The notes under the pieces were generated by a model. The model was not told the DNA's origin and made no database searches. It saw only the letters and a program-made list of their open reading frames with translations. From assembly GCF_024296865.1 (NCBI RefSeq), contig NZ_CP101134.1, forward strand, positions 4,154,001-4,218,000: a stretch of DNA of 64,000 nt, given 5' to 3'. This stretch comes from Sphingobacterium sp. LZ7M1 (GTDB lineage: Bacteria > Bacteroidota > Bacteroidia > Sphingobacteriales > Sphingobacteriaceae). Shown piece by piece: positions 1-64,000 of this stretch (position 1 is the stretch's first letter; each line of letters begins with the position of its first letter). Made by a program: the position numbers and the translations under genes.

Positions 1-1557
1 GCGTAACAATGCCGCCAATAATTTGGCAGATGAGAAGCCATCCCATTTTACCGCATAACCAAAATTGGAACCCACGCTGTTGCTGATGGTTTCCAGTTGA
101 TACGGATTAAGGTTGCTTATTTTTGCTTGGGATGCCATAGCTGGAAGGCCATAGACATAAGGTAAGGACCAAGCGGTAATATCGTAGGTGATGGAATCCG
201 TCAATTTCGCTTCCGGTTCAAACAGCACGCGTATCAATGCAGCTTTGGATTGATTGCCCGGGATAACCAAGTCCTTTTCGCTCAGACTATGGTTCTGTTC
301 TTTTTTGCTGAAATAATCAAAGCCCTTTACAGAACCTGAGGACGAATAATAATTGATTTTATTCTTGTCCAACAGTTCTATTAATGCACGCATGGTTTTA
401 TCTCGGGAAGAGTCGTACTTGATCACATAGGTTTGATATGAAGACAGTTTACCGGCAGCAGCATCATCTCCGAATTTCTTGAATTCAGAAACGACCTTTG
501 CAGCATTCTGGGAAACCACTTCTACGATGTTCATGCCTGAGGCATGATGCTGGATAGCTCGGTCCACCAAAGTCAGGGTATCCTTTTCATCGGTATAGAC
601 TCCCAAACCTGCAGATCCATTACCGGCTTTTTCAAAGGTCATACCGATAGCTCCGGAATAGATGGGATAAGTATCGCCATAGGAAGGGTAAAACAAGTCA
701 AAACGCTCCTTAGTGAAGTATAACCAGCCTTTGGAATCAAAATACTTTGCATTATGTTTACCAATGGTCGTTTGAAACTCACGTTGCCAAGGCGTAATCA
801 CCTCGTGGAAAGGTTCTGCAGCTGGCGGGAAATAATACGGTGAGTTGATCCCCTGCTCATGGAAATCGGCATGGATATGTGGCAACCATTTGTTGTAGAT
901 CGCCGCACGGAATGTACTTTCCTTTTGTGTTTGCCATGCCCAGTCGCGGTTCATATCGAAATAATAATGATTATATCGACCGCCTGGCCATGGTTCGCGA
1001 TGCTCTCTAGCATAGATTTCAGGATTGTACTTGATGCCTACGGTACCATTGTACCAATTGTTATAACGTTCAGTACCGTCTGGGTTCAAACATGGGTCTA
1101 TGATGACCAAGGTATTGTCTAACCAACCTTTGGTCTTGCTGTTTTTTGGATTTACCAATTCAAACAGGGTCATCATGGAAGCTTCGATCGATGAAGTTTC
1201 ATTGCCATGGATGTTATTGCTGATCCAGACAATGGCTGGGGAACTGCTGCTGCCTTCGCCTTGGATGGCATGGGCAAGCTTAAGGTTGTTTGTTCGGATG
1301 TTTTCAAGGTTTCCGATGTTTTGGGCAGAGGAAATATAGAAAACCTTTAAAGGTCTACCTTCAGGTGTTTCACCATAAGATTCCACTTTTACTTGATTTG
1401 GAACCTGATCTGCCACATACTGATAATATTCCAAAACCTTCCAATGCGGCGTCACTTTTGTTCCCACTTGATAGCCTAGGTATTCGGCGGGAGATTTGAT
1501 TTGCGCAAAAGAAAGTGTGGAAATAAAACAAGCCAGGACGGCCAGTATTTTTTTCAT
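1..1557 (-). CDS. M14-family zinc carboxypeptidase, secreted (3' end outside window)
   Basis: An open frame runs from an ATG at 1557 to the left edge of the window without a stop, giving the first 519 residues. It begins with a signal peptide ending in SFAQ at about residue 19. The M14 zinc ligands are visible as HGNE (H117, E120) and H233 in DFHEQG. A DMNRDW segment at about 201-206 and the likely catalytic Glu309 in MTFEKAG complete the active site. The family cleaves C-terminal residues from peptides; an exported form would act in the periplasm or outside the cell. The C-terminal part cannot be judged. Several short plus-strand frames over this stretch are shadows. The family assignment is secure; the substrate is unknown. 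Confidence 0.88.
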   Translation of the reverse strand, partial: MKKILAVLACFISTLSFAQIKSPAEYLGYQVGTKVTPHWKVLEYYQYVADQVPNQVKVESYGETPEGRPLKVFYISSAQNIGNLENIRTNNLKLAHAIQGEGSSSSPAIVWISNNIHGNETSSIEASMMTLFELVNPKNSKTKGWLDNTLVIIDPCLNPDGTERYNNWYNGTVGIKYNPEIYAREHREPWPGGRYNHYYFDMNRDWAWQTQKESTFRAAIYNKWLPHIHADFHEQGINSPYYFPPAAEPFHEVITPWQREFQTTIGKHNAKYFDSKGWLYFTKERFDLFYPSYGDTYPIYSGAIGMTFEKAGNGSAGLGVYTDEKDTLTLVDRAIQHHASGMNIVEVVSQNAAKVVSEFKKFGDDAAAGKLSSYQTYVIKYDSSRDKTMRALIELLDKNKINYYSSSGSVKGFDYFSKKEQNHSLSEKDLVIPGNQSKAALIRVLFEPEAKLTDSITYDITAWSLPYVYGLPAMASQAKISNLNPYQLETISNSVGSNFGYAVKWDGFSSAKLLAALLR

Positions 1558-1670
1558 AGTATTTGAGGTTAATTAGGATTTAATAATTTAAAATAATTCG
1601 TTGCTGAAATTAAGTATTTACAAGTTATTTTTTTAATTTTCAGTCCTTTATTTTTTAAACCCAACCTACT

Positions 1671-2858
1671 ATGGCTCATTTAGAAACCGACCTCATCCAT
1701 AAAGGCCAGGAATTTAACAGCAGTAAAGCTGTTGTAACACCCATTTATCAGACATCTACCTATTTTGCAGATGAAGATTTGAAGAATTATATCATTTCTG
1801 CTACAGAAACGAAGAACCCTAATTTTTATCATCGACATGGCAATCCAACCAACTCCCAAGCAGCGGCCATTGTGGCAAGTTTGGAGAAGACGGAAGATGC
1901 CTTGGTTTTGGCAACTGGGATGGCGGCTATCAGCACGGCCATTTTATCGGTGGTCAAGTCAGGAGATCATGTTGTAACCCAAAACTCATTATATTCTGGC
2001 GCTATGCTCTTTTTTAAGGACTTCTTGACCGAATATGGAGTGGAAGTAACCCATGTGGACCAGAAAGACAATACAGCCTTCGAAAAGGCAATCCAAGCGA
2101 ACACAATATTAATCTACGTTGAAACCCCTTCGAATCCGAACTTAGATGTCACCGATCTGAAGTTTATCGCTTATTTAGGGAAGAAGCATCAGCTGACCAC
2201 GATGGCTGACAATACCTTTGCCTCACCCATCAATCAAACGCCTACGGAGTTTGGAATTGATGTCGTGGTTCATTCAGCGACCAAATATTTGGGAGGCCAC
2301 AGTGACCTTACTGCAGGAGTGGTCTGTGGAAGCAAATCCTTTATTGAAAGGGTCTGGAAAAGGTCCTTGATGCTTGGGGGATCCCTGAGTCCTTTCGACT
2401 CTTGGTTACTCTTGAGAGGCCTTAAGACGCTATCCATGCGCGTAAAACAGATAAATAGCAATGCCTTGGCTTTGGCTGAATACTTTGAAAACCACCCGGC
2501 CATAAAACATACCGGATATGTGGGGCTTCCTTCGCATCCCCAGTATGATTTGGTCAAAAAGCAGATGCGCGGTGGAACGGGCATGCTCTGTATAGAAGTT
2601 GTGGGGGCTAATGAGGACGAGGCCTATAAAAATGCGCAATCGGCAATAAACAAATTGGAGGTATTTGCCAATGCGGCCAGTTTGGGCGGCGTGGAATCCT
2701 TGGTGGTCCACCCGGCCAGCATGTGGGGTTCACATCATGATAAAACACAAAAATCAGTTTCCGGAATAAGCAATGGCATGCTTCGAATTTCTGTAGGAAT
2801 AGAACATATCGATGATCTGATTGCAGATTTTGAACATGCACTCGAGGATATCAAATAG
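1671..2858 (+). CDS. PLP-dependent transsulfuration-family enzyme (cystathionine gamma-synthase / methionine gamma-lyase type)
   Basis: This 395-residue protein has the full Cys/Met metabolism PLP-enzyme fold. The phosphate-binding Y-x-R motif is at 53-55 (FYHRHGNPT). The pyridine-contacting Asp180 lies in MADNTF, and the Schiff-base Lys205 in SATKYLGGH. Length is normal for the family and there is no signal peptide, so it is cytoplasmic. Members make or break cystathionine, or eliminate methanethiol from methionine; sequence alone does not separate these activities. It is transcribed alone, divergent from the carboxypeptidase and convergent with GH127. A strong hairpin follows the stop directly. 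Confidence 0.88.
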   Translation: MAHLETDLIHKGQEFNSSKAVVTPIYQTSTYFADEDLKNYIISATETKNPNFYHRHGNPTNSQAAAIVASLEKTEDALVLATGMAAISTAILSVVKSGDHVVTQNSLYSGAMLFFKDFLTEYGVEVTHVDQKDNTAFEKAIQANTILIYVETPSNPNLDVTDLKFIAYLGKKHQLTTMADNTFASPINQTPTEFGIDVVVHSATKYLGGHSDLTAGVVCGSKSFIERVWKRSLMLGGSLSPFDSWLLLRGLKTLSMRVKQINSNALALAEYFENHPAIKHTGYVGLPSHPQYDLVKKQMRGGTGMLCIEVVGANEDEAYKNAQSAINKLEVFANAASLGGVESLVVHPASMWGSHHDKTQKSVSGISNGMLRISVGIEHIDDLIADFEHALEDIK

Positions 2859-2890
2859 AAGAAGCGGGCAAAACCCGCTTCTTCTATTTT
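2856..2890. terminator. Bidirectional intrinsic terminator between convergent genes
   Basis: A perfect 13-base-pair inverted repeat (arms 2856-2868 and 2874-2886, five-base loop) overlaps the stop of the transsulfuration enzyme. It is followed by TTTT on the plus strand. It lies between two convergent stops, so it probably ends both transcripts, with better T-tract support on the plus strand. Confidence 0.8.
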
Positions 2891-4841
2891 AGTCGATCCT
2901 TACGGATGTTAATTTTTCAGGTATCCAGACCTGCATGGCACTCTTACCCCTATTGTTCCAAAGGAAGTAAGGGATTGCCGTAATTTCTTTCTCTTGTTGT
3001 AATACCTGATTGCTTGCCTGATCAATAGCTACAACAGGGGCTTTGAACTGGATAACATTTGTCCCCCCCAATAAATCAGGTTTGTAGTTTACTTGAAACT
3101 GGGTGTTCTCAGGAATGAACAGTCCATTCTTTGCGTTCGGGTTATCCACATCTTCCACGGCATATACAATAGGACCATATTGTAGGGCAATACGGTTCTG
3201 GTTCTGCTTCAATTCATCGGAAGACACGATCCGTTGCACCTCCATATTCAGTTGCATATCAATCTTATCCCCCTTTTTCCACTTTCTATCGATCTTTAAA
3301 TATCCATCTTCCACAGCTGCATTTACAGGCTTTCCATTGACAGTTACCGAATAGTTATTGGTTTTGCCGTTTTTATAATGATATAATGAACTTGGAACGG
3401 GTTCTTTTAACCATCCTGGAATACGAACAAAGACTGCAAATTCCTTCGCTTTCTTAGGACTTACCTCTATACTGACCTGTCCGTTCCACGGATAATTGCC
3501 GGACTGTTTCACAAAGACCTCGTTTTTATTTAGGTCTACTGTTGTCTCACTGCCTACGAATAGATTGACATAGAGGTCTGTTGCCGAGCGACTGTAGATA
3601 TAGGAACCTAAGGAAGATACCAACCTTGCGATATTGGATGGACAGCAGGCGGTTCCGAACCATTCGCTACGTTCGTAATTTCCATCCGAAGCCAATGGAT
3701 TGCCATAGAAAAAACGATTGCCAGAAAGGCTGATGCCATCGATAGCGGCATTGTACAGCGTCCTTTCCAGTACATCGATGTATTTTGCCTGTGCAGAAAG
3801 CATGTTCATCCGCTGGTTCCAGAAAACCATCCCTACGGAAGCACAGGTTTCGCAATAGGCGGATTCATTCGGAAGGTCATAGGGTTTTCCGAACCCTTCA
3901 TTGGAACCTTGGGCTCCAATTCCGCCGGTGATATAATAGTGCTTGTTGATTACGTCATCCCAAATGGCATCCATGGTCTTGACATAACCTGCATCCTTTG
4001 TTTCAGAAGCTATATCCGCAACCCCTGTATATAAATACATAGCTCGTACGGCATGCCCCGTTATTTTTCTTTGATCGCGAACAGGAATATCATCTTGGGC
4101 ATATTCAGGGTCTTTCCATTCATCCCAGATCTTGCCTACGCCATGTCCCCTTCCTCTCTGTTCAACAAACCAGTCTGCCAATTGTAAATAACGCTTCTCA
4201 TTGGTATGATGATATAATTTCATCAAGGCCAATTCAATTCCCTCATGTCCCGATACCCATGGCTTATTGGGAACCCGAAAATAATTGTCGATATGGTCTG
4301 CAAACTTTGTTGCTACCTTCAGCAATTTATCCTTACCAGTTGTATTATAATAGGCTATACCCGCTTCGATTAGATGACCAGCACAATAATCCTCATGCCT
4401 TTCCATATCTTTCCAGCGATCCTGAAGGCCATTTAGGGTGTAATAGGTATTTAAATATCCATCAGGCTGTTGAGCTGCGGCTATTTTATCGATCCATACA
4501 TCTGTATTGGCTTCTAGTTCTTTGTCTGGATAGTTCTTCAAGGAATAGGCGATGGCTTCAATCGCTTTATAGACATCGGAATCATCATAATAGATCCCCT
4601 CGTGCTTGCCTGAACCCTGAGCCACCTTCTCAAAATTCCGGATGCGTCCCGTTTTGTCCTCGGTATAGGTTACACAGGCATCTATGGTAGCATTGGCGAC
4701 CTTTTCCAATTGGGGTGACCAGAAGTTATCTTCTATGGCAACCTTTGAAAAATTAATCGGATAAATCTTTTGTGAAGGGCTTTGTGCCCAAAGGCTCGCG
4801 GAAAATAACAGTCCCGCTGAACAAATCAGAAAGCTTCTCAT
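2889..4841 (-). CDS. GH127 beta-L-arabinofuranosidase, secreted
   Basis: This 650-residue protein has a signal peptide (cleavage after about residue 20, SLWAQ). The GH127 active-site set is present: Glu331 and Cys333 in CETC, and the Cys399-Cys400 pair in GTACCPSN. These correspond to the Glu/three-Cys zinc site of the characterised Bifidobacterium enzyme HypBA1 (established knowledge). The expected reaction is release of beta-L-arabinofuranose from arabinooligosaccharides. It is the last gene of the GH43-galTKM-symporter operon, but a hairpin with a T tract sits just upstream, so it may be expressed at a lower level than the rest. DUF1680-type relatives have other specificities, so the exact linkage is inferred. 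Confidence 0.88.
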   Translation of the reverse strand: MRSFLICSAGLLFSASLWAQSPSQKIYPINFSKVAIEDNFWSPQLEKVANATIDACVTYTEDKTGRIRNFEKVAQGSGKHEGIYYDDSDVYKAIEAIAYSLKNYPDKELEANTDVWIDKIAAAQQPDGYLNTYYTLNGLQDRWKDMERHEDYCAGHLIEAGIAYYNTTGKDKLLKVATKFADHIDNYFRVPNKPWVSGHEGIELALMKLYHHTNEKRYLQLADWFVEQRGRGHGVGKIWDEWKDPEYAQDDIPVRDQRKITGHAVRAMYLYTGVADIASETKDAGYVKTMDAIWDDVINKHYYITGGIGAQGSNEGFGKPYDLPNESAYCETCASVGMVFWNQRMNMLSAQAKYIDVLERTLYNAAIDGISLSGNRFFYGNPLASDGNYERSEWFGTACCPSNIARLVSSLGSYIYSRSATDLYVNLFVGSETTVDLNKNEVFVKQSGNYPWNGQVSIEVSPKKAKEFAVFVRIPGWLKEPVPSSLYHYKNGKTNNYSVTVNGKPVNAAVEDGYLKIDRKWKKGDKIDMQLNMEVQRIVSSDELKQNQNRIALQYGPIVYAVEDVDNPNAKNGLFIPENTQFQVNYKPDLLGGTNVIQFKAPVVAIDQASNQVLQQEKEITAIPYFLWNNRGKSAMQVWIPEKLTSVRID

Positions 4842-4865
4842 AATGGTAGGGTTGGGTTAATTATG

Positions 4866-4902
4866 AAAAAAGCTAGAAGAGGTCTTTTCCTCTTCTAGCT
4901 TT
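4866..4902 (-). terminator. Intrinsic terminator/attenuator inside the operon, before GH127
   Basis: A perfect 14-base-pair hairpin (arms 4869-4882 and 4889-4902, six-base loop) starts five bases after the stop of the SSS symporter. On the minus strand it continues into a run of six T. This is the classic intrinsic terminator shape. The next gene, GH127, starts only 25 bases further on, which suggests partial read-through or attenuation. Confidence 0.75.
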
Positions 4903-4907
4903 AGTTA

Positions 4908-6566
4908 TTACCAGAATATGGTATAAAGCGCTGCGGTGATACCGATAACAATCAAGGCACCTACTGCAAAGCCAGTTTTTGTTTTGAACATGGTAGCATC
5001 TATCTCAAGTCCGTGTGTAACCACGCCTTTTTTGTGCTCGTACATAGAGATAATGTACATCCCGATTAGACAGAATATGAATACGAATCCAATTCTATCG
5101 ATGAATGGGATTTCATAAACGCCATCCACAGGGATTGCAAATCCTGTTGAAGCCAAGAATGAAAGATCCATATAACCTGGAAGGAATTTCAATACGATCG
5201 ACAGCAAGAAACCAACGATGGTTGCAAATAGTGCTGCATTTGAAGTCGTTTTCTTCCAGAAAAACCCTAAAAGGAACATGGCAAATACCCCTGGAGAAAC
5301 AAATCCGGTATATTCCTGGATGTATTGGAATCCGCCTTTTTTATCAATCCCTAAATATGGAGCGATAAAGATGGCCAAGATCATGGAAACCACAATAGTG
5401 ATCTTTCCTACATTTACTAATTTCTTTTCAGAAGCATCTTTGTCGAAGATCTTTTTATAGATATCCAAGGTAAAGATCGTTGCCACTGAGTTTGCTTTTC
5501 CCGCCAATGAGGCTACCACCGCAGCAGTCAAGGCCGCAAAAGACAAGCCTTTCAATCCTGTTGGCAATAGATTCAATAGTACCGGATAGGCTCTATCTGG
5601 ATTCAGCTCTCCACCAGCTAACATTTCTTGTTGGAATAGACCATCATTATAAAGTACGAAGGCGGCAATACCTGGCAATACAACGATTAAAGGCATCAAT
5701 AACTTTAATCCAGCAGCGAATAACAGACCGTTTCTTGCTGTTGGAAGATCCGCACCTAATGCACGTTGCGTGATGTATTGGTTACAGCCCCAGTAGTTTA
5801 GGTTGATAATCCACATACCCCCGATCAGAACGGAAAGGCCAGGAAGATCGATGTAATTCGGATTATCTGGTTTTAGGATCATATGGAAATGGTCTTGGGC
5901 TTTGTTATGAACAATTCCAAGTCCATCTAAAACGCCACCACCACCGAAATGGTCAGACACCAAGTTTAAGGCAAGATAAGTCGTCGCCAATCCACCTAAG
6001 ATCAGGAAGAATACTTGGATAACATCAGTATATCCAATTACTTTCATTCCCCCTAGCGTGATGAAAATAGCGAAAATCGCTAAGCCGATCATACAGACTT
6101 GGAAATCTAACCCTGATATACTGGACACCGCCAATGCCCCTAAGAATAAGATGGAGGTCAAATTGACAACGATATACAATAGCAACCAGAAAACAGCCAT
6201 GATCATGGCTACAGTGCCGTTATACCGCTGATTCAGGAACTGCGGCATCGTAAAGATCTTGTTCTTGAGATAGACCGGTAGAAAGAAAACCGCGACTACC
6301 ACCAAGGTCACCGCTGCCATCCATTCATAGGTAGCAATGGCAAGACCGATCTTAAAGCCCGAACCACTCATCCCGATGAATTGCTCAGCGGAGATGTTGG
6401 ATGCGATCAATGAGGCTCCAATTGCCCACCAGGTCAAAGATCCTTCGGCTAGGAAGTAGTCCTTGGAGTCTCCAGAGGCCGATTTCTTCTTATAATAAAT
6501 GTAAAGTCCATATCCTGCAACAATGATGAAGTAACACAGGAATACAATATAGTCTTTGGTTTCCAT
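4908..6566 (-). CDS. SSS-family sodium/sugar symporter
   Basis: This 552-residue, highly hydrophobic protein has about 14 predicted membrane segments. The N-terminal stretch (NISAEQFIGMSGSGFKIG) is typical of the sodium:solute symporter family close to vSGLT. The internal KANSVATIF segment is also SSS-like. It should import a monosaccharide, probably galactose or arabinose judging from its neighbours, across the inner membrane with Na+. It lies five bases after galM and before GH127 in the same operon. The substrate is inferred from context only. Confidence 0.85.
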   Translation of the reverse strand: METKDYIVFLCYFIIVAGYGLYIYYKKKSASGDSKDYFLAEGSLTWWAIGASLIASNISAEQFIGMSGSGFKIGLAIATYEWMAAVTLVVVAVFFLPVYLKNKIFTMPQFLNQRYNGTVAMIMAVFWLLLYIVVNLTSILFLGALAVSSISGLDFQVCMIGLAIFAIFITLGGMKVIGYTDVIQVFFLILGGLATTYLALNLVSDHFGGGGVLDGLGIVHNKAQDHFHMILKPDNPNYIDLPGLSVLIGGMWIINLNYWGCNQYITQRALGADLPTARNGLLFAAGLKLLMPLIVVLPGIAAFVLYNDGLFQQEMLAGGELNPDRAYPVLLNLLPTGLKGLSFAALTAAVVASLAGKANSVATIFTLDIYKKIFDKDASEKKLVNVGKITIVVSMILAIFIAPYLGIDKKGGFQYIQEYTGFVSPGVFAMFLLGFFWKKTTSNAALFATIVGFLLSIVLKFLPGYMDLSFLASTGFAIPVDGVYEIPFIDRIGFVFIFCLIGMYIISMYEHKKGVVTHGLEIDATMFKTKTGFAVGALIVIGITAALYTIFW

Positions 6567-6571
6567 TGATA

Positions 6572-7744
6572 TTAATTAGTCGTAAACTTATAAATAGATT
6601 TGCTTGTATAGGTATCTCCTGGTTTCAAGGTTGTTGAAGGGAAGTTCGGTTGGTTTGGGGAATCTGGGAAATGTTGTGTTTCCAAGCATAAACCGGTACG
6701 GAAGCTATCCTTTACACCATTTTTTAGGGTTACATTATCTGCCATAAAGTTCCCACTGTAGAACTGAATTCCTGGCTCTTCGGTATACACATCCATCACG
6801 ATCCCTGTTTTATCTCCAGTTAACGTGGCAGCATGGTTTAATCCATCCACTTTAGTTCCGCTAAGAACCCAATTATGGTCATATCCTTTTCCGAATTTCA
6901 ATTGCTCATCCTCTTGTTGAATATCCTTACCGATAGTTTTGGACACTGTAAAATCGAATGGAGTACCTTTCACGTCCTTCAACTCTCCAGTGGGGATCAG
7001 CGTGCTATCTACTGGCGTAAATTTATCCGCATATAGCTTTAAGGTATGTTCAGTAATGGTTCCACTACCTTCACCGTTTAGATTGAAATAAGCATGGTTT
7101 GTAAAGTTCACTACAGTTTTCTTGTCAGCGGTTGCTTTGTAAGCGATGGCCAATTCATTGTTATCAGAAAGACTATAGGTAACCTCGATATGGATAGGAC
7201 CAGGAAAACCTTCTTGTTTATCTGGAAGGGTATATGCAAAGGTAATGGCTTTATCATTGGCAGATTTCACCTCCCAATTTGCAAAATGAACTCCTTTTAA
7301 TCCACCATGAAGGGTATTAGCACCATTATTGGTCGGAAGGGTAAAGGTTTCCCCATCTAGGGTAAACTTACCTTTGGCAATACGGTTGCCAAATGGTCCA
7401 ACGATAGGTCCGAAAAATGGTTCTTTAGGGTTGTTATAATCAGAAGCTTTATTGAAGCCCAATACCACGTCAGTCAGTGTTCCATTCTTATCAGGAACCT
7501 GTAGAGAAACAATCCTGGCCCCAAAGTTCGTAAAATAAGCCTTGGCACCGGAAGAATTCTTTAGCATGTAAAGCTTGGCTTCTTTCCCATCGATTTTTTC
7601 CGTGAAAGAACTGGAGTCTAAGGTTGTAACAGCATTGCTGCTTGAATCAGTGGACTGACTGCTTTCTTGCTTACTATTTTGCTGGCATGCCACAGCCGTA
7701 ATTAGGCCGCACGCTAGCATAAGTTTAAGGATTGATCTTTTCAT
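6572..7744 (-). CDS. galM: Aldose 1-epimerase (galactose mutarotase), lipoprotein
   Basis: This 390-residue GalM-type protein has a lipoprotein signal (hydrophobic stretch, then AVAC, Cys20), so it is probably anchored in an envelope membrane and faces the periplasm. Conserved mutarotase segments are NRIAKG, TNHAYFNLNG (with a catalytic-type His) and an ETQHFPDSPN motif near the C terminus. It interconverts alpha and beta anomers of galactose and similar aldoses, supplying the form taken by the transporter or kinase. It lies between galK and the SSS symporter in a tightly spaced operon. Confidence 0.9.
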   Translation of the reverse strand: MKRSILKLMLACGLITAVACQQNSKQESSQSTDSSSNAVTTLDSSSFTEKIDGKEAKLYMLKNSSGAKAYFTNFGARIVSLQVPDKNGTLTDVVLGFNKASDYNNPKEPFFGPIVGPFGNRIAKGKFTLDGETFTLPTNNGANTLHGGLKGVHFANWEVKSANDKAITFAYTLPDKQEGFPGPIHIEVTYSLSDNNELAIAYKATADKKTVVNFTNHAYFNLNGEGSGTITEHTLKLYADKFTPVDSTLIPTGELKDVKGTPFDFTVSKTIGKDIQQEDEQLKFGKGYDHNWVLSGTKVDGLNHAATLTGDKTGIVMDVYTEEPGIQFYSGNFMADNVTLKNGVKDSFRTGLCLETQHFPDSPNQPNFPSTTLKPGDTYTSKSIYKFTTN

Positions 7745-7763
7745 TTTCTGTTTATAATTGATT

Positions 7764-8921
7764 CTAATATACTAATTCTGAGCCATTATCGGTTTTTACG
7801 AAAATAGGTGTCAACTCAAGGTTAAACTCTGTTTTATAGGCCGGTGCAAGCGCATCAACAAGCTGCTGTCCGAATCCTTTTTTGACGATATTGATCGTAC
7901 AGCCACCGAATCCTCCTCCCATCATTCTCGCTCCAAGTACTTCAGGGAAGTCCTTCGCTTTCTCCACTAGAAAGTCCAATTCTTTACAGCTTACTTCATA
8001 TTCCTTGCTCAAACCTTCATGCGCACGGAACATCTGCTTGCCCATTTCTACGATATCACCATTTTCCATGGCTGCACAGGCTTTCGCTAGCCTTTCATTT
8101 TCTTCTACTACAAACTTTGCTTTGATATAACTATCCAGATCAAACGGCATGACCAATTCATCCAACATTGCTATATCAACATCTCTTAAGCTCTTCACAT
8201 CAGCATGTTTCTTTTGGACCAAGGTAACAGCATGCTCACAGGAATACCTTCTATCATTATATGCAGAGGAGGCCAAAGAATGCTTTACATTGGTATTTAA
8301 CAATACGATTTCGTATTCCCCCAATTCCAAAGGGACATAGGTATAAGTGAGATCCCGACAATCCAGGCGAACTACATGGTTTGCCTTGCTGAGTACCGAG
8401 GCAAATTGATCCATGATTCCACACTTTACGCCAGCATAGGTATGCTCTGCAAGTTGACCGATCTTGGCAATACTGACTTTATCCAAGCCTAGTCTGAACA
8501 ATTCATTCAATCCATAACCCGTTGCACATTCAACGGCAGCAGAAGATGATAATCCCGCACCAACAGGGATATCCCCATCGATATAAAGGTTAAAACCTGA
8601 AAGTTCCAATCCTCTTAATTTTAATTGATTAACCACGCCTAATATATAATTAGGCCACCCTTTATCGGAAGGAGCTACCTTGTCTAATTCAACTGTATAG
8701 CTCTCTTTAAAGTCTTCAGCGTATAAATGTATCTCCGAATCCTCTCGTTTGGAAAGCGCAACATAGACAGCTTTGTCAATAGCAGTTGGAAGGACGAAGC
8801 CTTCGTTGTAGTCGGTATGTTCCCCGATGATATTGATCCTTCCTGGGGATTTCGAAACTAATGTAGGCTCTGTTCCATACAATTCCTTAAACCTAGCACT
8901 AATTTGGTCTCTGTCAATCAT
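7764..8921 (-). CDS. galK: Galactokinase
   Basis: This 385-residue GHMP kinase has the galactose-binding signature GRINIIGEHTDYNEG near the N terminus. The ATP-binding loop VGAGLSSSAAVE is at about 120-131, and a C-terminal GGGFGGCTI motif is present. It phosphorylates alpha-D-galactose to galactose-1-phosphate in the cytoplasm, the first Leloir step. Its start overlaps the galT stop by four bases (ATGA), indicating translational coupling. Length and motifs are complete. Confidence 0.96.
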   Translation of the reverse strand: MIDRDQISARFKELYGTEPTLVSKSPGRINIIGEHTDYNEGFVLPTAIDKAVYVALSKREDSEIHLYAEDFKESYTVELDKVAPSDKGWPNYILGVVNQLKLRGLELSGFNLYIDGDIPVGAGLSSSAAVECATGYGLNELFRLGLDKVSIAKIGQLAEHTYAGVKCGIMDQFASVLSKANHVVRLDCRDLTYTYVPLELGEYEIVLLNTNVKHSLASSAYNDRRYSCEHAVTLVQKKHADVKSLRDVDIAMLDELVMPFDLDSYIKAKFVVEENERLAKACAAMENGDIVEMGKQMFRAHEGLSKEYEVSCKELDFLVEKAKDFPEVLGARMMGGGFGGCTINIVKKGFGQQLVDALAPAYKTEFNLELTPIFVKTDNGSELVY

Positions 8922-9970
8922 TTGGTATTCGATTTATAATGTACTGTGGATTGATTTCTGATTATTTCTGCAGCTTTTTCAGCTGTAATATCGCGTTGCG
9001 GATTGGCTAACATTTCATATCCGACCATGAATTTCTTTACTGTGGCGGAACGCAACAAAGGCGGGTAAAAATGCATATGCCAATGCCAAAAATCTTGATT
9101 TCCACTATTTACTGGCGCTTGATGCATGCCTGCAGAATATGGAAAAGAAGTAGAAAAGATATTATCGTAACGGATGGTTAGTTCTTGTAAGGTTTTGGCG
9201 AGATCGGTTTTTTCATCATCGGTAAATTCCCTGATGTCCTTTACCTGTCTTTTGCTGATGACCAAGGTTTCAAATGGCCATGCTGCCCAGAATGGCACCA
9301 GGGCGACGAAATGATCATTATCAACAATGATCCTTTCCTTTTTCTTGAGCTCCAAGGCTAGGTAATCAGAAAGCAAGGAATGACCATTTTTTTCGAAATA
9401 TTCCTTTTGTTGCTTCTCTTCTTTTTGGATTTCCATAGGGAGTTTACTCTCGGCCCAAATCTGTCCATGCGGATGGGGGTTGCTGCAGCCCATGATGGAA
9501 CCCTTATTTTCAAAGATCTGTATGTATTTAATCCAATCGTTTGCTGCCAAAGAAGCAAATTCGCTTTGCCACACATCGACTACCTTCCTGATTGCTGGGA
9601 TATCCATTTCTGGTAAGGTCAAGTCATGCTGCGGCGTAAAAGCGATCACTTTGCATATCCCTCTTTCCGTTTCAGCTACCAAAAGGCCTTCCTCATTCAT
9701 CTCCCCTTCCTCGGAATCTTTCAATAATGCAGAAAAGTCATTCACGAACACAAAACTCTCTTTGTAATCTGGATTTACACTTCCATCAGCTCTTGAATTT
9801 CTTGGGCAGAGGTAACAATTTGGGTCATATTCAGGCCTATTGTCGGCAGGTAAATCTTCCACTTGCCCCTGCCAAGGTCGCTTACTGCGATGGGGAGAAA
9901 CAAGGATACTTTCACCTGTCAACAGGTTCAAACGCCTGTGAGGAACATCATTTATAGCAAAGTTGGGCAT
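8918..9970 (-). CDS. galT: UDP-glucose--hexose-1-phosphate uridylyltransferase
   Basis: This 350-residue enzyme carries the HPHGQ active-site triad with the nucleophilic His168 (H166-P-H168) and a zinc-type Cys pair (C52, C55 in CYLCPRN). It exchanges UMP between UDP-glucose and galactose-1-phosphate in the cytoplasm. It precedes galK with a four-base overlap and follows a GH43 gene by 40 bases, so hydrolysis and catabolism are co-transcribed. No galE is present in the window. Confidence 0.96.
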   Translation of the reverse strand: MPNFAINDVPHRRLNLLTGESILVSPHRSKRPWQGQVEDLPADNRPEYDPNCYLCPRNSRADGSVNPDYKESFVFVNDFSALLKDSEEGEMNEEGLLVAETERGICKVIAFTPQHDLTLPEMDIPAIRKVVDVWQSEFASLAANDWIKYIQIFENKGSIMGCSNPHPHGQIWAESKLPMEIQKEEKQQKEYFEKNGHSLLSDYLALELKKKERIIVDNDHFVALVPFWAAWPFETLVISKRQVKDIREFTDDEKTDLAKTLQELTIRYDNIFSTSFPYSAGMHQAPVNSGNQDFWHWHMHFYPPLLRSATVKKFMVGYEMLANPQRDITAEKAAEIIRNQSTVHYKSNTK

Positions 9971-10010
9971 AGGTTGCGCTTAAATTAGTTTTCCTAAGAT
10001 ACAAATTCCA

Positions 10011-11090
10011 TCAATTAATTGTAGTGGGTCCGTGTACTTTTAACACACCCTTAGAATCTATTTCTATGGGATCAATAAAAACAACCCTGTCATTTCCGGT
10101 TTTGGTGGTCCTGCCATGGTAGACACAGTACATTTTGCCATCCTTACCTACAAACACAGAATTATGGCCCGTACCTGTCACATCACCTCCCTTTTCGCTG
10201 TTCTTTTCCAATACCGGATTAAACTCCGATTTCACAAACGGCCCTAAAGGACTTTCTGAGGTGGCATAACCCACGGCATAATATGGCCCTGCATAGTGAT
10301 TCGCAGAATACATCATATAAAAAAGACCATTATGCTTGAACAAATAGGACCCCTCGGTCCAACGGCGATTGATTTCCTTATTATGGACAGAACGGCTTTC
10401 CCATTCTGCCTGCTTATCGTCCATTTTCACTGGTGGCTTCAACAAAAGGCGAGGCTTACCGATTACCCCACTCAAATCTGGTTTTAACTCAATTCCGTAA
10501 ACCCAACTCTCCTCAATCTCATCATAAATGCCATTCTTTTTTGCCCAATCTGCGATCTCTGATTCCACGGGATGTTTGTAACAACATCTGGAATAATAAA
10601 GATATTTCTTGCCATCCTCCGCTACATAGACATTGGCATCAATAATGGGATAGCCAGGATCAAAAAGCGGATGCGATTCTATATCCACAAAAGGACCGGT
10701 TGGATTATCCGATACCGCAACGCCGATTTTATAGTTTTCAAGTTCATTATTTGGATTTTCTTTCCAATGGGCACTGTAGAATAAATAGAACTTATCATCC
10801 CATTTATAAACCTCAGGAGCCCAAAAGTCTTTGGTTCCCCATGATTTTTCCTGTTGGTTATTGTAGATTACACCTTCATTTTTCCAATCCTTTAGGTCCT
10901 TGGAAGAATAAACCACAAAACCGTTCTTTGTACCCCCTGTTCCATATAAATAATAAAGGTCGCTCTGCTCATCAAAGATGATATAAGGATCCCCTAAAGC
11001 AACTGACAGTGGATTCCCCGGTAATTCCTGGGCCTTACCTTGCAGGCACAACAGGAATGACAATCCTAATAGCAATAATCGTATGTTCAT
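10011..11090 (-). CDS. GH43 glycoside hydrolase, secreted
   Basis: This 359-residue, single-domain five-bladed-propeller enzyme has a signal peptide (LCLQGKAQ). The GH43 acidic residues are visible: Asp in ALGDPYIIF, Asp in IIDANVYV and Glu in WTEGSYLF. A conserved His lies in GTGHNSVF. Family activities are mainly alpha-L-arabinofuranosidase, beta-xylosidase, endo-arabinanase and exo-galactanase; which applies cannot be settled here. Close spacing to a second GH43 upstream and to galT downstream suggests an arabinogalactan- or arabinan-like substrate. Confidence 0.85.
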   Translation of the reverse strand: MNIRLLLLGLSFLLCLQGKAQELPGNPLSVALGDPYIIFDEQSDLYYLYGTGGTKNGFVVYSSKDLKDWKNEGVIYNNQQEKSWGTKDFWAPEVYKWDDKFYLFYSAHWKENPNNELENYKIGVAVSDNPTGPFVDIESHPLFDPGYPIIDANVYVAEDGKKYLYYSRCCYKHPVESEIADWAKKNGIYDEIEESWVYGIELKPDLSGVIGKPRLLLKPPVKMDDKQAEWESRSVHNKEINRRWTEGSYLFKHNGLFYMMYSANHYAGPYYAVGYATSESPLGPFVKSEFNPVLEKNSEKGGDVTGTGHNSVFVGKDGKMYCVYHGRTTKTGNDRVVFIDPIEIDSKGVLKVHGPTTIN

Positions 11091-11099
11091 CTCTAAGAA

Positions 11100-12206
11100 T
11101 TAAATAATAGGTTTTTGAGTTTTATTTCTTTCTGGTTTTCCTGTACCGATCAGTGGCCAACCCTCTTTCCAGTTCAGCGGATCCAACATCAACATCCTTC
11201 TGCTTGTTCCATTCCCCAACTTTCCATTGGTCTTATCAATCGCATGGTAGAAAATCCAATCCTTACCTTTAGCATCCTTGATGATCCCTGAAGTATGCCC
11301 AGGGCCAACTATGGAATCCGAACCTTCCAAGATTAGGCTACCATGATTTCTTTCCTTGATATCTCGTCCCTCTTTATCGAGATAGGGTCCCAACAAATTC
11401 TTGGATCTTGCTGTCAGCACATGATACTTACTATTTGCACCCTCACAGCAACTACCCTTAGAACCCAAGAAATAGAAATAGCCATCTTTCTTATAGATGG
11501 TCACGGCTTCATAATCACCGGCAGCTATTTTATGCTTTTTCCCAGTTAACACCTTTTTCCCATCAGAGGTTAACTCCAGCGCAAATGTGCCCTGTTCAGG
11601 ACTATCGGAGAAACTTCCCCAGAATATATATTTCTTGCCATTATCCTCCATAAAAAAGGGATCAATTGAATTAGGCACATTGGCAGATTCAGAATCAAGC
11701 AATTTCCCTTGATCTATAAAAGGCCCCTTTGGAGAATCCGAAATAGCCAATCCCAAACCAGGGTTCTTATCGCCCCAAGTTGAAAAGGAGTAATAGAGGT
11801 AATACTTTCCATCTACAATATTGATATCTGGTGCCCAAATACCACCGGCCTCTTTCCAATTAGGCTTAGTGTCAAAAGCAGGCCCCACATAGGACCAGTT
11901 CACCATATCCTTGGACTCCAAGATTGGAACAAGACGAGAGCCCTTACCATCATCCCAATTATCTTGGGTGCCATAAGCATAGAATAGTTTTGTTTTAGGA
12001 TCTTGGATTACCGTAGGGTCAGCGAGCACAGGTTCAAATACCGGATTCTGATAGGTATCATTTTTTTGGCTTGTAACCACAGAGTTTTTCCTTGCACAAG
12101 AATCAAGAACAGAAGCTGAAAGTAATAAAACAGACATGAGCATTGAATTGCGGACCGAAGGCACACTGATCAATGTTTTTATATAGACCACACTTTTCAG
12201 AAACAT
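11100..12206 (-). CDS. GH43 glycoside hydrolase, lipoprotein
   Basis: This is the second GH43 propeller enzyme. Catalytic-type residues appear in LADPTVIQ, NSIDPFF and DYEAVTIY, with the conserved His in GPGHTSGI. The frame opens at 12251, but a signal with a lipobox (SVLDSC) fits better from the ATG at 12206 or 12143; 12206 is used because it retains basic residues before the hydrophobic core. The protein is probably surface- or periplasm-anchored. It is the first gene of the GH43-gal-GH127 operon and is separated from the sialidase operon by a strong terminator, so its promoter must lie near 12210-12290. I could not identify that promoter. It is quite divergent from the neighbouring GH43, so different linkages are likely. 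Confidence 0.82.
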   Translation of the reverse strand: MFLKSVVYIKTLISVPSVRNSMLMSVLLLSASVLDSCARKNSVVTSQKNDTYQNPVFEPVLADPTVIQDPKTKLFYAYGTQDNWDDGKGSRLVPILESKDMVNWSYVGPAFDTKPNWKEAGGIWAPDINIVDGKYYLYYSFSTWGDKNPGLGLAISDSPKGPFIDQGKLLDSESANVPNSIDPFFMEDNGKKYIFWGSFSDSPEQGTFALELTSDGKKVLTGKKHKIAAGDYEAVTIYKKDGYFYFLGSKGSCCEGANSKYHVLTARSKNLLGPYLDKEGRDIKERNHGSLILEGSDSIVGPGHTSGIIKDAKGKDWIFYHAIDKTNGKLGNGTSRRMLMLDPLNWKEGWPLIGTGKPERNKTQKPII

Positions 12207-12283
12207 AATTTGATTGAGTTTAAACAGGTTAAACAAGTAGATAAAGTTCAATTTACAGGAATTTTCTGAGAATTAAGGGAATA

Positions 12284-12321
12284 AAAAAAGAAAACCCTAA
12301 GCTTTATGGGCTTAGGGTTTT
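12284..12321 (-). terminator. Intrinsic terminator ending the sialoglycan operon
   Basis: A perfect 12-base-pair hairpin (arms 12291-12302 and 12310-12321) starts four bases after the sialidase stop. On the minus strand it runs into a seven-T tract. It cleanly separates the sialic acid operon from the GH43/gal operon on the same strand. Confidence 0.9.
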
Positions 12322-12324
12322 CCT

Positions 12325-13482
12325 TTATTTGATCTTTTCCGTTAGGAAGACAATGTCTTTATAATTGTCTTTTTCATACAGAATACCGACCAACTTAGGT
12401 TTCATCAGGACGATGTCCGAATAGGCTGAATAGGCTCCTTTATATCCTTCAGGCGCCTTAGCAATCAATTTTGTAAAATACCAGGTCTTCCCTTTATCCT
12501 TTGAAAGCCTCAAGGTTAGGTTATCCCTATTCTTTTCATCTGCTGCATTGATATGAGCCAGCACGAAATTCTTCCCTTTCTTCCAGGACAATACCGAACC
12601 TTGGTTGATCGGGTCTGGAAGATTAGGGTCTGGAGCAGAACTCTGCCAAGTTTCACCGCCATCATTCGAAACGGAAATAACACGTTGCTTTGGATTCAAC
12701 TGCTGATTCCTGGAACTCATATAGACCTCATTATCTCCAACCTGAGCAGCAGTAGATTCATTAGTTCCTGGATAAGGTACATTCTGGCTCAACTTAAAGG
12801 TCTTTCCATGGTCATCCGAATAGAAAGCATGTGCATTCCAGTCCTTACCCTGTGCACTAGGATCTCCAGCACTGTGGTTGGCAGCAATGTAAATCCTTCC
12901 CTTATTAGGACCTGACACAAACTGAAATCCATGTCCAGGCGTATTGGCATAAGTTCTCCAGTCTTCTGTAAAGGTATAGGCGGAATTAACCTGTGGCTGA
13001 TTTGGTCTGTGGGTCTGGGTCGTGATATTCACGGGTTCAGACCAAGTTTTTGCACCATCCGTAGAAGTGATGTACCAGACTTCACGCAAGCCTTTGCCTT
13101 TCCTCACTTCGCCTTCGTGGTTGTTCCCTGTATTATAAAAAAGAAATATCCTTCCAGCTGGATAAGCTGGATCCGTCATATCCAACACCGGCGCTACATT
13201 TCCAGCCTGAAGCTTATCATAATCAGCTGCAACATTCAGTTTCCCCCAAGTCTTTCCTTGGTCCTGACTGATCTTATAAACGATATCCACATTGCCATAA
13301 TCTCCGGCATGGTCCACACGACCTTCCGAAAATGCTATCAGGTCTCCATTCTTGTTCTTGATAATGGCTGGAATCCTATAGCTGGCATAACCATCCTCTC
13401 CTGAGCGGAAAACTACGGTTTCCTGAGCTGAAACTGCTGATATTAAGCATGCGGCAAATACTGATAAAAATAGTTTTTTCAT
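12325..13482 (-). CDS. GH33 exo-alpha-sialidase, secreted
   Basis: This 385-residue protein has a signal peptide (ISAVSAQ). It has the sialidase YRIPAI motif near the N terminus and several Asp boxes (SQDQGKTW, STDGAKTW, SDDHGKTF, SNDGGETW, SKDKGKTW), which define the six-bladed propeller. It should release terminal sialic acid from glycoproteins or glycolipids outside the cytoplasm. It is the last gene of the operon starting at susC. Some family members act as trans-sialidases or on KDN, so the preferred linkage is unknown. Confidence 0.93.
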   Translation of the reverse strand: MKKLFLSVFAACLISAVSAQETVVFRSGEDGYASYRIPAIIKNKNGDLIAFSEGRVDHAGDYGNVDIVYKISQDQGKTWGKLNVAADYDKLQAGNVAPVLDMTDPAYPAGRIFLFYNTGNNHEGEVRKGKGLREVWYITSTDGAKTWSEPVNITTQTHRPNQPQVNSAYTFTEDWRTYANTPGHGFQFVSGPNKGRIYIAANHSAGDPSAQGKDWNAHAFYSDDHGKTFKLSQNVPYPGTNESTAAQVGDNEVYMSSRNQQLNPKQRVISVSNDGGETWQSSAPDPNLPDPINQGSVLSWKKGKNFVLAHINAADEKNRDNLTLRLSKDKGKTWYFTKLIAKAPEGYKGAYSAYSDIVLMKPKLVGILYEKDNYKDIVFLTEKIK

Positions 13483-13501
13483 ATATAGTGTGTATTGATT
13501 T

Positions 13502-15445
13502 CTATTGATAAGGGATAAAAGTAAACATCCATTTCGTTGGATTCTGCCAATCCTTGCCCTTAAAATCTCCGACTGGCAACTTGATTAATATCTCATTCCA
13601 TCCTTCCTCCATCTGGATCTTGGTGGGTTCCCTAAAAGAATAGCCTTCATCCGTCAATGGCAGCTCTAGCTCCCCTTTCTGACCAGGATGATTCCATTTC
13701 GGCGCTGGGATTTTTATTCCATTGACCAAAACCTGGCTTTGCAGGTCATCCCATGTACCTTCTGCCGGCGAATCACTGGCATAAGACCGCGAAAGGTTTG
13801 CAAAACCGATCCAGAATTCTTTTTCTTCGGCTTTATCACTCCAGATCCTTGTTCTTTCATAAAAAGTACTGTTGGGTTTAGGCGATTCAACAACTCCGGG
13901 AATAATATCAGCCCACCAATGTCTCAAAACGATGGTCCCTCCGACTTGGTTCTTATAAACAGCATATTGTTCCCCAAATGGTTCCTTTTCAATAGGGAAC
14001 TCTTTCGCTAATTCGCCATTATTATCAAAAGGTCCGATCATTTCCCAGAACATTCCAGTCTGTTGCTGATATGGGAAAGGAAGGTTGGCGAAATATTTCG
14101 ATTTATGGGACAAGAGTCTCTTCTCAAATGCTGCAAATTCTTGGAATGCTTCCGTTTTTCTTTCTGGAAGAAATGCCTTCCAACCTAATTCACCGCCTCC
14201 ACGCCATATTCTTTCTGCAAATGTTATCATCCCAGGATAGATAGCACTTTGCAGGAACATATCCTCTGGTTTTTCAACTGCACGGTCTGGCCATGAACAT
14301 AGAATGGCTCCAGGAAGTTGCGAGCTTTCCTTTTCCTGTTCAGCAAACCTTCGGAAAAACAAGGTTGTCACAGTCTCCAAAGGATCCATATGGTTGATAT
14401 AAAGATGCTTGGAGTCTAAATACTGAAGTGTAGTTTTAGGATCTATAGCTTTTGGACCGCCCATCCACATTTGACGAACGGTGGATGATTCCAGATTACT
14501 TCCCGGATCCCAGCCGTAAGTTTTGAAGCCCAATGATTCCACATATTTCGTGATTTCCGGCATAAACTGCTTATTACTAATCTTTACCTCATCCCCACCT
14601 ATATGCAGATGCTTGAGCGTAGGAAAGGTATCAGCAAACTCCTTAAGCAATTCCTTGATGTATACAATACCTTCTTCACTCTGCATATTGACCTTAAAGA
14701 AACGCTCAAATGCAGCTGAATGTCCTGGCATATCAATCTCAGGCAAAAATAAAATATGCCTTTCCTGACAGTAATCGATCAACTCCTGAAACTCCGCAAC
14801 CGTATAATATTTCCCAGCCCATCGGGTCATGTTCTCCGCAGCTGTGAGACCAGGATATTTTTTACTTTCCAAGCGCCAAGCAATATCCTCCGTGAAATGG
14901 AAATGCAGAACATTAAGCTTATACTTCGCCATCACATCGATCTGCTCTTTCAACATCGCCACCGGTTGGTAATTTCTACCCACATCCAGCAAGAATCCCC
15001 TAAAGGAATATGCAGGCTGGTCCTTGATTTTCACTAGAGCTACTTGCTTCTCATGAAAGTCCATTTGTCCTAAAGTCTGCAGAGCGTAGAAAATCCCTTT
15101 ACTAGATAAAGCTTTGATTTGGATTCCCTGGGAATCAATTTGCAGAGTATAACCTTCATCAGATTGTATACCTTCCAGACTTGAAATTATCTTCAATGAA
15201 ATTGAAGGTAATTTCTTATTCTTAGAAATGTTTATCGATTGACCTTCTAATAAATTTTTAAGCAGGTTGACCTCATTCTTTTCAATGGATTTGCCAATTT
15301 CAAGATGAACCCCTTTGGATAGGTCCAGTTTATTTTCCGACCACTGCACATCTTGAGGCATTGGAATCAAAGCCTCTTGAGCGTTCAAGCTATCGACAGC
15401 GAAAAAGTTCAACAACAATAAAATATAATGGGCTATCCTATTCAT
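13502..15445 (-). CDS. GH20 beta-N-acetylhexosaminidase, secreted
   Basis: This 647-residue protein has a signal peptide (VDSLNAQ), the GH20b N-terminal domain (about 25-145) and the catalytic barrel. The barrel carries the Asp285-Glu286 pair in HIGGDEV used for substrate-assisted catalysis. A C-terminal region of about 150 residues could be a beta-sandwich. It removes terminal GlcNAc or GalNAc after desialylation. Its start overlaps the end of the AGE epimerase gene by eight bases. The context places it in stepwise trimming of sialoglycans. Confidence 0.93.
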   Translation of the reverse strand: MNRIAHYILLLLNFFAVDSLNAQEALIPMPQDVQWSENKLDLSKGVHLEIGKSIEKNEVNLLKNLLEGQSINISKNKKLPSISLKIISSLEGIQSDEGYTLQIDSQGIQIKALSSKGIFYALQTLGQMDFHEKQVALVKIKDQPAYSFRGFLLDVGRNYQPVAMLKEQIDVMAKYKLNVLHFHFTEDIAWRLESKKYPGLTAAENMTRWAGKYYTVAEFQELIDYCQERHILFLPEIDMPGHSAAFERFFKVNMQSEEGIVYIKELLKEFADTFPTLKHLHIGGDEVKISNKQFMPEITKYVESLGFKTYGWDPGSNLESSTVRQMWMGGPKAIDPKTTLQYLDSKHLYINHMDPLETVTTLFFRRFAEQEKESSQLPGAILCSWPDRAVEKPEDMFLQSAIYPGMITFAERIWRGGGELGWKAFLPERKTEAFQEFAAFEKRLLSHKSKYFANLPFPYQQQTGMFWEMIGPFDNNGELAKEFPIEKEPFGEQYAVYKNQVGGTIVLRHWWADIIPGVVESPKPNSTFYERTRIWSDKAEEKEFWIGFANLSRSYASDSPAEGTWDDLQSQVLVNGIKIPAPKWNHPGQKGELELPLTDEGYSFREPTKIQMEEGWNEILIKLPVGDFKGKDWQNPTKWMFTFIPYQ

Positions 15446-16631
15446 AATTGTCCTTTTTCTTAAATTGATTGATAATGGACCAACAGTACCATTCTTGCCT
15501 AGGCAAATGGAATGGACCTTTAAACAGGTTCCCTTTAGCGGTTTGGGCTATTCCCCCATCACGATGTAAATAACCGTACCATTCCCCATGTTCTTTATCG
15601 TGGAAATGAGTATAGGCATATTCATGGATCTGCTTGTGCATGCTAGCATATTTCTCATCCTTGGTTATCAGATACGCCAATAAGGTAGCAATGATAGCTT
15701 CGTTCTGCGGCCACCAAAATTTCATGTCCTGCCAATATTCTTGGACAGGTTTATTATAGACATCCCTAAAATACAGAATACCTCCAAATTCCTTATCCCA
15801 ACCTCTTTCCCACATATAATCCAGCATCCGCAATCCAAGGTTTATCAATTTCTCATCCATATTTCTATGAACAGCTTCATGCAGAATAAACCAAGCACCC
15901 TCAATGGCATGCCCCGGATTGAGTGTTCTTCCATCAATATGATCGATGATACTACCATCAGGAGCTACCTGCTCCATCACACAGCGGATATCATCCTTCA
16001 CAAAATACTGTTCTATCTCTTGGATCCAATTTGTAATCGCATCTTCACATCGAGGGTCGCCAATGGTCTCCCTTAATTGCTGAGCGGTATTGCACATGAT
16101 CATCGGGATTCCTATTCCGCGGCTTGGTCGAGTTTCCTCAAACTTAGGTTCCATTTTTCGTTCTCCACTGGCATATTCCAAACATATCCCAAATAGATTA
16201 CGGGCTAATTGCGCAGCTTCCTCATCACCTGAAGCTTTTGCGTAGGCAGCACTGGCAATCACGGCAAAGGTTTCCGAGAAAAAATATCGACGCATACGGA
16301 TTGGATTGCCTTCCTGATCAACGTGGAAATACATTTTCCCTGCTGCATCAAAACATTTATTTTTCAAAAATTCATAGCCTAAGCGCGCGCCTTCCAACCA
16401 TTCTTCCCTTGGTTCCACCGTGTTATAAAGGGTAGAAAGCAACCAACAAGCACGGCCTTGTATCCAAACGGCCTTATCGGTATCAATCAGGGAACCATCT
16501 TGATCTCGCATCAATAGGTACCCACCAAACTCATGATCAAATGATCGCGGAAACCAAAAAGGAACCGTATCATTGACCAATTGATCTTTATAAAAATCTG
16601 CTAATTCAGTTAACTCTTCGTTATTGTACAT
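15438..16631 (-). CDS. AGE-family epimerase (N-acylglucosamine 2-epimerase)
   Basis: This 397-residue cytoplasmic protein has no signal peptide and belongs to the AGE/cellobiose-epimerase (alpha/alpha)6 family. Conserved His/Trp-rich segments are present (VWIQGRACW, NPGHAIEGAWFI, WWPQNEA, HFHDKEHGEWYG). Next to NanA, the likely reaction is ManNAc to GlcNAc, as done by the epimerase in Bacteroides and Tannerella sialic acid loci (established knowledge). This avoids the need for NanK/NanE. It overlaps the GH20 gene. Confidence 0.88.
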   Translation of the reverse strand: MYNNEELTELADFYKDQLVNDTVPFWFPRSFDHEFGGYLLMRDQDGSLIDTDKAVWIQGRACWLLSTLYNTVEPREEWLEGARLGYEFLKNKCFDAAGKMYFHVDQEGNPIRMRRYFFSETFAVIASAAYAKASGDEEAAQLARNLFGICLEYASGERKMEPKFEETRPSRGIGIPMIMCNTAQQLRETIGDPRCEDAITNWIQEIEQYFVKDDIRCVMEQVAPDGSIIDHIDGRTLNPGHAIEGAWFILHEAVHRNMDEKLINLGLRMLDYMWERGWDKEFGGILYFRDVYNKPVQEYWQDMKFWWPQNEAIIATLLAYLITKDEKYASMHKQIHEYAYTHFHDKEHGEWYGYLHRDGGIAQTAKGNLFKGPFHLPRQEWYCWSIINQFKKKDNYE

Positions 16632-16637
16632 TCTTTT

Positions 16638-18716
16638 TTATCTTTTAATCGAAAATGTGGAAACAGGCACTCCTTCCTCATTCGCTAAATTTGCCCTTGA
16701 AAAAGGCTTGTATCCATAATATATCTCCATTAAACCTCTAGGATTTTCCAGGAAAACCGAATTCCCTTTTATTTCCACGACCTTGAGATCTACCAAATTT
16801 CCGTTTTCATCTTTAGCCTGAAAACCTGTAACTTCTTTTGATCCCATTACCTTTAATTGCTTGGCATGACTGAACCTTATTTCATGTATATCTTCATTTT
16901 CATAAGAATAAATAGGTTGCGGGCTATCCGAATTATTATCCTTTCCAAATTCATGCTTCAAGACCAGATTAGCCAATCGTTTTCCAATGATTAACTTCTC
17001 TCTAGGGTGTACATCCAAGGAATCACCTAGATCAGAACTGACAGCCATATAGACATCCTTCAATTCATTGCTGAGCTTTCTTTGGCTATCCCTGAATTTT
17101 GGCCAAGAGGGCCTATCTATACTGGAAAGCTGAACCGTATAGAATGGCAACCTTTCCCGTTTACCGAAAAAGGGCTTATAATTCTCTCTCCAAGAAGCTA
17201 TTAAAGTCTTGAATAGATGCTCATGTAGTTCAACGTTATGGGCATTACTTTCCCCCTGATACCATAGAACCCCCTTTAATGAAGCATCCTTCCACTTATT
17301 GTAACCTGCTTCAAAATTATAGGCCGGTTCATAGGGATGTCTTTGGTTCTTGACCATGGATTTCTTCAGATTAACCTCAGCTCTGCTTCTACAGAAATCC
17401 TGAATGAAATCGGATTTCCGCCACTGATGGATATAAGTCGCCAAAAGCGGATCGTTCTCCAAGCTTCTTCTCGGAATCCAAGACTCGGTATTCGAACCGC
17501 CCACGGCAAGTTCAATGATGCCAATCGGAACCTGCGTTTCCTTTTGTAATTCTATTGCAAAACTGTAGGCAATCGCTGAAAAGTTGGCGGCATTTTCTGC
17601 TGTTAGCTTTTCCCAGTTCCCAGAGAAATATTCCAGGTCATTTACTTTCTTTAAAGTAGCCTCATCCCACTCTTCATTATTTGTTTCCTTAAGGACCTTG
17701 TTATTAAAAATTCGAATATTATCGTGTTTGGAAGCCTCCTTAATCAATTCTTTTGATCCATTGGCATCCTTTAACGGGAAAGCCATATTGGACTGCCCTG
17801 ATGCTAAAAACACATCGCCAAACAATATATCTTCTAAGATGATCGTATCCTGATCCGTAAAAATTTTCATCTTATATGGTCCACCAGCAGGTATGTCATA
17901 AATATCAATTCTCCACTCCCCTTCGGAGTTAGCAGGGGATAAGTAAGTTCCTCCATTCATTTCAATAAATACAGCCTGTTTAGCATTCGCTTTGCCTGTT
18001 ATTCGATTAGTTTGATCCCGTTGCAATACCATATGCGAACCTATACTTTCATGTACGGAAAGCTTCTGCCTTACAGGAACTATTACATCGAAAATGGTCT
18101 TTGCAATAATTTCGGCACCTTGCTCCGATGGGTGTAGATAATCATCAAATAGATCGATACGAAAAGCTAAGGGCGGATAGAGATAAACGAGCTTGTGGAA
18201 ATGTCTCACCGCTACAGCGCGTATTTCTCTCTTGATATCCCAGTACCAATCTCGAGTTCCTGAAAGGAATCGAGGATGTCCACTAAAAATTGGTGTGTTT
18301 TCACATACATAAACTTCCACCTTCGGATTTCCGTTTTTAAAAAGAGAGATCAGTTTATTATAGTTCCGTTGAAAGTCCATTTGGTAATTAGGCCAATTTC
18401 TTGGATCTGTATCATTCAAGCCTAAGTTAATGACAACCAAATCAGGTTTAAAGGCTAGCGCAGCCTCCAGTTCCTCTGATTTCAGATAAGGGTTATGCCC
18501 TTTTTCCAGTAGAGTTGCACCATTTCTCCCAAAATTGCGTACTTCATAATCATCGCCCAGTAACTGCTGCAATTGATCCGGATAGGTTTTCCCTTTGGCT
18601 AAATTAGAGCCTTTAGTCACTGAATCACCAATACAGGCCACCCTCTTCTTTTGTTGGGCAAAAAGAAAGTTGAACGATAGAATAAATAAGAAAAGTACTT
18701 TAATCGATAGCCTCAT
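16638..18716 (-). CDS. Two-module sialate O-acetylesterase (SGNH hydrolase + SIAE-type esterase)
   Basis: This 692-residue protein has a signal peptide ending in FAQ and two esterase modules. The N-terminal SGNH/GDSL module (about 20-225) has CIGDSVTKG, an NLGLND block and a closing Asp/His in DDYLHPSEQG. The C-terminal module has the sialate O-acetylesterase signatures ASGQSNM, VGGSNTESWIP and WYQGESN, with DVHP as a probable Asp/His pair. It should remove O-acetyl groups from sialic acids so that sialidase and lyase can act. Two complete catalytic centres suggest different acetyl positions are handled. The start overlaps the MFS gene end by 17 bases. Confidence 0.88.
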   Translation of the reverse strand: MRLSIKVLFLFILSFNFLFAQQKKRVACIGDSVTKGSNLAKGKTYPDQLQQLLGDDYEVRNFGRNGATLLEKGHNPYLKSEELEAALAFKPDLVVINLGLNDTDPRNWPNYQMDFQRNYNKLISLFKNGNPKVEVYVCENTPIFSGHPRFLSGTRDWYWDIKREIRAVAVRHFHKLVYLYPPLAFRIDLFDDYLHPSEQGAEIIAKTIFDVIVPVRQKLSVHESIGSHMVLQRDQTNRITGKANAKQAVFIEMNGGTYLSPANSEGEWRIDIYDIPAGGPYKMKIFTDQDTIILEDILFGDVFLASGQSNMAFPLKDANGSKELIKEASKHDNIRIFNNKVLKETNNEEWDEATLKKVNDLEYFSGNWEKLTAENAANFSAIAYSFAIELQKETQVPIGIIELAVGGSNTESWIPRRSLENDPLLATYIHQWRKSDFIQDFCRSRAEVNLKKSMVKNQRHPYEPAYNFEAGYNKWKDASLKGVLWYQGESNAHNVELHEHLFKTLIASWRENYKPFFGKRERLPFYTVQLSSIDRPSWPKFRDSQRKLSNELKDVYMAVSSDLGDSLDVHPREKLIIGKRLANLVLKHEFGKDNNSDSPQPIYSYENEDIHEIRFSHAKQLKVMGSKEVTGFQAKDENGNLVDLKVVEIKGNSVFLENPRGLMEIYYGYKPFSRANLANEEGVPVSTFSIKR

Positions 18717-19926
18717 TTCCCTTCGGTTTTAATACGGCCAATTGAATGATCAATACGATCAACACAATTCCCGCCAATAATGCAAAATCACTTCCCAATT
18801 GTCCTTCATCTGCAGAGGCACCAAGAATCTTCGTGATATAAGCACCTGCAAAGACACCAACCATATTCATGATCCCATAGGCCGTTGCCCTGTATTTTGA
18901 AGATACAAACTGACAAAGGATGGGCATATTATTGGCATCAAACATCCCAAAACCAAAGCCGAACATCAGGCCTGCAGCAACGATTGCAAAGACACTGTGT
19001 CCATATCCAATCAATATTACCGCCGGAATGGTCGATGCCAATCCTATGGCGCTGGTATAGATCCTTCCGCGCACATTCTTTTGAATCCATTTATCGGAAA
19101 TAATTCCTCCAAGGATTACCCCAAAGAATGAGGAAAGGGCTATGGTAATGGTTGCCAATGGACCTGCTTTTTCCATAGGGATATGCAGGTTCTCCGAGAA
19201 TAAGGTAGGTAGCCAATTCTTGGTTGCCCAGCCCGGAAGGCTTGGAACAGCAAAATATAATAGGATGACCCAGAAAGCAATATTGGAAAACAACATGGAA
19301 AGCCCTTTTAACAGGGGAACCTTGTTTTCCACTAACTTCTTGGCATCAGATCGATGATCCGTTTCATGTAAAAATAGAATAAGGACGACGGAATAGATGA
19401 TTCCGATCAATCCAAACAGGATAAAGGTATAATGCCAGGAATAGGATGCCGCAACGGTGGCACCAAAACCGCCTAATGCCTGTCCAAAATAAAAACCGGT
19501 CATGTGGATCCCTACAGCTAAGGACCTTGACTTATCCGAATGGTAATCCGCAATCAATGAAAGTCCCGCTGGAATATACAAGGCTTCACTGACGCCCATA
19601 ATCGCCCGTAGGGCATACAGTTGCTCATAAGTATCAGCATAGCCCATCGCTAGGGTAACTGCCGACCATACAAACAAACTCCCTACGATCAACCATTTCC
19701 GGTTCCACTTATCGGCAACAATTCCCGCTACAGGACTCATAAAACCATATATCCAAAGAAATACAGCCATCAGGTTACCAAATACCGCAGCACTTTCCAA
19801 TTCCAAAATATCGATGGCCATTGCAGGTCGCATGGTTGATAAGATCTGACGGTCCATATAATTCAGGAGTGCCACAAACCATAACAAGCCTACAACGATC
19901 CAAGGATATCTTTTACTGTTTTTCAT
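18700..19926 (-). CDS. MFS transporter, probable sialic acid importer
   Basis: This 408-residue membrane protein has about 12 hydrophobic segments and an MFS loop signature (GIVADKWNRKWL). N-terminal residues LLWFVALLNYMDRQ resemble the anion:cation symporter (ACS) group of MFS carriers that move organic acids. Within this operon it probably carries Neu5Ac over the inner membrane, the role of NanT in Bacteroides and Tannerella. It follows NanM by four bases. The substrate is inferred from position. Confidence 0.85.
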   Translation of the reverse strand: MKNSKRYPWIVVGLLWFVALLNYMDRQILSTMRPAMAIDILELESAAVFGNLMAVFLWIYGFMSPVAGIVADKWNRKWLIVGSLFVWSAVTLAMGYADTYEQLYALRAIMGVSEALYIPAGLSLIADYHSDKSRSLAVGIHMTGFYFGQALGGFGATVAASYSWHYTFILFGLIGIIYSVVLILFLHETDHRSDAKKLVENKVPLLKGLSMLFSNIAFWVILLYFAVPSLPGWATKNWLPTLFSENLHIPMEKAGPLATITIALSSFFGVILGGIISDKWIQKNVRGRIYTSAIGLASTIPAVILIGYGHSVFAIVAAGLMFGFGFGMFDANNMPILCQFVSSKYRATAYGIMNMVGVFAGAYITKILGASADEGQLGSDFALLAGIVLIVLIIQLAVLKPKGNEAID

Positions 19927-19930
19927 AGAT

Positions 19931-21052
19931 TTATTTTATCTGTCCAACCAAGATCTGATCGGTACGAACCCCCGCTCGAACCTCCCCAGATGGAATAAAA
20001 AATAGATTTTCTTTTATAACTGCCGTAGTGGTTACTGGACTTTCAGTTTCAATTCCCTCCAATTGTGACCAAGCACCTGTCTTCAGGTCATACACCAAAT
20101 TCTCTTTCGAAAACCCGGGATGTCCTGCCTGAAGTTTATTCTTTGCTTGAGTCAATTCTTCCTTTTTCAGCGGATCATTTTCCTTGGCAATATTGGCTAT
20201 AGCCTCCTCTACCTTTGAAAACGTGCTTCCATCATCCCCTCCGAACACAAAGATTTTCCCATCTTTATAGACTCCGGTCCCTGCGGCCAAAGCCTTAGGG
20301 AGCTTAGTAAGCTCACGAACACTTTTGGTATTTAGGTCCAATTCCAACAGCCCATCATAGATATCACTGATGGCATTTGGATTTTTCTTCCTTCCCCCAA
20401 TGACATAGACCTTGTCCTTCCCATTGCCAAGCACAACAGCATGACTTACTGGATAGGGCAGTTTCATATATTCTATCCAATTTGCAGTGGAATCATCCAA
20501 TTTCAGGGAATAAACCCGATCAGAGACCGATTCTGCATTTTCACCACCAATAAAGAAGATTTCGTTGGTACCTGCTGCCAAACCGGCATTGGTCAAAGCC
20601 ACTGGCAAGGGTTTTAAGTATTTCTTTTCCAGTTTACCTCTTTCGGATAATTCATATTTGGCAACTTGATCAATTGGACCGATTTCATTTTCTCCGCCAG
20701 CAATATAGATGGCATCTGGAAGACTGAGATTGGCAGAATAGGCAATCCCAGTTTCAAGATTAAATATGGTATCCAGCTTTATGCTTGACCCTGAAATGGA
20801 AAAGATATATCCTTGAGATTGGTAAACTTTCTTTCCTCCATCCCAAGGCAATCCATCGGGGAAATTAGCACCAGCTGCCACAATCAGTTTGTCCTGAAGG
20901 ATACCTGTTATTGGTCCTGCGACCCCTATATTTTTTGATCCAGAAATCGCAGGCAAATGACTTGCTTCTTCCCATACTAATCCAGACTTGCTCTGCAAAC
21001 CAGAACAACCAACCACTAAAACCGCCATAGATAATATTGCCTTAGTCCGCAT
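19931..21052 (-). CDS. Kelch-propeller N-acetylneuraminate epimerase-like protein (NanM type), lipoprotein
   Basis: This 373-residue protein has a lipobox (VVGC, Cys16) and repeated kelch blades (ILQDKLIVAAGANFPDG, AIYIAGGEN, IFFIGGEN, VYVIGGRK, IFVFGGDD). NanM mutarotates alpha-Neu5Ac, the sialidase product, into the beta form in the periplasm. The ATG shares one base with the nanA stop (TAATG), so translation is probably coupled. The catalytic residues of NanM were not checked individually, so the specific function rests on repeats plus context. Confidence 0.83.
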   Translation of the reverse strand: MRTKAILSMAVLVVGCSGLQSKSGLVWEEASHLPAISGSKNIGVAGPITGILQDKLIVAAGANFPDGLPWDGGKKVYQSQGYIFSISGSSIKLDTIFNLETGIAYSANLSLPDAIYIAGGENEIGPIDQVAKYELSERGKLEKKYLKPLPVALTNAGLAAGTNEIFFIGGENAESVSDRVYSLKLDDSTANWIEYMKLPYPVSHAVVLGNGKDKVYVIGGRKKNPNAISDIYDGLLELDLNTKSVRELTKLPKALAAGTGVYKDGKIFVFGGDDGSTFSKVEEAIANIAKENDPLKKEELTQAKNKLQAGHPGFSKENLVYDLKTGAWSQLEGIETESPVTTTAVIKENLFFIPSGEVRAGVRTDQILVGQIK

Positions 21053-21981
21053 TAATTAATTGACTTAAAGGAATCAAAGCCCAATGCCGCAACATCAGCT
21101 TTGAACAACTCAAAATTCTCTTTTGACATATTGGCTATCGGTAAACGGAATTCTCCACAATCCAGGTCCACTAATTTCATGTAAGCCTTTCCTGTTGCAA
21201 TACCACCATATTTACCTAACAGACGGATCATATCAATGGATTTCTGCTGCAATTTATTGGCTTCCTCAAAATTACCTTGGTCATATGCCGCTATCAGATC
21301 ATTGTATAATGGAGCCGCATAATTGTAGGTACTTCCTACCGCACCTTTTGTTCCTAATACCAAAGAGGACAACATGTTTTCATCACGCCCCCAAAGCATA
21401 TCGTACTTTCCATTTTTATGATTTAAACAAGACAAGAAATCCATAAAATCTTCATGCGTATATTTGATGCCTTTGAAGGTTGGAATCATATTATCCACAG
21501 CTTCCAATAGATCGATCATATTGTAGTTTCCACCGGTAAGCACTGGAATATGGTAATAATAAAATGCGGTATTTGGTGCAGCGGCAGCTATTTCCTGACA
21601 GCATTTCGCCAATTGCTGCACATTTGCAGGTTTGAAATAATAAGGGGAAGTAAAGGAAATGGCATCTGCTCCTTCTTGCTCAGAGATCACTGCCAATTGC
21701 TTACATTCCTTGACATTCGTACCGCCTAAAAACATAATCAGGGCGAAATCTGGATCGGCTTTTGTCAATGCTGTCCAGGCCTTCAATACTTGCACTTTTT
21801 CATCAAAGGTCAAGGATACCCCTTCACCAGTCGAGCCACAGATAAAAGCTCCTTTCACATTATTCTTTTTAAGCGACTGATAATAAGCAGGAATCAGGTC
21901 TAGGTTCAGTTCACCGTTTGGATCAAATGCCGTAAATGGAGCGGCAATTAATCCTTCAATTTTGTTTGTTAGCATATACAA
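21052..21981 (-). CDS. nanA: N-acetylneuraminate lyase
   Basis: This 309-residue enzyme of the DHDPS/NAL TIM-barrel family has GSTGEG at 49-54, the catalytic Tyr143 in YYYHIP and the Schiff-base Lys173 in GIKYT. It has no signal peptide. It cleaves Neu5Ac to ManNAc and pyruvate in the cytoplasm. It follows SusD after a hairpin-containing 60-base gap and is coupled to nanM. The family includes other 2-keto acid aldolases, but operon context makes the sialic acid assignment strong. Confidence 0.93.
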   Translation of the reverse strand: MYMLTNKIEGLIAAPFTAFDPNGELNLDLIPAYYQSLKKNNVKGAFICGSTGEGVSLTFDEKVQVLKAWTALTKADPDFALIMFLGGTNVKECKQLAVISEQEGADAISFTSPYYFKPANVQQLAKCCQEIAAAAPNTAFYYYHIPVLTGGNYNMIDLLEAVDNMIPTFKGIKYTHEDFMDFLSCLNHKNGKYDMLWGRDENMLSSLVLGTKGAVGSTYNYAAPLYNDLIAAYDQGNFEEANKLQQKSIDMIRLLGKYGGIATGKAYMKLVDLDCGEFRLPIANMSKENFELFKADVAALGFDSFKSIN

Positions 21982-22000
21982 ATTATTAAAAACTAGATAG

Positions 22001-22023
22001 CCTATCCTGCTGGGCAGGATAGG
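22001..22023 (-). promoter_or_regulatory. Perfect hairpin between susD and nanA
   Basis: A 10-base-pair perfect inverted repeat (arms 22001-22010 and 22014-22023) with a three-base loop lies 18 bases after the susD stop. On the minus strand it is followed by CTATCTAG and then TTTTT. The spaced T run makes it a weak terminator at best. It could stabilise the susCD part of the mRNA or attenuate the catabolic genes, giving high pore and binding-protein levels relative to enzymes. Confidence 0.65.
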
Positions 22024-22041
22024 TTTATATTAAATTTAACA

Positions 22042-23613
22042 TTAAGTTCCTGAATATCCAGGATTTTGGTCTCCATCTAACTTCGGATCCGCCGATAGCG
22101 TTCCAAGGTCAATAGGCCAAAGAATTTTATGTTTTTGGGAATCATTGTTGTCCAACACCCCAACCAAATTCAGGTCCTTACGAAAAACCAATGGCGTTCC
22201 TGAGGCATCTTGCATGCGGCGTAGATCATACCAACGCTTACCCTCTGAAACAAACTCCTTGGTCCTCTCATAAAAAATGGCAAGTTCATTGGCTTCAAAC
22301 CCTCCGTTTACAAATTGTGGAGCCGAACCTTTATAAGCCCTGTTTCGCACCAACATGATTTCATTAGTCGGATCTTGCCCCAATTTATTCTTGATTTCTG
22401 CCAATAACAGATAAGCATCGGCTAAGCGGTAAATCGGATAGTCATCTGAATAGCTTCGTACGCCTTCCACAATGGTACCCAAGAATTTACGGAGTACCAC
22501 TGCATGCACATCGCCCTTGTTAAAGTTTAAGAAAGTTGCATTGGCTCTGCTATCTGCTGCTTCATACAGTTGATATAGGCCATATTTGTATTCATAACGG
22601 ATAATGCCCGTATTGGAAATTTTCAAAGGATCTGCTGGAATGGCCTCACCTTTATCATCTACGTAGCCTGAAATATCATCACTCTGTGCATACAGAAAGT
22701 TATTGAAGAAACTGGTCGCCTCACCATATTGGTACCTCAAAGTAAAAATGGTTTCCGAATTTCCTTTATTGGCAGCTGAACTTGCCGTCGCAAAGACATT
22801 CGCATAATCATTGACTAGGGTGAATTTTGGTATTACGGCCTCTACAGCAGCTTTTGCAGTCTGAAGATCTTGTGCAGTACTTGCCGGAGCATTTCCGTCA
22901 ATCTTTACCTTGGCGGACCATAGATACACCTCCGTTTTCAACATCTGTGTCGCAGCCAAGGACCACTGCGCTTTTTGGCTTAGGATATTATAGTCATTGT
23001 TGAAACTAGAAACTGATTTTTCAACGTCCGCTTTAATAAAGTCTAAGGTTTCTTTTTCCGTTTTACTACGGGAAGTGTACAACTCTTCAGCTGAACTCGG
23101 TGCCTGATTGGCTACCTTCGCTTCAGCAACCAAAGGAACCCTTCCCCAAGTCCGGAACAGATTGAAATAATAGAAAGCACGCAATCCATAGGCCTGCCCT
23201 AAATAATATCCTTTCTCCGCATCTGACAGGTAGGTTGCCGATTCCACTTGGAATATAAAGTTATTGATCTGGAAGATCTGTCCATAAAGGTTGGCCCAGC
23301 TGCTAAAACCAGGACTGCTTTCACGCACATCTTGGATGATGATCGAACTCGAGTTTAGGGATGCAGTACCTGTAAAACTGGTTCCATCTCGCAAAGTTCC
23401 ACCTCTTAACTCTCCAAAACTCCATAAGGTTTGCTGCGCATTTCTTAATTGGCTATGGATACCAACCATTGCTCCTTTTACTTGATCCTGTGTTTTCCAG
23501 AAAGATCCACTTGCGAAATAATCCTCTGGGGTTAAATCCAATTCCATCTTGCTACAAGAGGAAAATGTTATGCTCGTTGCCGCTATTGCTAAGGCTATTA
23601 ATATCTTTTTCAT
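22042..23613 (-). CDS. SusD/RagB-family outer-membrane glycan-binding lipoprotein (NanU-like)
   Basis: This 523-residue protein has a lipobox (FSSC, Cys20) and the SusD pattern: an N-terminal TPR-like helical part and a C-terminal RagB/SusD domain with the usual YPIYRLADAYLLLAEI and FVSEGKRWYDLRR motifs. It lies directly downstream of susC and should form the lid of the TonB-dependent pore. In Tannerella the matching pair NanO/NanU takes up sialic acid (established knowledge). The sialic acid role here is inferred from the operon. Confidence 0.92.
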   Translation of the reverse strand: MKKILIALAIAATSITFSSCSKMELDLTPEDYFASGSFWKTQDQVKGAMVGIHSQLRNAQQTLWSFGELRGGTLRDGTSFTGTASLNSSSIIIQDVRESSPGFSSWANLYGQIFQINNFIFQVESATYLSDAEKGYYLGQAYGLRAFYYFNLFRTWGRVPLVAEAKVANQAPSSAEELYTSRSKTEKETLDFIKADVEKSVSSFNNDYNILSQKAQWSLAATQMLKTEVYLWSAKVKIDGNAPASTAQDLQTAKAAVEAVIPKFTLVNDYANVFATASSAANKGNSETIFTLRYQYGEATSFFNNFLYAQSDDISGYVDDKGEAIPADPLKISNTGIIRYEYKYGLYQLYEAADSRANATFLNFNKGDVHAVVLRKFLGTIVEGVRSYSDDYPIYRLADAYLLLAEIKNKLGQDPTNEIMLVRNRAYKGSAPQFVNGGFEANELAIFYERTKEFVSEGKRWYDLRRMQDASGTPLVFRKDLNLVGVLDNNDSQKHKILWPIDLGTLSADPKLDGDQNPGYSGT

Positions 23614-23623
23614 GACTTAAGTT

Positions 23624-26600
23624 TTAAAAGGTTAATTGAAGACCAAAAATGACCGTTCTTGGTAGTGGGTAACCACCCCCTCCCTGTCCAATCGACCCAC
23701 TTTCCGCAGAAAACAGGGTATTGGCTGTCCAGTATTGAAGGTTCTGTCCGGTTACTGAAACACTTAAATCTTCCATCTTGATCTTGTTCGCCAAAGATCT
23801 CGGTAAACGATATGCCAAGGAAATCTCCCGGAATGCCAAATAATTACCTTTATTGTAGAACATGCTACTTTCTCGACTGGTATTGTTCTTGAACAATTGG
23901 TCCGCCCAGTAATAGGTTGGATATTTTGCGTTCGTGTTTTCTGGGCTATAGGTATCCAATACTTCCGTGGTCGTATTGAACGTTCCTTGCATCATCCCCA
24001 AAAACCAAGCTCTTGGTCCATCATAGGCAACATAGCCCAATGCATAATCAAATCTTGCACTCAAGGAAAAATCCTTGTAAGTGGAATAAAGACCAAATCC
24101 TCCAGTCCAACGTGGTACGGTATTCCCCATGTAAACCCTATCGTAGGAATTGATGATGCCATCATTATTGACATCTCTCCACATCACGTCCCCTAAGGCC
24201 AATGGATAATGCAGGGCTTTCTCTGAAGCCGTCATCGCATTGAACACATCCGGATGCACCAAGGTTCTCGCTCCGATCAAATCCTTTAGCTGCAGGGCAT
24301 AATTATCCAGGTCCTGTTGAGTACGGATAATGCCCAAGGCCTCGTATGCATAAGCCACATTCGGATCCTGTCCTTCTTGTAGGCCTCCAACCCATTCTAA
24401 TTCCATGGTACTTGGGTTATAGACTTGGAAACCATTCTGACGGTTGTTCTCAACCCCATTATATGGCAGCTTTAAGATCTTGTTCTTGTTGTAGGCAGTA
24501 TTCCAGTTGAAGCTCAAGGTAAAATCATTTGCACGGATCGCTTGGTAATTTAAGTCTATCTCTACCCCTTGGTTTTGCATGTCACCATTGTTGGTCGTAA
24601 TGGAAGTAAATCCTGCTGACGCTGGCAACAACAAGGTTGCGATTTTATCCGAAGTCGTTCTATGATAATAGGATACCGATAGATCTAACCTATTTAACAA
24701 TCTGGTTTCTAAACCTACTTCTTTGGTAATCAAACTCTCCCATTTCAGGTTAGGCACGGCTAGGTCCGTCATTAAAAATCCAACTTGGTTGTCGTAATTG
24801 TGTTTATAGAGTAGGGATCCATTGGGGTTATAGGTCGAAGAATTATATACCCCTTGCAAAGCATAAGCTCCAATGCCGCCAATATTTCCGTTCGCACCAT
24901 AACTAGCCCTTAATTTTAAGGTGTTGACCACTTGGTCAGTGCCCATAATATTGGCGAAGAAGTCTTCATTATGAAGGTTCCAACCTAATGACACCCCTGG
25001 GAAAGTTCCCCAACGATTATTCAATAGGTTTGAATAGCCATCACGACGCAAGGTCAAGGTCATTAGATAGCGTTGGTCATAATCATAGTTCAAACGTCCG
25101 AAAAACGAAGTGATCCTATTACGGACATGGTAAGAATCGATACCACGACGGTTTGCTTCGGTACTGGTCAAACCTAGATCCATGAAGTCATCCGATGGTG
25201 CACCTGAACCCGATGCTGAAAATCCTGTATTGTAGGAATCAAAGAATTCCCATCCTGCCATGGCATCAAAATTATGTTTCTCGCCAAAGGTGTTTTTATA
25301 GTTTAAAACCGCATTATAGGTTTGGTTCAAAATCTTGTCATAGCTTGCCGATGAGTTTCGAGTTCGCACCCAGTTACCTGGACTGGCTAAATAATCCCTG
25401 TTGAAGGATTCATTGTTGGTTTGGTTGATAAACCAGTTACCACTTGTTCTCAAGCTCAGCCCTTCATAAAGGTCAATGACAAAAGCTTGGGACATCGTAA
25501 ATTTCTGGTTTTGGTTATTGCGGATAAAACGATCATTGTTTACCGCTGGGTTACCATCTTGCCAGTCACGGCCAACCAAAAGATCTCCATTTGCGTTAAA
25601 GCCACGCATGGTTGGAGGAGCCCCCAAAGCACGGGTCATATAATTACCTTCCCCATTGATGGCATCTCTCCATTTGGTATTCGCGAAATTCAAGCCTGAA
25701 TTGGAAGTAATCCAAGGTTTGATTTTGTAATCACCATTTAGGATAAAGGTCAAACGATCATAATTGGTTCCAATTGGCACCCCTTGCTCATAGTATTTAC
25801 CCAAACTTGCATAGTATTTACTCTTATCATTTCCCCCCTGCACGGCAAGGTTATAATCTTGGGTCAGGGCATTTTTGCGCAATGCATAATCGGTATAATC
25901 AAAATCTTTATAGATCAATTCTTTCCCTGTAACAGGATCGATCATGGTTTGGTACCCTTGGCCCAATAATTCCCTGTTGGAATCATCCAAGAACATGGTA
26001 CTCCAAACGGCATTGCTCACCTTGTTTCCATCTAATATATTGCCCTGATCATCCTTATACTTGTTCCCAGTACCAAAAGGACCCACTGAAGTCAATTGGT
26101 TCAACTGGTTGGGTTGGTACATGCCAGAGGTCTGCACCCCTTTTCTCGACCAGTACAAATAGTCCTTGGCATCCAAGAACTCAAAAGGGATATTCAAGGA
26201 ATTGACCCCGATCTTAGATTTCAGCGAAATATTGGACACGCCATCTTTACCACGTTTTGTGGTAATCAATACCACCCCGTTTGATGCTCTAGCACCATAA
26301 ATAGCCGTGGCAGATGCATCCTTTAATACGTCGATGGACTCAATGTCATCTTGGTTGATATCGGAGAAACCCGAACGGATCAAACCATCCACGATCACCA
26401 ACGGGGATCCTCCGCCCCCATAGGTTGTTCCTCCACGCAATACGATGTTTGGAACTGAACCCGGACGACCAGAAGTCTGTTGAACACGTAGGCCAGGAAT
26501 GGTTCCTGCCAATGCCGATGCTGGGTTAGAACGAACTCCAGTCTCTAAAACGCGCTTGTCCAATCTGGACACAGAACCCGTCAGGTTTGATTTCTTAATG

Positions 26601-26947
26601 CTACCATAGCCTAAAACCACGACTTCTTCTAGATCTTCTCCTGTTGGGTTTAATGAAATCCTTACCGAACCTAGGTTCGCTAAGGTTAGTTTGTGTGATT
26701 GATATCCGATTGAAGAAAATGCTATGACATCCGATACTTTAGCTTGAACGCTAAACTCTCCCTGTTCGTCGGTCTTTGTAACATGTCCTTGGGTTTGATT
26801 GGAAACTGTCACCCCTACAAGTGGATTTCCTTCTGGGTCTGTAACCGTTCCATTTAAAGCAGTTTGCGAAAATGCTGCGAGGTTGAGGCAGCACAAAAAG
26901 GCCAACAAGAGGACCCTCCGCAAAGATTGATCATATAGGTTTTTCAT
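23624..26947 (-). CDS. SusC/RagA-family TonB-dependent transporter (NanO-like)
   Basis: This protein of about 1107 residues has a signal peptide (LAAFSQ) and a CarboxypepD_reg-like domain (TVTDPEGNPLVGV). The plug has a TonB-box-like VVVLGYG, FSDINQDDIESIDVLKDASATAIYGARASNG marks the SusC family, and a long beta-barrel ends in LQLTF. The frame opens at 26983, but that ATG lies inside an operator and at the probable transcription start. The ATG at 26947 (MKNLYDQ) gives a proper signal peptide and a leader of about 40 bases. It heads the nine-gene sialoglycan operon. Confidence 0.93.
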   Translation of the reverse strand: MKNLYDQSLRRVLLLAFLCCLNLAAFSQTALNGTVTDPEGNPLVGVTVSNQTQGHVTKTDEQGEFSVQAKVSDVIAFSSIGYQSHKLTLANLGSVRISLNPTGEDLEEVVVLGYGSIKKSNLTGSVSRLDKRVLETGVRSNPASALAGTIPGLRVQQTSGRPGSVPNIVLRGGTTYGGGGSPLVIVDGLIRSGFSDINQDDIESIDVLKDASATAIYGARASNGVVLITTKRGKDGVSNISLKSKIGVNSLNIPFEFLDAKDYLYWSRKGVQTSGMYQPNQLNQLTSVGPFGTGNKYKDDQGNILDGNKVSNAVWSTMFLDDSNRELLGQGYQTMIDPVTGKELIYKDFDYTDYALRKNALTQDYNLAVQGGNDKSKYYASLGKYYEQGVPIGTNYDRLTFILNGDYKIKPWITSNSGLNFANTKWRDAINGEGNYMTRALGAPPTMRGFNANGDLLVGRDWQDGNPAVNNDRFIRNNQNQKFTMSQAFVIDLYEGLSLRTSGNWFINQTNNESFNRDYLASPGNWVRTRNSSASYDKILNQTYNAVLNYKNTFGEKHNFDAMAGWEFFDSYNTGFSASGSGAPSDDFMDLGLTSTEANRRGIDSYHVRNRITSFFGRLNYDYDQRYLMTLTLRRDGYSNLLNNRWGTFPGVSLGWNLHNEDFFANIMGTDQVVNTLKLRASYGANGNIGGIGAYALQGVYNSSTYNPNGSLLYKHNYDNQVGFLMTDLAVPNLKWESLITKEVGLETRLLNRLDLSVSYYHRTTSDKIATLLLPASAGFTSITTNNGDMQNQGVEIDLNYQAIRANDFTLSFNWNTAYNKNKILKLPYNGVENNRQNGFQVYNPSTMELEWVGGLQEGQDPNVAYAYEALGIIRTQQDLDNYALQLKDLIGARTLVHPDVFNAMTASEKALHYPLALGDVMWRDVNNDGIINSYDRVYMGNTVPRWTGGFGLYSTYKDFSLSARFDYALGYVAYDGPRAWFLGMMQGTFNTTTEVLDTYSPENTNAKYPTYYWADQLFKNNTSRESSMFYNKGNYLAFREISLAYRLPRSLANKIKMEDLSVSVTGQNLQYWTANTLFSAESGSIGQGGGGYPLPRTVIFGLQLTF

Positions 26948-26969
26948 AATAGATGAATAATTAAATTGG

Positions 26970-27024
26970 ATTATGTTATACATAATAATTATTCAAATGT
27001 AATACATAATGTTTTACAACCAAA
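26970..27024 (-). promoter_or_regulatory. susC promoter with three FadR/GntR-type operators
   Basis: On the minus strand a Bacteroidota sigma-ABfr promoter is readable: -33 TTTG (27024-27021), 19 bases, -7 TACATTTG (27001-26994). Three 11-mers with the FadR-family GTnnnAC core cover it: ATGTTATACAT (26973-26983), ATGTAATACAT (26997-27007) and ATGTTTTACAA (27009-27019). One overlaps the -7 box, one lies between the boxes and one sits at or just after the start site. This arrangement suits repression by the divergent FadR-family gene. Confidence 0.75.
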
Positions 27025-27074
27025 CATTTTTTTAATAATATTGTAACATTAAATTAAACCTTCATAGCAAACCT

Positions 27075-27785
27075 ATGGATCAGCAGAACCCTTCAATGGA
27101 AAAATTAGGCAGTATTGACACCTCAAGCCTCGTCGATAAAGCGGAAGTAAGGATTATTCAATTTATTCAGGACAATAAGTTGAACGTGGGCGATGTATTG
27201 CCTAAGGAATTAGATTTGGCGGATAGCCTAGGTGTGAGCAGGACAGTTGTTAGGGAGGCCCTATTAAGGCTTAAGACCATTGGTTTGATCGAATCCATCA
27301 AGCATAAAGGTGCCGTACTTAGAAATCCCGATGTCTTGGGTTCATTGAGAAAGGTATTCCACCCTTCTATCTTAGATAATGAAACCTTGAAGGATATGTT
27401 TGAAATGAGATTGGCCCTAGAAGTAGGTATGGCTGATTTTATTGTCAATAATATCACCGATGAGGATATTGTTGAACTGGAAAAGATAGCGAACGAAATA
27501 GTTTCCGGTGATACCGCTAATCCTTGGCATGTAGAGGATGAGATCCGTTTTCACGGGAAGCTGTACAAGATATCTAAAAACAAGATCTTATTGGAATTGC
27601 AGGAAATGCTATTTCCTATTTTTCAGTATGTACATCAAAGCGGCTTATTGGAAAAAGACATCATGAAGGGAGATTTTATCTCGCACAAAGAATTGGTCCA
27701 AGTATTGAAATTAAGGGATGCTGAAGCCTATCGAGATGCTATCAGAAAACACCTAAACAACCATTTTGCAAGGATTCTAGGTTAA
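27075..27785 (+). CDS. FadR/GntR-family regulator, probable repressor of the sialoglycan operon
   Basis: This 236-residue protein has an N-terminal winged helix-turn-helix (about 20-85; PKELDLADSLGVSRTVVREALLRL) and an all-helical FCD ligand-binding domain (about 95-230) with scattered His/Asp residues typical of metal-binding FCD proteins. It is divergent from susC, 127 bases from the preferred susC start. The shared gap holds three GTnnnAC operators. NanR of E. coli belongs to the same subfamily and senses Neu5Ac; the ligand here is an inference. An alternative ATG at 27108 would remove 11 residues. Confidence 0.87.
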   Translation: MDQQNPSMEKLGSIDTSSLVDKAEVRIIQFIQDNKLNVGDVLPKELDLADSLGVSRTVVREALLRLKTIGLIESIKHKGAVLRNPDVLGSLRKVFHPSILDNETLKDMFEMRLALEVGMADFIVNNITDEDIVELEKIANEIVSGDTANPWHVEDEIRFHGKLYKISKNKILLELQEMLFPIFQYVHQSGLLEKDIMKGDFISHKELVQVLKLRDAEAYRDAIRKHLNNHFARILG

Positions 27786-27796
27786 GAAATTGGCAA

Positions 27797-29053
27797 TTAA
27801 CCTTTAACCAGTTCAAAAATGGTGATTTCAGGCGCAATACCGACACGCCCTGGGTAACCCAAGAAACCATATCCTGTATTGACATAAAGTTGAGAGGCTC
27901 CTTGTCTATAGAGACCCGCCCATTCTTTATAGATATATTTTGCTGGACTCCATTGGAAGTTTTCACCGCGGACCCCAAATTGCATTCCATGGGTATGGCC
28001 TGCAAACATAACGTCCACATCGGTTTCCAATACCTGTGCACGCCAATGAGATGGGTCATGCGACAATAATAATTTAACTGCCTTATCTTCTGTACCTAAC
28101 AAGGCTTTCGGAAGATTTCCTTTTTTGGGGAATCGACCTGTACCCCAGTTCTGCACACCGACGATGGAGATCTCTTCGTTACCTATTTTCAAGGTACGGT
28201 TCTCATCCATCAAAAGATCCCAACCCATCACTTTATGGGTTTCGATCAGATCTTGCAGGTTTTTACGTTTAGCTGGCGAATCACCGGGACCAAAGTAATA
28301 ATCGCCATAATCATGGTTTCCTAAGGTGGAATAAACCCCGAGGTCCGCTTTGACATGTGCAAAGATATCTTGGTAATCACGCATTTCAGAGGCTACATTG
28401 TTCACCAGATCGCCTGTAAAGAAGATGGCATCTGGTTTTTGTGCCAATAAAAGCTCAACGCCGCCCATAACGGCTTTTTTATTATAGAAAGAACCCGAGT
28501 GTACATCCGATATCTGTCCGATCGTCATTCCATGGAATTCCTTCGGTAAGTTCGGTAGCACCAATTTCTGGCGTCTAACCCGGTAATCATAAGCAGTGGA
28601 AATAACGCCCCAAGCCAAAGGAACCATGGGAAGGGCAGCCACGATGATCCCTGATTTTAACAGGAAATCTGAACGGGATATCCCTTTTTTGGGCACCTCC
28701 GGTAATGGCTCTTCTAAAGTCTCAATCCTTTCTTCCAGATCCTTGCCTTTGCCCCTAGAGAATAGACGTCCGACCCAAATCCCCCCTCTTCGTAAATCAT
28801 CGACGATCAAGACGATAGCGTAGACAAACTTGCTGACGGCAGTCAGGAAAAAGGCTACTAATATTATGGAACGGATAGAAAGCGGAATGTTATATTGAAA
28901 TGAAATAAATAATCCTACCAGCAAAGACAGTGAATAGCCCCACCATAGGATGGTAAACCACCTTGTCTTGATAAATCTAATATTCGTTGCCCTTAGCGCA
29001 AAAAATATGTAGAAGTCTAATAAGAATAATATTACTGCATTTAATTTTAACAT
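27797..29053 (-). CDS. Membrane-anchored metallophosphoesterase
   Basis: This 418-residue protein has about four hydrophobic segments in the first 170 residues. A calcineurin-like phosphoesterase domain follows, with the five motifs IGQISDVHSG, FTGDLVN, GNHDYGDY, LSHDP and AGHTHGMQFG. The metal-binding Asp, His and Asn residues are all present. Related proteins hydrolyse UDP-diacylglucosamine or phospholipid-like substrates, but the substrate cannot be assigned. The gene ends 11 bases from the regulator stop (convergent) and starts two bases after hemH ends. Confidence 0.87.
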   Translation of the reverse strand: MLKLNAVILFLLDFYIFFALRATNIRFIKTRWFTILWWGYSLSLLVGLFISFQYNIPLSIRSIILVAFFLTAVSKFVYAIVLIVDDLRRGGIWVGRLFSRGKGKDLEERIETLEEPLPEVPKKGISRSDFLLKSGIIVAALPMVPLAWGVISTAYDYRVRRQKLVLPNLPKEFHGMTIGQISDVHSGSFYNKKAVMGGVELLLAQKPDAIFFTGDLVNNVASEMRDYQDIFAHVKADLGVYSTLGNHDYGDYYFGPGDSPAKRKNLQDLIETHKVMGWDLLMDENRTLKIGNEEISIVGVQNWGTGRFPKKGNLPKALLGTEDKAVKLLLSHDPSHWRAQVLETDVDVMFAGHTHGMQFGVRGENFQWSPAKYIYKEWAGLYRQGASQLYVNTGYGFLGYPGRVGIAPEITIFELVKG

Positions 29054-29054
29054 C

Positions 29055-30089
29055 TTAATTTCCGTTTTCCAACACCATTCGTTTCAAGGCTTCGATCCAC
29101 TTCGGATTGCCGTTCAGGCTCTCCACCATGTGGACCTCTTCTCCGCCCATTTCTTTAAACTCATTGGCGTATTCAACCTGTATCTCATCCAACGTTTCAA
29201 TACAATCGGCAACAAATGCCGGACTGAACACCAAGAGTTTTTTCTTCCCTTCTTTTGCCAAATTATGCAGTGTATCTGAAGTATATGGTTGAATCCAAGG
29301 GGTCTTCCCTAGTCGTGACTGAAAACAAACCGTATATTTCTCCTCAGGTATATTCAACTTTTCTACGATTGCACGCGTGGTTGCATAACATTGCGACAAA
29401 TAGCAAAAGGAGTTCAATTCTTTCTTGCAAGAATCGCACCCAAAATCAGGACACTTCAATTCGCCCTTAGGATCCACTTTTCCTAACTGTCGAACTGGCA
29501 GTCCATGGTAACTGAACAGGAAATGATCATATTCGCTCAAGTCATGTTTATGCGCATGTTCTGCGATAACGTCTACCATTAATGGATTGTCGCAATAACT
29601 ACTAACGAAACTTACCTTCGGAAAGTATTGCCAACTGCGCATCAATTCCATGACACGGTCGATGACCGAACCGGTCGTAGCCGATGCATATTGTGGGAAA
29701 AGCGGGATGACAATAATGGAATCCAAGAACATACTTTCCAGATTCTTCAGTGCATTAGGAATCGAAGGTTCCTGATAACGCATGGCCAATTCCACATGAT
29801 ATTCATCACCGAGTTCCTGCTGCAGCATCTGCTGTTGCAATTCACTGTAGTACATTAAAGGGGATCCGGTTTCCTCACTCCAGATGGTAGAATAGGTATG
29901 AGCAGATTTTGAAGCTCTTTTAGGAACAATAATTCCCTTGACCAACAAGGTTCTTGAAACAAAAGGAATATCCATCACGCGTGGATCCATTAAAAACTCT
30001 GTTAGGTATTTCTTTACTTCACCGGTAGTCGGTGAATTAGGGGTACCCAACTGGACCAACAATACACCCTTTTTAGCTTTTTTACTCAT
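29055..30089 (-). CDS. hemH: Ferrochelatase
   Basis: This protein of about 344 residues has the ferrochelatase pattern: an N-terminal GVLLVQLGTPNSP, the active-site FSYHGLPVRQLG with the metal-handling His, and Cys residues in the KCPDFGCDSCKKE insertion seen in Bacteroidota. It inserts Fe2+ into protoporphyrin IX (or coproporphyrin III) at the cytoplasmic face of the membrane. The frame opens at 30110, but the ATG at 30089 (MSKKAKKG) matches the family start better. Confidence 0.93.
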   Translation of the reverse strand: MSKKAKKGVLLVQLGTPNSPTTGEVKKYLTEFLMDPRVMDIPFVSRTLLVKGIIVPKRASKSAHTYSTIWSEETGSPLMYYSELQQQMLQQELGDEYHVELAMRYQEPSIPNALKNLESMFLDSIIVIPLFPQYASATTGSVIDRVMELMRSWQYFPKVSFVSSYCDNPLMVDVIAEHAHKHDLSEYDHFLFSYHGLPVRQLGKVDPKGELKCPDFGCDSCKKELNSFCYLSQCYATTRAIVEKLNIPEEKYTVCFQSRLGKTPWIQPYTSDTLHNLAKEGKKKLLVFSPAFVADCIETLDEIQVEYANEFKEMGGEEVHMVESLNGNPKWIEALKRMVLENGN

Positions 30090-30182
30090 ACTAAACACAA
30101 AATTAGGCAATATTTATAGCAATACAGGCGCAATGGTAGATTTCAATGGCCTGAATCAATGAATTTTAAATTGAAATGACGA

Positions 30183-31031
30183 TTAATAGGATTCGATGGT
30201 TTCCTTTACTTTCTTCATTAACCACATTGGAGTCGATGTAGCTCCGCAGATACCGATGGTCTCATTGTCTGCGAATGAATGGGCATCCAATTCCTCCGGA
30301 TCTGAAATAAAGTAGGTGTTTGGGTTGACCTGTTTACAAACATCAAAAAGTACTTTCCCGTTCGAAGATTTCTTTCCCGAAACAAAGATGATCTTGTCAT
30401 ATTGTTGCGCGAATGTCCCCAAATCCTCATATCGATTGGACACTTGTCTACAGATGGTATCATTGGCCTTCACCTCATAACCTCTTTTGATAAGCTCTTC
30501 CTTGATCGCATAGAAACGATCAACACTCTTGGTGGTCTGACTGTAAAGGGTAAATTTAGCTGGTAATTCAACCGAATCAAGCTCATCGATATCTTGGAAC
30601 ACGAGCGCTTCATTGTTGGTCTGCCCCTGTAAACCGATAACTTCGGCATGACCATGCTTTCCGAAAATCAAGATTTTCTCATTGTCATCATGTGAAGTTT
30701 TGATACGGTTCTGCAATTTCAACACCACAGGGCAAGATGCATCGATCAAGGTAATATTATTCTCTAATGCCGTCTTATAAGTTTCCGGAGCTTCACCATG
30801 GGCACGGATCAGCACCTTCTCGTTCTGCAAGCCTGGCAATTCATCATGCGAGATAATACGCAAACCTTTTGCTTTCAGCCTCGCGACCTCCTCATCATTG
30901 TGTACGATATCACCTAGACAATACAGATAGCCATCCTGATCCAGGATTTCTTCTGCCATATCAATCGCATAAACAACTCCAAAGCAAAAGCCCGAGTCCT
31001 TATCTATCGTTACTTGCAGATTCTTAGACAT
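30183..31031 (-). CDS. ispH: 4-hydroxy-3-methylbut-2-enyl diphosphate reductase
   Basis: This 282-residue protein has the three cluster-binding cysteines of IspH (C16 in GFCFGV, C100 in DASCPVV, C194 in TICRQVSNR) and the conserved His residues (H44, H79). It makes IPP and DMAPP in the last MEP-pathway step, in the cytoplasm. Length and motifs are complete. It sits in a housekeeping group with hemH. Confidence 0.95.
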   Translation of the reverse strand: MSKNLQVTIDKDSGFCFGVVYAIDMAEEILDQDGYLYCLGDIVHNDEEVARLKAKGLRIISHDELPGLQNEKVLIRAHGEAPETYKTALENNITLIDASCPVVLKLQNRIKTSHDDNEKILIFGKHGHAEVIGLQGQTNNEALVFQDIDELDSVELPAKFTLYSQTTKSVDRFYAIKEELIKRGYEVKANDTICRQVSNRYEDLGTFAQQYDKIIFVSGKKSSNGKVLFDVCKQVNPNTYFISDPEELDAHSFADNETIGICGATSTPMWLMKKVKETIESY

Positions 31032-31040
31032 AGTACAAAG

Positions 31041-32135
31041 TTAGAGATTTTTACTTAACATTTTTCTAATAGGTTTGTCAATATACTCCGCAACCAAATA
31101 ACTAAATAAAATCAGCAAAAGCATCCCGACAACAATGATATAACTCATCTGGGTACCGTTTGGTTTGTACTGCTCTACATAACTCAAGAACAACCAAATA
31201 AAGGGATAATGGACCATATACAATGGATATGAAAGCTCCCCCAACCATTTACAAACTCCTTTGGTCTTGGCATCCATTGCCTTTTGGCCAGTTCCGAGTA
31301 TGATCAGGACTGGAAAATAAAACACCACGATCAATGGATCGATGATAGGACTAGTTTCCCAAGAAAATGGAATAAAAAAGACCGCAGCCAACATGATAGC
31401 CAACAACCAGAATGGGAAGGTCCGCTTTAACCGGATATTTAGCCTATAAATCAATACCCCCGCCGTAAAGGCGAAAAACAAACGAATACCTCCCGACCAA
31501 AAATTATCTCCACCAAAGCCAAAACCTAAATATTTTGACCGATCAGCCTCCCAAAACAATAATGCGGCTGAAACCACAAACAAAATCCACAGAACAGGCT
31601 TTTTGGCCCTAACCAGGAAGAAGGCATAGACGATATTGGCAACGTATTCCCAGAACAGCGACCAGGTAGGCGGGTTATAATGGAACAGATTATTATATCG
31701 CTGCGGTACGATGGCATAGGGAACCATAAAACAGGCACTCAACAACATCAGAACGATCTGCGTAGTGGAAAAGGAATCCTTGAGGTTACTGAATGGATCA
31801 AACACAAAAGCAAGAAAACCGATGATCGCACCGATGACCACTAAGGGATGCAGGCGAATCAACCTACGCTTAAAAAAGGTCTTCAAACCCATCTTACCCA
31901 ATTTGTCATCATAGGAATAAGCAATCACAAATCCCGAAAGACAGAAGAAGAAATCAACGGCTAGGTAACTGTGTGCGACAAAATTATCTTTGTAATCAGG
32001 GGCTGCAATCTCCATAAAATGGAATAGGACAACACTGATGGCAGCAATCCCACGGAGGCCATCCAAGGAAGCAAAATGAACTTTTGAAGTACTAAGGTTT
32101 TGCTGCTGCGCAGCAGGTTGACTAGGTGTTTCCAT
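31041..32135 (-). CDS. Acyltransferase 3 family membrane protein
   Basis: This 364-residue protein has about ten membrane segments and the acyltransferase-3 signature near the N terminus (SLDGLRGIAAISVVLFHF). It also has FFCLSGFVIAYSY and a RLIRLHPL motif. The family transfers acetyl or other acyl groups to carbohydrates of the envelope. Nothing local identifies the acceptor; neighbours are housekeeping genes. Confidence 0.88.
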   Translation of the reverse strand: METPSQPAAQQQNLSTSKVHFASLDGLRGIAAISVVLFHFMEIAAPDYKDNFVAHSYLAVDFFFCLSGFVIAYSYDDKLGKMGLKTFFKRRLIRLHPLVVIGAIIGFLAFVFDPFSNLKDSFSTTQIVLMLLSACFMVPYAIVPQRYNNLFHYNPPTWSLFWEYVANIVYAFFLVRAKKPVLWILFVVSAALLFWEADRSKYLGFGFGGDNFWSGGIRLFFAFTAGVLIYRLNIRLKRTFPFWLLAIMLAAVFFIPFSWETSPIIDPLIVVFYFPVLIILGTGQKAMDAKTKGVCKWLGELSYPLYMVHYPFIWLFLSYVEQYKPNGTQMSYIIVVGMLLLILFSYLVAEYIDKPIRKMLSKNL

Positions 32136-32321
32136 AAATAGAAGCGCAAGATAGTGATCAGACCCAAGATATACTTTATTAGCTTAAGAGAATTAGCTAG
32201 GGGTCTCAAAATCTTTACATTTTGTCTCAATAAGCACATTCTTGGAGTGCAAGTAATATCACTAAGGTTAGTTCTCCCATAAGTCTAAGCACTAAATACT
32301 AATTACTTAATACTATTTTAT

Positions 32322-32329
32322 TACCTTTG
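32322..32329 (+). promoter_or_regulatory. Probable -7 box of the ndk promoter
   Basis: TACCTTTG at this position matches the Bacteroidota -7 consensus TAnnTTTG and lies 18 bases before the ndk ATG. No clear TTTG is present at the -33 position, so only the -7 element is supported. Confidence 0.55.
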
Positions 32330-32347
32330 CAAAAATTTTAGAGTAAA

Positions 32348-32767
32348 ATGGCTACAAACAGAACATTCACAATGATTAAGCCAGATGCGGTAGCAAATGG
32401 TCACACTGGTGCTATCTTGAATGACATTATCGCTGGCGGTTTCAAAATCGTTGCAATGAAGTACATTCAACTGAGCGAAGTAAATGCAGGTAACTTTTAT
32501 GCAGTACACAAAGAACGTCCTTTCTATGGAGATCTAGTAAAATTCATGACTTCAGGACCAATCGTGGCAGCGATCTTGGAAAAAGACAACGCTGTTGAAG
32601 ATTTCCGTACCTTAATCGGTGCTACTGATCCTGCTAAAGCTGCTGAAGGAACTATCCGTAACAAATACGCTGACTCTATCGAAGCTAACGCTGTCCATGG
32701 ATCTGACTCTGACGAAAACGCTGATATCGAAGGAAACTTCTTCTTCTCGCAATTCGAAAGATTCTAA
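32348..32767 (+). CDS. ndk: Nucleoside-diphosphate kinase
   Basis: This 139-residue protein is complete, with FTMIKPDAV at the N terminus and the phosphorylated His117 in the HGSDS motif. It transfers the gamma-phosphate among nucleoside triphosphates in the cytoplasm. It is a single-gene transcript with a -7 box upstream and a strong terminator downstream. Pyrimidine-ending codons are frequent here, as in other well-expressed genes. Confidence 0.97.
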
Positions 32768-32788
32768 GGATATAAAAATATCTTACAA

Positions 32789-32827
32789 AAGAGGTTCTTA
32801 ACTACCATGTTAAGAACCTCTTTTTGT
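32789..32827 (+). terminator. Intrinsic terminator of ndk
   Basis: A perfect 14-base-pair hairpin (arms 32789-32802 and 32809-32822, six-base loop) is followed by a T run. It lies 22 bases after the ndk stop. Confidence 0.92.
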
Positions 32828-33063
32828 TTGTGATCCGATCAGCACGCTTCGACTATGGCTTTGACCTTATTCGAGACACATTGCGAAAATTCCGAATGTG
32901 TCCCGAATGAAACCAAATTGATACAAGCGATTTAAACCCCAAAACAAATCAAGCCTATAAATTTTTCCTAAATAATATTTTATCCAAAAATTGATCCAAT
33001 ATAAATGTACAATTGACTTTTATTACTAAATTTAGCATTGCCAATCATTCAAATCTAACAACC

Positions 33064-34587
33064 ATGAAAGCAATCTTATTCCTAAGTCTGTTCCTATTTT
33101 CCATACAACTGAACGCCTTTGCGCAGAAAGACACTGTTTTGTTTCATGTGGATCTCTCTGAGAGGAATGGAAATAAATTCAAGGTGCAAATGGAACTTAA
33201 GGTAAAGGATAATGCTGCCAGCTTAGATCTCAATATGCCGGTCTGGACGCCTGGCTATTACCAGCAATTGGATTTTGGGAAGAAGGTCTCCGACTTTGAA
33301 GTGGTAGATGAAAGCAATACGGCATTGCCATGGCAAAAAACGAGGGATGACCAATGGCGGATTGCGTGCAAAAACAGCAAGTCCATCCGCGCCAATTATA
33401 CCGTCACGACCGATAGGCCTTTTGTAGCTATCCCCTATATTGATGCTGAAAGGGCATTCATCAGGCCAACCGGAGTATTTATATATCCTGACAAGAATTT
33501 GGATGCAATCGTTATTGTAAAAATTAAGGAGATGGGGCAATGGGATAAGATCGCGACTGGATTGGATTCCATCGCTCCAAATACCTATATCGCCAAGCAT
33601 TTCGATATCCTATATGATTCCCCAATTTTAGTCGGAAACTTAACGGAACTCCCTAGATTTAATGTCGGAGGAAAGGTACATCGCTTCTTAGGCTATCAAA
33701 TTGCAGATTTTGACAAAGACTCTTTTATCAAAGATATTGAACGCATTGTAATTTCTGCTACCTCTCTCTTCGGCGATATTCCCTACGATCATTACACCTT
33801 TATCGGTCTAGGAAAAGGGAATGGAGGCATAGAACAGCTAAATTCCACCGCCATTGCTTTTACCGGCGAAGGATTGGAAAATCCCGATAACCGCTTGCGA
33901 ACTTTAAGTTTTATAGCGCATGAATATTTCCACCATTACAATGTGAAAAGGATCCGACCTATTGAACTTGGTCCATTTGATTACAGTCGTCCTAATCGGA
34001 CCAATGGTCTCTGGCTGAGCGAAGGATTAACGGTCTATTACGAAAACCTGATTTTAAAAAATTCTGGACTTCTAAAACCAGAACAAGGTTTGGAAGATTG
34101 GCAGAATACCATTCAGGGATATGAGAACAATGCGGGCCGGAAAAAACAGACTTTAGCGCAATCGAGCTGGAATACATGGGAAGATGGCCCTTTTGGTAAG
34201 CGTGGCGAAACGATCTCTTTCTATGAAAAGGGTCCGATCATCGGGATGTTCTTGGATCTTGCTATCCGGAATGCCAGCAAGAATGAAAAATCCCTCAATG
34301 ATGTGATGAGGGCGCTTTATTACAATTTCTATAAGGAAAATGAAAGAGGGGCTACAGAAGCAGAAATAAAAATGACCTGCGAAAGCATTGCAGGCCAGAA
34401 TCTTGATGAGATCTTCTCTTATATCCAGAATTTGGACGATCTGGATTATCAAAAATATCTTGCTATGGCTGGAATTCAATATCAGAAGAGCAATAATGCA
34501 GATGGCAAGAGCAGTATTAAACTATCCATCCAACCACAACTCTCGACCTTACAGAAGGAAATCTTGAATGATATTTTCGGGTATTGA
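33064..34587 (+). CDS. M61-family metallopeptidase (glycyl aminopeptidase-like), secreted
   Basis: This protein of about 507 residues from the ATG at 33064 has a signal peptide ending in NAFAQ. The frame opens at 33013, but the first 17 residues add nothing signal-like. The catalytic zinc motif is HEYFHHYNVKRIRP, followed by LWLSEGLTVYYE with the third ligand Glu. The N-terminal beta domain is present. The protein ends soon after the helical region, without the PDZ domain found in longer M61 proteins. It is convergent with the frameshifted receptor. Substrate unknown. Confidence 0.87.
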   Translation: MKAILFLSLFLFSIQLNAFAQKDTVLFHVDLSERNGNKFKVQMELKVKDNAASLDLNMPVWTPGYYQQLDFGKKVSDFEVVDESNTALPWQKTRDDQWRIACKNSKSIRANYTVTTDRPFVAIPYIDAERAFIRPTGVFIYPDKNLDAIVIVKIKEMGQWDKIATGLDSIAPNTYIAKHFDILYDSPILVGNLTELPRFNVGGKVHRFLGYQIADFDKDSFIKDIERIVISATSLFGDIPYDHYTFIGLGKGNGGIEQLNSTAIAFTGEGLENPDNRLRTLSFIAHEYFHHYNVKRIRPIELGPFDYSRPNRTNGLWLSEGLTVYYENLILKNSGLLKPEQGLEDWQNTIQGYENNAGRKKQTLAQSSWNTWEDGPFGKRGETISFYEKGPIIGMFLDLAIRNASKNEKSLNDVMRALYYNFYKENERGATEAEIKMTCESIAGQNLDEIFSYIQNLDDLDYQKYLAMAGIQYQKSNNADGKSSIKLSIQPQLSTLQKEILNDIFGY

Positions 34588-34616
34588 TTAATCAATTGCG
34601 ACCCAGTAGTCTATCC

Positions 34617-36907
34617 TTAATTTCCTCCGATAGGATTTGTATTTCCTTCTTTAACCGTATTATCCCTGATGACATCGCCAGTTTTATTTTTAACCTTCAG
34701 ATTACCAAAAGAATAGGTCAACCCAAAAGTAAATGAACGGATATGTATATTTTGAATATTCGTGCTGATGATATCTTGGGTCTTATATTCATTTTGATAA
34801 GTTGCACGCTCTGCAAAAGGGTTGATGGTACCCAAATAAACATCAACCTTACCGAATGATTTATGGAGTGTAAATTGACTTACGGCCGGTGAGACAAACT
34901 TGTTTTGGTAGAAATACTTTGCTGTATAATAATAATAGTTTAGCTCAGCGGTAAACCCTTTGTAAGTATATCTCAATTCATTACTTAAATTGAAGTGCCA
35001 TTTTTTATTAAAGCTAAGGTTTGTGGCCTTGATGTCTGCATAATCAACATTAGCCTGTACAGTCCAATCTAATCCTTTTAAAAGGTTAAAAGTGCTATTC
35101 AAGGAACTTGACCATTCTTCAATCTGACCTAAATTGGTATAGCTCAAAATTGTCTTTTCTCCTTCTAATTTGGTTTCCCTTGCAATAAAATCCTTGTTGA
35201 TACTGTATTTTATATCCCAGTAAATATTGAATCTTTCGCTAAAATATTTCTGAAAATTAAATGCAACTGCATGGTTAGTTTCTGGCCTTATGTTGGGATC
35301 ACCTTCTATAAAAACAATATCAGTAACCCTTTGCCTGTTAGGATTAAGGACATTGATTCCAGGTCTAAAGATTTTCTTGGCATAAACAATCCCGATTTGT
35401 CCATTATTTATTTTTTTATACAAGCCAGCATTCGGCAACAGGTTATTATAATTGCTTTCAAATTCGGATCCTTTCACTTGGGTATATTCATTCCTTATCC
35501 CAGTGATAATGGAGATTTTTCCGAGATTCAATAGAGTTTGAAAGTAACCAGAATAAATCCGATTATTATTGTTGAAGTTTCCATTTACCCTATCTTCAAA
35601 ATTCCTTTCAATTAACTTAAGCCCAGTATAGTAGTTCAATTTTGTTTTTTGACCGAATAATCTGCCTGAGCAATAAATACATTTTGCAGATTATTGTAAT
35701 TATTCGAATCTGTTTGATTTTCTTGCCGACTTAATCCTTCAATTTTTGAATTCGCTTGGGAATAGGTTCCAGATATTTTCAATAGGCCCCCTTCTTCAAA
35801 TTCTTTCTTATACTCAACACTATTCGCAAGATTGGAAGTTTGATACGCATTTGTATTGGAAAGACCATACTCATTTTTATTACCATGGGATTCAACCAAG
35901 GCATTCAATACCGTTTTATAATCGAATGCGTTGTTATTAAAAACCCCGCTATACCTTATGCTATTCCCTTTTCCAAGGTTATAAAATATTCCTGTATTTA
36001 TGTAGTAGGGATTGCCTTTGTACTTAAGTTCACCAACTTGATTTACCTGGGAAGATTCTGGAATAAAGTTATTGCTAATTGCAGTAGAACCTTTGGTTTC
36101 AAATAAGGTATTGCCAGCAGATAGATACAGGTTCAATTTTGATAGACCGTAGGAAAAATTGGCATTTGGTGATATTTCATAAGAATTACCAAGTTTAGCA
36201 TGGACACCGAGCTCAGACTTCATGCCTAATCCAAATTTACTTTTGGTCAATATATTGATATATCCACTTGAACTTTCACCATCTGATTCTGCACCGGAAA
36301 TGGTACTAACTTCAATCCTTTCGATATTGCTTGATCCGATAATTTTTACAATATCCTTTTGATTTAATCCTAAATCAGCTATATCGCTCCCATTCAATAA
36401 AATCCGAACATTCGAATTACCCCTCAAGGAGATATTACCGCTAGCATCAACCTGCACTAAAGGAACTCTATTTAAGACATCCTGGGTAGCTCTACCTTTT
36501 AAGGAAGGATCTAGACTGGGGTTAAACAAGATCTTTCCTTCTGAATACTGCACGGGATTAATATTTTTGGTCACTAGCAAAGTGTCCAGCCCAAAGACCT
36601 TTGTATTCACTATAATCTCTCTGTAATACTTTCCAGAATCCTTACTATCCAGTAAGAGGTCTTTTATGAATTCTCCTTCCATGGAGGTATGGGAAAGAAC
36701 AATTTTTATCGAATCTGAACTTGTTGCAAACTCAACCTTCCCTAAAGTATCTGTAAGATAAACCCTGATATTAGATTTTTCAACCACTTTTAGACTGGCA
36801 GAAATAAGAGGTAAATTATCCCTTTGATCAGTGAATTTTAGACCGACAGATTTTTGTCCAATCACTAAACTTGGAAGAAAAACAAATAATAGTACCAAAA
36901 TCCTCAT
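34617..36907 (-). pseudogene. TonB-dependent receptor / outer-membrane beta-barrel protein, split by a frameshift
   Basis: Two adjoining frames make one protein of about 760 residues. The upstream frame (36907 to 35636) has a signal peptide (LVIGQ), a carboxypeptidase-regulatory-like region and a plug (RATQDVLNRVPLVQVDASGN, ISLRGNSNVRILLNGSD), then the first barrel strands. The downstream frame (35639 to 34617) has only a TTG start and continues the barrel (OMP_b-brl_3 style). The break lies at a run of six A on the coding strand (35645-35650); one extra A would join both frames through KKTKLNYYTG. This could be a true mutation, a phase-variable tract or a base-calling error. It is divergent from the LytS/LytTR pair. 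Confidence 0.82.
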
Positions 36908-36992
36908 GTCATGCCTATCTTTAGTTATGTGGTTCAAAGATGAGCTATGAAACAAAACTTTAAAAACTAAAAGGATAAAGAAACATTTTAAA

Positions 36993-38021
36993 TTGATGAA
37001 GGCTGCTTTTCAAGGGATATTCTCAAAATATTGGAAACATATTTTATTCTGGACTGCATATATTTTTTATGAATGTTCATTGCTATATTTTTCCGGCATC
37101 CCAATACCCTTCTTTAAAACAATCATCTTTTTCAGCATAAACATTTTCTTTGTCTATGGAATTTCCAACCTGATCCTAAAAAAAGAAAAGCTGGAACTAT
37201 TCGTGGGTATTATCACTTTTGTGGCACTCTTTATTGTTCTGAAAACACTTTTAGAATATTTTTTTGAATTAAGGTTCAGTATCATCGGGCAAGTAATGAG
37301 AAGTTTTCATTTTCTGTTAATGGGTATAGGATATGGAATCTATAAAAAGTCCGAGATGATGCATGAGGCAAAATTAAAGTTGATTTCAGAAATAAACCTT
37401 TATAAACAAAACGAAATAAATTCGGAGAAGGACCTAATAGCATTGCAATACAAGCTGTTGAAAGCTCAGATTAACCCACATTTTATCTTCAATACCCTAA
37501 GCTATTTATATACAAGTACCCATAAATTAAACAGCAATGTTTCTGATTCTATATATCTTTTGACGACTATATTAAGGCATACCTTAGCGAATGACAGTAG
37601 TTTCTCAAAATTATCGGAGGAGTTGAATTACATTAAGGATTATATAGAAATAAATAAGCTTAGGAACCCTAATATCTTTATCACCCTCGATATTGAGCTC
37701 AACTCATCTGAGGATATTCTTATCCCAAAATTACTTTTAGCGACCTTGATCGAGAATATTTATAAACATGGGGATATTTCCATTCCTGATGCTAGCCATA
37801 TTTCGATTAAACTTGAAAATGATCGATTAATATATTTATCTGAAAACCCTATCAAGGCCGATATCGGAAAAGAGTTGCAGTCATCAAAATTGGGAAGTAC
37901 TTATATAGCTTCAGCATTGGAAAGGAATTATAATAAGTATATATTTAAGTCAGAGGCTATAAAAGGCAAATATTTCATCCAGTTAGAATTTAGTGATCAT
38001 GATAAATTGTTTGATAATTGA
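36993..38021 (+). CDS. LytS-type sensor histidine kinase
   Basis: This 342-residue protein has about four membrane segments in residues 15-115 and a short coiled-coil. The His_kinase domain has the phosphorylated His in KAQINPHFIFNTLSYLY, and a short ATPase region has an N-box (LLATLIENIYKHG). It should phosphorylate the response regulator encoded next to it. The C-terminal ATPase region is brief and its G-boxes are weak, as is common in this family. It overlaps the regulator gene by about 29 bases. Confidence 0.88.
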   Translation: MMKAAFQGIFSKYWKHILFWTAYIFYECSLLYFSGIPIPFFKTIIFFSINIFFVYGISNLILKKEKLELFVGIITFVALFIVLKTLLEYFFELRFSIIGQVMRSFHFLLMGIGYGIYKKSEMMHEAKLKLISEINLYKQNEINSEKDLIALQYKLLKAQINPHFIFNTLSYLYTSTHKLNSNVSDSIYLLTTILRHTLANDSSFSKLSEELNYIKDYIEINKLRNPNIFITLDIELNSSEDILIPKLLLATLIENIYKHGDISIPDASHISIKLENDRLIYLSENPIKADIGKELQSSKLGSTYIASALERNYNKYIFKSEAIKGKYFIQLEFSDHDKLFDN

Positions 38022-38697
38022 TGATGAACAGCATTGTTTGGACTATTTGAGAGGATGCATCGAGAATATACCAGATTTGCAGATTAAAGGTGAATTTACC
38101 AATCCGATTGAAGCTATACAGCATTGTACGGATGACATCGATTGCGTATTTGTGGACATCAATATGCCCCAAATTTCAGGCCTTCAGTTGTTGCAATTAT
38201 TGCCAAAACACATAAAAATCGTAATCTGCTCCGCCTACACTGAGTTTGCAATTGAAGGGTTTAACTTAAATATTATAGATTTTCTGGCAAAACCTTTTAA
38301 GTTAGAGCGATTTCTGGCAACCGTAATTAAATTAAAGAAAGAATTAAATTCGGATGTAAAGCAGGATAATTTCTTTTTGAAAACCGACCGTGGCAATTAT
38401 GTGAATTTAAAGTTCGAAAACATTCTGTTCATTGAGAGTTTACAGAACTATTCGAAAATTTACACCAAAGAAGGGTCATTCTTGTCCTTAATATCCCTAA
38501 AACAGCTGGACAACTTATTGCCTAAAAGTAATTTTGTAAGAGTTCACAAATCCTTTATTTGTTCAATATCCAATATTGAAAAGGTAGAAAACAACCATCT
38601 GATATTTACTTCTGCTGGAAATCAACATAATATTCCTATTGGTCCCTCCTATAAGGCTGACTTTCAGAAATTCATTGACCAGAAGAGTCTGAATTAA
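37993..38697 (+). CDS. LytTR-family response regulator
   Basis: This 234-residue protein has a receiver domain (acidic IIDDE, the phospho-acceptor Asp in CVFVDINMP, Lys in KPF) and a C-terminal LytTR DNA-binding domain (FFLKTDRGN to the end, with FVRVHKSFICS). The longest frame starts with GTG at 37993; an ATG at 37999 is as likely. Translation is coupled to the kinase by overlap. Position suggests control of the divergent outer-membrane receptor. Confidence 0.9.
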   Translation: MIMINCLIIDDEQHCLDYLRGCIENIPDLQIKGEFTNPIEAIQHCTDDIDCVFVDINMPQISGLQLLQLLPKHIKIVICSAYTEFAIEGFNLNIIDFLAKPFKLERFLATVIKLKKELNSDVKQDNFFLKTDRGNYVNLKFENILFIESLQNYSKIYTKEGSFLSLISLKQLDNLLPKSNFVRVHKSFICSISNIEKVENNHLIFTSAGNQHNIPIGPSYKADFQKFIDQKSLN

Positions 38698-38749
38698 TAG
38701 GCTTTAAATGCTTTATGCATTTCGTTTGTTCTACAGGCATTGATATAAA

Positions 38750-38793
38750 ATAGCAAACCCGTATCTATCAAAAGGCAGATACGGGTTTGCTAT
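38750..38793. terminator. Bidirectional terminator hairpin
   Basis: A perfect 17-base-pair inverted repeat (arms 38750-38766 and 38777-38793, ten-base loop) lies between the convergent response regulator and CocE-like hydrolase genes. The arms end in A/T-rich sequence on both sides, so it probably serves both transcripts. Confidence 0.85.
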
Positions 38794-38806
38794 TTACATA
38801 AATAAT

Positions 38807-40639
38807 TTATTTTACCGCAGCCTCAAATGCCTGAACTCCGCCTACCACTGGCAGGGTCAAACTAGTTCCACTTAGATCAAGCGTCAGTTCCGTTCCGGCT
38901 TCTGGCCAGAGGGTATACTCTTGATCGGAGGAGAATATCATTAAGCCAATCTGTTGCCCAGCAGGAATGATCTGATCATCGGGTTGCAGGTCGAAAGCCA
39001 AATCATAGAACTTGCCTGGTTTCAGCGGATTGCTTTTCGTCAATGACTCATAGTTTTGCGGATCAGCCCATCCACGGGTAATGATGTTTTCCGTGATCTT
39101 CACATCCTTGCCCTTTTCCCATGGCAATGCAACCAACCAAACCGACAAGTTTGCTGCTGGTTTACTGCTTGCTAAGCGGATATTGATCCGGGACAAACCC
39201 GAAATATGGAGATCTTTAGTCAGTTTTGGACTTAGATAAAGCAATCTATGTTTAGAATTTTCTAATTGTGCCAATGAATCACCCCTAAAGGATACATCAT
39301 CAACCAAAGTCTCTTTAACTTTTCCTGAGTTTTGTTTGGTTGACAAGCTACCATGTTTTGGAGCACCTGAAGCTAGGAAAAGCTTCACATTGGATGCGGC
39401 AGGATTTGGATAATCGGCATAGGCAGTAGGATTGAACTGTCTATCATTTTCACGCACGATCCAAGCCTTAGGGTCTTTTTCAACTCCATTTTGCTCATCA
39501 TATAAATAACGGGTAAACCAACGGTTCATCATTTTCATGGGTGGCGGTCCACCATGACCATCTTGATGGTAATAGATTTGAGTCGGAATTCCCAATTCCT
39601 TTGCAGCTTTATAGATCCTGTAGCTATGCTCAGGCATCACATTCCAATCGTTGAATCCATGAGACATCAATAGCGCGGCTTTCATGCCTGACATTTGGTT
39701 CAGATAATCGCGACCTTTCCAAAAATCATTATAATCACCAGACTCACGGTCTAAACCATTTGCCATTTCCGTATCACGGATTACCTTATTGCCATATGCA
39801 CGTTTTGCTTCATCACCACTATGGACAAAATCATATAATACATCGATATCCTCACCTAAATACCCTCCTGGGCTGCGAACCAATCCGTTAGAACGATAAT
39901 AATGGTAGTAAGAGGTATTGGGTGCAACGGGAATAATGGCTTTTAAGCCTTCCACACCAGTTGTAGCAGCTGCCAAAGGTAGTGTACCGTTAAATGAAGT
40001 TCCGGTCATTCCTACCTTTCCCGTTGACCAATAGGCCTTCACTTTTTCATTTCCATCGCGGCTGGTATACCCATTGTCCTTGCCTGACAGCCATTCGATG
40101 ACAGCTTTCGGAGCAAGGGATTCATTAGGGCCACCAATAGTAGGCGAACCATCAGATAATCCAGTACCTGGCGATGAAGAATGCACAACGATAAAACCAC
40201 GTTTTACCCATTCACGAATAAGGCTATTGGAAATAATAGGTCTTTCACCTGTTCTTTTAACCTCGGGATGTACCCTAGGAGTAGGCGCTTTTTCTCCTAT
40301 TTCATGTTTCACATCCCACATGATCCCATCGACCATCTGAGCAGTACCAGCATAATAGGGACTGGTTTCGTAGATGACAGGGAGTTTCAGTTTTTCGGTT
40401 TCCGTCTGGAAGGGACGAGTGACATCGACGTGCATCCGGTCCGGTTTTCCATCTCCATCGGTGTCAAACTCAGTTTCCACCCAAAGGTCCTCACGGATCC
40501 ATTTATCTGGTGTATTGAAACCTTCTACAATCTGAGCTTCGCCTTCTTTGATGACGGGCACTGTCTGCGCAAATAGTACAGATGAGGAGGCCACAAAACA
40601 CGTAGAAAGAAGTACGGAAGCGAATAATTTATTTACCAT
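38807..40639 (-). CDS. CocE/NonD-family hydrolase (X-Pro dipeptidyl-peptidase-like, S15), secreted
   Basis: This protein of about 610 residues from the ATG at 40639 has a signal peptide ending in LFAQ; the frame opens at 40675. The alpha/beta-hydrolase nucleophile is Ser in GMTGTSFNGTLP. An Asp in HGFNDWNV and His in HQDGHGGPP complete the triad. A C-terminal jelly-roll domain ends in the usual PDDQIIPAGQQIGLMIF segment. Family members cleave Xaa-Pro dipeptides or esters. The gene follows the gamma-glutamyltransferase by about 90 bases, so peptide breakdown is plausible. Confidence 0.88.
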   Translation of the reverse strand: MVNKLFASVLLSTCFVASSSVLFAQTVPVIKEGEAQIVEGFNTPDKWIREDLWVETEFDTDGDGKPDRMHVDVTRPFQTETEKLKLPVIYETSPYYAGTAQMVDGIMWDVKHEIGEKAPTPRVHPEVKRTGERPIISNSLIREWVKRGFIVVHSSSPGTGLSDGSPTIGGPNESLAPKAVIEWLSGKDNGYTSRDGNEKVKAYWSTGKVGMTGTSFNGTLPLAAATTGVEGLKAIIPVAPNTSYYHYYRSNGLVRSPGGYLGEDIDVLYDFVHSGDEAKRAYGNKVIRDTEMANGLDRESGDYNDFWKGRDYLNQMSGMKAALLMSHGFNDWNVMPEHSYRIYKAAKELGIPTQIYYHQDGHGGPPPMKMMNRWFTRYLYDEQNGVEKDPKAWIVRENDRQFNPTAYADYPNPAASNVKLFLASGAPKHGSLSTKQNSGKVKETLVDDVSFRGDSLAQLENSKHRLLYLSPKLTKDLHISGLSRINIRLASSKPAANLSVWLVALPWEKGKDVKITENIITRGWADPQNYESLTKSNPLKPGKFYDLAFDLQPDDQIIPAGQQIGLMIFSSDQEYTLWPEAGTELTLDLSGTSLTLPVVGGVQAFEAAVK

Positions 40640-40731
40640 CGGCATAATAATTTTTGTGATTAGATCGTCGGTCAATCTTACCGATTCCTGATCTTCCTAC
40701 AATATTAAACAATTTATCAAATAATCTCGAA

Positions 40732-42669
40732 CTACCAGCCAATGCCATAGTCTTCGCCATTGTTACTGCTTCCACCCCATAGACTACCATGCTTTTCGTC
40801 AAAATAGATGGCATTGATAGGACCACTGGTTCGGTCGCCTAATTGAATGGAATAGCCCATAGCTTTTAGTGCTTCAATAGTTTTTGGATCTGTCTTACGG
40901 TCCAACAGTAAACTACCGGCACGAGGTTTCCGGTCTTCCATCTTGGTCCCGCCGAGTGAAAGCCACAATTGGTTGCTATTGATATTTGCAGCTTCACTTG
41001 CTTGTTGGGCAGTCATACCAAATTCTACCATATTCAAGAAATATTGCAGTAGATTTTGGTCTTGGGTATCACCACCTTGAACAGCAAAGGAAAGGTATGG
41101 TTTGCCATCTTTTAGGGCCATGGAAGGTGTGAGAGTCACCCTAGGTCTTTTACCCGGTTCAACAACATTGAAGGGGTTGATCAAGGAGTCCAGAACAAAA
41201 CTCTGTAACCTTTGGCTCATTCCCACCCCGGTATTTCCAGCGATCGTTGCCGGTAGCCAGCCACCGCTAGGGGTAATAGAAACGACCCAACCTTCCGCAT
41301 CTGCGGCTTCGACCGTGGTTGTGCCACGCCATAAGCGGTCCATATATTCTTCATCTAATGGATTGGTTGATTGTTCAAAAGTTGATGAGGTGGTTACATC
41401 ATGCTTAGGAACAAATTCACCTTTATTTTTTTCAGTCGGAGTAAATCTTTCCTGACGCTCTTGCAACAATGCTTCAAATGGGTTTTTCTTCCCCTCAAAA
41501 ACATAGGGATCTCCTGGAGCTGTGGCTGGATTATTTCTTTTAGGATCGATCTCTCCTGCCCTTTGTTTACCATATTCCTCACTCAGAAGACCTTTCATTG
41601 GAATATTTCGGCTGAAATAAGGATCACCATAATAAAAATCGCGATCAGCAAAAGCCAAATTCATGGCTTGGTAAACGGTATGGATATAGTCCACTGAATT
41701 GTAACCCATTTTAGGAAGATCATAATTCTTCAAGATCTGCAAAGCTTGGAGCATGGATGGGCCTTGGGTCCATTCCTGCAATTTATAAACATCGATTCCC
41801 TTATAATTGATCTTCAAAGGTTCTTCTTCAATAGGCTTCCATTTTACCAAATCTTCTTTCGTGATCAGACCGCCTTGCTCCTGACTTCCACGAACAAACT
41901 CATCGGCGATATCACCTTTATAGAATCTGTCGTTGGCAGCCATGATCGCTGCTTTCCTACCCTTTCCGGCTTTCAAGGCTTGTTTCTCGGCTTCAACCAT
42001 CTTGGTCAGGGTATTCAATAGATCGGTCTGGACAAAGATTTCTCCGGCTTCTGGGGCTTCTCTTTCCTCACCTTCATGCACTAGGAAAACTTTTTTACTG
42101 TAAGGCCATTGTTTGATCTTATCTTTTCCGCGTTCTATACTATTGGCAGTCTGCGCATCAATAGGGTATCCTTTTGCCATTTCCATGGCTGGAGCAAGAA
42201 CTTCAGCAAGGCTTTTGGTTCCATATTCTGCCAACATGTGGCAAAGTCCTCCCGGTGTACCTGGCGTCAATGCGGCCAAGGGGCCGTATTCTGGCGGGAA
42301 ATCATAACCTTTTCCCTTGAAAAAAGAGACGGTTGCTCCTGTAGGTGCTACGCCGAGGGCATTGATGGCAATGACCTTTTTAAGTTTTGGGTGATAAATA
42401 AGGGCCTGGGTCTCTCCGCCCCAGCTCAGGACATCCCACATGGTACAGGTCGCAGCCAACATGGCACAAGCTGCATCGACTGCATTGCCTCCCTGTTGGA
42501 AAAGTTGTGCGCCAGCTGTGGCTGCCAGAGGTTTGCCGGTGATTGCCATCCAATGTTTTCCATGAAGTGGAGGTTTTTGGGTTCGTTGGGCAATTGCGGA
42601 AATACTTATAGAGCAAAGTAAGACGGTTGGGAGCCATACTCTGTATGCTGAAAACAACTTGAAATTCAT
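40732..42669 (-). CDS. Gamma-glutamyltransferase-family protein, secreted, atypical
   Basis: This 645-residue protein has a signal peptide (ISISAIAQ). It carries the large-subunit features (GGNAVDAACAMLAA, LTPGTPGGLCHML) and a small subunit beginning near Thr450 (RGTTTVEAADAEG), where autocleavage should occur. The usual TTH at the cleavage site reads TTT here, and the segment between subunits is longer than in common GGTs. It probably hydrolyses gamma-glutamyl amides, or a related acylated substrate, in the periplasm. It runs in the same direction as the CocE-like gene. Confidence 0.85.
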   Translation of the reverse strand: MNFKLFSAYRVWLPTVLLCSISISAIAQRTQKPPLHGKHWMAITGKPLAATAGAQLFQQGGNAVDAACAMLAATCTMWDVLSWGGETQALIYHPKLKKVIAINALGVAPTGATVSFFKGKGYDFPPEYGPLAALTPGTPGGLCHMLAEYGTKSLAEVLAPAMEMAKGYPIDAQTANSIERGKDKIKQWPYSKKVFLVHEGEEREAPEAGEIFVQTDLLNTLTKMVEAEKQALKAGKGRKAAIMAANDRFYKGDIADEFVRGSQEQGGLITKEDLVKWKPIEEEPLKINYKGIDVYKLQEWTQGPSMLQALQILKNYDLPKMGYNSVDYIHTVYQAMNLAFADRDFYYGDPYFSRNIPMKGLLSEEYGKQRAGEIDPKRNNPATAPGDPYVFEGKKNPFEALLQERQERFTPTEKNKGEFVPKHDVTTSSTFEQSTNPLDEEYMDRLWRGTTTVEAADAEGWVVSITPSGGWLPATIAGNTGVGMSQRLQSFVLDSLINPFNVVEPGKRPRVTLTPSMALKDGKPYLSFAVQGGDTQDQNLLQYFLNMVEFGMTAQQASEAANINSNQLWLSLGGTKMEDRKPRAGSLLLDRKTDPKTIEALKAMGYSIQLGDRTSGPINAIYFDEKHGSLWGGSSNNGEDYGIGW

Positions 42670-42859
42670 AATTAGGACTTTTTTTGAACAAGTTACCGAT
42701 TTTGGAGCTTTATTAAAAGGTTAAACAGCTATTTCACTTTTTACAATTGTTTTTCTAACAATTATAAATCAAAATCGTAACTTACTATGAACTAAGCAGC
42801 TACCCTTAGCAAACCTAAACAAAAAACAGCTTTATTAACGAACATAAAACTTAAGCATT

Positions 42860-44212
42860 ATGGAAAAGGCTAATTCAGATTATTCAAGAAGGGAATTCAT
42901 CAAAAAAGCAAGCATTGGAGCCGGTGTAATCGGTCTGACGGCGATGGGGATCGACGCCAAGAGCTATGGCCGCATTATGGGTGCAAACGATCGGGTTCAG
43001 GTCGGCATTATAGGATTTTCAAATCGGTTCAAGGATTCCCTAGTTCCCTCTTTCCTGAACCACTCCAAAGAACTCAACTTTGAATTTGTGGCGGTATCGG
43101 ATATTTGGAACCGGAGGCGCGATGAGGCTGAGGCCTATATCAAGCAGAAAACGGATAATACCATCAAGAAATATCGTAACAATGATGAACTCTATGCGGA
43201 TAAGGGAATTGATGCCGTTATCATCAGTACAGCAGATTTCCAGCATGCATTGATGGCTGCTGAAGCTGTCCGAAATGGCAAGGATGTATATGTCGAGAAA
43301 CCCATGGCGGAAACCCTGGAAGATGCCAAGATACTGTTGAAAGCTGTAAAGGAAACGGGCAAGATACTACAAGTTGGGTCACAGCGCAGAAGTGCGCCAA
43401 ACTATATTGCGGCGGATGAATATATCAAGTCTGGTAAATTTGGGGATATCAATATGGTAGAGATGACCTGGAATGTGAATCAGCCCGGCCGCTGGCGATT
43501 ACCGAAATTGGTCAAGGAAATCCGTCAAGAGGATACGGACTGGAACCGATTTTTAATGAACCGGCCGAAGGTTGCTTGGGATCCTAGGAAATATCTGGAG
43601 TTTAGATTATTCTGGCCCTATTCATCGGGTATTTGGGGGCAATGGATGGCCCATCAGATAGATACGGTGCATTGGTTTTCAGGTTTGGACCATCCTAGGA
43701 GTGTTGTGGCCAATGGCGGGATCTATACCTGGAAAGATGGTCGGGAGAACCCTGATACCGTAACGGCAGTAATGGACTATGGCCCTGAGCATGATAAGAG
43801 CAAAGGTTTTCAGGTACTGTACTCCTCTCGGTTCACCAATTCTGCCGGTGGGATCAAAGAGTTGTACTATTCCAATGCTGGCATGCTGAACCTGGATACC
43901 AATCAGGTAAGTGCAGAAGGAGGATTGAGCGAGCGATCGGCTGCTGAAATGGGGATGAAAGCGAATTTATTGACTCCATTTACACTTGATAATGCAGCAA
44001 AAATGGAAACTTCGGCCAATACAGGTGGTGACCCGATGACTTCCTTACATATGCGCAATTGGATGGACTGTGTCCGTAATAGAAAGACGCCGAATGCATC
44101 GGTAGAAGCTGGTTACAACCATTCTGTCGCTAACATTATGGCCAGAACTGCCATGGAAACCGGAAAAAGGGTAACCTTTGATGATGGAAAGCAAGAAGTG
44201 ATAACCAGTTAA
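42860..44212 (+). CDS. Gfo/Idh/MocA-family oxidoreductase with Tat signal
   Basis: This 450-residue protein starts with a twin-arginine signal (YSRREFIKKASIGAGVIG). A Rossmann domain follows (VQVGIIGFSNR) with the family EKPMAETLEDA motif. The substrate domain carries GQWMAHQIDTVHWFSGL, whose His residues are likely catalytic. Exported members act on sugars or glycosides with a bound NAD(P). It lies nine bases before a DUF6807 gene, a pairing that suggests one pathway. The substrate cannot be assigned. Confidence 0.87.
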   Translation: MEKANSDYSRREFIKKASIGAGVIGLTAMGIDAKSYGRIMGANDRVQVGIIGFSNRFKDSLVPSFLNHSKELNFEFVAVSDIWNRRRDEAEAYIKQKTDNTIKKYRNNDELYADKGIDAVIISTADFQHALMAAEAVRNGKDVYVEKPMAETLEDAKILLKAVKETGKILQVGSQRRSAPNYIAADEYIKSGKFGDINMVEMTWNVNQPGRWRLPKLVKEIRQEDTDWNRFLMNRPKVAWDPRKYLEFRLFWPYSSGIWGQWMAHQIDTVHWFSGLDHPRSVVANGGIYTWKDGRENPDTVTAVMDYGPEHDKSKGFQVLYSSRFTNSAGGIKELYYSNAGMLNLDTNQVSAEGGLSERSAAEMGMKANLLTPFTLDNAAKMETSANTGGDPMTSLHMRNWMDCVRNRKTPNASVEAGYNHSVANIMARTAMETGKRVTFDDGKQEVITS

Positions 44213-44227
44213 TGAAGGATTATGCTA

Positions 44228-45256
44228 ATGAAAACATTCCCTGTGCTGCTATTGGCTTTTTCGCTGATTCAGGCAAATGCACAGACAAAGTATTCCATTG
44301 TGGAAAATAAAGCTGAAAAGCGGATCGATATTACTGTCGACGGAAAACCATTTACATCCTATATCTATCCCGATGTGTTGATGAAACCGGTTCTCTATCC
44401 TCTTCGGACGACAAAAGGCACATTGGTCAGCAGAGGCTGGCCTTTGGATCCTAGGCCTGAGGAACGTGTGGACCATCCGCATCATGTCGGTATGTGGTTT
44501 AATTATGGAAATGTCAATGGTTTGGATTTCTGGAATAATTCTACCGCGATACCGCCTGAAAAGAAAAAGGATTTTGGAACGATCAAACATGTGGCCGTTG
44601 AGAAAATAAAGTCAAATAACAAAAATGCTGAATTAGCCGTGCAAAAAGATTGGCAAAGCCCAGAAGGGAGAAGCCTGTTAAAGGAAAATACTTTGTATGT
44701 GTTTTCCGAAGAAGGCTCACAAAGATCGATAGAGATGACAACAACCTTGACTGCACAAGACCAGGACGTTTCCTTTGCAGATAATAAAGAAGGTTTGATT
44801 GGGATCCGGATAGCGCGAGAGCTTGAACATCCGTCCGATAAGCCAGAGATATTCACCGATGCGAATGGGAATCCAACTAGCGTAGCTGCCCTGAACAATG
44901 ATAGAGTAACAGGAAAATACCGCAGCAGCGAAGGCATAGAAGGAGACGATGTTTGGGGAACCCGAGGGAAATGGGTTAATCTGATGGGGAAAATTGGGGA
45001 TGAACCGGTTTCAATTTTGATTTTAGACAACCCAAAAAATGTAGGTTACCCCACTTATTGGCATGCTAGAGGCTATGGTTTGTTTGCTGCAAACCCACTG
45101 GGACAGAAAGAATTCAGCAAAGGAAAGGAGACCTTGAACTTCAATTTGAAGGCAGGCGAATCCGTAACCTTCAGATATAAAGTCATCATCAGATCGGGAA
45201 CACCATTAAATGATGCCGAGGCCAATGCGGCCTTTCAGAAATTCAGTAAGAAATAA
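44228..45256 (+). CDS. DUF6807 (PmoA-family) secreted protein
   Basis: This protein of about 342 residues has a signal peptide (IQANAQ) and the conserved core of the PmoA/DUF6807 family, including a His cluster (DHPHHVGMWFNYG) and a late YWHARGYGLFAANPLG segment. The frame can start at 44222 or at the internal ATG 44228. No enzymatic role is firmly known for the family; it often sits beside Gfo/Idh/MocA oxidoreductases, as here. The operon is only two genes and is convergent with the ybeY remnant. Confidence 0.83.
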   Translation: MKTFPVLLLAFSLIQANAQTKYSIVENKAEKRIDITVDGKPFTSYIYPDVLMKPVLYPLRTTKGTLVSRGWPLDPRPEERVDHPHHVGMWFNYGNVNGLDFWNNSTAIPPEKKKDFGTIKHVAVEKIKSNNKNAELAVQKDWQSPEGRSLLKENTLYVFSEEGSQRSIEMTTTLTAQDQDVSFADNKEGLIGIRIARELEHPSDKPEIFTDANGNPTSVAALNNDRVTGKYRSSEGIEGDDVWGTRGKWVNLMGKIGDEPVSILILDNPKNVGYPTYWHARGYGLFAANPLGQKEFSKGKETLNFNLKAGESVTFRYKVIIRSGTPLNDAEANAAFQKFSKK

Positions 45257-45274
45257 GAGTTGAGATGAGGATTT

Positions 45275-45550
45275 CTAGAACTCGCGTTTAGCTAAATAGA
45301 AATCCTCTTTTTCTGTCATCAGGGTTTTATCTTCCTTCTTCTTGTCGTAATAACCGCAAAGGTGAAGTACGCCATGGATGATAACGCGATGAAGTTCGTC
45401 GCGCTCGGAGACATTGAATTTTTTGGCATTTTCGGTGGTCCTTTCCACGGAAATAAAAATATCTCCAGCGATTACGTCTTCATCCTCGGAGGAATCAAAG
45501 GTCACGATATCAGTGAAGGTATCATGGTCTAGGTATTGTTTGTTCAATTT
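45275..45550 (-). pseudogene. ybeY: Endoribonuclease YbeY, 5'-truncated remnant
   Basis: The frame reads as the C-terminal two-thirds of YbeY: LNKQYLDHDTFTDIVTFD, DIFISVERT and the zinc motif HGVLHLCGYYD. About 45-50 N-terminal residues are missing. Upstream of the Lys-Leu-Asn codons the sequence becomes the 3' end of the SSS symporter, in another frame. An ATG inside the symporter gene (45604) could give a chimeric 109-residue product with 18 foreign residues, but this lacks the YbeY N-terminal fold. YbeY processes rRNA ends and is rarely dispensable, so an intact copy elsewhere would be expected. Confidence 0.8.
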
Positions 45551-47154
45551 TACCAGAATCGCCAGTAGATATAGCACCAACCAATAGCATATAAAAGGAG
45601 CCAAAACTTAACGCTTTTATACCAAGGACGGTGTGCATTTCCTCCTTCAAGTTCGCGGACCCAAGAAGGTCTCCAAACATAAGCTTTTACGACCTCTTCT
45701 GAGGGGCCCTCTGTGACTAGGGAAACCCCTATAATTAACATCATGGTTAGCGCTTGAGCAATAGCTCCTACATATAACCAATGGATATCAATACGCAAAG
45801 CAACTAACGAGCCGGCTAGCAACAATTGTAATACTACTCCGCCGATTAATCCGGATATTGCCCCTATATTGCTTGTCCTTTTCCAAAAAACGCCCAACAA
45901 TAGCACCGATATAAATGGAGTTGCCATATAGGTAACTCCGGTCTGAAAATATTTAAAAAGACCAATGCTACCCACCAGTGGAGCTATGAGGGAAGAGATC
46001 AGCAGGGCTGCTCCGCCAGATAGTTGTCCTGTGATGATTAGTTCACGGTCCAATGCCTTTTTCCGTATGATTTTTTTGTAAACATCTAAAGAGAAAATTG
46101 TTGCAATTGAATTGGAAAGTGCACTGATAGTCGACATTACAGCGGCAAAAAATCCAGCTAAAATTACACCACGTAGACCTGAAGGGGCAAATGTATGCAG
46201 TGCTAGTGGAAAAGCCTTATCCTGGTTGTCTGGTAATAATGAAGGGCCCTGACCCAGTACGTCCAGCCAATGATAGACAACAAGCCCAATCAAGCAGGTA
46301 ACTAAGGGACGAATGATATTGATAAAACCAGAAAAGATAAGTCCCATCATTCCATCCCATGTACTCCTTGCGGAAAGAATTCGCTGGATCATAACCTGAT
46401 TTGAAGACTGATAAAATAAAAATACACCAAAAGAGGCTAAAATCAGACCAGCGAACGGTGCCTCCGGATCTGAAGGAGATTGGTAGAGATGAAAACGCTC
46501 TGGCGCAGCAGCTACCATGGCATCCCAACCTCCGGGAATCTTATCTAAGGCGATGAAGAAAAATACAACTCCACCACCAATGAGCATGACACATTGAATT
46601 GCATCAGTCCACATCACCGAACTTAACCCACCAATTAAAGTATAGCTAGCTGTGACAAGGACCATTCCGACCATAACGTAGTTTTGGTCCCATCCGGTAA
46701 GTTCACTTAGAGTGAGGCTCCCACCATAAATAACTGGGGGTAAAAAAACAAAAAGGTACCCAAAAAGTATCACGAAACTATAAATTCCACCACATAGTGG
46801 GCCAAACCTTCTGTTGAGTAGTTCTGGTACTGTCATGATTTTATTTCGCAGATATAAAGGAATAAAAAAGACCATCATCAAAAGGTATGTGGGAAGAGCC
46901 CACCATTCCCAATTCGCTATAGCCATACCTCCTTTATAGGTCGCCCCAATTGTTCCGACGATCTGTTCACTAGAAACACTAGTTGCCACAAAAGCAGCTC
47001 CAATTAAGTACCAAGGCATATTTCCCGATGCTAGAAAATAACCTTCCGTGGTTCGTTTTACCTTACGTGCGGCAATAAAGCCAATGACAACTACCAATAG
47101 GGTTTCGCCAACAATAATCAGAATATCTAGAAAGGAAAGATGAAAATTATCCAT
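45550..47154 (-). CDS. SSS-family sodium:solute symporter
   Basis: This 534-residue membrane protein has about 13-14 hydrophobic segments and SSS motifs (FVATSVSSEQIVGTIGATYKGG, SNSIATIFSLDVYKK). It is the distal gene of the twelve-gene operon and should import the monosaccharide or sugar acid released by the two glycosidases. Its stop codon touches the ybeY remnant, marking one edge of the presumed insertion. It is only distantly similar to the symporter at 4908-6566. Confidence 0.87.
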   Translation of the reverse strand: MDNFHLSFLDILIIVGETLLVVVIGFIAARKVKRTTEGYFLASGNMPWYLIGAAFVATSVSSEQIVGTIGATYKGGMAIANWEWWALPTYLLMMVFFIPLYLRNKIMTVPELLNRRFGPLCGGIYSFVILFGYLFVFLPPVIYGGSLTLSELTGWDQNYVMVGMVLVTASYTLIGGLSSVMWTDAIQCVMLIGGGVVFFFIALDKIPGGWDAMVAAAPERFHLYQSPSDPEAPFAGLILASFGVFLFYQSSNQVMIQRILSARSTWDGMMGLIFSGFINIIRPLVTCLIGLVVYHWLDVLGQGPSLLPDNQDKAFPLALHTFAPSGLRGVILAGFFAAVMSTISALSNSIATIFSLDVYKKIIRKKALDRELIITGQLSGGAALLISSLIAPLVGSIGLFKYFQTGVTYMATPFISVLLLGVFWKRTSNIGAISGLIGGVVLQLLLAGSLVALRIDIHWLYVGAIAQALTMMLIIGVSLVTEGPSEEVVKAYVWRPSWVRELEGGNAHRPWYKSVKFWLLLYAIGWCYIYWRFW

Positions 47155-47167
47155 AGAATTTTACAAG

Positions 47168-47980
47168 TTAAAATTTGTTAATACAGTCCAGTGAGCTGTA
47201 GGGATTGTATACCTTCCAGTTTTGAATGAACTCCGCGGATTGTCCAGGAACGAGGATATGCTGTTTACTCAGGGTTTCAAGTTCAATATACTCTGGACAT
47301 ATGAAAATTTCTGTATTTGAACCATTATCAACACAATCCTCCTCCCTGGAATGCTCGTTGTTTAGAATGCACAGTCCCCCTGCTGGCTGTGATGCGGATA
47401 ATGAGATGGGTATTTGGTGCCAGCCGGCTTTGCCCCTATATCCACCTGGTTTCACTGTTATTTGCCGGTCTGAATGACACCAATTTGAAGGGTCAGTTCC
47501 GGGCCAAAAATTCATTTCACCAGAATAGCAACTTGCCATTACCGTAGCAGACCGAGGGACACAGGTGATTCCCCAAAGAGCACCAATCCATTCCCTGGTT
47601 CCCTTGTTGGTAAGGATATGCGTGATATCAAAGCCTTCTGTATCCCTACCCTGGGCAATCTTCAGAGAGAGTTCTAGCCCCGAAGGCCTAATAGGAGCAG
47701 TAATAGAAAGCTCCATTCCCTGGATTACTACCTGGCAGGGCTCGTTATCTGGAAAATAGCTCTCAGGAATTTCGGGGGCGATAGTGAAACGGTGACCTCC
47801 ATACATGTGCCAATCACCCACCATAAAGTTGGTCGTATCTTCATAAAGTAGATTCTCTCCTTCATTAAGGCGCAAAGATAGTATACGTGGGCCATGAGAA
47901 ATACCAACAATCAGCTCTATGTTCTCTGTCCGGCAAGTCACAACCTCCCAGTTTTTCCAGGTTCCTTGTTCTAGGATCAT
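47168..47980 (-). CDS. DUF4380-like protein (aldose-epimerase fold)
   Basis: This protein of about 270 residues has the DUF4380 pattern: early LIVGISHGPRILSL, then WHMYGGHRFTIAPE. It resembles aldose 1-epimerase beta-sandwich proteins without their full active site. The frame opens at 48049, but the ATG at 47980 overlaps the PIG-L stop by four bases and gives the natural start. No signal peptide is present, so it is cytoplasmic. In this operon it may mutarotate or bind the imported sugar; that is inference. Confidence 0.72.
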   Translation of the reverse strand: MILEQGTWKNWEVVTCRTENIELIVGISHGPRILSLRLNEGENLLYEDTTNFMVGDWHMYGGHRFTIAPEIPESYFPDNEPCQVVIQGMELSITAPIRPSGLELSLKIAQGRDTEGFDITHILTNKGTREWIGALWGITCVPRSATVMASCYSGEMNFWPGTDPSNWCHSDRQITVKPGGYRGKAGWHQIPISLSASQPAGGLCILNNEHSREEDCVDNGSNTEIFICPEYIELETLSKQHILVPGQSAEFIQNWKVYNPYSSLDCINKF

Positions 47981-48684
47981 GGTAATATCCTTTTTGTCAG
48001 ACCTCGTTGAAATGCGTCCAATCGGGTAAAACCCTCTGCATATTTGCATCCGGCGGCCATTCCACGAAAACGGGATTGTACTTCGATCAGATCGAACAAC
48101 TGAGTATCCGCAAGATTCTGCATCGCTTCAAATTGGCTCTTATGGCAGGCCAACATCGCTTTTTTGATCTCAAACACATCCGAAATGTCTACATATTCCG
48201 TTGGCGAAAAACCGATACCGCCCAAATTGTCCATATAATACAATTGGGAATGGCCGAAGCGACAGGCTCCAAGGTTTTGGCCTGGAATATGGGGCAGCCC
48301 TTTCTGAAAGTAACTATCAAAGACCAATTGGCTCACATATCTATGATCGGGATGATAATCATTAGGAGCATGGGTAAAAATGACGTCTGGGTCTGCTTCT
48401 CTAAGGATATCAATCATTAACCTTCTCTGTTCAACATCCGGGAAAACATGTTCATCCATCACACCAGGCCAAATTACCTTTGCGCCAATGATCTGGGCTG
48501 CATCAAGGGCTTCTTTTTCGCGTATTTCTGCTAGCTTTCCAGGTTCGATCACAGCATCTCCCATATTCCCGGATGTAAAAATGGCAAAGTTTAATTGATG
48601 CCCCTGTTGGGCATAGCGGACCATCGTTCCTGCACAAAGGATTTCTATGTCATCGGGGTGGGCTACAATACAAAGAATATTCAT
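47977..48684 (-). CDS. PIG-L family deacetylase
   Basis: This 235-residue protein has the zinc-binding AHPDDIEI motif at the N terminus and the later HAPNDYHPDHR motif. PIG-L/LmbE enzymes remove N-acetyl groups from GlcNAc-type sugars or their conjugates. There is no signal peptide, so it acts after import. Its presence hints that the substrate of the locus carries an N-acyl amino sugar, or that an acyl amide is released during catabolism. It is coupled by ATGA overlap to the DUF4380 gene. Confidence 0.87.
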   Translation of the reverse strand: MNILCIVAHPDDIEILCAGTMVRYAQQGHQLNFAIFTSGNMGDAVIEPGKLAEIREKEALDAAQIIGAKVIWPGVMDEHVFPDVEQRRLMIDILREADPDVIFTHAPNDYHPDHRYVSQLVFDSYFQKGLPHIPGQNLGACRFGHSQLYYMDNLGGIGFSPTEYVDISDVFEIKKAMLACHKSQFEAMQNLADTQLFDLIEVQSRFRGMAAGCKYAEGFTRLDAFQRGLTKRILP

Positions 48685-48696
48685 GTCAATTAGAGG

Positions 48697-49377
48697 TTAT
48701 AAGACGCCGTATTTATTGTACACTGTCCTTAGTGAATCGCCTTTCAATAGGTCGATTCTGGATTGATCTTCCTTGAAAACCTTTTCATACGCTAGGTTCA
48801 GCACTTCATTTTCCAATCCTAGGGGTATAACGACAATTCCGTCAAAGTCTGAAAAAATCAGCTCGCCCGGCTTTACAACAACATCACCGCAACGGACCGG
48901 TACGTCATACGCCATCACACTGCCTCTGCCCAAACTATCAAGCGGCCGGATGCCACCATGGAATACAGGAAACTGCATCTGCATGATCTTGCGACAATCT
49001 CGGATCAGGCTATCGCAAATACAGCCAACTGCCCCATTGCGCTTAGCAATGGTACTCATTAATTCACCCCAAGGAGCGTTAGTACCTGCAAAATCAGTAG
49101 AATGGACCACTACATCCCCAGGCCTCAAGGAATCGACAGCTTCAATTTCCAGATCATATGGATTCTCGTCGATGTAATCAGTATCCATCCAACGGAGTGT
49201 TCTTGCCCGACCAATCATTACACTATTATCTGGATCTAATGGCCGCAACCGTTGGTGCATTGCTTGGTTCCTATAACCTAAAGTGTCAAGGACATCGCAT
49301 ACAATCGCCACATAAAGATTTTTCTTAATCCAGTTGAATTTTTCTTCATCAACCATTAAATCTACTCTTGATTCCAT
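48697..49377 (-). CDS. RraA-like protein, possible 2-keto acid aldolase
   Basis: This 226-residue protein belongs to the RraA/HMG-aldolase family. The conserved block GTNAPWGELMS is at about 98-108, followed by the metal and catalytic residues in CDSLIRDC (D122, R126, D127). Family members with the Arg-Asp pair cleave 4-hydroxy-2-oxo acids by a metal-dependent aldol reaction, whereas RNase E inhibitors share only the fold. Next to an enolase-superfamily dehydratase, an aldolase role is more likely than RNA regulation. Confidence 0.82.
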   Translation of the reverse strand: MESRVDLMVDEEKFNWIKKNLYVAIVCDVLDTLGYRNQAMHQRLRPLDPDNSVMIGRARTLRWMDTDYIDENPYDLEIEAVDSLRPGDVVVHSTDFAGTNAPWGELMSTIAKRNGAVGCICDSLIRDCRKIMQMQFPVFHGGIRPLDSLGRGSVMAYDVPVRCGDVVVKPGELIFSDFDGIVVIPLGLENEVLNLAYEKVFKEDQSRIDLLKGDSLRTVYNKYGVL

Positions 49378-49438
49378 AATTTTTTTGTTTTTTTATAATT
49401 AAACTAATTCATATTGATTTCCATCGTTTTCTAGCTGA

Positions 49439-50194
49439 CTACCAAATAAATGGCACCATTATTTCGGGGATGATACATTGCTCTCCCAAATTATTATGCT
49501 GACAGAACCATTTGAACACCTCTGGGTTTTCCGTATTCAGGGTCATCATATCATAGTGGTTCGGCATAACATATTTTGGCTGCAGTACTCCTGCAAACTC
49601 TGCAGCTTGTTCTGCTCCTAGGTTTCCCCATTTACCATTGATTGGGACCAGCATGACTTCAGGGCTCTTTGGTGCAGCGGCTAGTACCAAAGGGTGATAC
49701 TGAGTATCGCTGGTATGATAGAAATTTCGTCCGTTGGAAAATTCCACAAAATACCCAGTTGTATCAAGTACATCGATACCTGTAGGCAGGGCAAATACAC
49801 CGGTAATCCTGATTTGACCGTTAGACCAAGTTTCCCCTACATCCAAAACTATAATTTGTCGATTGCTAATGCCTAAATTAGGCAGGCGTTTGGCAGTAAG
49901 CCTTGGCGCAATGAACAATGTACTGTCCTTGTTCTGATATTTTGATATGGTGCTTGGATCTAAATGATCCAAATGATCATGCGTTATGATATAGATATCT
50001 ACATCAAGGTCTTCTGGTAATATGGGTGGAGAATAGAGTCGTGAAAATTCCGGGGCACCTTGTGCCGCAGAATCAGAAAGGTAAGGGTCTATAGCAAGGG
50101 TTAAATTTCCTGTACGGGCAACGTAACCTGCCTGCCCCAGCCACCATATAGCAGCTTGATTCACTAAGAGATTCTGATTTTTAATAGATTCCAT
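49439..50194 (-). CDS. Metallo-beta-lactamase-fold hydrolase (UlaG-like)
   Basis: This protein of about 251 residues from the ATG at 50194 carries the metal motif THDHLDHLD and further His residues in YHTSDTQYHP and MPNHYDMM. The frame opens at 50290, but the extra N-terminus lies inside the enolase-superfamily gene and has no family similarity. UlaG opens L-ascorbate-6-phosphate lactone; relatives include other lactonases. A sugar lactonase role fits the neighbouring dehydrogenase. Confidence 0.84.
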   Translation of the reverse strand: MESIKNQNLLVNQAAIWWLGQAGYVARTGNLTLAIDPYLSDSAAQGAPEFSRLYSPPILPEDLDVDIYIITHDHLDHLDPSTISKYQNKDSTLFIAPRLTAKRLPNLGISNRQIIVLDVGETWSNGQIRITGVFALPTGIDVLDTTGYFVEFSNGRNFYHTSDTQYHPLVLAAAPKSPEVMLVPINGKWGNLGAEQAAEFAGVLQPKYVMPNHYDMMTLNTENPEVFKWFCQHNNLGEQCIIPEIMVPFIW

Positions 50195-50204
50195 AATCTC
50201 TATC

Positions 50205-51356
50205 TTACAAATTGACACAGAAACGCTTAACTGCCTTTTCATTGATTTCAACCCCCAACCCAACTCCTTTAGGCACAGCGATATACCCATCAGAATCCAT
50301 TTTTACTGGATTTTCGATAATCTCTCGTAACATTGGGTTATCACTCACATTATATTCTAAAAACAGTGATTTAGTCAGAACTGCATTCAAGTGAAGACTT
50401 GCTGAAGTCAATAGGTCAGTTAACCAAGCATGTGGGCAGACATCAATACTCGCATATTCTGCTTCCCAGACAATTTTTCTAGCCTGAGTGAACCCTCCAC
50501 AGCGAGAAAGATCTGGTTGTACAACATCGATACCACCACGTTGGATCAATTCTCGAAATCCCCAGCCAGTAGCCTCTTGTTCTCCTGCGGCAATTCTCGT
50601 CCTAACACCAGCTGACTTAACCTTATTATAACCATCGTATGATTCCGGGTTTAAAAAGTCTTCCAGCCAAAATATATTGTAAGGTTCTAGGGCGCGGCAT
50701 AGTTCAATGGCATCATAGGCACTTCGATTAACCATCCAGCCAGCATCCACCATGAGTTCAACATCAGGACCCAAGGATTCCCGAGCGGCCTGGACTAGTT
50801 TGATATCTTGTTTAGGGTTCTGTCCAAATACTCCCCATCCAAATTTCACGGCCGTGAAGCCTTGCTGTAAGTAAAATTCACAGGCCTCCTTCATCGCTTC
50901 TGTAGTCGGCCGGAATAAGGTGGAAGCATAGGCACGTACCTTGTCCCTTCGAGCACCGCCCAGGATTTTATGGATCGGCCTTCCTATTGCCTTTCCCATA
51001 ATATCATGGCAGGCGATATCAAATCCAGACAAAACCTGCATGGCTACCCCCCTCCTACCAAAATAGATCATTCCTCTGTAAATCTTATCCCAGAGACGTT
51101 CAACCTCAAAGGGATCTTCCCCTATGACAAGAGACCTTAATCCCTCAAATACACCAGCACCACTTTCTGGGGCATTGACCACAGCCTCCCCAACATGAGG
51201 GGCTGTTTCTACATCCGACCATCCGGAAATTCCTTCATCGGTACTGACCTTTATGAGTAGACAGTGTTTTACCCCTCGTGCTTCATCACTTCCCTCTGGT
51301 GACTTAATTTCATATGGAGATTGTAGAATAAAAGCTTCAACGTTTGTTATTTTCAT
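50205..51356 (-). CDS. Enolase-superfamily sugar acid dehydratase (mandelate racemase/muconate lactonizing type)
   Basis: This 383-residue protein has Mg2+ ligands Asp204 (MVDAGW), Glu232 (WLEDF) and Glu259 (AAGEQE). A general-base-type Lys171 lies in AVKFGWG, and the His309 region reads CPHAW. The GEQE and PHA motifs resemble L-rhamnonate and related acid-sugar dehydratases more than muconate cycloisomerase. It should convert an aldonate to a 2-keto-3-deoxy acid. The start overlaps the dehydrogenase stop by four bases. The exact sugar acid is unknown. Confidence 0.86.
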   Translation of the reverse strand: MKITNVEAFILQSPYEIKSPEGSDEARGVKHCLLIKVSTDEGISGWSDVETAPHVGEAVVNAPESGAGVFEGLRSLVIGEDPFEVERLWDKIYRGMIYFGRRGVAMQVLSGFDIACHDIMGKAIGRPIHKILGGARRDKVRAYASTLFRPTTEAMKEACEFYLQQGFTAVKFGWGVFGQNPKQDIKLVQAARESLGPDVELMVDAGWMVNRSAYDAIELCRALEPYNIFWLEDFLNPESYDGYNKVKSAGVRTRIAAGEQEATGWGFRELIQRGGIDVVQPDLSRCGGFTQARKIVWEAEYASIDVCPHAWLTDLLTSASLHLNAVLTKSLFLEYNVSDNPMLREIIENPVKMDSDGYIAVPKGVGLGVEINEKAVKRFCVNL

Positions 51357-52360
51357 AAATTTGATTGATTAAAAGTTAGAGCGACTTTGATGGCTTGATC
51401 GTGATGTTCCGCTACTAGGCGAAAGGCCTGTTTCCAGTCTGCAAATGGAATATGCTGTGTTATGACTTCATTTATAGCTAATGCTGGATCGGCCAGGCAT
51501 TCCATAGCTTCATCCATCTTGTGCTCGTCGTTGCATGCTCCGACAATTTCAAGTTCTGACACGTGAAGGGTGAAAAGGTTCAGACTCACAGGCTCGATAA
51601 TGTTACTGAAAACAACTAACCTGCCTCGAGGACGAAGGGCATTTAAGCAGGTCTCCAAAGCTCCGTTTGCGCTTACCGCCAGAATAGCAACATCTACGGA
51701 TTTGTCCGCGACGTTGCCAGCAATCTCCACATCCGGAATCCTAGACAATCTGAATGGCTCCTTACCGATCACAATAACGTGTGAAGCACCGGCCCGATTT
51801 GCTAAACGAGAAATGATATTTCCAAAAGGTCCATCTCCCAGCACTAACACCCGTTTTCCTTTTATCTCTCCTGCCCTGGAAATGGCTTGCAGACAAACCG
51901 ATACCGGTTCCAACAGCGCACCTCTATCAAAAGGAAGTGTTGATGGCAATTTTCTTACACGATCTGCTCGCTGTAGATAATATTCCGCAAAGCAACCGTC
52001 CTTGTCGATTCCTAGATGTCCCATATTTGAGCAGATGTGATCGAATCCCCTTAAGCACTCTGCGCAGTTCCCACATGGGATCACGGGATGAGACGCAACT
52101 CTATCACCAGGTGAAAAATCATCCACAGCAGATCCACATTGAACAACTATTCCCGCACCTTCGTGACCCATTGTTATCGGATACACAATGCCAAATGGGT
52201 TACTTTTCAGGTCATGCAGATCTGAGGTACAAATAGTCGCTGCCTGCGTTTTAATCAGAACCTGATCTGCTGCAGGGATAGGTACGGGTAACTCAACTTC
52301 ACATAGTTCATTGAGTCCCATGAGCTGTAAGGCCCTCATAGTCTTTCCAGTCATGTTCAT
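51353..52360 (-). CDS. Zinc-dependent medium-chain alcohol/polyol dehydrogenase
   Basis: This 335-residue MDR protein has the catalytic-zinc motif GHEGAGIV and the structural-zinc cysteines in CGNCAECLRGFDHIC. It has a Rossmann stretch (VLVLGDGPFGNI). It would oxidise a sugar or polyol hydroxyl with NAD(P)+. It overlaps both neighbours by four bases, consistent with direct pathway coupling to the amidohydrolase and dehydratase. Confidence 0.87.
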   Translation of the reverse strand: MNMTGKTMRALQLMGLNELCEVELPVPIPAADQVLIKTQAATICTSDLHDLKSNPFGIVYPITMGHEGAGIVVQCGSAVDDFSPGDRVASHPVIPCGNCAECLRGFDHICSNMGHLGIDKDGCFAEYYLQRADRVRKLPSTLPFDRGALLEPVSVCLQAISRAGEIKGKRVLVLGDGPFGNIISRLANRAGASHVIVIGKEPFRLSRIPDVEIAGNVADKSVDVAILAVSANGALETCLNALRPRGRLVVFSNIIEPVSLNLFTLHVSELEIVGACNDEHKMDEAMECLADPALAINEVITQHIPFADWKQAFRLVAEHHDQAIKVALTFNQSNL

Positions 52361-53220
52361 TGTACATTTGGAGTTGGGTGATTTAAACCTAGAAGGTTTA
52401 AAGTATCACGGTGAATAATACTTTCAATGATCTCGTCCGAAATCCTCGGCAAACTGCTATTCCCCAATATGGAATTCATGTTTCGTATATTTGCTATCGA
52501 ATCAGCAGTTGTGGTGAAAGGAAAATCGGAACCAAAAAGCACTTTGCCCTGTGCTCCATACTCAACCAAAAGACTCATTGAATTATAGAACTGCCATGGC
52601 CTGTAGTAAAGTGCTGAGATATCTGCGAATACATTAGCATGCCTGCGGATCACAGCAATTGTTTCTCCTTCCCAAGGATGTCCCAAATGGGCCAACACCA
52701 TGTGCAAATCTGGAAATTTAACAGCAACAGCGTCAAAATGGATGGGACGAGAATAATCTAGGTAAGTACCGCTAATGAAGGAAGTCCCTGCATGAAATAA
52801 AATTGGGAGACTATGTTTAACGCAGTATTGGTAAAGCTCAAAACATCGTTTGTCTGTAGGATGTATGTTCTGGTATAGAGGAGCCATTTTTACTCCTACT
52901 GCACCCAGATCCTGATGTGTCCTCTCCAACTCCTGCATATAATTTGGTTGAGTAGGGTCAATAGAAGTAAAGAATAGCAGCCGATTTGAAGCCAGAGCTA
53001 CATGTTCTGCTACCATATCGTTGGAAATATTCCATCCAGTTTTAAAAGCTTGCAGACCAAAAACCACGGCTACATCTGCAGCTTTTGTTGTTTCGAGATG
53101 TCTCTGCTTTACATCCCCCCATTCTGCTGGGTTCACTCCGCACCTGTTTAAATCTGCAAGAAGGTTCACCCCAAAATCAATCTCCGGTCGAAAAACATGT
53201 GTATGTAAATCTACAATCAT
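52357..53220 (-). CDS. Amidohydrolase-family (PF04909-type) hydrolase, possible sugar lactonase
   Basis: This 287-residue TIM-barrel protein has DLHTHVF at the N terminus (His6, His8), LFHAGT, LAHLGHPW and a late FGSDFPF Asp. This matches the amidohydrolase-2 group, which includes L-fucono- and L-rhamnono-lactonases. Lactone hydrolysis after the dehydrogenase would yield the aldonate used by the dehydratase. This specific role is inferred from operon order; the family also has decarboxylases. Confidence 0.8.
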   Translation of the reverse strand: MIVDLHTHVFRPEIDFGVNLLADLNRCGVNPAEWGDVKQRHLETTKAADVAVVFGLQAFKTGWNISNDMVAEHVALASNRLLFFTSIDPTQPNYMQELERTHQDLGAVGVKMAPLYQNIHPTDKRCFELYQYCVKHSLPILFHAGTSFISGTYLDYSRPIHFDAVAVKFPDLHMVLAHLGHPWEGETIAVIRRHANVFADISALYYRPWQFYNSMSLLVEYGAQGKVLFGSDFPFTTTADSIANIRNMNSILGNSSLPRISDEIIESIIHRDTLNLLGLNHPTPNVQ

Positions 53221-53249
53221 AATTTAAATATTTTAATCATTTACCTAAA

Positions 53250-54632
53250 TCACTCCAATGACCAATAGTGAACGGCCCATGGTTCTAATCTTAAAGATAA
53301 TGTTTGGTTCCCTTTTTCGAGCTTGATGAAGGGATTAGGGTGTAAACGTTGGTTCTCATCAACTGCACCTGGGCTTGCGTCAAGGACGATATGTCGAACT
53401 CGCATTTCTTTTGGCAGATCGCGGAGGTCCAACTTCAATTCAATCGTTTGATCAGAAAAATTCCACAGCATCATGTTATGCATCATTAACTTGGGGTCAT
53501 AAGTAGCAAAACCATGGACTTTTTCGTGGTCCGAATTTACTTTCAATTTATTTCCAGCCATCCTGGAGATCAGTTTAAAAGAATAATAAGCGGGACGAAG
53601 TTGGTTTTGGTAATCTATTAACCCACTGAACTGTGCCTGTCTATTCCACCATCGGGTCATGAAAGCAGCTCCAGAAGGAGAAAACACTTTGGCAAAAGTG
53701 TCGTAATTTACATACCAGTCCTTTATCTGATAATAGCACGACCAGTCTAATCCTGCATCTTTCATCTGCCAAATGGTTTCTGCTATGAAACATGGTTGAA
53801 ACCTTGGGTCCAAAGGAGGGTTAAACAAATCCATATTCCACTCGTTCATTATAATCTGAGGCTGAAGACCGGTAAACTGACGAGATAGGTTCTTAACGTA
53901 CTCGATCTGCGCCCTTATTGCAGAAGGATCATTGTTATAGTTATGAAACGAAACAAAATCGAGCTGTAATTTCTGCTGGGAACAGACTTTCATCAATTCG
54001 GGCAGGATAGGTGATTTATAATACGCTAGTGCAGGTCCACCGACCTTTGCCTGTGGATCAGCTCTTAAAATGGCCGAGGTAGTATGTTTGTAATAACGCG
54101 CATAGCTTTCTGGTTTAAAGCGATAAGGTGTCCCTCCATCCTCACCAATATCTACCTCATTGCCAACTTCCCAAAATTGTATACCTACCTTACGATCCAC
54201 GAAATGCCTTACGACCTGATACACAAACTCCTCCCAAGCCTTGTAGTCATTCGGCTCTACGATATCTTGGTCGATGACAGGGAAGAATACCTTAGGTTTC
54301 AAACAAAAGCTCATAAATGGCTTTGCTCCTGTCTCCAATATGTTGTTTACCATACTGTCCAAAGTATCAAAATGGTATTGTCCGTTTTGAGGGAGGACAT
54401 CATAATATTCACTTACAAATAACCTAATAATCGCAGGGTTAAGAGCCCGAATCTCAGCGATTCTGCCAGCGAGCATGGGCTCTTCGGTCAATCCCCCCTG
54501 GCCTAATGACATTTGCTCCATTTTCATTGGCCCCAATTCTTTGGAAAAATCTATTTTCATATTTGCAGTTTGGCCGCAGGCACTGGCATAGAGCAGCAAT
54601 GAAAGTACGGCCATTAAAAAGAATGATCTCAT
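53250..54632 (-). CDS. GH39-like clan GH-A glycoside hydrolase, putative lipoprotein
   Basis: This 460-residue protein has a signal with a possible lipobox (YASAC, Cys19). The clan GH-A acid/base Glu159 is in WEVGNEVD and the nucleophile Glu264 in MNEWNMD. The barrel covers about residues 50-370, followed by a small beta domain. The overall pattern resembles GH39 and related xylosidase or arabinofuranosidase families, but family membership needs a profile search. It lies in the surface/periplasmic part of the operon. Confidence 0.78.
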   Translation of the reverse strand: MRSFFLMAVLSLLLYASACGQTANMKIDFSKELGPMKMEQMSLGQGGLTEEPMLAGRIAEIRALNPAIIRLFVSEYYDVLPQNGQYHFDTLDSMVNNILETGAKPFMSFCLKPKVFFPVIDQDIVEPNDYKAWEEFVYQVVRHFVDRKVGIQFWEVGNEVDIGEDGGTPYRFKPESYARYYKHTTSAILRADPQAKVGGPALAYYKSPILPELMKVCSQQKLQLDFVSFHNYNNDPSAIRAQIEYVKNLSRQFTGLQPQIIMNEWNMDLFNPPLDPRFQPCFIAETIWQMKDAGLDWSCYYQIKDWYVNYDTFAKVFSPSGAAFMTRWWNRQAQFSGLIDYQNQLRPAYYSFKLISRMAGNKLKVNSDHEKVHGFATYDPKLMMHNMMLWNFSDQTIELKLDLRDLPKEMRVRHIVLDASPGAVDENQRLHPNPFIKLEKGNQTLSLRLEPWAVHYWSLE

Positions 54633-54660
54633 ATTTAAGTATTTAAAGTTTTTTATTGAA

Positions 54661-57498
54661 TCAATATTTAGCGGTTATCACGTATTGTTTTTCAATAGGT
54701 TGATCCAACTGGATATATTCACTGCTTACATTGAAATTCTCCCAAGGTTCTCCGTTGACCAATACGGATCGTATCGGTAACCCTTGGGGATGCCGTAACC
54801 TTACCAGCATTGCCTTTGGTGGATTTCGCTCGGATAACTCAATCTCTACGCTGATATGGTTCTCATTCAGGCCAATTATGGTATAGGAAACCGGTCCAAA
54901 ATAAGTAGGTGCATCCTTTACGGTTATTTTTTTATCCTTTTCCAACCATTTTCTAGGTGTGGCCTGTGCAATGAACAGTGTATCCTGTCCGATTTCATTG
55001 AGCAACATTTTACGATAGATCTCAAACCATGCACCATCGGTACTTGGCGGACCATAGTATTGTCCCCATGCCCAGCGATGTTCTAATGAGGTAAGCTGTC
55101 CATGGGCAAAACCACTTGCCATTAGGCTGTAAAAGGCACGGATAACTGCCTTTGGATTATCGCGCAACAGGTATGTATTTGCCTGCTGGATATAAACAGG
55201 TTCATTTGCAGCCCCCTGATTTTTTAAGAACAGGTTATCCTCATGATCATTTAACATCGCAGTTGTAAGCCAGCTGTGAGGATCGAAAACCTCCAACCTT
55301 GAAAGATGCAGAGGGCCTGTATCCACATCAGATGGATACCATTGATCCATGAGGCGCCGGAACGTCATGGCATCTGCCGGTACGTAATTGATCCATGTCC
55401 CATCCTCTAACTGTACGATAGGTGACTTAACACTGGCTCTTGAAAACTCCTTGACAACATCTGCTTTCATCTTAGAGGATATGTCTAAGACCTCTTGCGC
55501 TCTGGGATGTCCATATTTGGTTAATGCCTTACCAAACAATTCCAGTCCTGCAACGAAATATGCCTGGGTAAATGCCCATTCCCTTTCGGCGGTAGTCAGA
55601 TCGTTCAAAGGAGCTAGTATTAAACCGGTCTTATTTGTTCCTGAGTTGGCTTTATCGATTTGTGCGATACACCAATCTAGGGTTTTGAGGGCATTCGGTA
55701 ATAATCTCTCTAATTCACTGGTATTTCCCGAAAGCAGATAATTTTGTGCTATAGCATATAGGTGGCCTGGTGAATAAACACCCCAATTTGCAAATCCGCC
55801 TATACGACCATCGGGCTGTTGTTGGGATTTGAACATGGCGGCGATTTCCTGTTCAGCTACATTTTCATACCCACGTAGACCATAGATCATATAATCTACA
55901 TAGACAGCTTGATTAATAGGCCAATCAGCATTTTTTTGTCCATAGGCAGTATTTGCATACGGTAAGTCCATATGGGGAAGTCCCAAGCTATCCAGGGTAT
56001 GGCGTGGTAAGACGAGCGAATGCCATAAACTGGCTCTAAATAGATCGTTCACTGCTTGCTCGGAAACCTCAAAATGCGCTCCCCTATCTATCCATTGCTC
56101 CCAATAGTTAACCGTTCGATTCCTTGCTAGATCGAACTCTAGGTCTTTTAAGAGGGATATACCATTCCCTTGCACCCCAGGAGATGGGAGCTTGACCATA
56201 AACCCTTTCGTAACTCCTGCGGGAAGATTACCACTCACAGAGAACGAAACCCTTTCTCCGTTTTCCACTGAAGGAGCCTTTTCCCCCTCGATTGAAAGGC
56301 CTTGGTCTGCCTCGACGATCAACAAAACCTGGCCGCTTTGTGTATCAGTAACAGACCATACACCTGAGGTGTTATTTAGCTCAATCCTTTTACCCTTAAC
56401 CACATTTGTGAAGCTGAGGTCGAACTGGACTGGCTTGCCATCGCCGGTGATAAATACTTTACTGAGTGATACGCTCGGAATGTCACCCCTAAACACCTTT
56501 GCATCTGGATCTAGCGTGCTGACAAATTGTTCCACCTTGGCGAGTTGACCACCCTGCTCAAGTTCAGTGAGTACGATAGGTAGCCCATCGACGACCCTCT
56601 GGCTCTTCCATTTACTTCCAGGCCACTGAAAATCCAATTGGAAACGGTGGGGGGAAGCAAAATCAGGTCTGATGTTTGCCCAACGGTCAATCGCAAATTT
56701 GTAGACCGAACCGTGCTGGGCAGCTGTAACAGTTAGGTTCCCAACGGTCCCCATGTATTTTGTCTGCCATGAAACGTCCCATTCCAGTGGATTTCCAAAG
56801 TCAGGCCATAGACCCTTGAATTCCTCAAGGGTAGCATCGGGGTTCTTGGATACATCATGCAAAATACGAGACCCCTTTAGGTTTTTCAGGTGTAAATGAA
56901 AATCTATTGGTTGATCGGCAAGGGTGATATAGACATCTTGCTCTGGTAGCCACATGGCCCTATGCCTGAGCAATTGCTCCAAGCTTAAAGAAAAACCCTC
57001 TGTACCTTCTTTGTTCAATTGGATGGAAAGTATTGGTGCATCTGGCTTATTCCAGGAATCATCTTTCAGCCTAGCGGATTGGCCGGGAGAACCTTTTTCC
57101 ATTAAATATCCCCACATTGCATCTCCATTTAAAGAATAACCATCCCTATGTTTGGCCAGTTCTCTTAATGGAGCGGTAGGTTTTGGCCATTTTACTGTTG
57201 CAACGAGCTCGTCAACATCCCCCTTTCCGCAATAAAGTACTGTTGTGGCTGCATTGACTTTTTCACCATTTTCCAAGTTCTTTCCTTGGAGCTTGCTGAT
57301 TTCCATGCCTTCAGAACCTTTGATCAACGAAACCGTTCGGACTGCCCTTTCTGAGTTCTTCAATCCAAATGAAATTTTAATTTTGACGTGTTGGATTTTC
57401 TGTTCCTGCTGAGCAAATACGGCATCATTGAAGATCAGAATACCTGCAAAACAAATAAATATCTTACCGAACAAACGCACCCTTTTTTTTCTAATCAT
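54661..57498 (-). CDS. Large secreted protein with six-hairpin (alpha/alpha)6 glycosidase-like domain
   Basis: This 945-residue protein has a signal peptide ending in VFAQ. Residues about 30-460 look beta-rich. Residues about 480-830 form helices with six-hairpin-like segments (FRASLWHSLVLPRH, GQKNADWPINQAVYVDYM, GHLYAIAQNYLLSGN, EREWAFTQAYFVAGLELFG). A small beta domain closes the protein. The helical part recalls GH78/GH95-like enzymes, but I do not recognise the family. Conserved acidic residues in the helical domain are candidates for catalysis. It is the first enzyme gene after SusD. Confidence 0.7.
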   Translation of the reverse strand: MIRKKRVRLFGKIFICFAGILIFNDAVFAQQEQKIQHVKIKISFGLKNSERAVRTVSLIKGSEGMEISKLQGKNLENGEKVNAATTVLYCGKGDVDELVATVKWPKPTAPLRELAKHRDGYSLNGDAMWGYLMEKGSPGQSARLKDDSWNKPDAPILSIQLNKEGTEGFSLSLEQLLRHRAMWLPEQDVYITLADQPIDFHLHLKNLKGSRILHDVSKNPDATLEEFKGLWPDFGNPLEWDVSWQTKYMGTVGNLTVTAAQHGSVYKFAIDRWANIRPDFASPHRFQLDFQWPGSKWKSQRVVDGLPIVLTELEQGGQLAKVEQFVSTLDPDAKVFRGDIPSVSLSKVFITGDGKPVQFDLSFTNVVKGKRIELNNTSGVWSVTDTQSGQVLLIVEADQGLSIEGEKAPSVENGERVSFSVSGNLPAGVTKGFMVKLPSPGVQGNGISLLKDLEFDLARNRTVNYWEQWIDRGAHFEVSEQAVNDLFRASLWHSLVLPRHTLDSLGLPHMDLPYANTAYGQKNADWPINQAVYVDYMIYGLRGYENVAEQEIAAMFKSQQQPDGRIGGFANWGVYSPGHLYAIAQNYLLSGNTSELERLLPNALKTLDWCIAQIDKANSGTNKTGLILAPLNDLTTAEREWAFTQAYFVAGLELFGKALTKYGHPRAQEVLDISSKMKADVVKEFSRASVKSPIVQLEDGTWINYVPADAMTFRRLMDQWYPSDVDTGPLHLSRLEVFDPHSWLTTAMLNDHEDNLFLKNQGAANEPVYIQQANTYLLRDNPKAVIRAFYSLMASGFAHGQLTSLEHRWAWGQYYGPPSTDGAWFEIYRKMLLNEIGQDTLFIAQATPRKWLEKDKKITVKDAPTYFGPVSYTIIGLNENHISVEIELSERNPPKAMLVRLRHPQGLPIRSVLVNGEPWENFNVSSEYIQLDQPIEKQYVITAKY

Positions 57499-57545
57499 TT
57501 CTATTCTATTATCTACTGTACAATTTATCTATATGTCCAATTTTA

Positions 57546-59192
57546 TCATTGAAATATCATATCGTAATTTGGATTCTGTTCCAAATTAGGGTTCTTATCC
57601 CTCGCCGATTGTGGAATCGGCAACAAATAATTCTTTTCGGGATAGAACTTTCTTTGCCCTCCACCAGCTGGCACGACCTCATAGACCCATTTTCCTCCTT
57701 TCTGTTCAATCTTCATGGCGTGTAGTGGGCCGTTTAAGTTGACATGAGCAAGCTTCAAGCGGAGCAGGTCAGGCAGGCGCTTTTCTTCAAAGGCCAGTTC
57801 CACCCTTCTCTCACGGTGGATCGCTGCCCGCATCTGTGCCTGATTCAAACCTTTTGGCAAATCCGGCAATTCGGACCTTTTCCTTACCTCATTGATGGCC
57901 TCGTAAACCGATATATCAGGGCCTACCGCTTCATTTTGGGCTTCCGCATAGCTCAATAGAACCTCAGCGTACCTAAAGATAATCCAATTTGCACTGTTGG
58001 CATTGTCCATAGCACCGGGATATTTGGGGTCTACTAGTTTTTTGGCATAGTAGCCTGTCCTAGTTGAAATACTGCTGTTGTTCAAGTCTGTTGCGTTCAG
58101 GCTCCCCACCCCCTGTTTCATTACCATAATGTCGCCAAGCCATTGAGACCCATCGTAAACAATGGTTTGATAGAATCTCTTTTCCCGGTTTACATAAGGA
58201 TTTTGAGGATTATATCCTGAGGCTGGGTCCGTGATTGGGAGTCCATTTGCCATGGAATAGGAATCAACCAATTCCTGAGTTGGTCCTACGTGTCCCCAGC
58301 CCGTTAGACTCCCCCTAACAAAACGGGGTCCCGTCTGCGCAATATAGTTTGCCAATGAAGTACCCCCCATGTGCTGTCGGCTAAAGATTACTTCCACATT
58401 GTTATTGTTTTGCTCTAGGAACAGAGTACCATAGTCGGGGAACAATCGGTAATTGAGCGACATCACTTTTTTGAATGTTGCCGCTGATGCTGCCCATTTC
58501 GCTTTATCGTTTGAAGGATTGTATAGAGCTCCTGCCTTAAACAATTCACAGGACCCCTTCAGCGTAAGTGCTGCCCCTTTTGTTGCCCTGCCCGATTCAG
58601 CAGTTGGAAGCAGGTCTTTTTCAGCCTCGGTAAGTTCCTTTAATATAAATTCAACCGTTTGCTCAGCAGTATTTCGTGCCCTGAACACATCCTCTCCCTG
58701 TTCATTTTGGTTAAGTACATCGATAATGATAGGTACTCCGCCATGATACATCCACAATAGCGAATAAAAGTAAGCTCTCAGGAAACGTGCCTCAGCTAAT
58801 CTTGTCTTTTTCCAATCCTCTGGAAGGGCCGAAGCACTTACCCGTGCAATGAACAAGTTGCACTTACGGATATTGGCATATTGGCCCCATTGACTCGGCG
58901 CATTGCTCGGGGTATAGATGGAAGGACCATAGATGTTCGTACTGACACGCCCTGCCTGTCCATTGATCGAGTTGTCTGAGAAATTTTCCCAGGGATCTCC
59001 AATATCCAGGCTTGGTATGGACGCATAGATATTGTTGAGGAATAGATCGGCATTTGAGCTGGTCGACCAGAGCGTACCATCGGATACCTGGTCTTTGGGT
59101 GTTACCTCTAGATATTTTGTACATGAAACTAAGCTACAAGTGATAAATATGAGTAACAATGCCTTTTGCGATATTTTTAACATATAGTTCAT
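57546..59192 (-). CDS. SusD/RagB-family lipoprotein
   Basis: This protein of about 548 residues from the ATG at 59192 has a lipobox (SLVSC). The frame opens at 59285 inside susC; those extra residues are not signal-like, and an ATG at 59183 is also possible. It shows the SusD helical core and the family motif ERRVELAFEEKRLPDLLRLKLAHVNLNG near the C terminus. It should bind the glycan at the surface as partner of the SusC gene upstream. It is clearly different from the SusD of the sialic acid operon. Confidence 0.9.
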   Translation of the reverse strand: MNYMLKISQKALLLIFITCSLVSCTKYLEVTPKDQVSDGTLWSTSSNADLFLNNIYASIPSLDIGDPWENFSDNSINGQAGRVSTNIYGPSIYTPSNAPSQWGQYANIRKCNLFIARVSASALPEDWKKTRLAEARFLRAYFYSLLWMYHGGVPIIIDVLNQNEQGEDVFRARNTAEQTVEFILKELTEAEKDLLPTAESGRATKGAALTLKGSCELFKAGALYNPSNDKAKWAASAATFKKVMSLNYRLFPDYGTLFLEQNNNNVEVIFSRQHMGGTSLANYIAQTGPRFVRGSLTGWGHVGPTQELVDSYSMANGLPITDPASGYNPQNPYVNREKRFYQTIVYDGSQWLGDIMVMKQGVGSLNATDLNNSSISTRTGYYAKKLVDPKYPGAMDNANSANWIIFRYAEVLLSYAEAQNEAVGPDISVYEAINEVRKRSELPDLPKGLNQAQMRAAIHRERRVELAFEEKRLPDLLRLKLAHVNLNGPLHAMKIEQKGGKWVYEVVPAGGGQRKFYPEKNYLLPIPQSARDKNPNLEQNPNYDMIFQ

Positions 59193-59212
59193 TTTGAATA
59201 TATTTATCGTTA

Positions 59213-62200
59213 TTAAAATGTAATGTTGAGGCCCAGTGAAAACGTTCTTTGGTTGGGGTATCCCCAACTCCCATTTGGAATCCATGAATTATTTGGACCT
59301 ATTTCCGGATCATAGTTCACCAGATTTGTCCATGTCAGTAGGTTCTGACCCGATAAGAAAACCCGAATGTTCTGCATCTTTACTTTCTCTAGGACTTGGG
59401 AAGGAAGGCTATAGGAAATCGTAGCGTTCTTCAGTCTCAGGTAACTGGCATCTCCCATCCAGAAAGAAGATGTTTGGGAGTTATTTACTGTTGGAGCGGA
59501 TGTAAGGCGCGGGTTTGATGCATCGGTGTTTTCCGGTGTCCAGTAATCAAAGTTCTGTACATATGGGAGCATTGTGTCCCAGAAAGGCATAATAGATGAT
59601 GGGTGATAGTACCAATCAGTCTTACCAGCTCCTTGGAACAGCAGTTCGAGGGCAAAAGATTTATATTGTACGCTTGGTGAAAAGCCATAGATGATTTGTG
59701 GTGAGGCAGTTGGTTCCCCGATTACGGTAATATCGTCATCGTTGATCTTTCCATCACTGTTAATGTCCTCATACCGAATGTCCCCAGGCTGGACTGCGCC
59801 CCAAGGTTGTATTGCGATTCCAGGGTTCAGATTTCCGTTGCCATCAAAGTCACTTTGCTGAAAATACCCCAGGGCATTGAATCCAAATTGGGTTCCTAAG
59901 GGTCTACCGGTAAGGCGTCGATTAGGGTTATTGAGAGTTGTAGGGGTCTCAAAAACCTGGATTAACTTGTTTTTCGCATATGTTAGATTTGCTCCTAAAG
60001 AGACTCTCAGGTCATCAGAAAAACTATAGCTCGAGCTAGCCGTTATGTCAAACCCTCGGTTATCCATGATTCCGGCGTTTACTTGGCTTAGGCCAATACC
60101 ATATTCAGCCGGAACGATAACATCTGGATTCATGAGCATATTTGACCTTTTCTCATAGAAATAATCAATTTCTAGATTCAGGAGACCTTTCCATAGATTT
60201 GCTTCCAACCCAACATCAGTTTTCTTGGCCCTCTCCCAGGTAATATTTGGGTTTGGCTCAGCTTTTTCCCTGATTCCCTGTACAGCACTGTTCCCCAAGA
60301 CATAATTTGTACCAAGCACACTATAGGTGCTCATGTATTGGAACGGACTACCGGCCAAGGCACCAACCTCACCATAGGAACCTCGTATCTTAAGGTTATC
60401 TAACCAGGAAACCTTATTCTTCAGGAAGTTTTCCTCGGACAGACGCCATCCTGCAGAGAAAGCAGGAAAGAACCCAAACCTCTGTTCTGGAGCGAAAAAA
60501 TAACTTCCGTCATATCTACCGCTTGCTTCCAATAAATACTTTTGTGCATAATCATAGGCAACACGGTAAACCAACCCCATCTGCCGGGAGGCACTTGAAG
60601 CACCTCCGGTACTCATATCTGCCTGGCTAGAACTGCCCATGTTCAGTTCGTCTATTGTCAAGTTGAAGTTTCTGCGCTCTGCCATCAAACTTACCAGGTC
60701 ATTGCTTTTAGCTTCAAACAATCCCAAAACATTGATGTTATGTTTGCCAAAGGCACGGTCATAGTTCAAGCCAGCCTGGTAAGTAAGTTGCGCACTATGG
60801 TCCGTCGCATGGCGGAGCGAGGGTTTGGTCTGACCCCAGATTCCATCGTTAATCACGTACGGAGTTTGGGACTTATCTAGGCTCGCCTTATGGACCGGGA
60901 GCAACCATGTTTTGTTGGAGATAAAAGAAGGGTCATATGCAACTGTTCCCTTGAATTTCAGTCCTGGGACAAAGTTTATCTTCTGTTCAATGGACAGTTG
61001 GGAGTACAGTGAGGTCGTATTTAGTTTCTGGTAACCACTTTCAAAAAGGCTACCGGTCACAAATGTACCTGGCAAACCGTTACTGAAGCGGAGTGGGCCA
61101 TACAAAGGGTGCAGATATCCGATTAGCTCGAATATCCGGCCCGTTGAAACCGGAGGATATAAATCATTTTGCTTTCGCCCATTGAGCGTAAAAGTAGCTG
61201 TTGTGCTGCTCGTTACATGAGCCTCTAAGTTAATCGCTAGGTTAAATCTCTCGGTATTGGTTGTAGGCCACATCCCTTCTTGAAACTGATACCCCAGGGA
61301 AGCGTAATATTTTACACGCTCGGCACCTCCTGTAATCTCCAGATTATGATTGGTCAGTATAGCATTGGGGTTGGTCAGGTCGCCCCATATATTCTTAAAT
61401 GTAGGGAAAGCATCAGGATCTGAGCCGTCCTGGAACTTCTGCAAATCAGATTCAGAGTAAGGTTCAACAAGTCCCTCATTCTTAGCGGCTGCATTTCTTA
61501 GGGTAGCATATTGGAAAGAGTTCACGAAATCTGGTAGAACGACAGGGTTCTGAAAACCAACCCAGCCATTATAGCTCATGGTCGGGGCTCCCATTTTACC
61601 TTTTTTTGTTGTCACCAAAATAACACCATTCGCCCCTGCCACTCCATAAGGCGCCACAGCAGCGGCATCCTTTAAAATCGAAAAGGATTCAATGGAATTT
61701 GGATCCAGCTGCTGAAAACTGCGTGGTATCCCATCTACAATAATCAATGGCTGACTAGTTCCCGTGGAGGAGATACCACGAATGAATATATTTGAACCAT
61801 CCCTCCCAGGTTCTCCAGATCCTTGTTTGACCATCACCCCTGCCAATCTCCCACCCAGACCGTTGCTTAGGTTAGAAATCGGAACTGAAGAAATTTCTTC
61901 CCCCTTCATTGTTGACACGGCCGCAGTTACAGACGTCTTCTTCTGTGTTCCGTATCCTACGACTACGACCTCATCGATTCCGCTTTGGGAGTCTTTGAGC
62001 ACGATGCTCAAAAATTCCTGGGTAATCACCTGTACGGTAATTTCCTCCATCCCAGTGTATGAGACCTTTAATGTCTGGCCTATTGCCACCTCTAGAGCGA
62101 ATTCGCCCTTTGAATCTGTACTGGTGCCCTGCTGGGTTTCCAGAATAATTACTGAGGCGCTGACCAAGGGAGTTTTTCCATCGGTAACTTGTCCTCTGAT

Positions 62201-62305
62201 CGACAACTTCTTCTGAGCAGAAACATTGGAAATCAAAAAGGAAACAAAAAGCAACAACAGGAATATCTTCCTGGAATTGACTAGAAGCAAGTATTTTAAT
62301 TTCAT
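59213..62305 (-). CDS. SusC/RagA-family TonB-dependent transporter
   Basis: This 1030-residue protein has a signal peptide (ISNVSAQ), a CarboxypepD_reg-like domain (QVTDGKTPLVSASV) and a TonB-box-like VVVVGYGTQKK. The plug has GGRLAGVMVKQGSGEPG and the SusC marker SIESFSILKDAAAVAPYG, and the barrel ends in LGLNITF. It opens the twelve-gene operon and imports the oligosaccharide. It is divergent from the AraC regulator, with a 296-base gap between them. Confidence 0.93.
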   Translation of the reverse strand: MKLKYLLLVNSRKIFLLLLFVSFLISNVSAQKKLSIRGQVTDGKTPLVSASVIILETQQGTSTDSKGEFALEVAIGQTLKVSYTGMEEITVQVITQEFLSIVLKDSQSGIDEVVVVGYGTQKKTSVTAAVSTMKGEEISSVPISNLSNGLGGRLAGVMVKQGSGEPGRDGSNIFIRGISSTGTSQPLIIVDGIPRSFQQLDPNSIESFSILKDAAAVAPYGVAGANGVILVTTKKGKMGAPTMSYNGWVGFQNPVVLPDFVNSFQYATLRNAAAKNEGLVEPYSESDLQKFQDGSDPDAFPTFKNIWGDLTNPNAILTNHNLEITGGAERVKYYASLGYQFQEGMWPTTNTERFNLAINLEAHVTSSTTATFTLNGRKQNDLYPPVSTGRIFELIGYLHPLYGPLRFSNGLPGTFVTGSLFESGYQKLNTTSLYSQLSIEQKINFVPGLKFKGTVAYDPSFISNKTWLLPVHKASLDKSQTPYVINDGIWGQTKPSLRHATDHSAQLTYQAGLNYDRAFGKHNINVLGLFEAKSNDLVSLMAERRNFNLTIDELNMGSSSQADMSTGGASSASRQMGLVYRVAYDYAQKYLLEASGRYDGSYFFAPEQRFGFFPAFSAGWRLSEENFLKNKVSWLDNLKIRGSYGEVGALAGSPFQYMSTYSVLGTNYVLGNSAVQGIREKAEPNPNITWERAKKTDVGLEANLWKGLLNLEIDYFYEKRSNMLMNPDVIVPAEYGIGLSQVNAGIMDNRGFDITASSSYSFSDDLRVSLGANLTYAKNKLIQVFETPTTLNNPNRRLTGRPLGTQFGFNALGYFQQSDFDGNGNLNPGIAIQPWGAVQPGDIRYEDINSDGKINDDDITVIGEPTASPQIIYGFSPSVQYKSFALELLFQGAGKTDWYYHPSSIMPFWDTMLPYVQNFDYWTPENTDASNPRLTSAPTVNNSQTSSFWMGDASYLRLKNATISYSLPSQVLEKVKMQNIRVFLSGQNLLTWTNLVNYDPEIGPNNSWIPNGSWGYPNQRTFSLGLNITF

Positions 62306-62601
62306 AATAAAGTTATTGGTTTGAGTGGTGAAATTTAAAAATATAAATCTGGGATATCCTATGGTTCCAGATTCCTCAACACAAATATATTTGGAACATT
62401 TGCCTATATATTACACAATCTTGTTTAAACATTATCCTATTTTGTAATTCTGAATATGGTCAGGGATTTGACATTCTCTAGATTTTGCAATAATTTTGAT
62501 GGATTGTTAGCTTTTGAAAAAACAATTGAAAACATTTTGTTAAATCCAATTGAGCGACAAGTCTGTTTGAACGGATTGAAGAAATATGCTATCTTTATTA
62601 C
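62306..62601. promoter_or_regulatory. Divergent control region between susC and araC-like gene
   Basis: This 296-base AT-rich gap contains the perfect palindrome CAAATATATTTG (62382-62393). On the minus strand this reads as a -7 box (TATATTTG), about 77 bases before the susC ATG; no TTTG lies at the proper -33 distance (the nearest TTG is 26 bases away). A weak -33 element suits an activator-dependent promoter. No clear repeated AraC sites were identified by eye. Confidence 0.5.
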
Positions 62602-63504
62602 ATGAAGCCCCATTATAAACCTATATCTTCTGAATCCAAACTGTTCAAAGTTGAATTCCAAGAAAACCAAAAGGATTTCTATTATCCCTGGCATTATCAT
62701 TCTGAATTGGAACTAGCCTTTATTGTCAGTGGGAAGGGTATCCGATATGTAGGGAATTTTATGGAAAATTTTTTCGGCGAGGAATTGGTGCTGATCGGAT
62801 CAAATCTACCGCACAATTGGACTAACCAAATGGAGGAAGAACAGCCTGTAACCGCAATCGTGGTCTTTATAAAAGAGGAATTCTTGGAAAAGGCATGGAT
62901 GCACAGTATAGAATTTGAGGCGATCAAGAAACTTCTAACAGAAATGAATAAGGGGATAAAGGTCAACAAGGAGTCCACCCAGAAATTAAAGCCTAAGTTT
63001 CTTGAACTCCTAAAGGCGAACGAGTTTGAAAAACTCATCATTTTACTTCAAATCCTCCAAGATCTTGCAACAAACGCAGACTACCAATTTCTTTGTGAAC
63101 AAGAATTTACCTGTGACATAAATGAACTTGAAAAAAAACGGATAAACATTGTTTACGACTATATCCAAAAAAACTATCTACAGCAAATAACACTCGCGGA
63201 CATCTCCTCAAAGATAAATATGAGCGAAGAGTATTTTTCAAGATTTTTCAGCAAAACTATGAAAAAGCCTTTTTTTGAATTTCTTAATGAATACAAAATC
63301 AATCAAGCTTGTAAATTATTGATAGAAACGGATAAGCACGTGAGTGAAGTCTGTTATGCATCAGGCTACGAAAGCATTACGTATTTTTATAGGCAATTTA
63401 AGAAGTTCAAAAACTGCCAACCAAAGAACTATCGTGCCAATTACCGTAAGATGGCAGAGAATGAACTACAGAATGAAGGCATTACAGATCTATTAAATTC
63501 ATAA
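62602..63504 (+). CDS. AraC-family transcriptional regulator
   Basis: This 300-residue protein has an N-terminal cupin-like sensing domain (YPWHYHSELELAFIVSGKG, LIGSNLPHNW) and a C-terminal double helix-turn-helix (about 190-290; ADISSKINMSEEYFSRFFSKTM, and VSEVCYASGYESITYFYRQFKKF). Divergence from susC indicates control of the twelve-gene operon, probably as an activator responding to a sugar. Most Bacteroidota PUL regulators are hybrid two-component systems, so a simple cupin-AraC regulator here points to a small cytoplasmic inducer. Confidence 0.9.
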   Translation: MKPHYKPISSESKLFKVEFQENQKDFYYPWHYHSELELAFIVSGKGIRYVGNFMENFFGEELVLIGSNLPHNWTNQMEEEQPVTAIVVFIKEEFLEKAWMHSIEFEAIKKLLTEMNKGIKVNKESTQKLKPKFLELLKANEFEKLIILLQILQDLATNADYQFLCEQEFTCDINELEKKRINIVYDYIQKNYLQQITLADISSKINMSEEYFSRFFSKTMKKPFFEFLNEYKINQACKLLIETDKHVSEVCYASGYESITYFYRQFKKFKNCQPKNYRANYRKMAENELQNEGITDLLNS

Positions 63505-64000
63505 AGTAAATTAATTTGGAACAGTCCTCTTCCTATTTCATTTTCAATGGCTAGTGGAGGAAATACTTTATTAACATATCAGCGCTCCCAATCCAACTTC
63601 CTGTAAACCAATGAGCTACCAATTTCAAATGGGAAGTGCAACCTCCCATTTTTCAGCTGGGCGTAGGATTGTTGATGCCTATTTAAAAGATGGATTTTCA
63701 GACTTGCGATTAACAAAATCGTATAGGTAAGACAGCTATGATCAGAATCAAGTGGAAAACCGAACATTGTCATTCCCATGAAGTAAATAGGAATTCTTTA
63801 AGACCGCTATAGAGGGATTGAAGGAAAATATCGATAATTCCAATAAAACTAAACTCCGTATTTTGGAGCTCTGAAAATCATTAAATCTAATCTTTTTTTG
63901 ACAGGTGTTTGTGGCTTCAGTTCCTTGGGTGTCTAGAAGAAGAGACCTAAAGGTTCCAAATGAAAGTTTAAGAATTATCAATATCTAATTAAAAAAATCA
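63505..64000. other. Gene-free right end of the window
   Basis: No credible gene was found in these 496 bases. The open frames present (minus strand 63579-63779 and 63748-63981) have no recognisable domain and unusual composition. An imperfect hairpin (arms 63627-63634 and 63644-63651, then TT) lies about 120 bases after the AraC stop and may terminate it. The region could hold a decayed gene or a long intergenic leader of a gene beyond the window. Confidence 0.5.

Follow-up and report, generated by a model that had tools for sequence, protein, structure and literature searches.

The window analysed here, a stretch of 64,000 nucleotides from Sphingobacterium sp. LZ7M1, contains a block of twelve genes in which a SusC/SusD pair and two genes for exported proteins are followed by a dehydrogenase, a dehydratase, an RraA-like protein and further hydrolases, and this raises the question of whether the latter genes form, together with the uptake system, a route for degrading the sugar that it liberates. 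The block has adjacent susC and susD genes and a co-directional gene for a carbohydrate-active enzyme (GH39 by Pfam), and is thus a polysaccharide utilization locus (PUL). On balance, we favour the view that this PUL incorporates a transferable, kinase-free sugar-oxidation cassette acting in the sequence of steps developed below.

All twelve ORFs of the initial annotation were verified on the minus strand, from the SusC gene (beginning at 62305) to that of the SSS sodium-solute symporter (ending at 45550), so that its description as a twelve-gene PUL stands. The mechanical ORF starts of three genes lie too far upstream, and better starts, which match the lengths of relatives, are found at ~59192 for SusD (mechanical start 59285; signal peptide from Met32, about 59192; relatives of 545–548 aa), at ~50194 for the UlaG-like metallo-β-lactamase-fold (MBL) hydrolase and at ~47980 for the mutarotase-like protein. 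After this correction the intergenic gaps range from −4 to +61 bp, all twelve genes being co-directional, and this spacing, along with the conserved gene order, suggests that they are co-transcribed; an operon promoter was sought by eye only, and none is claimed. An AraC-family regulator with a cupin-like N-terminus (62602..63504, plus strand; Pfam HTH_18) is encoded divergently, ~300 bp from SusC. Pfam or NCBIfam matches bear out the families assigned initially to SusC (59213..62305; Plug, CarbopepD_reg_2), SusD (57546..59192; a lipoprotein, SusD_RagB 1.9e-60), the MBL hydrolase (49439..50194, mechanical ORF to 50290; Lactamase_B_2), and the GH39-like, Amidohydro_2, Zn-dependent dehydrogenase, enolase, RraA-like, PIG-L and SSF proteins, whereas the supposed second glycosidase, of 945 aa, has no family match and the gene labelled ‘DUF4380’ (47168..47980, mechanical ORF to 48049) encodes an accessory mutarotase-like protein (NCBIfam TTE1925 mutarotase, a weak match at 48 bits and E 7e-13; no Pfam match). 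The host genome is closed and comprises 4.59 Mb, its family includes Parapedobacter, and a sialoglycan PUL is located elsewhere within the 64-kb window.

Six of the genes constitute what we define as the core, namely those for the Amidohydro_2 enzyme (AmHyd), the Zn-dependent MDR dehydrogenase (ADH), the enolase-superfamily protein (ENO), the RraA-like protein, the PIG-L protein and the SSS symporter. The ENO protein was searched against 84,980 species genomes and all twelve proteins were then compared with every locus, which yielded 16 distinct non-self loci (L007–L021 and L026) with ENO at 75–86% identity. In every one of these, AmHyd, ADH, RraA, PIG-L and SSS are present on the same strand, in the same order and within 9 kb, with the symporter 63–84% identical, and the core arrangement of locus L110, from a further genome, agrees. 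The background consisted of 59 loci with ENO relatives outside the core group and outside five Chloroflexi-like loci; the core cassette occurs in none of them, nor does any PIG-L, SSS, SusC or SusD, and near ENO there is otherwise just a remote AmHyd in one case, a remote ADH in six and an RraA in one. The contrast between 16 of 16 and 0 of 59 loci rejects chance clustering, and the joint conservation of dehydrogenase, dehydratase and RraA-like genes on which the initial annotation had staked its proposal is thus what we observe. The MBL gene, which 10 of the 16 core loci contain, and the mutarotase-like gene, which nine contain, are facultative, and an AraC homologue (52–57% identity) is found at the core in L015, L005/L019, L020, L026 and L110. 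No sugar kinase is encoded among the twelve genes or inside any conserved core block, in keeping with the kinase-free pathway proposed initially. The core is distributed over Chitinophagaceae, Cytophagales, Sphingobacterium, Parapedobacter, Bacteroidales MAGs and one Verrucomicrobia MAG, the cultured carriers including Parafilimonas terrae and Agriterribacter humi. It is rare: a sample of 151 genomes from the window’s own family contains it twice, and one of 222 from another family three times.

The genes in front of the core are exchangeable. In what we call type A loci (the window, L007–L015 and L110), the SusC/SusD pair (SusC 74–78% identical), the 945-aa protein and the GH39-like protein precede the core. 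Loci from Sphingobacterium, Parapedobacter and one Bacteroidetes MAG contain the same core followed by an unrelated SusC/SusD pair (~30% identity), to which several of them add a ceramidase-like protein or, on the upstream side, a GH2 protein. Since two types of front end share the same core, the latter represents a unit of its own. In a concatenated tree of AmHyd, ENO and RraA, the core of the window clusters with the type A cores found in Chitinophagaceae (node support 0.98), away from those of Sphingobacterium and Parapedobacter, which belong to the window’s own family, and this position suggests that the core was acquired horizontally. The GC content of the block is 0.44, compared with 0.41 in the left flank, and composition provides no clear mark of foreign origin for the block.

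From the genes, their conserved order and the catalytic signatures directly observed in ENO, GH39, PIG-L and RraA, we infer the individual reactions and the sequence in which they run, together with the deacylation and the substrate, as follows. Outside the cell, SusC/SusD, the GH39-like glycosidase and the 945-aa protein would bind a glycan or glycoside and trim it. The exported GH39-like protein (53250..54632) matches Pfam Glyco_hydro_39 (6.4e-24) and aligns with β-xylosidase 2bs9 (E 1e-13) such that the acid/base glutamate within the NE motif is retained. For the exported 945-aa protein (54661..57498), searches of Pfam, NCBIfam and PDB sequences found no match, so that it belongs to no named glycosidase family by sequence. 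Its AF2 model, built from 12 sequences, reaches a mean pLDDT of 64 (55 for a first, shallower alignment), which is insufficient for naming catalytic residues. Foldseek places GH95, GH94 and GH65 enzymes at the top for this model (E about 1e-11, nearly the whole chain being aligned); with a TM-score of only 0.3–0.4 the fold class, a β-sandwich joined to an (α/α)6 glycosidase-like domain, is provisional, and the protein may provisionally be said to resemble (α/α)6 glycosidases. In locus L021 a GH39 domain and the 945-aa family are fused in one ORF, which is cut by the contig end, and this fusion is good evidence that the two proteins act together. L020 encodes a distant relative of this protein (E 9e-14), and one further genome contains this family without a close ENO.

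The SSS symporter (45550..47154; Pfam SSF 3e-58) would then carry the freed sugar into the cytoplasm, where ADH (51353..52360; Pfam ADH_N and ADH_zinc_N) would oxidise it, C1 being the probable site and a lactone the probable product. We assign ADH to the Zn-MDR family only; its nearest NCBIfam models, those of threonine, inosose and polyol dehydrogenases, are all scored below cut-off and represent enzymes acting on secondary alcohols. Opening of the lactone would fall to AmHyd (52357..53220; Pfam 1.4e-33), in which the putative metal site formed by H6, H8, H143, H178 and D232 is invariant. Its role as a lactonase is just the likeliest guess, because the profile search reached 3irs (uncharacterised), 3cjp, and γ-resorcylate and carboxyvanillate decarboxylases, and no sugar lactonase among the structures found. 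ENO (50205..51356; Pfam MR_MLE_C 7e-59), of the mandelate racemase subgroup, would dehydrate the resulting sugar acid to a 2-keto-3-deoxy acid. Its residues K171, D204, E232, E259, D282 and H309 are invariant in 19 homologues; we take K171 to be the lysine of mandelate racemase type, D204, E232 and E259 to be metal ligands, and D282 and H309 to form a dyad. The active site is thus intact, and the relatives are of the dehydratase type, as expected for an acid-sugar dehydratase, the nearest solved structure, 3sjn, being itself uncharacterised. Finally, the RraA-like protein (48697..49377; Pfam RraA-like 6.6e-34), a candidate class II pyruvate aldolase, would split the 2-keto-3-deoxy acid into pyruvate and an aldehyde. 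R126-D127 and E105, which presumably correspond to the aldolase site of HMG/CHA aldolases, are invariant, and identity to the Chloroflexi proteins is 66%. The open-access literature that we searched contains no record of an RraA-family protein acting on 2-keto-3-deoxy sugar acids, and none of the core enzymes has a characterised close homologue.

Support for this chemistry comes from loci beyond the core group. The RraA orthologue of Chloroflexi is 63–71% identical, far above ADH or AmHyd, and in most Anaerolineae loci AmHyd is found near RraA, with ENO and ADH in some only (several contigs are short). In one of these loci (L143) a mannonate dehydratase of the UxuA type lies close to the RraA–AmHyd pair, and a relative of this gene lies close to RraA in L145. 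On the Chelatococcus plasmid pCO-6, RraA (48%) and AmHyd (37%) are followed by a dehydratase of the IlvD/Edd family in an operon that also encodes an ABC importer, a LacI regulator and an SDR oxidoreductase. The dehydratase family is hence exchanged around a constant RraA–AmHyd pair, and the occurrence of three unrelated dehydratase families beside RraA and AmHyd would be difficult to account for if dehydration of a sugar acid were not a required step adjoining those of these two enzymes. This non-orthologous replacement supports, by convergence, a kinase-free chemistry leading from dehydratase to aldolase. The non-phosphorylative scheme of the initial annotation is thereby strengthened in part; the decarboxylase-like profile of AmHyd, the lack of a role for PIG-L in that scheme and the absence of MBL from 6 of the 16 core loci, by which MBL does not qualify as an obligatory step, speak against its details.

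The same pair can be read in another way. LigJ hydratase belongs to the amidohydrolase family and LigK aldolase to the RraA family, while GalB is a PIG-L protein. LigJ/GalB hydratases and LigK/GalC aldolases catalyze consecutive steps (PMC12314914), and AmHyd and RraA might likewise function, within an otherwise identical cassette, as a lyase- or hydratase-plus-aldolase pair, with the lactone opening spontaneously or through MBL. That AmHyd–RraA is the most durable pair, being retained where the dehydrogenase is absent, and that the AmHyd profile is closest to a decarboxylase-type subgroup would both agree with this arrangement. We nevertheless consider it rather unlikely, since each of the 16 Bacteroidota-type loci has ADH together with AmHyd, the pattern predicted for a dehydrogenase and its lactonase, and since opening by MBL is at variance with the patchy occurrence of that protein.

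In the favoured pathway, with AmHyd as lactonase, PIG-L (47977..48684; PIG-L/LmbE metal hydrolase, Pfam 2.9e-28) would take off the N-acyl group of the sugar or sugar acid, the protein being an obligatory component of Bacteroidota-type loci. The gene is present in all 16 core loci and is as conserved as that of the dehydratase, and the HPDD...H motif of the window protein is kept, HPDD being intact in all core-locus sequences that were aligned. In LmbE-like deacetylases the HxDD...H motif provides metal binding and the general base (PMC4101496). The retention of HPDD points to an amidase role for PIG-L and hence to an N-acyl sugar, so that removal of an N-acyl group is the most likely function. 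PIG-L is missing from the RraA–AmHyd operon of Chelatococcus and from L022/L024, which indicates that deacylation would not belong to every version of the cassette. It was at first attractive to regard PIG-L instead as a GalB-type hydratase that hydrates an unsaturated keto acid just ahead of cleavage by RraA. The gene follows that of RraA by 12 bp in the window, and in an aromatic cluster on a Rhodococcus plasmid a PIG-L gene overlaps that of 4-carboxy-4-hydroxy-2-oxoadipate aldolase, as in galB-galC (PMC12314914). The comparison of motifs then lowered the standing of this alternative, which we now regard as distinctly unlikely: the GalB-like Rhodococcus protein, a single sequence itself assigned by gene context, exhibits HGMD in place of HPDD, the window and Bacteroidota proteins retain HPDD and those from Chloroflexi HQDD, and with it the general base of the deacetylases, and the window protein scores best with BshB1 (140 bits, below the cut-off of 182.5).

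As to the substrate of the cassette, an N-acylated amino sugar, with an N-acetylhexosamine or its acid being favoured, is a tentative assignment to which we would attach about a third of our confidence. The hints are several and none is decisive: the mutarotase-like genes (of TTE1925 type in the window and of DUF4432 type in L130) suggest a cyclic reducing sugar, PIG-L would match an N-acyl group, the gene directly after RraA in the Anaerolineae locus L022 encodes a relative of the NagBb α-N-acetylgalactosaminidase and of 3,6-anhydrogalactosidases (5opq), and the window also contains the sialoglycan PUL. With considerable reserve, it may be proposed that such a sugar would pass through oxidation, lactone opening, dehydration by ENO, deacylation by PIG-L and cleavage by RraA, that RraA–AmHyd would represent a general module combined with unrelated dehydratases, and that a new (α/α)6 glycosidase family would feed the route together with GH39. 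A cyclitol route, in which ADH would oxidise an inosose and a hydrolase would cleave the diketone as with Thermotoga IolM and IolN, is highly improbable and was rejected: ADH scores 139 bits on the IolM model, and in L114 a distantly related version of the 945-aa protein has neighbours that resemble IolB and IolC by eye, but the IolM cut-off is 450, ADH is not even the best IolM match of the genome, IolN was not found in the genome by a model that matches in Thermotoga, and a dehydratase of acid-sugar type is invariant in the cassette. A 3,6-anhydrogalactose route of the DauABCD type with ENO as cycloisomerase is hardly credible either, and was likewise rejected, since ENO matches the anhydrogalactonate cycloisomerase 5xd7 (2e-31) much less well than galactonate and other dehydratases, the block lacks a KDGal or other kinase, a phospho-aldolase of DauD type, a sulfatase and a carrageenase, and AmHyd and PIG-L would be left unexplained, the 5opq- and NagBb-related protein of L022 notwithstanding.

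The preferred reading, a PUL with a kinase-free oxidation cassette, provides a testable function for groups of proteins that usually carry no label beyond ‘RraA family’, ‘PIG-L deacetylase’ or ‘amidohydrolase’. It also shows a complete cassette for sugar oxidation passing from one PUL to another whose front end differs. If it is confirmed, glycan use gains a kinase-free route with an RraA-type aldolase, and perhaps a new family of glycosidases as well.

How, then, does the cassette relate to known systems? The carrageenan PUL of Zobellia galactanivorans embeds the oxidative pathway DauABCD (PMC5698469). It resembles the present locus as a Bacteroidota polysaccharide locus with a sugar dehydrogenase, an aldonic acid dehydratase/cycloisomerase, an aldolase and an AraC regulator, but differs in having the kinase DauC, an aldolase for a phospho-sugar, another dehydrogenase and sulfatases, and it lacks the amidohydrolase, RraA, PIG-L and MBL proteins that are all encoded in the window. 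Non-phosphorylative pathways for L-fucose, L-rhamnose and pentoses employ a dehydrogenase, a lactonase (in some cases an Amidohydro_2 protein), a dehydratase and an aldolase, that is, the same logical order as proposed here; their aldolases, however, are of the DHDPS or HpcH type, whereas the present cassette has an RraA-like protein, an additional PIG-L protein and a location inside a PUL, and its amidohydrolase apparently belongs to another subgroup than their lactonases. The oxidative Ong pathway for chitin of marine Pseudoalteromonas comprises the D-aminoacylase-type deacetylase OngB, the deaminase OngC and the kinase KdgK (PMC9537276). Like the proposed route, it involves an SSS symporter, which there carries a sugar acid, as well as a deacetylation, and it forms a 2-keto-3-deoxy acid; no deaminase of OngC type, deacetylase of D-aminoacylase type or KdgK is encoded in the block. 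In the GalB–GalC and LigJ–LigK pairs of gallate/protocatechuate 4,5-cleavage (PMC12314914), an RraA-family aldolase likewise adjoins a PIG-L or amidohydrolase protein, but the substrate is aromatic, sugar enzymes are lacking, and the GalB-like PIG-L protein is devoid of the HPDD base. An oxidative pathway inside a PUL is thus already known from Zobellia. The gene set of the block has not been described before as far as the open-access literature shows, in which we found no PUL or pathway combining RraA, PIG-L and a dehydratase, and the statement of the initial annotation that no described PUL has this set holds to that extent. We therefore take the cassette to work in the manner of a non-phosphorylative sugar-acid pathway and assign it to none of the pathways that have been named.

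At the symporter end of the operon, a Gfo/Idh/MocA oxidoreductase with a twin-arginine-like leader and then an exported DUF6807 protein (window 42860-45256) are encoded by a gene pair that is convergent with the operon and faces that end. The window also carries two other carbohydrate clusters: (i) a sialic-acid-type PUL at 12325-26983, encoding a BNR sialidase, GH20, a GDSL/sialate O-acetylesterase (SASA), an MFS protein and a DHDPS/NanA-like protein, and including ORFs of SusD/SusC size at 22042-26983, and (ii) an arabinose/galactose cluster at 2889-9970, where GH127 β-L-arabinofuranosidase, SSF symporter, aldose epimerase and galactose-1-phosphate uridylyltransferase genes form a single run.

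As for the exported 945-aa protein, locus L021 holds one ORF (14136-17129, extending past the contig end) that joins a GH39 domain to this family. A remote relative lies in the L114 cluster (56-10197), whose ORFs, judged by eye, resemble IolC, IolB and class II aldolase. Downstream of the core in the type B loci L016 (15401-16690; PF04734), L005 and L017, ceramidase-like proteins are encoded.

In Anaerolineae, a UxuA-type mannonate dehydratase gene lies near those for RraA and the amidohydrolase (L143:3192-6529), and at L145 RraA is found near a relative of that dehydratase gene. On Rhodococcus plasmid pRZP2 (L157:3995-5403), a PIG-L gene overlaps a 4-carboxy-4-hydroxy-2-oxoadipate aldolase gene, the pair being adjoined by a Rieske protein. 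The PIG-L protein, which has HGMD in place of HPDD, is annotated as a deacetylase and is probably a GalB-type hydratase. Finally, on a Halorussus halophilus plasmid (L158:2720-4810), the gene adjoining one for a PIG-L protein belongs to the mandelate racemase family, and an aminotransferase and glucose 1-dehydrogenase are encoded close by; this PIG-L/mandelate racemase-family cluster is possibly an archaeal analogue.
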